DNA of 38,075 nucleotides from a virus. Position 1 is the first letter of the stretch; the number at the start of each line of letters is the position of its first letter. Shown in pieces: positions 1-38,075 of the stretch. The notes under the pieces were generated by a model that saw only the letters and a program-made list of their open reading frames with translations, was not told where the DNA came from and made no database searches. Location: IMG/VR virus record IMGVR_UViG_3300043331_002192, positions 1 to 38,075 of that record. One strand, given 5' to 3'. A program made the position numbers and the translations under genes.

Positions 1-224
1 CCGAACATCGGCCAGGTCCATCCCTATGAGCGACTCGTGGTCACGCCAGAGCAGGCAACGTCGGTGTTCGGCCCTGCCTCAGCGCTCCGGGCCTGGACAG
101 TCACCCGCGAGAGCGCGCCAGGCGAGCGGCTGCCGGGACTGGAGGATCGAGGCCAGGACCGCGTGATGCTCCGGGGCTATCTCACGGTCGACGACCCGCA
201 GGCCTCCGAGCTAGTCATGCAGGA
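1..224. repeat. Terminal overlap, left copy (circular closure)
   Basis: These bases match 37852-38075. Positions 1-98 are identical to 37852-37949. The next 126 positions carry about 17 substitutions, mostly synonymous, with no indels. The reading frame is preserved across the join. This supports a circular or circularly permuted genome assembled from a mixed population. Confidence 0.9.
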
Positions 225-402
225 TCTGCTGGAACAGATTGCCATGCTGCTGCGGCCGTCGCATACGGTGGGACTCCTCGACCGCGTCGGGCCGCTGCAG
301 ATTGAAGAGGTTGGACATAGCATGCTCGGACAGACGCATCTGGTGCATCTGGCACAGTGCAGTCTGCCCGTCGAAACCTTTGCGCTTGCGAACACCCCAT
401 AG
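1..402 (+). CDS. Tail completion (terminator-like) protein, 3' part; continues from 37327-38075
   Basis: The frame is open from base 1 and ends at 400-402. It continues in register from the gene starting at 37327 when the window is closed into a circle, giving about 308 residues in total. What lies here is the end of the second of two homologous halves. The half has a motif like HPYERL near its start and RGYLTVDD further on, matching YPYERV and RGYMAIDD in the first half. Its position, after the gp10-like gene and directly before the tail-tube gene, fits the tail terminator of siphoviruses, which caps the tube and joins it to the head. The function is inferred from gene order and size; the family was not recognised with certainty. 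The GTG at 37 is not a real start. Confidence 0.7.
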   Translation, partial: PNIGQVHPYERLVVTPEQATSVFGPASALRAWTVTRESAPGERLPGLEDRGQDRVMLRGYLTVDDPQASELVMQDLLEQIAMLLRPSHTVGLLDRVGPLQIEEVGHSMLGQTHLVHLAQCSLPVETFALANTP

Positions 403-411
403 GAGACGCGT

Positions 412-1596
412 ATGGCTGCACCACCAACCGTGACCAGTATCGGCTACCGTACGCGGATCGGGGTGGGCATTGAAGATCCATACGGCACGCCGGTGCTGAC
501 CACCCAGGTCCTCCCGAGTACGAGTGAATCCCTCAACGACGTGTACGCCGAAATTCCGGATGATTCCTTGCAAGGATCCCCGACCCAGGGCACGCCAGAG
601 CAAGGCAATTTCTCGGCCAGTGGCGATGTCGTCGTGCCGATGCGATATCTGAACGAGTTCGTCCTGCTGAAACATTTTTTGGGCCTGTTTGATACCGGCC
701 GTTACGATTTGTTGGATTCGTTGCAAGGGCAGGGCTTGACCGTCGCGATCGACAAGCAAGTGGCGGGCGTGTGGGAGTATAAGGGGAGTAAAGCCACGCA
801 GGTGGTGTGGACGAGTAACGCGGACGGCGTCGAACTGCAAACCAGTCTCATCCCCGGTGGATTGACCCTCAATTCGACGCTGAACACGCATGACCATCTG
901 GTCGGGCTGGTGCAGGACGCCAAGCGGCTGCTGCATCACCATCTGCGCCTGCTCATGGGCACGCAGGACCACGCCTTGACGTTTCCGACCGATGACCTGT
1001 GCGTGTCAGAATTGACGCTGACGATGAGTCGGCCGATGGACGAAACGTACACAAACTGCTCCCAGAACCCTCTGGAGCCGATCGAAAACGATTTTCTGAC
1101 GTTTCGGCTGGCGCTGACCTTCCCGCGCTTCACGACGGCAGAAGAACAGCTCCTCACCTGGCGCCAGCAGTACACCCGGTTGCAAGCGGATCTGCTCTAC
1201 ACGCATCCGACGACCGGACAGACAAAGCGCCTGGTCATTCCCAACCTGGTGCTGGTCACGGCGCAAGCGCCGACGACCGGGCCAGGAGCGCGAACGTTGA
1301 GCGTGGAAGCCTCCATTTCCCGTGGCGACGACGTGACCACCAGCGCCCTGGTCACGTTTGCCGCCGCGGATAATTCGATTGCCATCACGGGGGGCACCTT
1401 CCCCTACATCACGCCAGGGGCACAGGTGACGGTGAGTGGCGCGACGACTGCGGGCAACAATGGGACGTTTACGGCGGTCACCTGGACCGCGACGAAGCTC
1501 ACGCTGGAGACCCCTCCGGCGCTGGTCGATGAAGCGCCAGGCGCGTCCGTGACCGTCGCCACGTCGAACCCCATTATCTATATCACGGAGACCTAG
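412..1596 (+). CDS. Major tail tube-like protein with C-terminal Ig-like domain
   Basis: This encodes 394 residues and starts 9 bases after the tail-completion gene, with AGGAGA-like Shine-Dalgarno bases just upstream. The position right after the terminator-like gene and before the chaperones is where siphovirus tail-tube subunits sit. The first ~300 residues are rich in beta-strand-forming residues and Thr/Val. The last ~95 residues (about 300-394) are a Thr/Ala/Gly-rich segment that looks like a bacterial Ig-like or surface-decoration domain, as found on other phage tail tubes. The tube protein polymerises around the tape measure to form the DNA conduit. The assignment rests mainly on order, size and composition. 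The next gene has similar size and may be a second subunit. Confidence 0.6.
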   Translation: MAAPPTVTSIGYRTRIGVGIEDPYGTPVLTTQVLPSTSESLNDVYAEIPDDSLQGSPTQGTPEQGNFSASGDVVVPMRYLNEFVLLKHFLGLFDTGRYDLLDSLQGQGLTVAIDKQVAGVWEYKGSKATQVVWTSNADGVELQTSLIPGGLTLNSTLNTHDHLVGLVQDAKRLLHHHLRLLMGTQDHALTFPTDDLCVSELTLTMSRPMDETYTNCSQNPLEPIENDFLTFRLALTFPRFTTAEEQLLTWRQQYTRLQADLLYTHPTTGQTKRLVIPNLVLVTAQAPTTGPGARTLSVEASISRGDDVTTSALVTFAAADNSIAITGGTFPYITPGAQVTVSGATTAGNNGTFTAVTWTATKLTLETPPALVDEAPGASVTVATSNPIIYITET

Positions 1597-1601
1597 CGAC
1601 G

Positions 1602-2792
1602 ATGCCACCCGGCGATCTGCGCGGGCTCGCCCTTGGCCTCGGGCCATTTCGGTGGGGCCAGGGCGTCATCCTGCCTCCGGAACCCGAACCCTCCCTGGCC
1701 ATTGGCTGGCAGACGCTGGCCGGGCTGGCGCATGAGGCGGCAGAGGACAACGAGGAGTGGCCCTCGCCGCAGCCCGCCCGGGTCCGCGCCCTCTTCCCGA
1801 TTCTCGGGGCGACGTACAGCCCGGGGGTGCAGCAGACGCACGTGGTGACGCGGGCGCAGGCCCTGGCGCCTACCGCGCTCGATACGGTCCAGATCGCGCC
1901 TGGCCTGACGCTCAATGCCCGCTGGCGCTATCAGGGCTTTGAAACGGTGCTGGCCTGTGGCCTCGGGTACATGGCGCCAGAGTACCCGCAGGCGCTGAGC
2001 GGGGGCGCGTATCGCCATCTCTATGAGGTGGCCACGGATCTCAGTCGGGAACCCTGGGACGCAGTGAGTCCGACCACGTCGCTGCACCAACGCCTGACGT
2101 GTGCCCTGTGGCGGCAGGTGAGTGTGTGGGAATTGTGGAGTAGTCTCGTGACGTCCCTCACGCTGACGAGTGCGGACGTCGTGACCGGGGCGCTGGCCCT
2201 GCAGGGCTACGCGTTATCCAGGCAGAGCACGGTCAATACGGTTCAGCGCATGCACCAGCTCACCCCTGGTGCCTGGCCGCTCGTCAGTGCGCGGCAGGCG
2301 GCGTTACGTCTCGGACCCTACAGCGCCACGACACCGCTGACCGAGGCGGATACGGTGTGTTACAGCCGCCTGACCCTGGCCGTGGCCAATCCACTGCGGA
2401 CCACCTTTGGCCCACGCACAGGACTGCACCCGGAAGAGTATGTGCGCGAGACAGCGCCGCAGGTGACGCTGCATGTCGAGCTGCCCCGCTACGCCAGTGA
2501 TCAGTGGCTGGAGCGCTGGGACATGCAGACGCCGCTCATGGCGCAGTGGCGGTGTACCGGGGGCCTGATTGGCAGCAGCGGGCAGGCGTATCAACTCTGC
2601 TGCTCCTTGCCCTTGCTGCGGACAACCAACGCCGTGCCAGGGCCGGTGGCTGTCGGGTTGCCAGGACTCACCCTCGATGCCATCGCCCTGGTGCCAGACA
2701 TGCCAGCGGCAGGCATGCCGGGAGGGAGTCGGCCCGGGCCGCTGCTGGTCGAGGTGGTGAGTGGGGAAGCCGCACATCCCTTGTTGACATAG
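1602..2792 (+). CDS. Second tail tube-like or tail structural protein
   Basis: This encodes 396 residues and begins 5 bases after the previous stop. It has nearly the same length as the 412-1596 product, is strand-rich, and lies between that gene and the tail-assembly chaperones. I recognise no catalytic motif. Long-tailed phages sometimes carry two tube-like proteins, either a second tube subunit or a protein forming the distal or proximal tube ring, and this is the most likely role. Its composition is unusual for a tube protein in having many Trp and Cys residues (for example in the stretches around residues 175-185 and 325-345). A divergent duplicate of the upstream gene is possible but cannot be proven by eye. 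Confidence 0.45.
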   Translation: MPPGDLRGLALGLGPFRWGQGVILPPEPEPSLAIGWQTLAGLAHEAAEDNEEWPSPQPARVRALFPILGATYSPGVQQTHVVTRAQALAPTALDTVQIAPGLTLNARWRYQGFETVLACGLGYMAPEYPQALSGGAYRHLYEVATDLSREPWDAVSPTTSLHQRLTCALWRQVSVWELWSSLVTSLTLTSADVVTGALALQGYALSRQSTVNTVQRMHQLTPGAWPLVSARQAALRLGPYSATTPLTEADTVCYSRLTLAVANPLRTTFGPRTGLHPEEYVRETAPQVTLHVELPRYASDQWLERWDMQTPLMAQWRCTGGLIGSSGQAYQLCCSLPLLRTTNAVPGPVAVGLPGLTLDAIALVPDMPAAGMPGGSRPGPLLVEVVSGEAAHPLLT

Positions 2793-2798
2793 GAGGAC

Positions 2799-3203
2799 AT
2801 GGTCATGGCCGATACCGTGAAACGTCCGGTCTTTCTCATTGGTCTCAATGAACGCTTGAGCTTTACGGTGGGGGATACGACGTTCTGGTATCGTCGCCTC
2901 CCACCCTCGCATCGCATCGCCCTGCAACGGGAATACTCGGAGCGGGGCATCCTCGATACGTATGGCGCGATGGGCATGCTGGTGGCGATTGGCCGCTACT
3001 GTCTGCGCGGCTGGGAGAATTTGCTGGACGCGGAGGGCACGCCGGTGCCGTACCTCGAAGAGGTGGTGGAATATTTGCCCTTGAGCGTACTGCAGCAGCT
3101 CGATCAACTGGTCATGCAAGAGTCCCCCGATCAATTGATGGAGCGCTATCAGGCTTTTTTGACAAACGGCTCCGCCTCGTCAGTCCCCGCGGAGCGCTCC
3201 TAA
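2799..3203 (+). CDS. Tail assembly chaperone, short (gpG-like) form
   Basis: This encodes 134 residues with AGGAGG at 2791-2796; the in-frame GTC-ATG just inside may be the functional start (ATG 2805). It lies between the tube genes and the tape measure, as gpG of lambda does. It is the zero-frame product of a programmed -1 frameshift cassette: the gene contains T TTT TTG in the right phase at 3155-3161, followed by a hairpin. Chaperones of this class bind the tape measure and recruit tube subunits; they are not in the finished virion. The identity rests on context and on the frameshift signal rather than on sequence similarity. Confidence 0.75.
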   Translation: MVMADTVKRPVFLIGLNERLSFTVGDTTFWYRRLPPSHRIALQREYSERGILDTYGAMGMLVAIGRYCLRGWENLLDAEGTPVPYLEEVVEYLPLSVLQQLDQLVMQESPDQLMERYQAFLTNGSASSVPAERS

Positions 3204-3508
3204 CCTGTTGGAGCTGTCGCCAGCAACTCGGGGAAGACGCGGAGCCCGTGCCCTGTGATAGGGGGGGCCTCGCTGCCTGCTATTTCTGGCGCACGCATGG
3301 GGTGTCTCCAGGCGAGCCCGATCATCCGGAAGACGTATTGGCCTGGGATGTGTACTGGCAGATGCAGCGGCTGGGCTTCGAGGCCGTCTACCGGCTCAAA
3401 CGCCTGGACGCCCTGGATGACTACCAGCGTGACTGGTTGGTGTTGCGTCTCGTGGCCACGCACGATGCCATGCAGGCCAGACACCAGGCCATCGTACAGG
3501 GGGAATAA
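2799..3508 (+). CDS. Tail assembly chaperone, -1 frameshift fusion (gpGT-like)
   Basis: If ribosomes slip back one base on TTTTTTG (3155-3161), reading continues from 3161 in the frame that is open to the TAA at 3506-3508. The product is about 236 residues: 121 from the upstream frame and 115 from the extension. The extension frame has no stop between 3161 and 3506 and no convincing start with a ribosome-binding site; the first ATG is well inside. It is therefore best explained as reached only by frameshifting. The extension begins with a CWSC motif and two further Cys residues (about 20-35 residues in), suggesting a small zinc-binding knuckle. Such T-domains usually bind the tube subunit. 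Confidence 0.75.
3155..3195 (+). promoter_or_regulatory. Programmed -1 ribosomal frameshift signal
   Basis: The slippery heptamer T TTT TTG occupies 3155-3161 in the correct zero-frame phase. A 7-base spacer (3162-3168) follows. Then comes a perfect 7-bp stem, GCTCCGC at 3169-3175 pairing with GCGGAGC at 3189-3195, with a 13-base loop. This is the textbook layout of a -1 frameshift element. Confidence 0.85.
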
Positions 3509-3512
3509 GCGC

Positions 3513-4151
3513 ATGCCTGAACCACAACGCGGCGTGGCCTACGCATTGACGGTGACATTGCTTGCCACCGCGACTGGCCAACTCCTCACGAATCCCCCGC
3601 TCAGCGCCGGGGATTTTACCGTCAGTAAGGATCACGGCGCCTTCGCCGCACTCGCCACCCTCCCCACTGTGGCGCCGGCGGGCTCCGCCCTGGTGCGGGT
3701 GCAACTGTCGGCCACAGAAATGACGGCCAATCAGGTGGATGTGCTGGCCCATGATCCCGATGGCGTCTGGGAAGATGTCATGGTGCAGATCCAGCCCACC
3801 CGCACGCTTGGCACGGACTTCAAGGTGCTGCTGTCCAGCGATGCGCAACCCGGCATGCCCCTGGCCGTGGGCGCCATTACGGCAGCCCAGCTCGCCCTCG
3901 ATGCCTGTCAGAAGCTGGCAGATGTGCTCGCCAGGCGGCATACGAGCGCCATCGAGGCCTCTGCCAATGGGGAAAGTCTGGACGTCAATTCCCTCTACGG
4001 CGCCCTGGCGATGAGCACGGGCCACAAGCGCGATACCACGACACATGCCGACAAACTGACCGTCTTTCAGTCCAACGGGACGACTGAGCTGGCACAGGTG
4101 TCCATTACCGTGGATGCGGCAGCCGAACCGATTGTGGAAGTCGGCGATTAG
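3513..4151 (+). CDS. Tail protein of unknown role between chaperones and tape measure
   Basis: This encodes 212 residues from the ATG at 3513, 4 bases after the chaperone stop; the longer open frame from 3255 overlaps the chaperone extension and is rejected. The sequence is strand-rich in the first ~120 residues (alternating Val/Thr/Ala with a DFTVSKDHGAF segment near residue 30). A helical section follows around residues 130-165 and a strand-rich end. I do not recognise the family. The position suggests a tail structural or assembly protein. It may be an Ig-like decoration protein. Confidence 0.55.
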   Translation: MPEPQRGVAYALTVTLLATATGQLLTNPPLSAGDFTVSKDHGAFAALATLPTVAPAGSALVRVQLSATEMTANQVDVLAHDPDGVWEDVMVQIQPTRTLGTDFKVLLSSDAQPGMPLAVGAITAAQLALDACQKLADVLARRHTSAIEASANGESLDVNSLYGALAMSTGHKRDTTTHADKLTVFQSNGTTELAQVSITVDAAAEPIVEVGD

Positions 4152-4162
4152 GAGGACAGCCC

Positions 4163-7100
4163 ATGCCACCCGTGGTATTGACCATCGTCGTGGATGACAG
4201 TAAAGGCACGCCGCAGATCCGGGCGTTCGACAAAGCCATCAGCGATGCCAGCAAAACCGTGCAGCAGAGTAGTCAGTCCACCACGCAGGCGGCGAAGAGC
4301 ACGCAAACCTATACGGATAGTACGGGGCGTGCACGCGATGAGATGGGGCGTTTTGTTTCCACCGGGAAACAAGGGACAGAAGTGACAAACGCCTTCAGCA
4401 CCTCGCTCACCGCTTCTGCCAAAGCAGCGATAGGCCTTACTGCTGGTTTTGCCAGCGTCCAGGGCGTTGTCACCATCCTCAGTGCCGCGGCGACCGCAGC
4501 GACAGAGTTTGAAGCCGCCCTCAACGCCATTGACGCGCTGGGCACCGTCAGTACGGCGCAACTGAGCAAGCTTCGAGAACAGCTTCTCGCGCTCCCGCCG
4601 GCACTGGGGTCCTCGACCGAACTGGCCAAAGGACTCTACGATATCCTTGGCGCCAACGTCCCGGCGGAGAATGCCATTACCGTCCTCACGCAATCCGCCG
4701 AACTGGCGAAGGGCGGACTCGGGCAGCTTGACACCGCCATTAACGCGGTCACGAAATCCGCCGCCGCCTTCGGCATTCCGCTGGAGCAGGCCCAGTTTAT
4801 CACGGACGTGTTTACGCAAACGGTGGTGCGGGGGCAGGGACGGCTGGAAGAATTCGCCAATGCCTTCCCCCAGGTCGCGGCGACTGCCGCGGCGGCGGGG
4901 GCGTCCTTTATCGACACCAACGCCGCCATGGCCGTGCTGACCCAGACCTTTAAGAATGCCGACACGGCGGCGACGGGCCTCAACTCCTTCCTGCAACAAC
5001 TCATCCAGAACAGCGCCAGGCTCGCCGCTGAAGGCATCAACGTCAAGGAAGTGTTGGACCAGGGCGGTCTCGCCGGGTTATTCGAGCGCTTGAACCAGGT
5101 CACCGGTGGCAGCGCGGAACGGCTCAAAGCATTAATTAACGACTCGGAAGGCTTTCGGGCCGCATTGACGCTGACTGGAACGCAGCTCGGGACATTTAAC
5201 GAGACCGTCCAAAGTTACAGTAACGTGACAGGTCTGGCGCATCAGGCGGCCCAGAAAAACCTCTCGGGAGCTACTGCGGCCTGGACCACGTTTCTCAATA
5301 CGCTCGACCGGCTGGTCCAGGAAGTCGCGCCGCCCCTCCTCAGCGCCTTTACCAGTGTGACGGGCGTGCTTGCGACCCTCGCCAGCGATGTGACGAAGCT
5401 CTACCGCGCTTTTGCCGAGAGCCAGACCCTCCAACAGCTCACCGCCGATCTGCGGACCTTCCTCGGGCTCCTGGGAGAGACCAGCGTCGTGCAGGGATTT
5501 ACCGCGACGCTCCAGGAGCTGAATACGACCCTGCTCAGCACCAGCTCGACCACCGGGCAGACGTACAACGCCTTTGAGACATTCGACCAGCTCTTACGCG
5601 GCAATATCGTCCCGACCATCGAGTTTGTCAGCGCCGCCTGGGACCTCCTCAACGCCGCGTTTAACGCCAGTGTGGCCGCGTTCCTGCGCTTTGGCCAATC
5701 GGCCGTCCAGGTCGTGACCCCGCTGGCCGAGATCATTGCGGCGCTCGATGAGACGGCGACGAAACTTGGCCTCTCCGATGGACGCTTGCAGCAGCTCGGG
5801 GAGTCGGTCAAAGGGGTTGCCACCGATCTCAGTGACGCCGCTGCGATCTTTGAAGAGCAGGCGCAGAGCTATGTGCTGGGGACCACCCGCATGGGCGAGG
5901 CGCAGGCGAAGTTGCAGGCCCAGGTGGGGCACACCACCGGCACCGTGCAGCAGCAGGCGCAGACCCTGCCACAACAGAGACAAGCCGCTGAGGGTGCCAA
6001 GAAAGCTACCGAACAGCTCACCGAGGCCCAGCAGGCGGCCAACAAGGCCCTGCAAGAGGCCAACGTCTCCGTCACGGCCTTTCAGGGCGCCCTGGAGAAA
6101 CTGAAACCCGGCGATATTCTCAATGCCATGCCGATGAAAGACCTGGGGAATGCCGTCGATATTGTGACGTCCAGCCTGGAGAAGATGGCGGCATCTGGGA
6201 AGTATTCGGCCAGGGAAATCCAACACGCCTATAGCGATGCCGCCCGCATTCTGGAGGAACGGTTCGGGGAACTGCCCGCGCGCTTTGCCACATCGCAACA
6301 GCGCTTTCTGGAAACCTCGCGCAAAAATGCGCACGATATTCTCCTGGTCTATGAACGACTCGGGATAGAGACGAAAGAAGCGCAGCAACGGAGTGCAGCA
6401 GCGTTTACGGCCGATGTCGCCGCGCTCCTCACCCAGACCAGGCAGCAGACGGAAAGCACGCTCGCCCTCACCAAGGATGCCTATGGCAAGCAGGTGATCG
6501 CCAGTCGCGACGCGGCCAGCAGTGTGCAGGAAGCGTGGCAGGAGACGGGCGAGGCGATGACGAAGGCCACCACCCTGACCGTTCAGGACCAGATCAGGCT
6601 GCTGCATGAGATGGTTGACCGCATTAATAAGGGCGAATTCACGCAGTTGCCTGAAGATTGGGATGCGGTGCTGGCGCAGCTCGCCCCGATTGCCAAACGC
6701 CACGGGGAAGGGGTGCTCAAAGTCTTTCGTGATGTGAACGGGAATATCAAGGCGAGTTTTGCACAAACAGCGGATGCGTTTGGTACGCGCTTTGACGAAG
6801 TCTTTACCGCTGTCACCGCCGCCGAGATGAAGTTTGGCACCCATCTCCGTGACCATTTGAGTCCTGCTCTCCTCAAGGCCGCTGAAGACATGGGAATCCT
6901 AGGGGAGAGGACAGGGGAGGTCGAACAGAGCACCAGGGGGCTCACCGAGCAGCAGAAGATGCTGGGCTATACCGTGACCCAGAATGGCGAGATCGTCAAC
7001 GCCTATGGCAACGCGATTGCACGGCTGACGGAACAAACCCAACGCCTCATGGACCTGCGCATCAACATTGAAACCCCCTTTGGCTCCACGATTGAGGTCT

Positions 7101-7684
7101 TGCAAGACCAGCTCCGGCAGGCCAACCGGGATCTGCTCGATCTGCCGAGTCGCATGGCCGATCTCGGCACGGAAGGCTTTCGTCAACAACAGCAAATCCT
7201 CCTCGACCTCATTGCCGAACTGGAAAAGCGCATCGCCGACCTGCAACAGCACCAGGCGAGTACCACCGAGAGTCTCAGCGGCTCTGGGACAAGCACCGGC
7301 ACGGGCACCGGCACCAGCACGGGCACCACGCCCGGCACGGGGACCGCCCCCGGCACGGCGCCAACCGCCCCCGCCCGTCCGGTCACAAGCCCTGGGAATG
7401 CCTTTGCCCCGACGTCGCCGATTCTGGTGCAGCGCCCTGGCGTGCCCACCAGTGGCACCGGCACGCTGGTGACGGGCGGCGGCAGTGCCCCGGTGCAGCC
7501 AGGGTTCTCCATCATTGGCACGACGGTCGCCCCCCTGGACAGCGCCACGCAGCGCGGCGTCACGGTCAACGTCACACTCAACGCCCAGATGTTGACGGCC
7601 GATCGCGCCACCATGCAACAGGCCGTCAATACCCTGGCCCCGGCGATTAATGAGGCGATTAGACGTGGAGCCATCACGCCATGA
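4163..7684 (+). CDS. Tail tape measure protein
   Basis: This encodes 1173 residues, the longest gene of the window, with AGGAGG just upstream at 4151-4156. The tape measure sets tail length and is threaded through the tube. Residues about 100-400 resemble the core of TP901-type tape measures: Ala-rich helices, with TQSAELAKGG and the later QAAQKNLSGA segments. Long Gln/Glu-rich helical stretches follow. Residues about 1040-1080 are a low-complexity Gly/Thr/Pro linker encoded by repeated GGCACC-type units (7283-7400). The end is a short strand-rich segment. The gene overlaps the next by 4 bases (ATGA), typical of tightly coupled tail genes. With 1173 residues at about 1.5 Angstrom each, a tail near 170 nm would be predicted. 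Confidence 0.9.
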   Translation: MPPVVLTIVVDDSKGTPQIRAFDKAISDASKTVQQSSQSTTQAAKSTQTYTDSTGRARDEMGRFVSTGKQGTEVTNAFSTSLTASAKAAIGLTAGFASVQGVVTILSAAATAATEFEAALNAIDALGTVSTAQLSKLREQLLALPPALGSSTELAKGLYDILGANVPAENAITVLTQSAELAKGGLGQLDTAINAVTKSAAAFGIPLEQAQFITDVFTQTVVRGQGRLEEFANAFPQVAATAAAAGASFIDTNAAMAVLTQTFKNADTAATGLNSFLQQLIQNSARLAAEGINVKEVLDQGGLAGLFERLNQVTGGSAERLKALINDSEGFRAALTLTGTQLGTFNETVQSYSNVTGLAHQAAQKNLSGATAAWTTFLNTLDRLVQEVAPPLLSAFTSVTGVLATLASDVTKLYRAFAESQTLQQLTADLRTFLGLLGETSVVQGFTATLQELNTTLLSTSSTTGQTYNAFETFDQLLRGNIVPTIEFVSAAWDLLNAAFNASVAAFLRFGQSAVQVVTPLAEIIAALDETATKLGLSDGRLQQLGESVKGVATDLSDAAAIFEEQAQSYVLGTTRMGEAQAKLQAQVGHTTGTVQQQAQTLPQQRQAAEGAKKATEQLTEAQQAANKALQEANVSVTAFQGALEKLKPGDILNAMPMKDLGNAVDIVTSSLEKMAASGKYSAREIQHAYSDAARILEERFGELPARFATSQQRFLETSRKNAHDILLVYERLGIETKEAQQRSAAAFTADVAALLTQTRQQTESTLALTKDAYGKQVIASRDAASSVQEAWQETGEAMTKATTLTVQDQIRLLHEMVDRINKGEFTQLPEDWDAVLAQLAPIAKRHGEGVLKVFRDVNGNIKASFAQTADAFGTRFDEVFTAVTAAEMKFGTHLRDHLSPALLKAAEDMGILGERTGEVEQSTRGLTEQQKMLGYTVTQNGEIVNAYGNAIARLTEQTQRLMDLRINIETPFGSTIEVLQDQLRQANRDLLDLPSRMADLGTEGFRQQQQILLDLIAELEKRIADLQQHQASTTESLSGSGTSTGTGTGTSTGTTPGTGTAPGTAPTAPARPVTSPGNAFAPTSPILVQRPGVPTSGTGTLVTGGGSAPVQPGFSIIGTTVAPLDSATQRGVTVNVTLNAQMLTADRATMQQAVNTLAPAINEAIRRGAITP

Positions 7685-8058
7685 GCTATCCGACCTTCTC
7701 CAAAACGGGCATGACCACGCTGGTCTTTTCTCGGGGCAATGTCTACCCCGACCGTCATCCCACTGCGCCGCGCCAGCTCGTCGCCCGCAGTGAGGCTGGC
7801 CAGACCCGTGTCACCACCCTGAGCGACCCGGATGAGACGTTTCCTCTCCTCTTCGAAGGGTTGCCGCTGACGGATTATCAAGCGCTGCGGGCCTGGCTCA
7901 ATGATCCCCGGATTAACTGGCAAGCGGAAACGTTTACCTATACCGACACGGCGGGAGTGGCCACCACAGTCCGGTACGCCGATACGGTCTTTGATGTCGC
8001 ACAAGTGGCCTTTGAGCGCTTCAGTGGTGCGATCACCTTACGCGTGGAGCCGTTTTAA
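7681..8058 (+). CDS. Minor tail protein downstream of the tape measure
   Basis: This encodes 125 residues and overlaps the tape measure by ATGA. It begins with a segment like PTFSKTGMTTLVFSRG and ends with strand-rich ALTLRVEP-like residues. Small proteins of this kind directly after the tape measure often form part of the distal tail ring (gpM-like). There is no enzymatic motif. The gene is followed after 2 bases by the large tail-tip gene. Confidence 0.6.
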   Translation: MSYPTFSKTGMTTLVFSRGNVYPDRHPTAPRQLVARSEAGQTRVTTLSDPDETFPLLFEGLPLTDYQALRAWLNDPRINWQAETFTYTDTAGVATTVRYADTVFDVAQVAFERFSGAITLRVEPF

Positions 8059-8060
8059 CG

Positions 8061-11042
8061 ATGCGCGATGTCACCGTCGCCTGGTCGACAGCCGCCAGGC
8101 ATACGGCCAGTCTGGCCGGGGTCTCGGCTGCCTATGCGCCCGTGCTGCTGGTGGATTTCACCACCCTGGAACGCTACTTCGCCACCCGGCGCTACCTCAG
8201 TGACACCCGCACGTATGAGTACGAGCTGGCGCGGCTGGATCAAGGGGGCGTGCAACCCCTGCAGGTGGCGCTCGAAGAAATGAGCGGCACGGTGCAGCTT
8301 TCCAGTATGACGCTGCGGCTCCTCAATCTGGCCCAACTCTGGCAGACCTTTGGCGGCGTCCTTGATAACACCCGTGTGCAGGTGTGGCTGACGTTTGCGG
8401 GGCTCACGGATACCGACGCTCTCCCCCTCTTTCCGGGCATCGTGGACCGTCATAGCTTCAGCCGCATGAGCCTCGATCTGTCCCTGGTGGATGCCTCATT
8501 CCGCGTGCATCGCAATCTGAGCACGGCGATTGGCGGACAATACTTTCCGAGTGCGCCGCAGTCGAGCCGCACCCAGTACATTCCCATTATCCTGGGGCGG
8601 GCCGTGGATGCGCCCACCATCCAGATTGCTGGGGTGGCGCAGGGGACACTCGCCTTCCCCCTGGCGGGGGCAGCAACCGAACTGTCTCTGGTGGAAATGG
8701 GGGCGCCCTTCCCGAGCGATGGCGTGGTGAGCATCGACACGGAAACCGGGGTCCTCTACGGCTTTCGGGATCTGGTTCTTGTCAGCGGGTTGACCTACCA
8801 GCGGCTCTCCGGCATGGTCCGTCCGCTTCCGACCTCCCACCCGGACGGCACGACCGTAACGCTGACGACCAGTACGTTTCTCTATCTCATCGGCTATCAG
8901 GTACGGAGCATTTCGGCCGTTCGTGACAATGGCGTCTTGCTCAACCCGGCGGATTATACCCTGCTCACCATGCAGGCGGATCATCCCGTCTCGGTGTTGT
9001 CGTTTCCGACGCAGCGTGGTGTGGTCACGGTGGATGTCAACGGCCCCAACGTGGACCTGGACGAGCGGGTCACGAACGGCGGGTTTGAGACCGGCGATCT
9101 GACCGGCTGGACGGTGGGAGCAGGGACCGTGACGGTGGGGAGCGCCACCCCCGAACCGTCTGTGGGGGCGTACCGGGCCGCCCTCACCGCGCCGAATACG
9201 ACCACACCAGCAGTCCTGTTGCAAGATCTCCCGGTACTGCCTGAAGCCACGTATATGCTGCGCTTTACCTATCGCAATATGCAGGGGACGAGCGTCCTCA
9301 GTAATCCGGGCTTTGAAAGTGGCGATTTGGGAGGCTGGATCTCGGTGGCTGACTACGCCGGGACGGCCTATGCCGTCGTGCGTGGCAATAGTCCTCCAGG
9401 GTCCTATACCCATGTCTTCGGGACGCGCCCGGTCTATCTGGGTCCAGCGGCGGGCGGGAACTATTTTCTGGAAGTGACCGGATTACAGGAGGATTATGGG
9501 TTGACCCTGTACCAGGATGTCCCCACGGTCCTCGGGGGCAGCTATCTCGTACGGGTGTTTTTTCGGTTCTTTGTTCCAGACCTCAACCCGTGGAGGCCCT
9601 GGACAGCCTCGGTGACGCGCGCGGGCGGCCCAGCTGGGACTGGGCGCGCTGGCACGGACGAGACCGCGGCGTCTGTTGCGGGTCCCTACATGTCGGTGAG
9701 CATCATCTACCGCCTTGGCACGCCGGCGAATCCGACCCTCTATGGGCAGGGCTCCTTACAGCGGGCGGAGGTGTTGCCCTCTGGATGGATGCGGTCAACC
9801 GATCTGACCTTTACCGCGACGGCCACAACCACCCGTATGACGCTGCGCGCGGAAGGTCATTTTTTGAAGATGACGCCGCTGCCAGTGGCGTTCGATGAGG
9901 TGCAACTGGAGCAGACGGCGCTGTTACCAAGCAGCCAGGTGGGTCTGCGCCTGGGCACCCTCGCCGATGCCGGGCTCATCGCCAGCGAGGACTATGGCCT
10001 CAACTATGCCTGGCTGCCTACCCAGGTGACGTTCAAAGTCCCTCCAGGCGTAGAGAGCATCCGCCTGGCGTTTCTCAGCACGTATGCCGGCGGGGCGCCC
10101 CTCGCCAGTTTTCTGGATCAGGTGAGTCTACGTCTGGCGTCCGCACCGTTTGGGCTGGGTGGGGAAAACCCCGTGGACGCGATCCGCTACATGCTGGAGA
10201 CGTTTCTGCCTGACGCGGTGTATGACGCGGACAATTTTGCCTATGCCGCCCAGGTGCTGATGGGCTGGAAGTTTGGCGCCGTGCTCACCAACCCCGGCGA
10301 TTCCCGCGCCCTCCTCCAACGGATGGCCTATCAGTGTGGCTCCATCCTGTTTCAAGATGGCCTGGGACGCTTCAAAATCACCGTCCTGAACGCCTCGCGC
10401 ATCGTGCAGCTGGGCTTCAACGTGACCAATATTGTCGAGGGCTCATGCAGTATCGGGTTTGAACCGATTGACAATCTCTACAGCGATCTCTACGTCTGGT
10501 TTGCCGCCAAAACTGGCGGGAGTACCTCCAGTGCGGATTTTCAGGGCGTGGTGTATGCCACCCCGACCGGCACGACCGCGGTCAGCGTGCCCCTGCTGGT
10601 GACACAGTGCGGGGCAGCACGCACCCTGTACGGGCGGGAGCATCGCCTGGATTATTACGCCGACTTTATTCAGGATGTCGGGACCGCGCATCTCCTGCTC
10701 ACCTGGCTGGTGTCACGGCTGACCATCCGCCATACCCTCGTGACGTTTCGTACCTGGCTCGATGGCGTCGTCCTGGAAATTGGCGATCTCATCCAGGTGA
10801 CGCATCCGCTCGTCGGCAATGGCGTGGAACCCATGGTGTGTGAGGTGGTGAGCCAGCAGACGGATTTTGCCAGGATGCAGGTGGAGCTGGTGGCGCGCAC
10901 CATCGAGCTGGCCGGGTGGAGTGCGGACTTTGACTATACGCTGCTGCTCCTGCAGGATGCTGGCTGGTTTGCCCCGTTTGAGTACACCGTGACTCCAGCC
11001 CCAGAGGGCGAGGGCTGGAGCGCGGAATTTGAGGACGTGTGA
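8061..11042 (+). CDS. Large tail tip / hub protein with two carbohydrate-binding-like modules
   Basis: This encodes 993 residues. The N-terminal ~310 residues look like a tail hub start (strand-rich, with a LFPGIVDRHSFSRMSLDLS-type segment near residue 120). Two modules follow that start with very similar motifs, NGGFETGDLTGW at about residue 338 and NPGFESGDLGGW at about residue 414. This is the usual beginning of jelly-roll carbohydrate-binding domains. The last ~300 residues resemble the C-terminal part of hub or tip proteins (FKITVLNASRI near residue 775). The protein probably forms the baseplate and contacts surface glycans. A hidden cell-wall hydrolase domain cannot be excluded, but I see no catalytic motif. 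Confidence 0.7.
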   Translation: MRDVTVAWSTAARHTASLAGVSAAYAPVLLVDFTTLERYFATRRYLSDTRTYEYELARLDQGGVQPLQVALEEMSGTVQLSSMTLRLLNLAQLWQTFGGVLDNTRVQVWLTFAGLTDTDALPLFPGIVDRHSFSRMSLDLSLVDASFRVHRNLSTAIGGQYFPSAPQSSRTQYIPIILGRAVDAPTIQIAGVAQGTLAFPLAGAATELSLVEMGAPFPSDGVVSIDTETGVLYGFRDLVLVSGLTYQRLSGMVRPLPTSHPDGTTVTLTTSTFLYLIGYQVRSISAVRDNGVLLNPADYTLLTMQADHPVSVLSFPTQRGVVTVDVNGPNVDLDERVTNGGFETGDLTGWTVGAGTVTVGSATPEPSVGAYRAALTAPNTTTPAVLLQDLPVLPEATYMLRFTYRNMQGTSVLSNPGFESGDLGGWISVADYAGTAYAVVRGNSPPGSYTHVFGTRPVYLGPAAGGNYFLEVTGLQEDYGLTLYQDVPTVLGGSYLVRVFFRFFVPDLNPWRPWTASVTRAGGPAGTGRAGTDETAASVAGPYMSVSIIYRLGTPANPTLYGQGSLQRAEVLPSGWMRSTDLTFTATATTTRMTLRAEGHFLKMTPLPVAFDEVQLEQTALLPSSQVGLRLGTLADAGLIASEDYGLNYAWLPTQVTFKVPPGVESIRLAFLSTYAGGAPLASFLDQVSLRLASAPFGLGGENPVDAIRYMLETFLPDAVYDADNFAYAAQVLMGWKFGAVLTNPGDSRALLQRMAYQCGSILFQDGLGRFKITVLNASRIVQLGFNVTNIVEGSCSIGFEPIDNLYSDLYVWFAAKTGGSTSSADFQGVVYATPTGTTAVSVPLLVTQCGAARTLYGREHRLDYYADFIQDVGTAHLLLTWLVSRLTIRHTLVTFRTWLDGVVLEIGDLIQVTHPLVGNGVEPMVCEVVSQQTDFARMQVELVARTIELAGWSADFDYTLLLLQDAGWFAPFEYTVTPAPEGEGWSAEFEDV

Positions 11043-11695
11043 TGAGCGATCTGGACGATTTTACCGTCTACAAAAGTGATGCGGTCATTCTCGTGGCTCT
11101 GGAAACCCTGGCCCCCATTCGTGGCACCGGCTCGCTGCGTATCTATCCCAACTCGCCCGCGTCCCGCTACGTCAATATGGTGCGCGCGACGGGCAACAAA
11201 GCCTTTACGTCGGGACGCGTGCGCTTCCTGTGTCGGGTCGATGGGTTCCTGGCTGGCGCGTTTATGGGCTTTGCCTTTCAGCAGTCGCAGGCCGATCTCA
11301 CCACCAGCGGGACGGCCTACCTCTTCCAGTGGCTTATCAGCAATACCAGTAATTTCCAGCAGCTCCAGATCCACCGGTGCACGGCGGGCCTGCCAACCAG
11401 TACCCAGCTCTTTGCCAGCCCGAATTTTCCCTGGAACACGAACGTCACCATGGCGCTCGAATGTACCTGGATCGTGGATCTGGTCAATCTGGGCGGTATC
11501 CGCTTCAACGTCAAGCGGGGCAGTGCTGAGGATTTTAGCGATCTCGCCGACGTTGCCGGGCTCACCAACGTCCTCACCACCACGAATCTGCTGACGACGT
11601 CCGTAGGCGAAGGCCCCGCCTGGTGGGGTGGGACCACGAACCAGCACAATTACCTGTACGACAGCATGAGCTGTGTGCCGCTACTCGTCACGTAG
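11042..11695 (+). CDS. Tail tip-associated or receptor-binding protein of unknown fold
   Basis: This encodes 217 residues from the ATG at 11042, which overlaps the previous stop (TGATG); an alternative GTG lies at 11039. The sequence alternates short polar and hydrophobic stretches typical of a beta-sandwich, contains many Asn/Thr/Ser, and has no signal peptide or membrane segment. It lies between the hub and the fibre, which suggests a tail-tip accessory or receptor-binding subunit. I do not recognise the family. Confidence 0.55.
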   Translation: MSDLDDFTVYKSDAVILVALETLAPIRGTGSLRIYPNSPASRYVNMVRATGNKAFTSGRVRFLCRVDGFLAGAFMGFAFQQSQADLTTSGTAYLFQWLISNTSNFQQLQIHRCTAGLPTSTQLFASPNFPWNTNVTMALECTWIVDLVNLGGIRFNVKRGSAEDFSDLADVAGLTNVLTTTNLLTTSVGEGPAWWGGTTNQHNYLYDSMSCVPLLVT

Positions 11696-11708
11696 GAGGG
11701 CTCTGCCC

Positions 11709-13961
11709 ATGTCGCTCAGCATTCAACGTCCCTCCATCCCGAATCCTCTCAGCATTGCGCGGGGCGGTACGGGCGCCCAGACGGCGCCAGCGGCCCGGGA
11801 CGCCCTCGGGTTGGGCGATGTCGCTACGCTCACCGCGCCTGGCGGCACGACGACGTTTCTGCGCGCCGATAAAACGTGGGCCGTGCCGCCTGGCGGGGGC
11901 GGCGGCGGGCTCACCGTCGAAGACGTGCAGGATACCGTCGCCGCCATGTTCCCCACCTCGGCGAGTCTGGACTTTACCTATAACGATACGGCGGGCACCA
12001 TCGCCGCTGAGGTGCGCTTTGGCGGCGTCACGGAAAATCACCTGAGTTTCAGCGACACGACGGCTGACAACGCCAGCACCGGCCAGCACGGCCTGCTGCC
12101 GAAGCTCTCAGGGACGCCCACGCAGTACCTGGATGGCAGCGGGGCCTGGAGTACCCCGGCGGGCGGCGAGAGCTATTGGACGCGCGGCACGGGCTACAGT
12201 GCCCTCAGGAACAGCCTCGTGGCGTATTGGACGCTCGACGAAGCCAGCGGCACGCGGGCCGATAGCGCCGGGGCCAATACGCTCACGGATATGGGCAGTG
12301 TCACGCAGGCCACCGGCAAACTCGGGCAGGCCGCGCAGTGCAGCGGGGCGGCGGCGAACTACCTGCGCATCGCCGACAACGCCGCGCTGAGTATGGGCGA
12401 TATCGACTTTACCGTGGCGGCCTGGGTGTATCTCGATGTGGTCACGGCCACCAACGTGGTGCTCTCCAAGGGCAACGACGCCGGGGGGACCGGGCAGACG
12501 GCCTATACGCTTCAGATCCTCAATGGGCAAGCGCAGTTCTTCGTGGGTTCGGGTTCCGCGCGTGCCCAGGTGAACAGCAGCGTCACCATGAGCGTCTCGA
12601 CCTGGTACTGGGTGTGCGCCTGGCATGACAGTGTGGGCAATACCATCAACATCAGCGTCAACGATGGCACCGCCGTGTCGCAGGCCTGGGCGAATGGCTC
12701 CTTTGACGACACCTTTGAGCTGTGCCTGGGCCGCTACGCCAATTATAACGGGGGGCTCTTTCGGGGGCGCATCGACAGCGTCGGGATCTGGAAGCGGCTG
12801 CTCACCGGCGCCGAACGGACCAGCCTCTATAACGCCGGGGCAGGTCTGGACCATCCCTTTGCCGGGACCGGGGCCCCCGCCCTCCAGCCCACCACCATCA
12901 CGGATACGCTGCTCCTTGCACCCACGGCCACCTCCCCGGAACGCCTGGAGGTGGACGGCGCGTTGAAGCTCGGCAACGCGCTCGGGACCGTGGACGGCAC
13001 GCTGCGCTGGAGCGGCACCGACTTCGAGGGCCGCAAGGGCGGGGCCTGGGTGTCGCTCGTGGGCGGCACGATGGCCACGCAAAACGCCAACGCCGTGGCG
13101 ATTACGGATGGCGCCATCAGCCTGGGCGGGCACACGCCGACGGGTGTGCTGGATGTGCAGGGGAGTGTGGCAGCCTCGGATATGACGCCAGGGCGCTATT
13201 TTGCTGTGCGCATTTGGCCAGTGGCGCCAAGCGGAGCAGTACAGGTAGATGGCCTGCGGGTGGAAGTGCCGACTGGTGCGGGGGTGGGCAGTGCAGGGAT
13301 GCGTGCCATTTGTATAGCTGATCCCCCCGCGAGTACGGCCCTGGTACGCGGGCTAGAAGTGAATATCAGTAGCGGGACGAATCGTGCCGCAATTCACTGC
13401 GGCGGCACCGCGCCCTCCTATTTTGGCGGCACGGTGCAGGTGGTGGGGACGCTGGGGCTTAATACGCCGCCGGTCAGCACGATACGCCTGGATATGCTCT
13501 ATGCGGGCGGCAGTGAGTATGCCATCCAGATGAAGAGTAGCACGGCCTCTGCCTCCACCTCCGTGCATTTTTTGAACAACAGCGGGACGCCCGTGGGTTC
13601 GATCACCCATACCACCTCTGCGACCGCCTACAACACGTCGTCCGACGCCAGATTGAAACGCAATATCGCTCCCCTCACCGACGCCCTGGCCCGCGTGCAG
13701 GCGCTGCGGCCGGTGGCCTTCCGGTGGAACGCGGATGATTCCGCCGATGAGGGCTTCCTGGCCCATGAGGCCCAGCAGGTGGTGCCGCATGCCGTGCAAG
13801 GATTGCCGGACGAGGTCAACCCTGATGGCAGTATCAAGCCCCAGCAGATTGACCATAGTAAACTGGTGGTGTGGCTCACGGCCGCGCTGCAAGACACCGT
13901 GGCGCAGCTCACCGCCGTGACGGCGCGGGTGCAGGCGCTGGAAGAGGCGCTGGGGGTTTAG
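11709..13961 (+). CDS. Tail fibre with LamG-like domain and C-terminal S74 autoprotease-chaperone
   Basis: This encodes 750 residues with AGGAGGG at 11695-11701. The N-terminal ~45 residues have the GGTGA-type motif common in phage fibres. Residues about 165-385 resemble a LamG/concanavalin-like jelly roll (an AYWTLDE start and an RIDSVGIWKRLL end). This is a likely glycan-binding module. The last ~110 residues are a peptidase S74 intramolecular chaperone, with the SDxRLK signature at S645-K650. The Ser and Lys are five residues apart, as in the catalytic dyad known for this family. A final coiled coil follows (QDTVAQLTAVTARVQALEEA). S74 domains trimerise the fibre and then cut themselves off. 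The stop overlaps the convergent minus-strand gene by 4 bases. Confidence 0.85.
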   Translation: MSLSIQRPSIPNPLSIARGGTGAQTAPAARDALGLGDVATLTAPGGTTTFLRADKTWAVPPGGGGGGLTVEDVQDTVAAMFPTSASLDFTYNDTAGTIAAEVRFGGVTENHLSFSDTTADNASTGQHGLLPKLSGTPTQYLDGSGAWSTPAGGESYWTRGTGYSALRNSLVAYWTLDEASGTRADSAGANTLTDMGSVTQATGKLGQAAQCSGAAANYLRIADNAALSMGDIDFTVAAWVYLDVVTATNVVLSKGNDAGGTGQTAYTLQILNGQAQFFVGSGSARAQVNSSVTMSVSTWYWVCAWHDSVGNTINISVNDGTAVSQAWANGSFDDTFELCLGRYANYNGGLFRGRIDSVGIWKRLLTGAERTSLYNAGAGLDHPFAGTGAPALQPTTITDTLLLAPTATSPERLEVDGALKLGNALGTVDGTLRWSGTDFEGRKGGAWVSLVGGTMATQNANAVAITDGAISLGGHTPTGVLDVQGSVAASDMTPGRYFAVRIWPVAPSGAVQVDGLRVEVPTGAGVGSAGMRAICIADPPASTALVRGLEVNISSGTNRAAIHCGGTAPSYFGGTVQVVGTLGLNTPPVSTIRLDMLYAGGSEYAIQMKSSTASASTSVHFLNNSGTPVGSITHTTSATAYNTSSDARLKRNIAPLTDALARVQALRPVAFRWNADDSADEGFLAHEAQQVVPHAVQGLPDEVNPDGSIKPQQIDHSKLVVWLTAALQDTVAQLTAVTARVQALEEALGV

Positions 13962-14254
13962 GGAGACGCGGAGACGCGAGGACGCGAGGACACGGCGACA
14001 GGGAGGTCTCCGGCAGTCCCTCGCCGCGTCGCCGCGTCGGGGTTCGTCGCCGCGTCTGGTCCCTCGTGGCCGTTCTCCCCCTGCCCGGTGCTGCTCTCCA
14101 GCAGGCGGATCAGGCGTTCGCTGATCCCCAGTTGCTGGCGGTTACACTCCTGGAGTTCGGCAATGGCCGTCCGCAGATCATCATGGATATGTTGACTATG
14201 CTGCATCATGGCGAACAGGTCACGGAGAAAGCGTTCGACTTCGTTGGGTTCCAT
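13958..14254 (-). CDS. Small coiled-coil protein of unknown function
   Basis: This encodes 98 residues. GAGGAGG stands 7 bases before the ATG at 14254, a strong ribosome-binding site. Residues 1-55 form an amphipathic helix with alternating charged and hydrophobic residues (for example FLRDLFAMMQHSQHIHDDL). Its pattern resembles the coiled-coil proteins at 22694 and 27789. The C-terminal ~40 residues are encoded by a hairpin repeat of the GACGCG family (13962-14058) and are probably disordered. The gene converges on the tail fibre and overlaps its stop. It follows the membrane gene at 14446 on the same strand, so the two may work together, perhaps in lysis control. Confidence 0.6.
   Translation of the reverse strand: MEPNEVERFLRDLFAMMQHSQHIHDDLRTAIAELQECNRQQLGISERLIRLLESSTGQGENGHEGPDAATNPDAATRRGTAGDLPVAVSSRPRVSASP
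13962..14058. repeat. Hairpin repeat, GACGCG family, copy 1
   Basis: The left arm holds tandem units of the type GAGACGCG/GAGGACGCG. The right arm holds the complementary CGCCGCGTC units, so the element can fold back on itself. It encodes the C-terminal end of the 13958-14254 gene. A related element is at 26339-26421. Confidence 0.75.
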
Positions 14255-14272
14255 AGGGCAACCTCCTCGCGG

Positions 14273-14446
14273 CTAGCGCTGGTCGGGCAGGCGGCGCAGC
14301 ACTTCCTGCGTCATGCGCTGGCTCTCGCGGGTAAGATCCTGGCTCTCGCGCAACAGCCGGGTCATGACGATGGTGCCATAGATCGCATAGCCATAGAGGC
14401 CAGCGACGAGGACAAAAATGGCGGCGGTGATGACGTGATGATCCAT
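14273..14446 (-). CDS. Small single-pass membrane protein (holin-like candidate)
   Basis: This encodes 57 residues starting at 14446, with AGAGGTG upstream. An N-terminal hydrophobic helix at about residues 6-27 is followed by a charged helical tail (LLRESQDLTRESQRMTQE). The layout of one transmembrane segment and a charged helix is seen in small holins, antiholins and spanin-like inner-membrane proteins. Longer in-frame starts further upstream lack a ribosome-binding site. The gene is 18 bases from the next minus-strand gene, and the pair forms a two-gene unit pointing towards the late operon. The holin role is inference only. Confidence 0.6.
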   Translation of the reverse strand: MDHHVITAAIFVLVAGLYGYAIYGTIVMTRLLRESQDLTRESQRMTQEVLRRLPDQR

Positions 14447-14545
14447 AGGACACCTCTCTACAGGTTGAAGGTGATAGGGCTCCAGGCTGGTAGAGCACCC
14501 TGGAGGTTGCCAGCGGATGCGCGGCCGCTCCCTACCACCCGTCGG

Positions 14546-14575
14546 AGTATAGCATACGCATACCAAAAAGGAACG
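14546..14575 (-). promoter_or_regulatory. Candidate extended -10 promoter for the 14446-13958 unit
   Basis: On the minus strand TGC-TATACT occupies 14554-14546, with a weak GTTCCT -35 element 17 bases further upstream. It points at the membrane and coiled-coil genes. The -35 match is poor, so confidence is limited. Confidence 0.4.
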
Positions 14576-14579
14576 ATGT

Positions 14580-14867
14580 ATGCCTCTCGTACAATTGGAA
14601 TCGGACACGCTCGCCAAACTCTTCGCCTTGTGTAAGACCATGGAGTTCGACGTGCAGCCCAAACTTGCCCAACTGGACGCCATCTACAACAGCGCTGGCG
14701 GCGTCAAGGAGACGCTGACGCAGGAGGAGTTAGACGAGGTGCCGGGCCTCTCCGGCTTGCAGAAGCAGACCGTGGACGATGGCGTCTTCGCCCTCACCAG
14801 CGGCGTCTTGACCGCCCTGGTGAATGCGTCGGCCGCGTTGAGTCAGCTCGCCGCCCGCACCCTATGA
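14580..14867 (+). CDS. Small helical protein of unknown function
   Basis: This encodes 95 residues with AAAAGGAA a few bases upstream. It is predicted mostly helical, with an acidic first half and an Ala/Leu-rich C-terminal helix (ALVNASAALSQLAA). There is no signal peptide. It is the first gene of a plus-strand group of four (14580, 14864, 15170, 15541) located after the tail fibre, where many temperate phages keep lysis genes. It overlaps the next gene by ATGA. I do not recognise the family. Confidence 0.65.
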   Translation: MPLVQLESDTLAKLFALCKTMEFDVQPKLAQLDAIYNSAGGVKETLTQEELDEVPGLSGLQKQTVDDGVFALTSGVLTALVNASAALSQLAARTL

Positions 14868-15139
14868 GCGCGCTCCACAGCGCCTGCACGACCCGCCTGA
14901 CGCAGCTCCGGCAGGATCTGGTGCACGGCCGCCGGCAGGTGCAGGCCCTCCAGGAGACGCTGCTGCGCATCGAAGGGGCGGTGCAGGTGCTGGAAGAGGT
15001 GCTGGCGGAAGGGGGGAGGGAGCAGGGAGTCAGGGAGCAGGGGGGGGATCCGGATCCGGCCCCTCGTGCCTCACTCCCTCCCTCCCTCACTCCCTGCCCC
15101 GCGCCGAAGGAGCCGTCCGTGCCGCTGGCGGGCTCCTAG
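14864..15139 (+). CDS. Coiled-coil small protein with repeat-encoded tail
   Basis: This encodes 91 residues and overlaps the previous gene by ATGA. Residues 8-48 form a heptad-like helix (LTQLRQDL, VQALQETLLRIEGAVQVLEE). From about residue 50 the sequence is low-complexity Gly/Pro/Ser/Arg. It is encoded by a GGGAG-family hairpin repeat (15011-15100), so the original C-terminus was probably extended or replaced by the repeat. The role is unknown; a soluble or periplasmic coiled-coil partner in the same cassette is possible. Confidence 0.55.
   Translation: MSALHSACTTRLTQLRQDLVHGRRQVQALQETLLRIEGAVQVLEEVLAEGGREQGVREQGGDPDPAPRASLPPSLTPCPAPKEPSVPLAGS
15011..15100. repeat. Hairpin repeat, GGGAG family, copy 1
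   Basis: G-rich direct units (GGGAGCA, GGGAGTC) on the left face complementary CTCCCTG/ACTCCCT units on the right. The centre holds a TCCGGATCC palindrome and CCCCTCGTGCC. The element lies inside the end of the 14864 gene. Other copies are at 15551, 19276 and 25074. Confidence 0.85.
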
Positions 15140-15169
15140 GGGCCTCCGGGGCCAGAAACGAGGTGTGCG

Positions 15170-15541
15170 GTGGCCGACGACGCGAGCCCGGAGCCGAAGC
15201 CGTCGCCGTCCTGGCTGCAGACGCTCCTCACCCACCACGTCGCGGTGCTGGCGCTGGGTGGCGCGCTCGGGGCCGCCGTCTTGCCGGTGTGGCAGGAGGT
15301 GAAGGCCTGGCGGCTCGGGGTGGCCGCGTCGAGGCTCCAGATTGCCGAAGAGCAGGCACAGCTCTGGCAGCGCAACCTCGACTGCCTCCAGCAGGGGAGC
15401 CAGTGGGAGGTGGACGGCCCGCGCGGCCTGGTGCTGCGCGTCACCGTGTGCGCCCAGACCGGGGATCTGCTGGTGCGCTATTACGCGAACGATTGGGCGC
15501 CCACCTTTCGCTGGGTCCGGGCGCCGGAAGGGCAGCCCTGA
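15170..15541 (+). CDS. Single-pass membrane protein, inner-membrane spanin-like candidate
   Basis: This encodes 123 residues from a GTG at 15170. A Pro/Ser-rich N-terminus is followed by one hydrophobic helix (about residues 18-42). A charged helical stretch comes next (VAASRLQIAEEQAQLWQRN, about 49-67), then a strand-rich end. It shares a TGATG stop/start with the downstream lipoprotein gene, so the two are translationally coupled. A membrane-anchored periplasmic helix coupled to an outer-membrane lipoprotein is the architecture of two-component spanins. The strand-rich C-terminus is unusual for a spanin. The function is inferred. Confidence 0.6.
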   Translation: MADDASPEPKPSPSWLQTLLTHHVAVLALGGALGAAVLPVWQEVKAWRLGVAASRLQIAEEQAQLWQRNLDCLQQGSQWEVDGPRGLVLRVTVCAQTGDLLVRYYANDWAPTFRWVRAPEGQP

Positions 15542-16209
15542 TGCCGGGAAAGGGAGTGAGGCACGAGGGAGTCAGGCACGAGGGGGGAGTCCGGATCCCC
15601 CCCTGCTCCCTCACTCCCTGCTCCCTCACTCCCTGCCCTTGCTCTCTCCTCGTGCTCTGCCTCCTGCTCCTCACCGCCTGCCCTGGCCCCAGGGCGCAGG
15701 TGGTCCTCCTCGACGCCAGCGGACCGCTCGCGGTCACCACCGCCCGCACGACGCAGGTCCTCACCACCCCCTACGCCACCGCCGCCGTCCGCGCCAGCGG
15801 CCAGGTGGAGGCCGGCACCACCACCCCGGCGCAGGTGCAGGCCCGCTTTGGCCCGGTGCTGGCGACACTGCCCGTGGCGGGGCGCGTCTATACCCTCTAT
15901 TTCGCCCCAGGCGGCACGACCCTCACGCCGGCATCCGAGACGACCCTGGGGGAGGCCCTGGCCGACATCGCCCAGCGTGCCGTATGCGAGGTGGAAATGA
16001 CGGGGCATACGGATACGGTCGGGGAGACCCTCGCCAATGACCGCCTGGCCCTGGAGCGGGCCGAGGCGGTGCGGGCGCTGCTCGTGGCGCGAGGGATGAC
16101 GGCGGCGTTCGTGCGGGTGGTCGGGCGCGGGGAGCGGTCGCCCGTCGTCGCCACGCCGGACGCGACGGCGGAGCCCGCCAACCGTCGGGTGGAGGTGCTG
16201 GTGCGGTAG
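15541..16209 (+). CDS. OmpA-family lipoprotein
   Basis: This encodes 222 residues. A hydrophobic stretch (SLLVLCLLLL) ends in the lipobox LTAC at Cys47, so the mature protein should be lipidated and anchored in the outer membrane. The C-terminal ~110 residues are an OmpA-type peptidoglycan-binding domain, with FAPGGTTLTPAS, TGHTDTVG and a final NRRVEVLV. The first ~33 residues before the hydrophobic core come from a GGGAG-family repeat (15551-15638), giving an abnormally long signal-peptide n-region. Phages rarely encode OmpA lipoproteins. Its place after a coupled membrane protein suggests a spanin-like or envelope-remodelling role, or a lysogenic conversion factor. Confidence 0.8.
   Translation: MPGKGVRHEGVRHEGGVRIPPCSLTPCSLTPCPCSLLVLCLLLLTACPGPRAQVVLLDASGPLAVTTARTTQVLTTPYATAAVRASGQVEAGTTTPAQVQARFGPVLATLPVAGRVYTLYFAPGGTTLTPASETTLGEALADIAQRAVCEVEMTGHTDTVGETLANDRLALERAEAVRALLVARGMTAAFVRVVGRGERSPVVATPDATAEPANRRVEVLVR
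15551..15638. repeat. Hairpin repeat, GGGAG family, copy 2
   Basis: GGGAGTGAGGCACGA units on the left pair with TCACTCCCTG/CTCCCTCACT units on the right, with TCCGGATCC in the centre. It encodes the N-terminal ~33 residues of the OmpA lipoprotein precursor. Confidence 0.85.
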
Positions 16210-16229
16210 CCCCCGCGCCCCGCCCTGGC

Positions 16230-16541
16230 TCATCGCCGCCCCTCCACACTCGCCCGCAGGGCCGCATGCACGTGCGCCCCTTGCCGCGCGCGCCGGCGCG
16301 CGCGTTCCACCGCCTGCTGCCAGGGGTCGGTGCGGTCCCGCGTGCGGTCCTCCCACTGTGCTGGTGTCAGCGGCGGGGTGGTCTGGTGCACGACGCCATC
16401 GGCCCAGACGCGGCGCTGGCAGCGTGGACACACCCAGCACAGCCACACCGGGTAGTAGCCCTCCAGGTCCACCAGGCCCAGGTCCAGGCGCAGCAGGGGC
16501 CGCCAGGGGTGCGTGGTGAGATCGGGGGTGCAGCGGGTCAT
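16230..16541 (-). CDS. Small Cys-containing protein, end of the early operon
   Basis: This encodes 103 residues starting at 16541; the much longer upstream reading frame is a shadow of the next gene. The core has CWVCPRC around residues 35-41, a zinc-knuckle-like CxxC arrangement. An Arg-rich helical C-terminus follows (VERARRRARQGA). The start overlaps the stop of the upstream gene (ATGA), so it is the last gene of the leftward operon that begins at 20493. It converges on the OmpA lipoprotein gene, with 20 bases between the two stops. The function is unknown. Confidence 0.6.
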   Translation of the reverse strand: MTRCTPDLTTHPWRPLLRLDLGLVDLEGYYPVWLCWVCPRCQRRVWADGVVHQTTPPLTPAQWEDRTRDRTDPWQQAVERARRRARQGAHVHAALRASVEGRR

Positions 16542-16795
16542 GCCTCCTCCTCGCGGACGATCGCCGTCGTCACCGGCCGCCTCCCCCAGCCATCGTGCGG
16601 CACCTCCTGGCGCGGCCCGTCCTGCGCCCGTCTGGCCACCTCCGTCTCCCACGCCGCCACCGGCACCACCCGCCGCTGCGCGCAGCCCTGCCAGCCGCAG
16701 ACCACGTAGACGACCTGCCCGCTCGCCGCGGGCGTGGCGTTGGAGGCCGCCCAGAGTGGGTGGATGGCGTTGCACGCGAGCTGGGCGCGGGTCAT
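16538..16795 (-). CDS. Small protein of unknown function
   Basis: This encodes 85 residues, overlapping both neighbours by four bases. The middle holds VCGWQGCAQ, a CxxxC pair. The end is acidic (IVREEEA). It is one of a run of tiny overlapping genes in the leftward operon. No family was recognised. Confidence 0.6.
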   Translation of the reverse strand: MTRAQLACNAIHPLWAASNATPAASGQVVYVVCGWQGCAQRRVVPVAAWETEVARRAQDGPRQEVPHDGWGRRPVTTAIVREEEA

Positions 16796-16974
16796 GGCGT
16801 CTCCTCCCCCCGCTCCCTGGCCGCCCCATCGATCACCGCGTCGATAAGCCCGTCCAGCCGCTCGACCAGCGCCTCCAGCGCCAGCTTCGTCGGCGAAAAG
16901 CGCAGGCGCTCCGCCTCGGCCTGGAGATCGTTGGTGATGTCGGAGAGCTGTGCAAACAGGTCACGCGTCTCCAC
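16792..16974 (-). CDS. Small helical coiled-coil protein
   Basis: This encodes 60 residues from a GTG at 16974. A strong GAGGAGG lies 5-9 bases upstream and an in-frame ATG further back (17040) lacks one. The protein is an amphipathic helix pair (LFAQLSDITNDLQAEAERL and LALEALVERLDGLIDAVID). It overlaps the gene on each side. The pattern suits a short coiled coil or an adaptor; no family was recognised. Confidence 0.6.
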   Translation of the reverse strand: METRDLFAQLSDITNDLQAEAERLRFSPTKLALEALVERLDGLIDAVIDGAARERGEETP

Positions 16975-17176
16975 GGGCGTCCTCCTCCTCCCCAAACAAC
17001 TCCAGTTGCAGGGCATGCCCTTCCTGGTGCAGCCGGGCACACGCCGCGCACAGCGACACCTGCCAGATGAGGCCCTGCCACACCGCCACCGCCGCGTCCG
17101 CCTCCCAGCAGCCCTGGCAGGGCCGTGGCTGCTCCTGGAGCGGCAGCGGGCGGTACGTCCAGGCGCCGCCGCTCAT
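16961..17176 (-). CDS. Small zinc-ribbon-like protein
   Basis: This encodes 71 residues starting at 17176; an earlier in-frame ATG at 17266 lies inside the upstream gene. It has two CxxC pairs, CQGC near residue 20 and CAAC near residue 44, spaced as in a four-Cys zinc ribbon. An acidic tail (LELFGEEEDARG) follows. The start overlaps the upstream stop (ATGA). The role is unknown; small zinc ribbons in phage early operons often modify host transcription or nucleases. Confidence 0.6.
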   Translation of the reverse strand: MSGGAWTYRPLPLQEQPRPCQGCWEADAAVAVWQGLIWQVSLCAACARLHQEGHALQLELFGEEEDARGDA

Positions 17177-17430
17177 GGCGGGTCTCCCACTGGGCGAAAG
17201 CGTTCCAGGCGCACCATCCCATCGCACCACGCTGGATCGATCTGCCACCGCCGCGCCGCCGTGCACCGTTGCAGTCGTGTGACCCGCTCGTAGACGGCCA
17301 GGGCGTGACGGTACTCCGTGTCATCCTCCGCCGCCAGGGCCAGGCGTTGAACCTTCCTGATCCACGGCAACACGGCGCTCTGCTCGCAAAAACTTGTCCA
17401 GAGCAGGCGCCGCCGCGTGTCGTCGCTCAT
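17173..17430 (-). CDS. Small protein of unknown function in the early operon
   Basis: This encodes 85 residues starting at 17430, with GGGAGG nine bases upstream. It is rich in Arg, Trp and Leu and mostly helical; the longer frame upstream is rejected. It lies inside the 3' end of the IS630-like HTH frame (17321-17755), so one of the two overlapping frames is probably eroded. I favour this one for its ribosome-binding site and its overlap with the next gene. Confidence 0.55.
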   Translation of the reverse strand: MSDDTRRRLLWTSFCEQSAVLPWIRKVQRLALAAEDDTEYRHALAVYERVTRLQRCTAARRWQIDPAWCDGMVRLERFRPVGDPP

Positions 17431-17755
17431 GGCGCGGGTCCTCCCTCGTGCGGCCTCCCCGCGTCTCCCCCCTCCACCGGCGGTGCGCGAAGGCCCGGCG
17501 CGGCCGGTCGTGCAGCCCTGCCAGGCCCTGTGCCTGAAAGCGCCGCACCCAGCGGGACACAAACCGGCGGCTGATCCCCACCGCGTGGGCAATCTGCTGG
17601 ATCGGCATGCCCGCTTCCCGCAGGAGCAGGATCCGGCCCCGCCGGGCCAGGGCCGCCGGGGCCGTCGTCGCCCGCTGCCAGGCCAGCAGGGTCTGGCGCT
17701 CCTGCGGCGTCAGCGTTACCGTGAGCTGCGTGCGGCGGCCCGGTCCCTGGGGCAT
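17321..17755 (-). CDS. IS630-type helix-turn-helix protein without a transposase domain
   Basis: This encodes 144 residues from the ATG at 17755, with AAGGAG 6 bases upstream. Residues 10-85 match the N-terminal DNA-binding part of IS630-family transposases: LTPQERQTLLAW, then ARRGRILLLREAGMPIQQIAHAVGISRRFVSRWVRRFQAQGLAGLHDRP. The DDE nuclease half is absent. After about residue 90 the sequence turns Arg-rich and overlaps the gene at 17430. It may be a domesticated regulator or the remnant of an insertion that truncated the wHTH gene upstream. No terminal inverted repeats were found. Confidence 0.65.
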   Translation of the reverse strand: MPQGPGRRTQLTVTLTPQERQTLLAWQRATTAPAALARRGRILLLREAGMPIQQIAHAVGISRRFVSRWVRRFQAQGLAGLHDRPRRAFAHRRWRGETRGGRTREDPRHERRHAAAPALDKFLRAERRVAVDQEGSTPGPGGGG

Positions 17756-18503
17756 GGGGGGCTCCTTCGTCGTCACGTCCGAGACACGCGATCAGTCCAC
17801 GTACCCCGGCAAGATTGAGGTCACATTGTGCCAGATCCGGCTCAGGGGGCATCTGCGGGGGCAGCGTTATGGGAGCGGACATGGGGTTATTCCCCTGTCC
17901 AAAAAAGAGAGAAAAATGTTCCCGTACCACGGGAGAGGTAGGAGAGGGATCTTTTCTCTCTCTTTCAGTCTCTCCGGAAGTCTCTTCTTTCTCTGAGTCA
18001 TTAATACAAGTTCCCGAAACGTCAACTTGCAAGTTCCCCAAAGGTAAACTTGCAAGTTCCCCAAAGGTAAACTTGTAAATGCCTGGTTCCATAATGTTTT
18101 CAAGGGATTGCATCACGACATGGACATTGAGATGGATATGGATCATGCGCAGATGGTGGAAGTGAAATCGGCGGATGGTAATGAAGCCTTTCTCGACCAG
18201 CACGTCAGAACCGCGATCAAATTGCTTCGGGGAAAGCCGGCATTCGTCCCGCCACTCGGTGCGTTTTTTGACCAGCCACCAGCGGTCCTCCTTCCAGGCA
18301 GCACAGCCCTGCACGCACATCCGATGCAGGCCCCCGTTTTTGGGTGGCAAGTGCCAATAGAGGATCTGACTGAGCAGCAAGCCTGCGACGACATCGCCTC
18401 CAGCCAGATCGATATAGAGACGCTTGCAGTCGATGGCATCACGGGATTTGCTTTCCCAGCGCACAAACGCGGCAGGCAGGACGGCACACTCCTCAGGTGT
18501 CAT
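17427..18503 (-). CDS. wHTH protein, candidate replication initiator with iterons in its gene
   Basis: This encodes up to 358 residues from the ATG at 18503, which overlaps the end of its paralogue. Residues 1-110 are a winged-helix-like domain (RLYIDLAGGDVVAGLLLSQI, then RWWLVKKRTEWRDECRLSP) of the type seen at the start of phage replication proteins. Codons about 137-167 contain four 23-bp iterons, as the lambda O gene contains its origin. An acidic linker follows (SEKEETSGETERERKD). From about residue 250 the frame is a Gly/Pro/Ala-rich shadow of the HTH gene at 17755, so the genuine C-terminus is probably lost or frameshifted. The initiator role is inference. Confidence 0.6.
   Translation of the reverse strand: MTPEECAVLPAAFVRWESKSRDAIDCKRLYIDLAGGDVVAGLLLSQILYWHLPPKNGGLHRMCVQGCAAWKEDRWWLVKKRTEWRDECRLSPKQFDRGSDVLVEKGFITIRRFHFHHLRMIHIHLNVHVVMQSLENIMEPGIYKFTFGELASLPLGNLQVDVSGTCINDSEKEETSGETERERKDPSPTSPVVREHFSLFFGQGNNPMSAPITLPPQMPPEPDLAQCDLNLAGVRGLIACLGRDDEGAPHAPGTGPPHAAHGNADAAGAPDPAGLAAGDDGPGGPGPAGPDPAPAGSGHADPADCPRGGDQPPVCVPLGAALSGTGPGRAARPAAPGLRAPPVEGGDAGRPHEGGPAP
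18001..18092. repeat. 23-bp iterons, candidate replication origin
   Basis: Two perfect 23-bp direct repeats lie at 18024-18046 and 18047-18069. Degenerate copies flank them at 18001-18023 and 18070-18092. Each perfect unit contains the palindrome ACTTGCAAGT followed by CCCCAAAGG. A purine-rich/pyrimidine-rich tract adjoins at 17946-17995. Because 23 is not a multiple of three, the repeats are conserved as DNA and not as protein. Confidence 0.7.
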
Positions 18504-18957
18504 GGCGCGCGTCGCTCCCCTGGCTGTGCCACGGGATCTTCCACCAGGCGTCCTCATGCTCGACGCGCATCATGTGCGTGAGATCCAGATGCAGGCAGAG
18601 AATTTTGGTGTCGCCTTTGGTCACGGTCCCACGCATCACAAACCCCTTGGTGCACAGCAGGTCACAGGCGGCATCGAATTGCTCGGGCGTGATCCGGCAT
18701 TCGTCCCACCACTGGTCACGGCTGGTCATCAGCCACCAGCGGCCATGATCGTAGACCCCGGTGCCGGCGTTTTGGAGCCGGATGCCGCCCTGCGGTGACT
18801 CGGGCAGATACCAGTCAATGAGCGCGCTGAGCAGGACTCCGGCGACCAGATCACCGGCGAGATCGATATAGAGGCGTTGGACGGTAATGGTGTCACGCGA
18901 CGCCAGGTCCCATGCCACAAACCTGTCCCAGCCGTTGGGCTTTACGTCGTCTGCCAT
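18493..18957 (-). CDS. wHTH protein, paralogue of the candidate initiator
   Basis: This encodes 154 residues starting at 18957, with AGGAGG six bases upstream. It is clearly homologous to the N-terminal part of the next gene: QRLYIDLAGDLVAGVLLSALIDWYLP matches its counterpart, as do GRWWLM and WWDECRITPEQFD. The tandem paralogy suggests duplication and division of labour between a short DNA-binding form and a longer initiator form. It lacks the iterons and linker of the downstream copy. It may be a replication accessory protein, a regulator of initiation or a helicase-loader adaptor. Confidence 0.6.
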   Translation of the reverse strand: MADDVKPNGWDRFVAWDLASRDTITVQRLYIDLAGDLVAGVLLSALIDWYLPESPQGGIRLQNAGTGVYDHGRWWLMTSRDQWWDECRITPEQFDAACDLLCTKGFVMRGTVTKGDTKILCLHLDLTHMMRVEHEDAWWKIPWHSQGSDARHDT

Positions 18958-18967
18958 GTCCGTCCTC

Positions 18968-19189
18968 CTAGAACCCATGGCTATCGTGCAGGAGTGTGTC
19001 GTCTGCCATCAACTTGTACATACTCTCTTTGACGTCGTCTTCCGTGTAGCCGGTTTTGTAGGCAATAGCGCCGATGGGAATGACCCGTGGTGGCCACTGA
19101 TCGAACGCATCGGCATACGCCATGAGGATGAATTTCTCCCTGGGCGGCAGTCGCAAACGCCAGACCTGTGCCATCATGTCCAGACTCAT
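18968..19189 (-). CDS. Small wHTH-type protein
   Basis: This encodes 73 residues from 19189, with GAGGAGA eight bases upstream; the longer frame to 19393 includes repeat-encoded residues and is rejected. RLRLPPREKFILMAYADAF followed by VIPIGAIAYKTGYTEDDVKESM has the pattern of the winged-helix start of phage replication proteins, a conserved helix followed by a sensor-like turn. It stands directly upstream of the two larger wHTH genes and probably belongs with them in DNA replication. Confidence 0.6.
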   Translation of the reverse strand: MSLDMMAQVWRLRLPPREKFILMAYADAFDQWPPRVIPIGAIAYKTGYTEDDVKESMYKLMADDTLLHDSHGF

Positions 19190-19455
19190 ACGCGTGTCTC
19201 CTCGCCTGTCTTCCCCCCAAACACCTCCCCCTGCCCGTCCTCCGCCGGCGCCGCGCCCTCCACCAGCCCTTGCAGGGGCAGGGAGCAGGGAGGCAGGGAG
19301 CAGGAACGAGGGGGGAACTTCGGATCCGCCCCTCGTGCCTTGCCCCTCACTCCCTGACTCCTTTCCCGAGCCACCAGCCGGGGGTACAGACACACGCGCA
19401 ACGCCAGCTCACGACGCGCGCAGGCGAGCTGGGCGCGGAGGGAGATGTCAGGCAT
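19186..19455 (-). CDS. Small protein interrupted by a GGGAG-family repeat
   Basis: This encodes 89 residues starting at 19455. The first ~30 residues are an amphipathic helix (LRAQLACARRELALRV). Residues about 32-60 are Pro/Ser/Arg-rich and encoded by the hairpin repeat at 19276-19361. The last ~25 residues are acidic and Gly-rich (DGQGEVFGGKTGEE). The repeat therefore appears to have been inserted in frame between two original segments. The start overlaps the previous stop through ATGCCTGA. The function is unknown. Confidence 0.55.
   Translation of the reverse strand: MPDISLRAQLACARRELALRVCLYPRLVARERSQGVRGKARGADPKFPPRSCSLPPCSLPLQGLVEGAAPAEDGQGEVFGGKTGEETRV
19276..19361. repeat. Hairpin repeat, GGGAG family, copy 3
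   Basis: GGGAGCA/GGGAGGC units on the left pair with TCACTCCCTGACTCC on the right, with an inner TTCGGATCCG and CCCCTCGTGCC core. It lies in frame inside the 19186-19455 gene. Confidence 0.8.
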
Positions 19456-19711
19456 GCTCCTCCTCCCTCCACACGCTCTGCCACGCCTCGCAAAACGCGC
19501 ACCACGCGCCGCCGATGTCCTGCGGATGGACGCTCGCCAGCCCACAACACAGACAGACAATCGCCGTCCGTCCGCCCCGCATCCCCACCGTATACGTCTG
19601 GCACCCGGCGGCCACCAGCGCGGCCCGCCGTCTCGCCGCGTCCGCCCGCAGGTGCGCCGGGTCGTGCACGTCCGGGGGCAGCGCCCAGCGGCGCGGGGGG
19701 GGCTCAGGCAT
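19448..19711 (-). CDS. Small four-Cys zinc-binding protein
   Basis: This encodes 87 residues starting at 19711. A basic helix (LRADAARRRAALVAAG) leads into CQTYTVG, then CLCC and CAFC, giving enough Cys residues for a zinc ribbon. The end is acidic (WREEEHA). Start and stop both use the ATGCCTGA overlap with neighbours. The general pattern (CLCCGLASVHPQDIGGAWCAFC) is one I have the impression of having seen in other uncharacterised phage proteins, but I know no function for it. Confidence 0.6.
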   Translation of the reverse strand: MPEPPPRRWALPPDVHDPAHLRADAARRRAALVAAGCQTYTVGMRGGRTAIVCLCCGLASVHPQDIGGAWCAFCEAWQSVWREEEHA

Positions 19712-19973
19712 GGGGATGGTCCTCCGTGCTGACGCCCTCGTTCTTACTGAGGAACGCCTTTCCTTCATCGGGTCGTCTGCGCCAATAGGCCTTCATCTCT
19801 TGCTCCCGATGTCGGAGCTTCGCGAGGATCTCCTCACCACTGTCCTCCCATTCGGCATCGACTGCGACCTCGATGTACCAGCGTATCTGCTCTTCCATGG
19901 TGCGATGGCTGACGTCGGCAATCATCTTGAGGCGATCCCATATGTTCGTCGTAAGCTCGATGCGCACGCGCAT
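19704..19973 (-). CDS. Arc/ribbon-helix-helix-like small protein
   Basis: This encodes 89 residues starting at 19973. The first ~45 residues (RVRIELTTNIWDRLKMIADVSHRTMEEQIRWYIE) have the strand-helix-helix pattern of Arc-type repressors: a short beta strand, then two helices with a conserved hydrophobic core. The C-terminal part is charged and helical. Proteins of this fold bind operator DNA as dimers. Here it probably regulates the early operon or, together with the AlpA-like protein upstream, excision. Confidence 0.6.
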   Translation of the reverse strand: MRVRIELTTNIWDRLKMIADVSHRTMEEQIRWYIEVAVDAEWEDSGEEILAKLRHREQEMKAYWRRRPDEGKAFLSKNEGVSTEDHPHA

Positions 19974-19988
19974 GGCGGCGTCCCTCCC

Positions 19989-20279
19989 CTACGTCTGCGC
20001 CCTGGACCCGCGCACCCGCCGCCGGGGCGGCAGCGCGTGCAGCGCGGCGCGCGGCGTGGGGGGTGGGGGGAGCGTCGGGCTCTCCGGCGGCTCCGGCATG
20101 GGTGCCACGGACTGCTCCGCCATCCAGGTATCGAGGTCCTCCCGCGCATAGCGGATCAGGTTCCCGGCCACCTTGCGATAGGGCGGCCCTTTGCCCCGCC
20201 AGCGCCACTGCGTCAGCGTCTTGACGGCGACACGCAGGTACGTCGCGGCTTCGTCCGGGAGCAGATAGGTCTCAGGCAT
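19989..20279 (-). CDS. AlpA/excisionase-like MerR-type HTH protein
   Basis: This encodes 96 residues starting at 20279. Residues 5-55 match the HTH_17/AlpA pattern: LLPDEAATYLRVAVKTLTQWRWRGKGPPYRKVAGNLIRYAREDLDTWM. The C-terminus is Pro-rich and basic. It is the second gene of the leftward early operon, directly after the Cro-like gene. Such proteins act as excisionases (bending DNA at att sites) or as transcriptional regulators. As the only candidate of this class, it is the best choice for the excisionase that partners the integrase at 22867-24033. Confidence 0.75.
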   Translation of the reverse strand: MPETYLLPDEAATYLRVAVKTLTQWRWRGKGPPYRKVAGNLIRYAREDLDTWMAEQSVAPMPEPPESPTLPPPPTPRAALHALPPRRRVRGSRAQT

Positions 20280-20493
20280 GGGGGTGCTCCTGGCCGTTGG
20301 GGGCGTCGATGCTATACAGCGCTTCGAGAGGGATGTCTAAGGCGGTCGCGCATTGATTCAGGGCCGCAAGGGTAATAGAAGTCTGCCCAGTCTCTAAGCG
20401 TGAAAGTGTCGGTTGTGATATCCCCATGAGTGCAGCAAGCTCCTGCTGGGTCATCTGTCGAAATTTGCGCCAGTGTTTGATACGCACACGCAT
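20272..20493 (-). CDS. Cro-like XRE-family repressor
   Basis: This encodes 73 residues starting at 20493. A complete helix-turn-helix spans about residues 10-62 (RQMTQQELAALMGISQPTLSRLETGQ, then LAALNQCATALDI). It begins the leftward early operon and faces the CI-like gene at 20613 across 119 bases holding three operators. By position and size it is the lytic-direction repressor (Cro). The last codons overlap the start of the AlpA-like gene via ATGCCTGA. Confidence 0.85.
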   Translation of the reverse strand: MRVRIKHWRKFRQMTQQELAALMGISQPTLSRLETGQTSITLAALNQCATALDIPLEALYSIDAPNGQEHPHA

Positions 20494-20510
20494 GCAAACC
20501 CCCTGAGATG

Positions 20511-20529
20511 TTATGCGTGAGTATCATAT
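20511..20529. promoter_or_regulatory. Operator O1 (leftward promoter -10)
   Basis: TTATGC-GTGAGTA-TCATAT is a 19-bp imperfect palindrome. It covers the -10 element (AGTATC on plus, GATACT on minus, 20520-20525) of the leftward early promoter. Confidence 0.65.
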
Positions 20530-20548
20530 AGTCTTTATGCATTTACAA
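20520..20548 (-). promoter_or_regulatory. Leftward early promoter
   Basis: On the minus strand TTGTAA (20548-20543) is separated by 17 bases from GATACT (20525-20520). It drives the Cro-like gene and the early operon. Both elements are overlapped by operators O1 and O2. Confidence 0.75.
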
Positions 20549-20553
20549 CATAA
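20535..20553. promoter_or_regulatory. Operator O2 (leftward promoter -35)
   Basis: TTATGC-ATTTACA-ACATAA is a 19-bp palindrome with one mismatch. It covers the -35 element of the leftward promoter; its centre is 24 bases from that of O1. Confidence 0.7.
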
Positions 20554-20597
20554 TTTTTCATCATGGCTTGTGATACCGTGTCTAGGCAGGGTGGAAA

Positions 20598-20606
20598 TGC
20601 TAGAAT
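20598..20606 (+). promoter_or_regulatory. Extended -10 promoter for the CI-like gene
   Basis: TGC-TAGAAT ends 6 bases before the ATG at 20613. This spacing puts the transcription start at the A of the ATG, so the mRNA should be leaderless, as for lambda cI from PRM. No Shine-Dalgarno bases are present. Confidence 0.6.
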
Positions 20607-20625
20607 TTATGCATGAGTCGCATAA
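20607..20625. promoter_or_regulatory. Operator O3 over the repressor start
   Basis: TTATGC-ATGAGTC-GCATAA is a perfect 6-7-6 palindrome that covers the start codon of the CI-like gene. Binding here would give negative autoregulation. Confidence 0.75.
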
Positions 20626-20999
20626 AACAGTTACTACCCCTCATCCATAAACGTATGGCGGTCCTGGATGTGACCCAGGAAGACATGGCGCACTATTTGC
20701 GACTCGACCAGTCGAGCATCTCACGGCGTTTGTCTGGCAAAACGCCCTTTACGCTGCATGAGCTAGAAAAACTTGATCATCTACTCGGCCTTGACGCGGC
20801 CATGGGCCATGGCGAGAAACCCATTGATCGTGATCAGGGAGGGCAACTGGTGCAAGAAATGCTCAAGCATTTGTCGAAAGAAGGGCGCAGCGAATTCTTG
20901 TTGGTGGCTGCGCTTGTTGGGGAAGGGAAGCTTGCCGATCCTCTCAAATCTCAGATTTGTGATGCATTACGTCTTTTGGCTCATCTGAGTCCCTCGTGA
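20613..20999 (+). CDS. CI-like repressor
   Basis: This encodes 128 residues. An N-terminal XRE helix-turn-helix spans about residues 14-62 (TQEDMAHYLRLDQSSISRRLSGKTPFTLHELEKL). A helical C-terminal domain follows (QEMLKHLSKEGRSEFLLVAALVGEG, about 82-107) and probably dimerises. It lacks the LexA-like S24 autoprotease region of SOS-cleavable repressors, so induction must occur otherwise. Its start lies in operator O3. The two genes behind it (21007, 21309) are in the same direction and should be expressed from the prophage together with it. Confidence 0.8.
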   Translation: MSRIKQLLPLIHKRMAVLDVTQEDMAHYLRLDQSSISRRLSGKTPFTLHELEKLDHLLGLDAAMGHGEKPIDRDQGGQLVQEMLKHLSKEGRSEFLLVAALVGEGKLADPLKSQICDALRLLAHLSPS

Positions 21000-21006
21000 A
21001 GCGAGT

Positions 21007-21252
21007 ATGCCTATGGCTCTCTGGATTTGTGCGACCTGTGGCACCATAGGAACCTCCAAAACGTTTACGCCTGGGAATTTTGCGCTGGAAGTGCTGTTAT
21101 GGTTGTGCTTGCTGCTTCCCGGCTTCCTCTACAGTGTCTGGCGCTTAAGCAGCCGGCAGCAGGTCTGCCGGGCCTGTGGTGCCTCAGGACTGGTCCCTGC
21201 CTCGTCCCCTCGCGGCAAACAACTCCAGGCCGAGTTTGCCAAGACACCGTGA
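21007..21252 (+). CDS. Zinc-ribbon plus transmembrane protein
   Basis: This encodes 81 residues from 21007 (an in-frame ATG at 21013 is an alternative), 7 bases after the repressor stop. CATC near residue 8 and CRAC near residue 55 flank a strong transmembrane helix (LEVLLWLCLLLPGFLYSVW, about residues 27-46). The two Cys pairs could form one zinc site on one face of the membrane, as in LITAF-like hairpin proteins. Expression with the repressor suggests a lysogeny function such as superinfection exclusion, but this is inference. Confidence 0.7.
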   Translation: MPMALWICATCGTIGTSKTFTPGNFALEVLLWLCLLLPGFLYSVWRLSSRQQVCRACGASGLVPASSPRGKQLQAEFAKTP

Positions 21253-21266
21253 CGGCTCCCCATAGC

Positions 21267-22040
21267 TCAAGCCAAGGGGTTTACGGGAGAACCGCTAAGA
21301 GGGAAACCATGCGCCGACCACGTGGCTGCTGGTCTCTGGTTGGGATTGTCTGCCTTGCATGGCTTGTCGCATGCGAACTCCCAAGTGGTGACGAAACCCA
21401 GGACACACCAACTCCACAGCCCGTGGAACCCGCTACGCCTGCACCCCCGCAAGACACCATCGTGGTTGGCGGGCAGGGCTGTTGCCCGGCACGCTGTCCC
21501 ACCTGTCGGCAGTGTCGGACAGGCAAGGCGTGTGGCGATACGTGCATCAGCATGCTGGATACATGCCGCATCCCTGAGCCTGGCTGTGCCTGCAATGCCC
21601 TCTAGCGGCAGGGGGCGGCCCGGCCGCCCCCTGGTGTGCTCTTTCCCCCTACACCACGTGTCACCCACTTTGTGACTCCACCAGCTCCCGCGCTGATTGC
21701 TCTGGTGCTTCATCTGCACGCCGTGCAGTGCACACCAGCCTTCGGGTGTCTCGGCAGGTGCGGCTGGCGGCGTTCCTGGGGACGCAGGCTGTGCATCTGG
21801 TGCTGGCGTGTCGAGGAGCCCGCGCACGGCGGCGACGTTGGCGCGAAAGGTGTCCGGGCTCTGCCCCCGGATCGTGAGCATCGCCGTATGGCCGCCTATC
21901 GTGCCGTGAATCGTCAGACTAAAGGCCGCCTCAGGCAGCGGCTCCGGGGCCGCCCAGGCCGGGCCGCTGGGGTCGGTGGGGCCGTAGAGGTCATCGATCA
22001 GGGCCTTGCATGTCGGGGTCGGGGTTGCTATCGTTGCCAT
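21267..22040 (-). CDS. Zinc-finger protein whose end runs antisense through the lipoprotein gene
   Basis: This encodes 257 residues from the ATG at 22040, with GGAAGGAAG just upstream (the longer frame to 22100 is rejected). Residues 1-100 are Pro/Ala-rich around a strand-rich core (SLTIHGTIGGHTAMLTIRG). Residues about 103-130 contain C103, H106 and C130 in an arrangement like the zinc finger at the end of the SWIM protein at 26029. From about residue 145 the frame is antisense to the lipoprotein gene and crosses its terminator-like hairpin, so the native end was probably near residue 135 and has been lost. It belongs to the leftward unit starting at 22323. Confidence 0.55.
   Translation of the reverse strand: MATIATPTPTCKALIDDLYGPTDPSGPAWAAPEPLPEAAFSLTIHGTIGGHTAMLTIRGQSPDTFRANVAAVRGLLDTPAPDAQPASPGTPPAAPAETPEGWCALHGVQMKHQSNQRGSWWSHKVGDTWCRGKEHTRGRPGRPLPLEGIAGTARLRDAACIQHADARIATRLACPTLPTGGTACRATALPANHDGVLRGCRRSGFHGLWSWCVLGFVTTWEFACDKPCKADNPNQRPAATWSAHGFPLSGSPVNPLA
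21309..21605 (+). CDS. Cys-rich lipoprotein
   Basis: This encodes 98 residues from the ATG at 21309 with GAGGG upstream. A typical lipoprotein signal ends with LVAC at Cys22. A Pro/Thr linker (TPTPQPVEPATPAPP) follows, then a compact Cys-rich domain with about a dozen Cys residues (CCPARCPTCRQC, CRTGKACGDTC and CACNAL), likely disulfide-bonded in the periplasm. It is third in the CI-like operon and is a good candidate for a lysogenic conversion or superinfection-exclusion protein on the outer membrane. Confidence 0.75.
   Translation: MRRPRGCWSLVGIVCLAWLVACELPSGDETQDTPTPQPVEPATPAPPQDTIVVGGQGCCPARCPTCRQCRTGKACGDTCISMLDTCRIPEPGCACNAL
21609..21633. terminator. Hairpin after the lipoprotein gene
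   Basis: CAGGGGGCGGCC and GGCCGCCCCCTG form a near-perfect 12-bp palindrome centred on one C, 4 bases after the lipoprotein stop. There is only a weak T-rich stretch downstream (CTCTTTCC). It could terminate both the plus-strand CI operon and the convergent transcript. Confidence 0.5.
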
Positions 22041-22081
22041 TGTCTTCCTTCCCATGGGGAGATACTGTCTGTGGTAGTGAT

Positions 22082-22109
22082 CCCCACCAGGTCTTGCCAC
22101 CTGGTGGGG
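22082..22109. other. Hairpin between two minus-strand genes
   Basis: CCCCACCAGGT (22082-22092) pairs perfectly with ACCTGGTGGGG (22099-22109), loop of 6. It sits between the stop at 22120 and the start at 22040 and lacks a U-tract, so it may process or attenuate mRNA between the two genes. Confidence 0.45.
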
Positions 22110-22119
22110 GTCCGTTGCG

Positions 22120-22323
22120 CTACGCCGCCTGTGCGGCTTCCCACTGCTCGGCCAACTCGTCGGCGGCGTCTTCCTCGGCGACCTGGGCGTAGAACTCCTC
22201 GATGGCTTGCTTCAAGAGCCACTCACGCTCGATGCGTTGGATGTTGTCCTCCTCAATCGCCTTGTACCAGTCGGTCTGATCTTTCGCGCTGAACCTGCCC
22301 CCTTCGTTGCGTCTGCGTTCCAT
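22120..22323 (-). CDS. Small acidic helical protein, first gene of the second leftward unit
   Basis: This encodes 67 residues starting at 22323. The protein is highly charged and helical (DNIQRIEREWLLKQAIEEFYAQVAEED). It faces the XRE gene at 22474 across about 150 bases that contain palindromic operators. It is probably repressed by that XRE protein. The family was not recognised. Confidence 0.6.
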   Translation of the reverse strand: MERRRNEGGRFSAKDQTDWYKAIEEDNIQRIEREWLLKQAIEEFYAQVAEEDAADELAEQWEAAQAA

Positions 22324-22368
22324 CTTCTGTCCTTTTGTTTGGGTTGTTGTGTGACTGTCAATACTTAT

Positions 22369-22406
22369 ATTTTACCCATGAGTAAAATATTACACAAGGG
22401 TAAAAT
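22369..22406. promoter_or_regulatory. Operator/promoter of the second regulatory region
   Basis: ATTTTAC-CCATGA-GTAAAAT (22369-22388) is a palindrome of 7-6-7. ATTTTACCC at 22369-22377 is also inverted as GGGTAAAAT at 22398-22406. On the minus strand TTGTGT (22397-22392) is 17 bases from TAAAAT (22374-22369), a plausible promoter for the 22323 gene. The sites do not resemble the other two switch regions. Confidence 0.65.
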
Positions 22407-22473
22407 GCACCTGTGGACTATTTTTTTTACATGTGGCATACTTATGAGAGGCATGCACAGGGAGGATATGTCG

Positions 22474-22701
22474 ATGGACATTGTTGGCGAACGGATTATG
22501 CTCACACGGAAACGCCAGCGGATGGCACAGAAAGATCTCGCTGGCGCCATTGGGATGAGTCAAAAGCACTTGTCACAAATTGAAACGGGCATCAAGCATG
22601 GTCTGCATCTGCGCGCTGATGCGGTCATCCGGCTCGCAGACGCACTGCATGTCAGTACGGATTATCTGCTTGGTAGGTGTGAGGAGCCCGCCCATGCCTG
22701 A
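22474..22701 (+). CDS. XRE-family repressor of the second switch
   Basis: This encodes 75 residues. The ATG at 22474 is chosen because GGGAGG is eight bases upstream; the ATG at 22468 is too close to it. The HTH spans about residues 8-60 (MAQKDLAGAIGMSQKHLSQIETG, then RLADALHVSTDYLLG). Residues SADYLMG and EEPAHA at the end are closely matched by the XRE protein at 27527 (SADYLMGLTDEP). Both are followed by a small coiled-coil gene, so the two cassettes look paralogous. The last codons overlap the next start via ATGCCTGA. Confidence 0.75.
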   Translation: MDIVGERIMLTRKRQRMAQKDLAGAIGMSQKHLSQIETGIKHGLHLRADAVIRLADALHVSTDYLLGRCEEPAHA

Positions 22702-22870
22702 GCCCGACTTCAACGCCCAACTGGCCAGCCACGACGACATCTTGCGCCACCTGGTCGCGCTGGTCGTCAAGATGGACCAGGTGATTGACGAACTCAAAGC
22801 CGGGCAGGGGCTCATCATCGAACTCTTGCAACGCCGCGAGGGTGGCACCGCAACCAATGGTAGCCACTAG
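22694..22870 (+). CDS. Small coiled-coil protein linked to the XRE repressor
   Basis: This encodes 58 residues starting with the ATGCCTGA overlap. It is one amphipathic helix (HDDILRHLVALVVKMDQVIDELKAGQGLIIELLQ). Its pattern of ILR-LV-M-D-VI-D corresponds to the coiled-coil protein at 27789. It may be a dimerisation partner, antirepressor or oligomerisation module for the small repressor. The stop overlaps that of the convergent integrase. Confidence 0.6.
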   Translation: MPEPDFNAQLASHDDILRHLVALVVKMDQVIDELKAGQGLIIELLQRREGGTATNGSH

Positions 22871-24033
22871 GCGCCCCCCAGTGCCGCCTTGACCGCCTCC
22901 CCCACTTGCTCTGCTGCAGCCTGCACGGGATGGCCCACCAGATGCGCGTAGCGCTGCGTCGTTTGCGGCTCCACGTGTCCGAGCAGTGCCCCGATCATGG
23001 GCAGTGACAACCCCCCACGCGCGGCCACGGCGGCATAGGTGTGCCGCAGATCGTGCAGGCGCACATCCTCTAGCCCGGCCGCACCGCGCAGGCGCTTCCA
23101 GGGTTTCTGCGGGTTGGCGAGTGGACGACCGTGCACCCGTCCTGGCACACACCACGGGTTGCCCTCCACCCTGGGGAGCTGCGCGAGCACGGCCCTGGCG
23201 GCGTCCGAGAGATAGAGCGTCTTTGGTCCGGTTTTCGAATCGGCCAGCCGCACGCGCCCGGCCTGCCAGTCAATCCGTGCCCACTGGAGGCCCAGGACCT
23301 CCCCTCGTCTCGCGCCGGTGAGTAAGAGCAGGCGTACCATGGCGATGACCGACGGGCTTTCGGTGCGCTCGATCTCCGCCCGCGTGAGCACCTCCCCAAG
23401 TCGTGCCAGCTCCTGCGCCGTGAGATGCCGCTCCCTGGCCTGTTCCCGGTAGCGCTCGATACCTTTCACGGGATTCGTCCCCGACTCCCGCAGTCCCCAC
23501 TGCTCGGCCAGGTTGCACATCTTCGAGAGCAGGGCCAGCACCCGGTTGGCGGCGCCTGGGGTGGCGCGCATGCCGTGATGGAGCCGGGCCATGTCGGCCC
23601 GCGTCAAGGTCTCCACCCGCGCTGTCCCCAGCACCGGCAGCACGTGCAGGCGCATATTAACGTGATCCATCTTGGCGCTCCGGGGTTTTTTCTTCGCGTC
23701 GGCATGCTCCAGCAAATAGCGCTCGGCCAGGTCGGCCACCGTAGGCGCCTGCCGCATGGCCTGCCGTGCGCCAGCGGGATCCTGGCCGTAGCGCACCCCC
23801 CGCAGGTATTCCTGCGCCAACACGCGCGCATCATCAAGGGCGAGCGCCCCCACCTTGCCCAGCGTGACCCGCCGCTGGCGCGCACCCCTTCCCCCCAGCA
23901 CGCGGTACTGCACGATATACGATTTCTGCCCTGAGCGGCCGCGCACCCCGAAGCCCGGGATCTGGTCATCCCAGACAAAGTGATCGCCCTCGGCACTGAG
24001 CTGTGCGAGCAGACGTGATGTCAGCCGTGGCAT
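22867..24033 (-). CDS. int: Tyrosine-family integrase
   Basis: This encodes 388 residues from the ATG at 24033, with GGGAGG upstream (a longer frame to 24099 is unlikely). The N-terminal DUF4102-like arm-binding domain (residues 1-95) and the SAM-like core-binding domain (about 98-190) precede the catalytic domain. The catalytic residues are visible: R242 (TGARRGEVL), K267 (SKTGP), H327 and R330 (HDLRH), H353 (GHVEP) and Y362. It catalyses integration and excision between attP and a tRNA-Arg gene. The gene is transcribed away from attP, which lies about 200 bases upstream of its start. Confidence 0.95.
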   Translation of the reverse strand: MPRLTSRLLAQLSAEGDHFVWDDQIPGFGVRGRSGQKSYIVQYRVLGGRGARQRRVTLGKVGALALDDARVLAQEYLRGVRYGQDPAGARQAMRQAPTVADLAERYLLEHADAKKKPRSAKMDHVNMRLHVLPVLGTARVETLTRADMARLHHGMRATPGAANRVLALLSKMCNLAEQWGLRESGTNPVKGIERYREQARERHLTAQELARLGEVLTRAEIERTESPSVIAMVRLLLLTGARRGEVLGLQWARIDWQAGRVRLADSKTGPKTLYLSDAARAVLAQLPRVEGNPWCVPGRVHGRPLANPQKPWKRLRGAAGLEDVRLHDLRHTYAAVAARGGLSLPMIGALLGHVEPQTTQRYAHLVGHPVQAAAEQVGEAVKAALGGA

Positions 24034-24087
24034 AGGCACCTCCCTGTGGTGTGAGTGTGTCGGCGTTCCCACCACGCAGCCTACCAT

Positions 24088-24352
24088 AGTGGGAAGCACC
24101 GGGGAAGCACCATGTAGAGATTTGTAGAGATTTTAGGAGATATAGAGAGATATAAGGAGAGCACCAGAGCATGTAATGAGTGATAATTAGCGATAGATAG
24201 AGTTCTCTGGAGACTAGGAGAGATATGGTGTGCGTCTGACTTCTAATCCGAGGGTCGGGTGTTCGAATCACCCAGGGGGTACTCATGAAATCAATAGATT
24301 ATAGGAAGTGGTGTGGTGCTTCCATCGCCAGTGGGAAGCACCGGGGAAGCAC
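24088..24352. other. attP region with integrase arm-type sites
   Basis: The tRNA 3' segment (core) lies at about 24236-24281. It is flanked by two identical 23-bp direct repeats at 24088-24110 and 24330-24352. GGAAGCAC occurs at 24092, 24103, 24334 and 24345 and inverted at 24316; these are probably arm-type integrase sites. Tandem GAGATAT-like repeats at 24115-24165 may bind integrase or host bending proteins. The 405-base gap between the genes at 24033 and 24439 contains nothing else recognisable. Confidence 0.8.
24236..24281 (+). other. tRNA-Arg(UCU) 3' fragment, attP core
   Basis: The anticodon loop CTTCTAA is at 24240-24246 with anticodon TCT at 24242-24244. The T arm GGGTG-TTCGAAT-CACCC is at 24257-24273. 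The acceptor 3' strand AGGGGGT is at 24274-24280 and the discriminator A at 24281. The 5' half of a tRNA is absent, so this is a partial gene that restores the host tRNA after integration. Confidence 0.9.
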
Positions 24353-24438
24353 GAGACGGCAGCTTCCACCGCCAGGCTGCAGCAGGGATAGTACTGCTGC
24401 AGCGGTATCATGGGTATCGGCGTGTCTCTGCATTGGTT

Positions 24439-25023
24439 CTACAAGTGGCACGCCTCGACTAAGACTTTCTCGATGGCCTCATCCAGGCTGCCTGACACCG
24501 TGAGCTTTGCCCGTTGTATCTCTTTATCCGTATACACTTTGAAATGGCCGATGCGTTGTTGCTCCGTAAAGTAGATGACAAAAGGTTGTGCTCCCGTAAA
24601 CCCTCCAAACGAATTTTTGGCATTGACTGTTCCGCAGACGAGGGAGCCCCAGGGAAGGGCGGTATACCGGATCTGCCGGGAAGCGGGATCTTTGAGCAGG
24701 AGTGAGAACGCGACATCAATGCGTGATTGATAATCAGCCGGGCGTGGAATCTTCTGGAGCCCGGCAAGCATCCCTGCGACCCTCTCCTGATGTTCCCGTT
24801 CTGCCTCTTGGCGTCTGGCAATGGCTTGTGCCTCTTCTGCGGCCTGGTGTTCTTTGGCTTCAGTGTGTGCATTGCGCAATATTGGTCTGGTATCTCTCTG
24901 ACAGGGACGATCTTGGTAGATCGTCTTACCATCAGGTGCAGGGCATTTGTATACATCCGCACTGGCCAGCCCTGGCAGGCTCAGGGCCAGCGTCAACGTC
25001 AGGGTCAGTAGGGAGGTACGCAT
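24439..25023 (-). CDS. Secreted DUF4124-type protein
   Basis: This encodes 194 residues starting at 25023. A signal peptide ends near ASA|DV at residue 23. DVYKCPAPDGKTIYQDRPC immediately follows, the usual start of DUF4124 proteins of Gram-negative bacteria. A charged helix spans residues about 55-95 (EAKEHQAAEEAQAIARRQEAE). A C-terminal strand-rich domain of about 90 residues follows with one Cys (SLVCGT). It lies next to attP, a position where lysogenic conversion genes are common, and is the last gene of the leftward operon. Its effect on the host is unknown. Confidence 0.8.
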   Translation of the reverse strand: MRTSLLTLTLTLALSLPGLASADVYKCPAPDGKTIYQDRPCQRDTRPILRNAHTEAKEHQAAEEAQAIARRQEAEREHQERVAGMLAGLQKIPRPADYQSRIDVAFSLLLKDPASRQIRYTALPWGSLVCGTVNAKNSFGGFTGAQPFVIYFTEQQRIGHFKVYTDKEIQRAKLTVSGSLDEAIEKVLVEACHL

Positions 25024-25073
25024 ACGTCTCTCTTTCGTGTATCTGGGGTGTTGTGTGGTCTCTCTGGTTGAGG

Positions 25074-25170
25074 AACAGGGAGCAGGGAGTAAGGGAGTGA
25101 GGCACCAGGGTGGGAAGGGGGAGTCCCCTCCGAACCCTCGTTCCTGACTCCCTCGCCCCTTCCTCCCTGT
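25074..25170. repeat. Hairpin repeat, GGGAG family, copy 4
   Basis: GGGAGCA/GGGAGTA units pair with TCCTGACTCCCTCG and related right-arm units. This copy is intergenic, between the stop at 25292 and the start of the DUF4124-type gene at 25023. Its centre (AGTCCCCTCCGAACCC) is the most diverged of the four. Confidence 0.75.
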
Positions 25171-25291
25171 CCTCGCCTATCGGCATCTCCCCGCCGGCGC
25201 TCCATCAGGCACACCCTGATTCGCGTGTCGGTGTTTCCTTGACACGCGCCGGCGGGGTGGGGCGCCGCCGCGGGCGCCCGGGGCGTGGGGC

Positions 25292-25561
25292 TTACGCGGC
25301 GTGGGAACCCCACCGCACGGCGGCCCTGGCGCGGGCGGCCTCCGCCACCGTGGTCAGGCAGTCGCAGCGGGGACAGAGCGCGTTGCCATGCGGCGCGTCC
25401 AGGCAGGGGCAGGCGGCCATCTCCAGGGCCAGGGCCTCCCAGACCGCGTGCAGGGTGAGTAGCGCGAACAGATCGGCGACCGTGGGCAACGTCGGCTCCT
25501 CGCGCAGGGACCGGCGACAGTCCCAGCAGCCGGGGTCGCCGCACATGCAGGGTGCCTGCAT
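25292..25561 (-). CDS. Small Cys-rich protein
   Basis: This encodes 89 residues starting at 25561, where the previous stop overlaps (TGATG). It has CMCGDPGCWDC near the start and CPC and CPRCDC in the second half, giving at least eight Cys residues and perhaps two zinc sites. A hydrophobic helix (ADLFALLTLHAVWEALALEMA) joins them. The gene follows a Cys-rich neighbour and shares its transcript. The family was not recognised. Confidence 0.6.
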   Translation of the reverse strand: MQAPCMCGDPGCWDCRRSLREEPTLPTVADLFALLTLHAVWEALALEMAACPCLDAPHGNALCPRCDCLTTVAEAARARAAVRWGSHAA

Positions 25562-25950
25562 CACCGCACCGCCTGCGCCAGCCGCGCCTCGAGGTCCTGC
25601 GGGTCGATATCGCGCCAGCGCGCATCCTCCTTGCGTCCGTCGCCCAGGAGCGTTGGCGCATACCCGATCGCATAGGTCGTGCCATCGGTGAGAATCCACT
25701 GGTGCTCGTCCGCTTCCCACGCGGCAAGCGCCTGCTGTGGATCGTCGGTGAGGCACACGGGGCCGATGGGATTGCCGTAGCGCTCGAACTCGATGTCGAC
25801 ACACTTATACACCACGGTGCAGGTCGCATCGCACGCGAGGCATGAACATGCGAGGTTGGCGTAGACGTTGGTCTCATCCGGCTTGTCGTCCATATGGAGG
25901 CGTGTCGAACCACAGACGGGACAGTGGACACGCCAGTCAGTGAACTGCAT
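25561..25950 (-). CDS. Zinc-ribbon protein of unknown function
   Basis: This encodes 129 residues starting at 25950. It begins with WRVHCPVCGSTRL, followed by ACSCLACDA around residue 35-43, so CPVC and CLAC form a four-Cys ribbon. The rest is strand-rich, with YGNPIGPVCLTDDPQQALAAW. It may bind nucleic acid. It is coupled to the next gene by TGATG. Confidence 0.6.
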   Translation of the reverse strand: MQFTDWRVHCPVCGSTRLHMDDKPDETNVYANLACSCLACDATCTVVYKCVDIEFERYGNPIGPVCLTDDPQQALAAWEADEHQWILTDGTTYAIGYAPTLLGDGRKEDARWRDIDPQDLEARLAQAVR

Positions 25951-26028
25951 GATACCTACTCCTTCATGTATGGGAAGAGGGAGCCCATGCTCCCCAGGGT
26001 ATGTTCATTTTTGTTTCCGACCTGCAGG

Positions 26029-26742
26029 CTAGTTCTTTGGGAACCGCTCTTTACAATAGCTCCCATCAAAGAGCTTCTTGCTGCAGAAAAACGTCCCCGG
26101 CGCCTTGCTCGACTGCTTCATCGGTCCGTGCACCGGGCACGTCGGCGTGGCCGGTGCCGCGTCGCCGTTCGGCGACACGATGGCCGGCGCGGGGGTCGCC
26201 TCCGGGAATCGCGCCAGCACCGCCTGCACACGGGTGAACAGCCGCTCCTCGTCGAGGTCGCGCAAGGTCACCTGGCATTCCCGCCCGTCGATCAGGACGC
26301 GCACGTTCACGGACGCCGGGGCCTCGGGGAGGGGGGCAGACGCGGCGAAGGGGTGACGCGGCGACGCGGGGAAGAGCGCTCCCGTCCCCGTGTCCCCGTG
26401 TCTCCGTGTCCCCGCGTCGCCCTGCTGGGCGTGCAGCAGCTCGCTGGCGCGGCGGTAGAGCTGCACCGCCAGCTTGTGCTTGCACAACCCCTGGGGCGCT
26501 TTCGGCGCATCCATGCACGTACAATTGCCATTGACCCGGTACCAGGTCTGGCCGTCGCTGGAGCGCACCTGCGCGTGGCGGCCGTCCTCGCCCAGCCATA
26601 CATGCCCGCCCAGCACGAGCGCCGTGGCACGCTCCAGGTGGCCGTGGACGCTCTTGTCCAGCCGCGCGTGCGCCAGCTCACTCACGTGCAGCACCGCGTC
26701 ACGAAAAGTGGTGAGCCGCGCTGACGCGGCGGAGAGGTCCAT
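26029..26742 (-). CDS. SWIM zinc-finger protein with a second C-terminal finger
   Basis: This encodes 237 residues starting at 26742. Residues 74-89 have the SWIM pattern CxC...CxH (C74, C76, C87, H89) after a strand-rich start (ALVLGGHVWLGEDG). The middle (about 108-132) is encoded by a GACGCG-family hairpin repeat. A short strand-rich domain (about 143-180) follows, and C202, H205, C220 and C230 form a further finger like the one at 22040-21267. SWIM domains bind DNA or proteins, often in recombination and transposition-linked factors. The starting gene 26743-26970 ends directly before it. Confidence 0.75.
   Translation of the reverse strand: MDLSAASARLTTFRDAVLHVSELAHARLDKSVHGHLERATALVLGGHVWLGEDGRHAQVRSSDGQTWYRVNGNCTCMDAPKAPQGLCKHKLAVQLYRRASELLHAQQGDAGTRRHGDTGTGALFPASPRHPFAASAPLPEAPASVNVRVLIDGRECQVTLRDLDEERLFTRVQAVLARFPEATPAPAIVSPNGDAAPATPTCPVHGPMKQSSKAPGTFFCSKKLFDGSYCKERFPKN
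26339..26421. repeat. Hairpin repeat, GACGCG family, copy 2
   Basis: GCGGCGA and GACGCGGCGACGCGG on the left pair with CCCCGTGTCCCCGTGTCTCCGTGTCCCCGCGTC-type units on the right. It is read in frame in the 26029-26742 gene. Confidence 0.7.
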
Positions 26743-26970
26743 CTACAGCTCCTTCAGCGCGGCGAGCACCAGCGCTTGCATCTCTGGTTGGTCTGCCAGG
26801 CCATAGTCACTCCACGACCAGGCCCGGCCTTCGTCGAGCTTGAGTGTAATGCTTTCGGCCACAAACCGCGCTTTGCGCTCGGGGGTGAGCGTCGTCGAGC
26901 GGTGGTACGCGGCGCGGTGCAGGCGTTTGGCGCGCTTGTAATAATTGGGGGCATGGCCGATACTTTGCAT
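26743..26970 (-). CDS. Small basic helical protein
   Basis: This encodes 75 residues starting at 26970 with AAGGAAGAG upstream. The first half is basic (KRAKRLHRAAYHRSTTLTPERKAR) and the second half acidic with Trp residues (WSWSDYGLADQPEMQALVLAAL). Its stop abuts the start of the SWIM gene with no gap, so the two are cotranscribed. The family was not recognised. Confidence 0.6.
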   Translation of the reverse strand: MQSIGHAPNYYKRAKRLHRAAYHRSTTLTPERKARFVAESITLKLDEGRAWSWSDYGLADQPEMQALVLAALKEL

Positions 26971-27003
26971 CGTCTCTTCCTTTCGTACGGGGTAAGGGGC
27001 CTG

Positions 27004-27043
27004 AGGCGCGGTGTTCGCTTCCGAGGGCTGGGCACCGCGCCTT
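27004..27043. other. Hairpin between 27099 and 26970 genes
   Basis: AGGCGCGGTG (27004-27013) pairs perfectly with CACCGCGCCT (27033-27042). There is no U-tract on either strand. Its role is unknown; partial termination within the minus operon is possible. Confidence 0.4.
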
Positions 27044-27098
27044 TGTACGTCTAAGTATCTTATCGGTCTATTTCACAAAAACTTGAGTCTTTTTATTC

Positions 27099-27344
27099 TC
27101 AAATGGTCATTCTCCCCATCGCCAGCGCCTTGGCGATGCTCCAGACCTGCTCCCCATCCGGCGTGCACAGGATCAGCCCCCCGTGCTCGGGGTCGTCCAC
27201 CAGTGCCAGGCCGTGCAGGGTGGCCTGGAGCACCGTCACCGGGCGGTCGTCCTGGGCGGGATGCGGGCGGAACAGCCGGGAGGTCGGCTCCTGCCAGTCC
27301 GTCTCGTCACTGCGGGAGATCGTGATCGTCTGCTCGCTCGCCAT
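27099..27344 (-). CDS. Small protein, first gene of the third leftward unit
   Basis: This encodes 81 residues starting at 27344, with GAGGAGA eight bases upstream. It is acidic and strand-rich (TITISRSDETDW, ATLHGLALVDDPEHGG, GEQVWSIAKALAMG). It faces the XRE repressor at 27527 across a 180-base control region and is probably repressed by it. It may be an antirepressor or the first effector of the unit. The family was not recognised. Confidence 0.6.
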   Translation of the reverse strand: MASEQTITISRSDETDWQEPTSRLFRPHPAQDDRPVTVLQATLHGLALVDDPEHGGLILCTPDGEQVWSIAKALAMGRMTI

Positions 27345-27419
27345 CGTCTCTCTCCTCGTGCGTGGCGCCGTAGCGCCGGTGGTGTCGTGCTGCGTGCGTC
27401 GCAGCGTCGTGATACTCTA

Positions 27420-27449
27420 ATTATAAACCAGCGTAGATAAGTACGGCAA
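27420..27449 (-). promoter_or_regulatory. Leftward promoter of the third switch
   Basis: On the minus strand TTGCCG (27449-27444) is 18 bases from TATAAT (27425-27420). It points at the 27344 gene. An operator arm (27427-27439) fills the spacer. Confidence 0.6.
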
Positions 27450-27480
27450 GCGATTCTGGACAGAAAATATCTACGCTGGT
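27427..27480. promoter_or_regulatory. Inverted-repeat operator of the third switch
   Basis: ACCAGCGTAGATA at 27427-27439 is exactly inverted as TATCTACGCTGGT at 27468-27480. One arm lies in the leftward promoter spacer, the other directly before and touching the -10 of the rightward promoter, so one repressor could shut off both directions. Confidence 0.8.
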
Positions 27481-27485
27481 ATAAT
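27457..27485 (+). promoter_or_regulatory. Rightward promoter of the third XRE gene
   Basis: TGGACA (27457-27462) is 17 bases from TATAAT (27480-27485), a near-consensus sigma-70 promoter. It should direct transcription of the XRE gene at 27527 and possibly read through into the terminase genes. Confidence 0.8.
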
Positions 27486-27526
27486 ATTTTGACGCGGTGT
27501 AGGGAGGCACAGAGGGAAGGGCTTGC

Positions 27527-27862
27527 ATGGAGACATTTGAGCTACGGGTGTTTGGGCAGCGCTTGCGCGCATGCCGACATGCGGCTGCGCTGAGCCAGCA
27601 GGCCCTTGCTGATCTCATGGCTGCGCCCCAGGGATGGCTGTCCGAGTTGGAGAATGCCAGGCAGACACATGTCCAGGCTGACACCATCTTTCGCCTCTGC
27701 CGTGCGCTCCAGGTCTCTGCCGATTATCTTATGGGCCTCACCGACGAGCCCATGCCCGCCCGCCGCGGCCGCCCACGAAAGGATCGCGATGGACAGCCCT
27801 GCATACGACGCCATCCTGCGCAGCCTGGTGCAGATGATGGCGAAACAAGACGTGATCAATGA
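27527..27862 (+). CDS. XRE-family repressor with an AT-hook-like tail
   Basis: This encodes 111 residues starting at 27527 with GGAAGG upstream. The HTH spans about residues 15-65 (LRACRHAAALSQQALADLMAAPQGWLSELENA, then LCRALQVSADYLMG). The C-terminus starts with RRGRPRKDR, an AT-hook-like core (RGRP) that could add minor-groove contacts. The last ~25 codons overlap the following coiled-coil gene in another frame, so the very end may be incidental. It resembles the shorter XRE protein at 22474 in the helix-turn-helix and in its genetic linkage to a coiled-coil gene. Confidence 0.75.
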   Translation: METFELRVFGQRLRACRHAAALSQQALADLMAAPQGWLSELENARQTHVQADTIFRLCRALQVSADYLMGLTDEPMPARRGRPRKDRDGQPCIRRHPAQPGADDGETRRDQ

Positions 27863-28052
27863 CGATATGCGCGCCTGCATGGCGCAGCAGACGGTGAGGC
27901 ACGCGACCATGCAGGCGTGCATGCTGCGCGTGGAGACGACGCTCGGACGGGTCGAGACCACCCTGGCCAGCGTGGACACGACCCTCCAGGCCGCCACGCG
28001 CGCGCTGGAACGCCGCCTGCCGCGCCAGACCAACGGGCACACGACACTGTAG
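27789..28052 (+). CDS. Small coiled-coil protein linked to the third XRE repressor
   Basis: This encodes 87 residues starting at 27789 with AAAGG six bases upstream. It begins YDAILRSLVQMMAKQDVINDD, equivalent to the 22694 product. A heptad-like section with repeated VETTL units follows (VETTLGRVETTLASVDTTLQAA). It overlaps the repressor by 74 bases, so the two are closely coupled. It may form a homo-oligomer or regulate the repressor. Confidence 0.65.
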   Translation: MDSPAYDAILRSLVQMMAKQDVINDDMRACMAQQTVRHATMQACMLRVETTLGRVETTLASVDTTLQAATRALERRLPRQTNGHTTL

Positions 28053-28063
28053 GAGGCCGCCGC

Positions 28064-28258
28064 ATGGATCCCGAACCCCCCGGCACCCCCTGCGACCTGT
28101 GCGGCGACGTGACGCCGGGCGCGGCGCGCTACGACGACGCTGACCGCGGCTGGGACGCCTTGTGCCTGGCGTGCTGGCAGCTGCAACAGCCGCCGGAGCA
28201 GGCGCCGGAGCGTGCGCGTCGGCCGTGGCTGACGGGGCTCGGGCACGCGCGGCCTTGA
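28064..28258 (+). CDS. Small zinc-ribbon protein
   Basis: This encodes 64 residues with AGGAGG directly upstream. CDLC and CLAC (about residues 10-13 and 34-37) form a four-Cys zinc ribbon. An Arg/Pro-rich tail follows. It lies between the coiled-coil gene and the terminase genes and may be read from the same promoter. The role is unknown. Confidence 0.6.
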   Translation: MDPEPPGTPCDLCGDVTPGAARYDDADRGWDALCLACWQLQQPPEQAPERARRPWLTGLGHARP

Positions 28259-28304
28259 CCCTCCGCGCCGCGCGTGGCATGCTCTCCCCTGTCGCATGCG
28301 GGGT

Positions 28305-28416
28305 GCGCCGGTGATGGCGCGGGCAGCCTGACGCGGTCAGTGCGACACATGGAATGCGACAGTGGCCAATCGTCGTCCGCGCACTGCGACCCACGATCCG
28401 GCGCCGGTGATGGCGC
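28305..28416. repeat. Repeated palindrome near the small terminase start
   Basis: The 16-base sequence GCGCCGGTGATGGCGC occurs at 28305-28320 and 28401-28416, exactly 96 bases apart. Its ends GCGCC and GGCGC are inverted. It straddles the start of the small terminase gene, the usual position for a pac or cos recognition site. Confidence 0.5.
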
Positions 28417-28943
28417 ATCGCCAACGCCGTGTAGCCGACCTGCGTGCGCGTGGCTATAGTGTGCGGGAGATTGCTGAGGTCCTGGCGGAAGAGGGCGACA
28501 TCAATCCTGGCACGGGGAAACCCTGGGACCACGCCACGATTGGCCGGGATGCCCAGCTTCTGCTCGAAGGCTGGAAGCGTGAGGCCGCGCGCGACACCGC
28601 CAGCCATCAGGCGCAGCATCTTGCCGACCTGCGGGCCGTGCGCAAGGCCGCGTGGGGTGCGGGCGAGTTGCACGCCATCTTGCGTGCGTTGCAACAAGAA
28701 AGTGCGCTGCTCGGCCTGAACGCCCCGCAGAAGGTTGCCCCCACGACCCCGGCCGGCGCTCACCCCTGGCAGCCGGACACCACAGGGGCCACCGATGCCT
28801 TCCTCCACGAAGTTGCGACCCTCCTCGCCCAGTTCGGCGGCGCTGGCACGGACGAGGCTCTTCCAGGGGCTGCGGCTCCATCGGTACCTGCCCTACTTCC
28901 CGACGCCGAAACAGGCCACGTTTCTCCTCCTCCCACACCGTGA
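28362..28943 (+). CDS. terS: Terminase small subunit
   Basis: This encodes 193 residues from a GTG at 28362 (an ATG at 28408 is possible). An N-terminal DNA-binding HTH is seen at about residues 20-50 (VADLRARGYSVREIAEVLAEEG, a resolvase-like turn). A helical middle follows, with a Pro-rich tail. It sits directly upstream of the large terminase and overlaps it by 149 bases. The small subunit recognises the packaging site and regulates the large one. Confidence 0.75.
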   Translation: MANRRPRTATHDPAPVMAHRQRRVADLRARGYSVREIAEVLAEEGDINPGTGKPWDHATIGRDAQLLLEGWKREAARDTASHQAQHLADLRAVRKAAWGAGELHAILRALQQESALLGLNAPQKVAPTTPAGAHPWQPDTTGATDAFLHEVATLLAQFGGAGTDEALPGAAAPSVPALLPDAETGHVSPPPTP

Positions 28944-30111
28944 AGCCCTCTTTGGCGGTGCGGCCGGTGGGGGCAAGTCGATTGCCCTGCTCATGTGTGC
29001 CCTGCAGTACGTCGATGTCCCAGGGTACGCGGCGCTCCTGCTGCGGCGACACTACACGGATCTGGCGCTGCCTGGCGCACTCATGGACGTGGCGCATGCC
29101 TGGCTCGACACCAGCGATGCGCACTGGAACGGCGCCGACCACACGTGGACCTTCCCCACCAGCGGCCGCCCATCCACCCTCTCCTTTGGCTACCTGGCCA
29201 ACGTGCACGATCAGTACCGCTACCAGAGCGCCCAACTCCAATTTGTGGGCTTTGACGAACTGAGCCAGTTCCGCGAGTCGCAATACCGCTATCTGTTCTC
29301 GCGTCTGAGACGGCCGCTCGGCATGCCCGTGCCCTTGCGCATGCGCGGTGCCAGCAACCCTGGGGGGACCGGCCACGCGTGGGTCAAGCAACGCTTCCTC
29401 ACCGAAGGCCTCAGCGTGGGCCGCCCCTTCCTGCCCTCGCGCCTGGACGACAATCCCCACCTGGACCGTACCGCCTATCTCGCCACACTGGCGTACCTTG
29501 ATCCGCTGACGCGGCAGCAGCTCCTCGAGGGCAACTGGGACGCGGAGGTAGAAGGCGAGCTGTTTCGCCGGGAGTGGTTTCCGATCGTCGAGCATGGTCC
29601 ACGCGAGGGCCGTGTGGTACGCTATTGGGACTTAGCGGCGACCGCGCCCAGGCCGGGTGCCACGGACCCTGATTGGACGGTGGGAGGGAAGGTCCTGTGC
29701 CACCGTGGCCAGTACTGGATGCTCGATGTGCGACGGATACGGACCACCCCGAAGGGCGTGGACGACCTGGTGGCGCAGACCGCCAAAGAAGACGGCCCGA
29801 GCGTCGAGATTCACCTTGAACAGGAAGGCGGGGCGAGTGGCAAGCTGGTCATTGACCGTTTCCAGCGTGACGTGCTGCCAGGGTATACGGTGTCCGGGCA
29901 TCCACCGTCAGGGGACAAGGTGACGCGCGCGCGGCCCGCGTCGAGTGCCGCCGAAGCGGGGAATGTGTTGCTGGTCCGTGGGCCATGGATCACGCCATTT
30001 CTCGATGAGCTTGGCCTCTTTCCCTACGGTGATCACGATGATCAGGTCGATGTGCTCTCGGGTGCTGTGGCGGTGCTGACACAGGAACCCCGCCGTATCC
30101 GCGCCTGGTAG
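28795..30111 (+). CDS. terL: Terminase large subunit
   Basis: This encodes 438 residues from 28795 (an upstream ATG at 28735 is possible). The Walker A motif GGAAGGGKS is at residues 54-62 and the Walker B region VGFDEL at 151-156. The C-terminal RNase H-like nuclease starts with YWDLA near residue 276 and contains DHDDQVD near 411-417. These are the acidic residues that bind two metal ions. It packages DNA into procapsids and cuts concatemers. Adjacent GCGCC repeats near the small-subunit gene may be its target. Confidence 0.95.
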   Translation: MPSSTKLRPSSPSSAALARTRLFQGLRLHRYLPYFPTPKQATFLLLPHREALFGGAAGGGKSIALLMCALQYVDVPGYAALLLRRHYTDLALPGALMDVAHAWLDTSDAHWNGADHTWTFPTSGRPSTLSFGYLANVHDQYRYQSAQLQFVGFDELSQFRESQYRYLFSRLRRPLGMPVPLRMRGASNPGGTGHAWVKQRFLTEGLSVGRPFLPSRLDDNPHLDRTAYLATLAYLDPLTRQQLLEGNWDAEVEGELFRREWFPIVEHGPREGRVVRYWDLAATAPRPGATDPDWTVGGKVLCHRGQYWMLDVRRIRTTPKGVDDLVAQTAKEDGPSVEIHLEQEGGASGKLVIDRFQRDVLPGYTVSGHPPSGDKVTRARPASSAAEAGNVLLVRGPWITPFLDELGLFPYGDHDDQVDVLSGAVAVLTQEPRRIRAW

Positions 30112-30120
30112 GAGCAACCT

Positions 30121-31473
30121 ATGACTGACACGAATGGTCACACTATCGCCCCTGGCCTGCTGCGCCAGTTCGCCGCCGCCACGGCCCGCACGCTCCAGGA
30201 GGCCATGGCGCCCTGGCTGTGGCCACCACGCCGCAACCTGCCCGAGGTCCTGGGCTACAAGCCGAGGCTCACCTATGCTGACTACAAGCAGTGTTATGAG
30301 CGCCGTGACCTCGCGCATCGCCTCATTTGCGCCTACCCGGAAGCGACGTGGAGCCAGCCGCCGACTGTCGAGGAAGACGATCAGGACGACGTCCAGACGC
30401 CGTTTGAGATGGCCTGGCAGTCCCTCGTCATGCGCCTGGGTGTGTACGCCAGGCTGGTGCGCACCGATGTGCTCGCCAACCTGGGCCAGTACAGCGTGCT
30501 CCTCATTGGCCTGCGCGGGCAACCCGATCTGGCGCAGCCCGCGAGGCCAGTGCGCAGCCCGGACGACGTGCTCTTTCTGGCGCCGTACTCTGAGGAGTTT
30601 GCCGCCATCGACGCCTTTGAGACGGACCCGGCCTCGCCGCTCTTTGGCCAGCCGGCGCGCTACAAGGTCAATTTTACGCGCGGCCAGGCGTCCACCTCCC
30701 GCACGCTGCCGCGCAAGGAAGGGTTCGTGCACGCCAGCCGTGTGCTGCACGTGGCGGAAGATTGCCTGGACGACGAGGTGTACGGCATTCCACGGCTCAA
30801 GCCCGTGTTCGACCGGCTCGATGACTTGCTCAAGGTGGTGGGCGGGTCGGCAGAATTCTTTTTCCGTGGGGCGGGCCGGCTTATTGGCTTAGAGGGGCTG
30901 CCCAACTACCAGTTGCAGCCCGGCGATGAGGCGGCCTTCATGAAGTCCATCGAGGAGTTTCAGTATCGCCTCAAGGACTATATCCGGGTGGAAGGGGCCA
31001 CGATCAAGGAACTGAACGGCCAGGCTGCCAGCCCACGCGATCACTTCGACGTGCTGATCGATCTGATTGCGGGGACGACGGGCATTCCGAAGCGCATCCT
31101 CACCGGGTCGGAGCGTGGGGAGTTAGCCTCGAGTCAAGACCAGGAACAGTGGCTGCAGCGCGTGAGCCGCCGGCAGACGACCTTTGCCGAGCATCAGATG
31201 CTCAGGCCCCTGATTGACCGGCTGATCCTCCTGCGGGCGCTCCCGACACCAGCACAGCCGTATCAGGTCCTCTGGGAAAATCTCTTCGCCTTGAGCGCGG
31301 CCACCCAGGCGGAGGTCGCGCAGCACGTGGCCACCGCGCTCAGTCAATACGCGGGTCCAGGGATGGCCGACACGGTGGTGCCACCGGAGGAGTTCCGGAG
31401 CACGTACCTCGGGTTGCCACCGGAGTCCGAGTACGAGACGCCGGACACCCGTCCAGGACCGGAGGAACTGTAA
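30121..31473 (+). CDS. Portal protein, DUF1073-like
   Basis: This encodes 450 residues, starting 9 bases after the terminase stop with GGAGCAA upstream. It has the pattern of DUF1073-type portals: YADYKQCYERRDLAHRLICAYPEATW near residue 55, FVHASRVLHVAED near 200, IAGTTGIPKRILTGSERGELASSQ near 320-345. The dodecameric portal forms the channel for DNA entry and connects to the tail. Position between the terminase and Mu F-like protein agrees. Confidence 0.85.
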   Translation: MTDTNGHTIAPGLLRQFAAATARTLQEAMAPWLWPPRRNLPEVLGYKPRLTYADYKQCYERRDLAHRLICAYPEATWSQPPTVEEDDQDDVQTPFEMAWQSLVMRLGVYARLVRTDVLANLGQYSVLLIGLRGQPDLAQPARPVRSPDDVLFLAPYSEEFAAIDAFETDPASPLFGQPARYKVNFTRGQASTSRTLPRKEGFVHASRVLHVAEDCLDDEVYGIPRLKPVFDRLDDLLKVVGGSAEFFFRGAGRLIGLEGLPNYQLQPGDEAAFMKSIEEFQYRLKDYIRVEGATIKELNGQAASPRDHFDVLIDLIAGTTGIPKRILTGSERGELASSQDQEQWLQRVSRRQTTFAEHQMLRPLIDRLILLRALPTPAQPYQVLWENLFALSAATQAEVAQHVATALSQYAGPGMADTVVPPEEFRSTYLGLPPESEYETPDTRPGPEEL

Positions 31474-31476
31474 CGC

Positions 31477-32421
31477 ATGCCCCTCACCCTCACCGTCGCC
31501 GAAGCCGCGCCGCGTTTCACCGACACGTCGTCGCGTGTGCCGGCCTGGCGCCGGTTGCACGCGGAAGCGGACCGCTTGTACCCGCAGCTGCGCACCATGT
31601 GGATGAGCATCTTTCGGGACATCCGTACCCACGTCGATCAGAGCGCCCTGGAAGATGCCCTGGCGCGTGGCAGCCTCATCACCGCCGAGACGCTCGTGCG
31701 TGCCTCGTGGGAGCGCTACGGCGACCGGGCCGCACGGGAGGTCCTGCCCGTGCTGCTCAGAGAGACGGTGGAGCGCAGCGCCGAGGTCCTCGTCCCGGAG
31801 ACCAGCCGGACCCTGGAGAGCCGCGTGGAGGTGCAATTCAACGTCAGGTTGCCGGAAACACAGCAGGCCATCAGTCAGTACGCGGGGGAACAGATTGTGG
31901 GCATCGGTGAGACCACCATGCAGGCGGTACGCGAGGTGCTGCTGCAAGGGGTCAACGAGGGCCTGCCCCTGACGCAGCAGATGCAGGCCCTGGAGGATAT
32001 TGTCGGCCTCACGCCCCGCCAGGCGGAGGCGGTGGAACGGCTGCGCGCGCGCCTGACAGCCGAGGGCAGAAAGGCCTCGTCCATCGCGCGTCAGGTGCAC
32101 GCGGCGACCAGACGCGCGCTCAGACTGCGAGCGGAGAGCATCGCGCGGACAGAATCGATCAGTGCTGCAGCGATGGGCCAGGACCAGCTCTGGTACCAGG
32201 CGGCACAGCAAGGGCTGCTGGATCGGGCGCGCTTCAGACGCGTCTGGATTGTCACGCCGGACGACCGGCTCTGTCAGCGGATTTGCGGCCCCATTCCCGG
32301 CATGAATCCGGGCGGTGTGCCGCTGGGCGTGCCCTTTCAGACGCCCATCGGGCCGATCATGTATCCAGCGGCGCATCCGATGTGCCGCTGCGCCGTCAGT
32401 GGGAGGATGCGTCATGCCTGA
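31477..32421 (+). CDS. Phage Mu F-like head morphogenesis protein
   Basis: This encodes 314 residues starting 3 bases after the portal stop. The C-terminal third carries the Mu F signature: SIARTESISAAAMG, then VTPDDRLCQRICGPI, and AHPMCRCAV at the end, with the conserved Cys and His residues. The remaining part is helical. The protein is a minor head component, often located at the portal. The stop overlaps the next start in the form ATGCCTGA. Confidence 0.85.
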   Translation: MPLTLTVAEAAPRFTDTSSRVPAWRRLHAEADRLYPQLRTMWMSIFRDIRTHVDQSALEDALARGSLITAETLVRASWERYGDRAAREVLPVLLRETVERSAEVLVPETSRTLESRVEVQFNVRLPETQQAISQYAGEQIVGIGETTMQAVREVLLQGVNEGLPLTQQMQALEDIVGLTPRQAEAVERLRARLTAEGRKASSIARQVHAATRRALRLRAESIARTESISAAAMGQDQLWYQAAQQGLLDRARFRRVWIVTPDDRLCQRICGPIPGMNPGGVPLGVPFQTPIGPIMYPAAHPMCRCAVSGRMRHA

Positions 32422-32665
32422 CAACGCGCTGTCGCTCATGGCTATCCTGGCGCGGCATGGTGTCACGCGTGAGGTCCTCGAATTCTGGGTGCATGTGCTG
32501 GAGAGCCGCACGAACGGCAGCGTGACGTTCCACCACAACGAGCAGGGGTATCTGGGGAAGTGCGAACTGCGGCTCGCGGGGCAGCCCGTGGAGATGGACA
32601 GCAGTTTGCGTTTGACAAATCTGTTGACGTCGCCGATACTTCGCCAAAATTGTCGCTCCTCCTAG
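32414..32665 (+). CDS. Small protein of unknown function at the head operon
   Basis: This encodes 83 residues, overlapping the Mu F-like gene by ATGCCTGA. MAILARHGVTREVLEFWVHVLES is helical, and the middle is strand-rich (GSVTFHHNEQGYLGKCELRLAG). Its last ~20 codons contain a strong promoter-like sequence (32612-32640), so the C-terminus may be shaped by regulation. No family was recognised. Confidence 0.5.
   Translation: MPDNALSLMAILARHGVTREVLEFWVHVLESRTNGSVTFHHNEQGYLGKCELRLAGQPVEMDSSLRLTNLLTSPILRQNCRSS
32612..32640 (+). promoter_or_regulatory. Promoter inside the end of 32414-32665
   Basis: TTGACA (32612-32617) and GATACT (32635-32640) are separated by 17 bases. A start would fall at about 32647, some 95 bases before the terminator at 32694-32740. 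Confidence 0.65.
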
Positions 32666-32740
32666 AGGGGTGGACGCGCCTCTGGAACGCACCAAGCGCC
32701 ACTATCCTGGCACAACGCCGGATGGTGGCGCTTTTTTTTT
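32647..32740 (+). ncRNA. Candidate attenuated leader or small RNA
   Basis: The promoter at 32612-32640 would give a transcript that ends at the intrinsic terminator 32694-32740, about 90 bases, unless antiterminated. The function is unknown: an attenuator for the capsid genes or a small regulatory RNA. Confidence 0.45.
32694..32740 (+). terminator. Intrinsic terminator in front of the protease gene
   Basis: AAGCGCCAC (32694-32702) pairs perfectly with GTGGCGCTT (32725-32733), with extra pairing of ATCC and GGAT within the loop, followed by nine T residues at 32732-32740. It is an excellent Rho-independent terminator. It lies only 11 bases before the start at 32752, in the middle of the head operon. 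Confidence 0.9.
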
Positions 32741-32751
32741 GCGAGACACGC

Positions 32752-34071
32752 ATGCCACGATCCACACGCCGCCTCAGTCTGCAGACAGCCCTCACAGTCC
32801 AACCACAGCGCCTCACCCAGAATCAGCGCGAGTACGTTGTCGCGCCTTGCATCATGATCGTGGAAGGTGTGCTTAACGGCGGGCTCGTGCCCGGCGACGA
32901 AATCCGCGCCTGTCATTGGGACGGCATCCCCCTGGTGATCAACCATCCGATGGCCGACGATGGCACGCCCATGAGCGCGAATGCACCCGAGGTGCCGAGC
33001 GTGGGCCGTGTCTACCGGACGCAGTACCTCACGCTCCAGCAGCAGACCCATGCGCTCACCCGCGCCCAGGCGGAGCTGTGGCTCGATGTGGCACAGGTGC
33101 AGGCCCTCGGTGGAGACGCGGTCCAGGCCATGCAGATGATCGAGACACAGAACCCGCTGGAAGTCAGTACGGCGTTTTACAGCAGTGCCGAGACAAGCCG
33201 GGGAACCTTTCTGGGCGTGCCGTATACGGAAATTCATCGGGATCTCATTGCCGATCACCTGGCCCTGTTGCCCGGAGGGATTGGCGCGTGTTCCTGGGCG
33301 GATGGCTGCGGCTGTCCCCGCCTCAACGAGAAGGAGCGGACGGTGGAGCACACAGAGGCCTCACGACTCAGACGCGTGCTTGCGATGTTTCGTCTGGTGC
33401 CGCAGGCAGATGGTGTCCCCATGTTGAGTGTGTACCAAACGGACATCGATACGAGGGAAGCCCTCTACGGGGCCCTGGCGCGTGAGATGGGCCAGGACTT
33501 CACGCCGTATTTCATCGAATCCCTCGATATGGCGGCCCAGACCTTTACCTACCGCCAGGGCGAGCGTCTTCTCCAGCGGAGTTGGACCGTCCAGGACGGG
33601 CAGATCGTGCTCACCGCCGATGCGCAAGACGTGCAGCGGGACACCCGCTATGTGCCGGTGACCCAGGAACGAAAGGAGGATCTCCCTATGGCACCCACCG
33701 CCGCCGTGACGGCCCGCGTGACGGCACTCATCGCGCACCCGGACACCCGCTGGGGCGAGCACGACCGGGGCGTGCTCGAAGCCATGAGTGAAGCCCAACT
33801 GGCGAACCTCGAACCCGATCAGGCGCTGCTGGCGCTCAAGCGGGAGCAGGAGACGCGCCAGCAAACGCTGGTCAAGGCACTCGTCGAGAATGCCTGGTGC
33901 TCACTCAGCGAATCGACGCTCAAGGGCATGCCTATCGAGGACCTCGAAAAGCTCACCGCGATGGGACCACAGGACGCCTCCTATGCCGGGCAGGGCTTGC
34001 CCGCTGCACGCCAGCAGGCGGACGGCGAGGAGGCCTGGCAGCCGCTCTCGATCCTCACGAAGAAGGAGTAG
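32752..34071 (+). CDS. Prohead protease-like protein (DUF2213) with C-terminal scaffold domain
   Basis: This encodes 439 residues from the ATG at 32752; the earlier frame from 32560 includes the terminator and is rejected. Residues 1-190 resemble DUF2213, a phage capsid-maturation protease: IPLVINHPMADDG, SVGRVYRTQY, PLEVSTAFYS, then CSWADGCGCP near residue 185. The C-terminal ~127 residues are charged, helical and Gln/Glu/Ala-rich, as a scaffold. An internal start at 33688 produces that part alone. The arrangement resembles lambda C/Nu3, in which protease and scaffold are made from one gene. Confidence 0.7.
   Translation: MPRSTRRLSLQTALTVQPQRLTQNQREYVVAPCIMIVEGVLNGGLVPGDEIRACHWDGIPLVINHPMADDGTPMSANAPEVPSVGRVYRTQYLTLQQQTHALTRAQAELWLDVAQVQALGGDAVQAMQMIETQNPLEVSTAFYSSAETSRGTFLGVPYTEIHRDLIADHLALLPGGIGACSWADGCGCPRLNEKERTVEHTEASRLRRVLAMFRLVPQADGVPMLSVYQTDIDTREALYGALAREMGQDFTPYFIESLDMAAQTFTYRQGERLLQRSWTVQDGQIVLTADAQDVQRDTRYVPVTQERKEDLPMAPTAAVTARVTALIAHPDTRWGEHDRGVLEAMSEAQLANLEPDQALLALKREQETRQQTLVKALVENAWCSLSESTLKGMPIEDLEKLTAMGPQDASYAGQGLPAARQQADGEEAWQPLSILTKKE
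33688..34071 (+). CDS. Nested in-frame scaffold protein
   Basis: This encodes 127 residues from the ATG at 33688, which is in frame with the protease gene (312 codons in). AAAGGAGGA at 33672-33680 is eight bases upstream, one of the best ribosome-binding sites of the window. The product is helical and highly charged, as expected for a scaffold that drives procapsid assembly and is removed by the protease. Confidence 0.7.
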   Translation: MAPTAAVTARVTALIAHPDTRWGEHDRGVLEAMSEAQLANLEPDQALLALKREQETRQQTLVKALVENAWCSLSESTLKGMPIEDLEKLTAMGPQDASYAGQGLPAARQQADGEEAWQPLSILTKKE

Positions 34072-34074
34072 CCG

Positions 34075-34515
34075 GTGGAGACAGAGAATATCCTCCGTTG
34101 GGGTCCATGCAACCAGGGCCATGCGACCGCACAAGGCGCCATCATACCCGGAGACCTCATCGAAATTATCGCCGCTGCTGGCGCCGATAACGGCAAAGTG
34201 CGTCGTCATAGCACGGCTGCCGGTCGTGCGGCGCCGCTCTTTGCCGATGGCAACTGGCAGTTCGGCAAGAGCAAGAGCGATGCGTACGCCGCCGGCGACC
34301 TTGTGCCGACCCTGGCGCCTTCAGTCGGGGCACGGATCTTTGCCCGCTGCGCCGTGGGTGTCCTTATTGAGAACGGGACACCGCTGGAGTCTGCCGGGAA
34401 TGGCTTGCTGCGTGCGGCCACGACGGGCGTGGTCGTCGCCGAAGCGATGGAAGCGGAAAACACCACGGGCGAAGCGTCGCCGGGCTGGTTGCTCGTGCGC
34501 ATCGTCGCCCAATAA
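34075..34515 (+). CDS. Capsid decoration-like protein (DUF2190-like)
   Basis: This encodes 146 residues starting at a GTG at 34075, with AAGGAG (34063-34068) upstream. The sequence is strand- and Gly-rich, with TAAGRAAPLFADGN near residue 47 and AGDLVPTLAPSVGARIFA about 73. These features and the position before the capsid gene suit DUF2190-type or lambda gpD-like decoration proteins, which stabilise the head after expansion. Confidence 0.65.
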   Translation: METENILRWGPCNQGHATAQGAIIPGDLIEIIAAAGADNGKVRRHSTAAGRAAPLFADGNWQFGKSKSDAYAAGDLVPTLAPSVGARIFARCAVGVLIENGTPLESAGNGLLRAATTGVVVAEAMEAENTTGEASPGWLLVRIVAQ

Positions 34516-34526
34516 GGGAGGGCTCC

Positions 34527-35531
34527 ATGCCAGTCGCACTTGAAACCCAGGCCCTCCAGGGGGGGCCGCCGCCGTCCATTCTCTCCCCACGGGGCATCGC
34601 GCAGTTGCGCCTCCACGCGACGCAGCTCCGTCAGGCCAACACCCTGTATACCCATGCGACCTTGCTCCGGGAGCAGTGGCTCCTGATCGACAATTTGTGG
34701 CTGCGCGTCGCTGATCAATACATGGGCGCCGTGCTCGATCTCACCAGTCGTGGTCTGACGCTCACCATTCCCTCAGTCGGCATCGCCGCGTCCCAATATG
34801 CCGCGATCGGGCGGATGGAACCCGCCAGCACCGACATGCGCGCTTCGGCCGCGGGCAATAACCAGCGCCTCACCGTCACCCCGCATCTGGTGCCGCTGCC
34901 CTTTGCGTTCGAGGATTACGAGTTTGACATTACCGAGCTCGAAGCCGTGCAGCGCTTAGGCGGGACGCTGGATACCGCCTATGCGGAAGAAGCGCAGCGC
35001 AGCGTGGCAGAGACGTTTGAGCAATGGCTGATCAGTGGTGCGCCAGAGTTCTCAGTGGATGGCAATACGATCTATGGCTACCGGACACATCCGCAGCGGG
35101 TCATCGGTTCCGGGGCGACCTGGACAGACCCCGACAATATCTATCCGACCATTCTTGCCATGTATACGGCGCTGCTCACGCTGAACCGTCCAGGGCCATA
35201 CGGGCTCTATATGAACGTGCTGCAATACGGGCAGCTGCACGCCCCCGAAGGCATCGACAATTTCTCCAATGTACTCAGGCGCGTCCAGGCATCCTTCCCG
35301 GAGATCGTCTCGATCAAACCCTCGTTTGCGATGCCAGCGGGCGAAGTGGTGCTGGTCGAACTGCAACGCCGCACCGTGGATGTTGCCGTGAAGATGGACC
35401 CGGCGAATGTCCCCTGGGACATCATGGGTGGGCTGGCGCAGCATGTGCGCGTCATTGGCTCGATCGTGCCCAGACTGAAGGTCGACGGGGCCAACCAGAT
35501 CGGTATTGTGCATTATACCGGTGTGGCGTGA
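34527..35531 (+). CDS. Major capsid protein, HK97-like fold
   Basis: This encodes 334 residues with GGGAGGG just upstream. It lies after the decoration gene and before the connectors. The middle part (VTPHLVPLPFAFEDYEFDITELEAVQRLGG) resembles the E-loop/spine-helix region, and the end (PWDIMGGLAQHVRVIGSIVPRLKVDG) fits the last strands of the A-domain in DUF2184-type capsids. Its general similarity to encapsulins reflects the shared fold. There is no delta-domain-like prosegment visible, in line with a separate scaffold. Confidence 0.85.
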   Translation: MPVALETQALQGGPPPSILSPRGIAQLRLHATQLRQANTLYTHATLLREQWLLIDNLWLRVADQYMGAVLDLTSRGLTLTIPSVGIAASQYAAIGRMEPASTDMRASAAGNNQRLTVTPHLVPLPFAFEDYEFDITELEAVQRLGGTLDTAYAEEAQRSVAETFEQWLISGAPEFSVDGNTIYGYRTHPQRVIGSGATWTDPDNIYPTILAMYTALLTLNRPGPYGLYMNVLQYGQLHAPEGIDNFSNVLRRVQASFPEIVSIKPSFAMPAGEVVLVELQRRTVDVAVKMDPANVPWDIMGGLAQHVRVIGSIVPRLKVDGANQIGIVHYTGVA

Positions 35532-35543
35532 GAGGGGGGTGGT

Positions 35544-35768
35544 ATGGCTGAGAAGTATCGACTGCAAGCGTCGCTGTCGCGTTTTGAGCGTGACGAGCAA
35601 GGCCGACTGCGGTCGGTCGCGCACAACGCGGGCGACATCATTGAACCGACTGACGCAGAGCTGAAGGCGTTTGGTGATCGCCTCGAACCGGTGACGGAGG
35701 CGCCCGCGTCCACGCCGACGGAGGCGCCACCGGCGGAAGAGAGCACGACGACGACCAGACGCCGCTAG
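35544..35768 (+). CDS. Small head protein of unknown function
   Basis: This encodes 74 residues starting 12 bases after the capsid stop. The first 50 residues contain VAHNAGDIIEPTDAELKAFGDRLEPV; the tail is Pro/Thr/Ala-rich and then basic (TTTTRRR). Small proteins of this form at this place are common in siphoviruses and may contact the capsid or connector. The function is unknown. Confidence 0.6.
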   Translation: MAEKYRLQASLSRFERDEQGRLRSVAHNAGDIIEPTDAELKAFGDRLEPVTEAPASTPTEAPPAEESTTTTRRR

Positions 35769-35777
35769 GAGCCCACG

Positions 35778-36134
35778 ATGCCTGCAGTGACGGTGGAGGA
35801 CGTGCGGCTCATCTGTCCGACGGGGCTCTCCGATGCCCAGGTGGAGGCCTGTATCACCATGGCTGAGAGCTACGTGACGCGGCTGCTGGGGCCGCAGAGT
35901 CTGGATGAGCAGCTCCTGTGGGCCATCACCACGCAGCTCTCGGCACATTTCGTGTGCGTGGCGGACCCACGCGCCACCAGTATCAGCGATGCCGATACCA
36001 GCGTCAGTCTGCAGCGTGGCAAGGCGGGCGAAGGCTTTGCGTCAACGCAGTATGGCCAGATGGCCCTGGCGCTCGATCCCACCGGCACGCTCAGGGATGC
36101 GCAGACGAAGCGCATGGTGATCAAGCTCTATTAG
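35778..36134 (+). CDS. Head-tail connector (gp6-like) protein
   Basis: This encodes 118 residues with AGGAGC upstream. It begins VEDVRLICPTGLSDAQVEACITMAESYVTRLLG, then LLWAITTQLSAHFVCV, the helical signature of gp6/gp15-type adaptors that bind the portal, and ends with strand-rich residues. Position after the capsid agrees. Confidence 0.75.
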   Translation: MPAVTVEDVRLICPTGLSDAQVEACITMAESYVTRLLGPQSLDEQLLWAITTQLSAHFVCVADPRATSISDADTSVSLQRGKAGEGFASTQYGQMALALDPTGTLRDAQTKRMVIKLY

Positions 36135-36143
36135 GAGGGGCCT

Positions 36144-36485
36144 ATGCTCTCCCAGGCCGTGATGGACAGCATAGCGCAGCACGCCGTGGGGATGTACGGC
36201 ACGCTCATGGAAACGGTCACGTATCTGGCACGTGCGACACCAACCGATACCCCGGTCTCCTCCACGGTGCAGGCCAAATGCCGCGCCTACAGTGCGCGGG
36301 AGCTGCACGCCGAGGTGTTAGAGCTGCTGGACCAGGAGTGCCGCATCCAGACAGCGGCGGTGACGTGGCAACCCAGCCATTACGACCAGATCCAGCGGGC
36401 GGACGGGACGACGTGGATGGTCCTGAGCTGGCGGGATGGGCCAGGACATGCGTGGCTGAAGCTGCAGATACGGCAGGTGGGTTGA
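36144..36485 (+). CDS. Head closure-like protein
   Basis: This encodes 113 residues with AGGAGG upstream. It is strand-rich (METVTYLARATPTDTPVSSTVQAKCRAYS, and WMVLSWRDGPGHAWLKLQIRQ at the end). This size and position, between gp6-like and gp10-like genes, match head-closure proteins such as SPP1 gp16. It overlaps no neighbour; the next gene starts 1 base later. Confidence 0.65.
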   Translation: MLSQAVMDSIAQHAVGMYGTLMETVTYLARATPTDTPVSSTVQAKCRAYSARELHAEVLELLDQECRIQTAAVTWQPSHYDQIQRADGTTWMVLSWRDGPGHAWLKLQIRQVG

Positions 36486-36486
36486 T

Positions 36487-36993
36487 ATGGCCGAACAATC
36501 CATCACCGTGCGTCTGAAAGTCCCCGACATCCCGCTCCTCTCACCCGAGCAGAGCCGGGCCGTCCTCTACCGGGAAGCGGCCGGGGCCATGCAGACCATC
36601 GTTGAGACCATGGCGGCTGAAGTCCGGCAACGCACCCCCGTGGGTGCCACCGGCATCTTGCGCGCCTCGATCAATACCCGGGTGACGACCGGTACGTCCC
36701 TCGTCGAGGCCATCCGTGGGGAAGTGTTCAGCTCGTCGCAGGCGCCCTATGCCCCTTACGTGGAATATGGCACCGGACCCCACTGGGCGCCGATCGGGCC
36801 GCTGCTCCTGTGGGCACGGCGGGTGCTGGGGCATGCACGCGCCGCCTACGCCGTGCAGCGCGCCATCGCCAGACGGGGGACACGCGCTCGGCACATGTTC
36901 CGGGAGGGGTTCAATGCCGTGCTGCCACGCGTGCCGCAGATCTTTCAGCAGGCCATGACACGGGCAGCGAGGCTGCTGCAGGGGGGACCATGA
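36487..36993 (+). CDS. HK97 gp10-like tail component
   Basis: This encodes 168 residues. RQRTPVGATGILRASINTR near residue 50 and YAPYVEYGTGPHWAPIG near residue 80 are hallmarks of gp10-type proteins, which join head and tail. It overlaps the next gene by ATGA. Confidence 0.85.
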   Translation: MAEQSITVRLKVPDIPLLSPEQSRAVLYREAAGAMQTIVETMAAEVRQRTPVGATGILRASINTRVTTGTSLVEAIRGEVFSSSQAPYAPYVEYGTGPHWAPIGPLLLWARRVLGHARAAYAVQRAIARRGTRARHMFREGFNAVLPRVPQIFQQAMTRAARLLQGGP

Positions 36994-37337
36994 GCGACAC
37001 TGAGAGCATTGACGGCTTTGCGATTGTTGAATTGATGGGCCATCAAACCATTGCCGGGCAGGTCATGACGTCCGTGCTCGGGAGTACGGTCATGCTGCGC
37101 GTCGATGTGCCAGCGCGCGGCGAGCAACTCGGCTTCACGCGGTATTACGGCATGAGTGCCATCTATAGTCTTACGCTGGTCTCAGAAGAGGTCATGCTGG
37201 CAGCCCTTGACGAACTGAGCCCACGTCCTGTGACCGTGTACATGCCGCGCTTGTTGCCACCCAAGCAGACGACGTCCTACAGCGCCGACGCCTATGAGTA
37301 TCGCAGCGATGACGAGGACGACGATCATGCCCCTTGA
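36990..37337 (+). CDS. Conserved small phage protein in the tail operon
   Basis: This encodes 115 residues starting at 36990. The pattern FAIVELMGHQTIAGQVM, then LRVDVP and YYGMSAIYSLTLVSEEVM, is a small protein family that I know from many phage and prophage genomes, without a firm function and usually outside the morphogenetic region. Its place between gp10-like and terminator-like genes is unusual. The acidic tail is Asp/Glu-rich (SDDEDDDHAP). Confidence 0.6.
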   Translation: MSDTESIDGFAIVELMGHQTIAGQVMTSVLGSTVMLRVDVPARGEQLGFTRYYGMSAIYSLTLVSEEVMLAALDELSPRPVTVYMPRLLPPKQTTSYSADAYEYRSDDEDDDHAP

Positions 37338-38075
37338 TGCCATCATGCAGGCGCTCCTAGAGCCCCTAGAGGCCATTCCCGGCATCGGACACGTCTATCC
37401 CTATGAACGCGTGGCTCTCGACCCGACAGCCATCAACGGGACGATAGGCCCTCTCCAGACGCTACGCTACTGGTGCCTGTCGCGTGCCTCAACCACCGAA
37501 CAGTGGCGCGGCAACGCCAGTGTCGAGCGCGTGCACCGGCTGCGGCTGCGGGGGTATATGGCCATTGACGACACGCATGCGTCCGAGCGCGTGTATCAGG
37601 ATCTGCTGGATCAGGTCCTGGAGACCCTCAGCGCCATCGTAGACGTTCCCGGCAGCGCCGAATATCTCAGCGCACCGTGGCTGGAGCGGCAGGAAGCACG
37701 CCTGCTGGCGGAGACGATCCCGGTGCACTTCAGTGAGACGATGGTGCTGGTGTCAGAGTATGTCCTCCTGGAGCCCGTGCCACAGCCAGCCGGACTGCTG
37801 GACGACTATCGGGCGCTGGCGGACTGGCTCGTGAGCCAGATCGGCACCCTCCCGAACATCGGCCAGGTCCATCCCTATGAGCGACTCGTGGTCACGCCAG
37901 AGCAGGCAACGTCGGTGTTCGGCCCTGCCTCAGCGCTCCGGGCCTGGACGGTGACCCGGGACAGCGCCCCAGGCGAGCGGCTGCCAGGACTGGAGGGACG
38001 CGGCCAGGACCGGGTGATGGTGCGGGGGTATCTGACGGTCGACGACCCGCAGGCCTCGGAGCTGGTCATGCACGA
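37327..38075 (+). CDS. Tail completion (terminator-like) protein, 5' part; duplicated domains
   Basis: This starts at the ATG at 37327, overlapping the previous gene, and is open to the window edge (249 codons). It continues at base 1. Two homologous halves follow each other without a stop: the first has VYPYERV near residue 20 and RGYMAIDD about 75; the second has VHPYERL near residue 180 and RGYLTVDD about 235. A linker of about 60 residues (GLLDDYRALADWLVSQIG and the preceding strands) separates them. Terminators of siphoviruses are usually single-domain hexamers of about 130-170 residues, so this fused dimer could form a trimer of pseudo-dimers. The role is inferred from gene order. Confidence 0.7.
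   Translation, partial: MPLDAIMQALLEPLEAIPGIGHVYPYERVALDPTAINGTIGPLQTLRYWCLSRASTTEQWRGNASVERVHRLRLRGYMAIDDTHASERVYQDLLDQVLETLSAIVDVPGSAEYLSAPWLERQEARLLAETIPVHFSETMVLVSEYVLLEPVPQPAGLLDDYRALADWLVSQIGTLPNIGQVHPYERLVVTPEQATSVFGPASALRAWTVTRDSAPGERLPGLEGRGQDRVMVRGYLTVDDPQASELVMH
37852..38075. repeat. Terminal overlap, right copy (circular closure)
   Basis: This corresponds to 1-224. The first 98 bases are identical and the next 126 carry about 17 substitutions, four of which change residues (E to D, D to G, L to V, Q to H). Confidence 0.9.

Follow-up and report, generated by a model that had tools for sequence, protein, structure and literature searches.

The window examined in this study, that is, the whole stretch of DNA analysed, is an IMG/VR virus contig of 38,075 bases with about 64% GC. 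With genes for a tape measure protein, a tail fibre, a large terminase, a portal and head proteins, together with a tyrosine integrase and repressor-like genes, it is, judged by gene content, a temperate tailed phage. Scattered over this genome are six hairpin elements of 80-100 bp, assigned to a GGGAG and a GACGCG family (Table 1), in which arms of tandem 7-8-nt units, variable in number and with regular mismatches, enclose a near-palindromic centre that often reads GGATCCGGATCC. A preliminary description had reported six such elements, all of which were recovered where it placed them, with refined spans. It had also counted three copies of a common core, which holds for two of them: the exact TCCGGATCC is present in E1 and E2, whereas the core of E3 is one change off (TTCGGATCC). 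Its reading of five elements as in frame was borne out for each (E1 and E5 at the C-terminus, E2 at the N-terminus, E3 mid-protein, E6 in a mid-protein linker), and for the gene carrying E3 the reading frame is not that of the longest ORF.

Table 1. Positions of the hairpin elements and of the genes associated with them in the window
Feature	Positions	Strand	Description
E1	15010-15101	+	GGGAG family, centre GGATCCGGATCC; in frame, C-terminal tail of gene 14864-15139(+)
E2	15550-15636	-	GGGAG family with centre TCCGGATCC, inverted relative to E1; in frame, just past the start codon of 15541-16209(+)
E3	19276-19367	+	GGGAG family, centre TTCGGATCC; in frame, mid-gene in 19186-19455(-)
E4	25075-25172	-	GGGAG family; non-coding, leader of the DUF4124 gene 24439-25023(-)
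E5	13962-14056	-	GACGCG family; lies right behind the tail-fibre stop codon; in frame, C-terminus of ORF 13958-14254(-)
E6	26339-26419	-	GACGCG family; in frame, linker of gene 26029-26742(-)
Gene with E1	14864-15139	+	Small coiled-coil-like protein; orthologs
Gene with E2	15541-16209	+	OmpA-family lipoprotein; PF00691 match, orthologs
Gene with E3	19186-19455	-	Small gene, start MPDIS; ortholog in G070
Gene downstream of E4	24439-25023	-	DUF4124; PF13511 match
Gene with E6	26029-26742	-	Zinc-finger-like two-domain protein, linker holds E6

A palindrome scan that uses no motif gave six sites in the window with a score of at least 36, against none in 20 local dinucleotide shuffles (maximum 35.2). 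E1-E4 and E6 make up five of these sites (scores 36-44), the sixth lying near 27911, and these five elements are beyond chance. E5 scores 31, which by that measure alone is within the range of the shuffles, and its support comes from homology to an element of the phage G086. The RNA-fold z-scores of the six elements range from -2.5 to -5.3.

Other repeats are found in the same genome. Three 23-bp palindromic repeats (CAAGTTCCCCAAAGGTAAACTTG) at 18007-18078, within the ORF of a DnaD-like helicase loader (17427-18557, - strand), resemble the iterons of an origin lodged in a replication gene, of which lambda O is an example; a similar repeat occurs near 22031 in G083, and another palindromic array near 5611 in G075. 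Short direct repeats (TGTAGAGATT, TAATGAGCGA) at 24091-24195, upstream of the integrase, are possible integrase arm sites, and the palindromic stretch at about 27867-28020 (score 36) is without tandem-unit arms.

Distribution among phages

Related phages were collected with a terminase search, which gave one close relative (G001), and with a search for the protein encoded at 412-1596, which has no relative among cultured phages and led to further contigs, most at 71-76% identity and two at 90%. The resulting comparison set consists of about 20 related partial contigs, most of them read whole and G076 to base 39,000 of 39,959. Scans of viral contigs with degenerate patterns are reported among the matches listed.

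The elements resemble each other over their full length, also at loci that are unrelated. E1 and the reversed E2 align end to end over about 87 nt, E1 matches an element of G073, a related phage, equally well, and E5 aligns over about 90 nt with the element G086b of an unrelated phage, including the odd stretch GACGAACCCC; all three alignments score 9-10 SD above 8-mer-permuted controls. The centre is common to different arm families: it reads GGATCCGGATCC between the GACGCG arms of G086b and GGATCCGAACTTCC between arms of another type in G081. The six hairpins are thus dispersed copies of whole elements and not hairpins of independent origin.

More in-frame copies are present in other phages, namely in G081, G084, G086 (in two genes) and G088. 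The unrelated 21.7-kb contig G089 (L381) carries four GGGAGTA hairpins that are 91-98% identical, at 4507, 9873, 10901 and 17883, and each of them has a ribosome-binding site and a start codon immediately downstream; on the + strand, their flank ACTGAAAGGAGC was found only in this contig. A different hairpin in the viral contig L415, at about 2505, with CCCCTCACCCC and CCCTCTCCC-type arms, is built around TCCGGATCC. When viral contigs were scanned with the core only, 122 sites among the matches listed were examined and almost all of them had no hairpin arms, and a scan with the right-arm motif gave, beyond G073 and G074, just one sequence, an unrelated one that recurs in three contigs. The plasmid and phage collections gave no useful match to the elements.

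The comparison of relatives with and without an element, as proposed in the preliminary description, was carried out and yielded empty sites at E1, E2, E4 and the locus of the G073 element. At the last of these, among the 14 contigs in which both 35778-36134 and 36144-36485 have orthologs, G073 and G074 carry the same element in a gap of 99 nt between the two genes, and every other contig has a gap of 9-10 nt; several of these contigs are near-duplicates, so that about ten lineages are empty at this site. The element in G073 starts straight after the stop codon, beside a G-rich ribosome-binding site. Eight orthologs of the gene with E1 have an ordinary acidic tail in place of the element, six orthologs of the gene with E2 start directly with the signal peptide, and the leader that holds E4 is continuous and element-free in G070, G075 and G081. 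The sole ortholog found for the gene with E3 (G070) has unrelated sequence at the position of the element, and the ORF with E5 has no comparable ortholog among the related contigs. Inspection by eye of E4 and of the G073 element, whose limits are known to within a few nt, revealed no target-site duplication. The empty sites in relatives show that the elements are insertions, and the claim that they are inserted and dispersed is upheld by these sites together with the full-length copies at non-homologous loci. A single position shared by all relatives, combined with no occurrence in bacteria, which had been named as the contrary outcome, is not the pattern observed.

The gene with E6 shows the most varied picture. 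In its product, the linker with the element joins a zinc-finger-like N domain to a C domain, and among 13 orthologs the GACGCG hairpin is present in the window and in G067, a GGGAG hairpin in the linker of G075, and short CCCTCTCCC..GGGAGAGGG palindromes in those of L512 and L514; G070 has a probable relic of a short CCCTCTCCC palindrome, and G076, G081, L513 and L515-L517 have other linkers with no hairpin. As the linker is 87% and the N domain 81% identical between the window and G067, their two GACGCG hairpins probably go back to one shared event. At least three palindrome families have entered this one linker; the number of independent insertions, judged by eye, is a minimum. An AlphaFold model of the window protein with its orthologs gives a pLDDT below 50 for residues 110-137, between two better-predicted parts, and the segment encoded by E6 is thus predicted to be a disordered linker between folded domains. 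The linker is also a domain boundary: the N domain and the element are common to the window and G067, and the C domain is of the G075/G076/G081 type in the window and of the G070 type in G067.

All coding copies are read in frame, and element-free orthologs are known for comparison. A special design of the elements for six-frame openness was considered and rejected, as the coding copies are no more open than dinucleotide shuffles, except the one in G081. There is consequently no sign that the elements are shaped for coding, and that in-frame copies survive in tolerant places suffices to explain the in-frame habit.

Source of the elements

The exact 19-nt arm pattern of the GGGAG family was scanned over the genome_contigs collection, and the matches were mainly in Nostoc-group cyanobacteria (Nostoc, Tolypothrix) and in G002, a MAG of 62% GC whose title reads 'Lentisphaera araneosa'. 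G002 has 90 arm matches at up to 2 mismatches and contains dispersed GGGAG hairpins, which sit inside a longer dispersed repeat with CGACCTGTGCAA/TTGCACAGGTCG ends, so hairpins of such a kind do live in bacterial chromosomes. The search of bacterial assemblies that had been suggested recovered GGGAG arms and hairpins, and not the full element with its core: the core pattern is missing from six bacterial genomes with GGGAG matches (G002, Tolypothrix and four others), and the exact element, arms and core, was found in none of the bacterial genomes searched. A rich carrier was found neither among the relatives of G002, nor in a sample of Myxococcota (3 of 379 genomes matched), nor in a sample of Pseudomonadota, of which 16 of 398 genomes had the GACGCG pattern, at 1-4 copies each.

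Spread by a transposase, which the preliminary description had considered possible, found no backing. Y1_Tnp (PF01797) is present in 0 of 15 phage records, and in G002 no GGGAG hairpin stands beside Y1_Tnp genes; of the five full-length Y1_Tnp genes in that MAG, four have single GGGAG arms at a distance of about 0.8-1.4 kb. On these grounds a Y1 transposase of these phages or of G002 was set aside as the probable mover, and no mobility enzyme for the elements was found. A host origin, also proposed earlier, is likely: comparable tandem-unit arms exist in bacteria, without the core in the genomes tested. With the core pattern absent, no rich carrier and no Y1 gene in the phages, this origin, and movement in trans by an enzyme, are what I infer and not what I observe.

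Discussion

Palindromic repeats within genes are known from bacteria (PMC3733652, PMC10969869). The Rickettsia palindromic elements (RPE) are hairpins of about 150 bp, in several families, which occur in frame in many unrelated genes (PMC10969869, PMC3733652). The phage hairpins are likewise in frame in protein genes, as seen against element-free orthologs, but they reside in phages, measure 80-100 bp and have arms of tandem 7-8-nt units, the RPE being known here by description. REPs are palindromes of 20-40 bp, tagged on one side by GTAG or CGTC, and different REPs have been reported at about the same recB site in two Xanthomonas species (PMC3733652). The likeness to the REP/RAYT (TnpA_REP) system lies in dispersed, non-autonomous palindromes, some of them within genes; however, REPs are often linked to a Y1 transposase, whereas the phage elements are longer, have their end units inside the palindrome and no outer tag, so that neither the size nor the tag of GTAG/CGTC REPs fits them, and the phage records contain no Y1_Tnp. 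They are, like MITEs, small, non-autonomous and dispersed inverted repeats, but in the phage copies one sees neither terminal inverted repeats that stand apart nor, by eye at E4 and G073, a duplicated target site. Short tandemly repeated repetitive sequences (STRRs) are plain tandem arrays. The resemblance to those of heterocystous cyanobacteria, noted before, stands as regards the arms (tandem G-rich units of about 7 nt, and the 19-nt GGGAG arm in Nostoc and Tolypothrix) and goes no further than resemblance; the phage elements form hairpins around a conserved centre, and this centre is absent from the Tolypothrix genome tested. In their manner of working, the phage elements are like intragenic REPs or Rickettsia palindromic elements.

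I consider it likely that the elements are non-autonomous mobile palindromes, copied whole from a pool of repeats, most likely the host chromosome, and mostly neutral passengers. Whole elements would be copied from this pool, met in lysogeny or infection, to scattered sites in the phage genome in either orientation. Insertions would persist where the harm is small, in intergenic DNA or, read in frame, in disordered protein tails and linkers; they would add an RNA hairpin or a peptide of low complexity there, and most copies would probably be close to neutral. A bolder proposal, which I regard as rather doubtful, is that they form a distinct mobile class with a conserved near-palindromic centre of the GGATCCGGATCC type and exchangeable arms of different tandem units, moved by a host enzyme into unrelated phages, where they would supply new disordered linkers at the boundaries of domain exchange.

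Alternatively, the hairpins could be home-made from G-rich sequence such as ribosome-binding sites, with template switching providing an inverted copy and slippage expanding the units. The make-up of the arms, with tandem units in varying number and regular mismatches, is consistent with this, as is the place of the G073 element right behind a stop codon and beside a G-rich ribosome-binding site. However, hairpins of independent origin could not agree in their centre and over some 87-90 nt at unrelated loci and in unrelated phages, and because of this recurrence I think an origin in place improbable, although slippage may have reshaped the arms after arrival. Equally improbable is that the elements are inherited with the phage genes and kept for a function, be it as RNA hairpins in translation control or transcript stability or as selected protein spacers. 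The predicted RNA folds are strong, the four copies in G089 all precede start codons, and E4 and the G073 element lie in leaders or gene junctions; yet at each site most relatives are without a copy, coding and non-coding sites are both occupied, no terminator-like site is present in 13900-15700, and no Rfam family matches the elements.

The lowest likelihood falls to a spread among phages only, by homologous recombination via similar arms, with no bacterial pool and no dedicated enzyme. Related and unrelated phages do have elements in common, and the linker with E6 coincides with a boundary of C-domain exchange, but recombination requires homology at the target beforehand, of which empty sites such as that of G073 offer a few nt at most, and a bacterial MAG is rich in similar hairpins.

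A prokaryotic MITE review does not mention phages (PMC10969869), and a small search of the open-access literature gave no description of intragenic palindromic repeats in phages. Phages provide a clean test bed for such repeats, as related genomes are numerous, empty sites are clear, and a single linker has received three palindrome families or more; the way in which the repeats move, and a possible part of theirs in the making of protein linkers, can be studied there.
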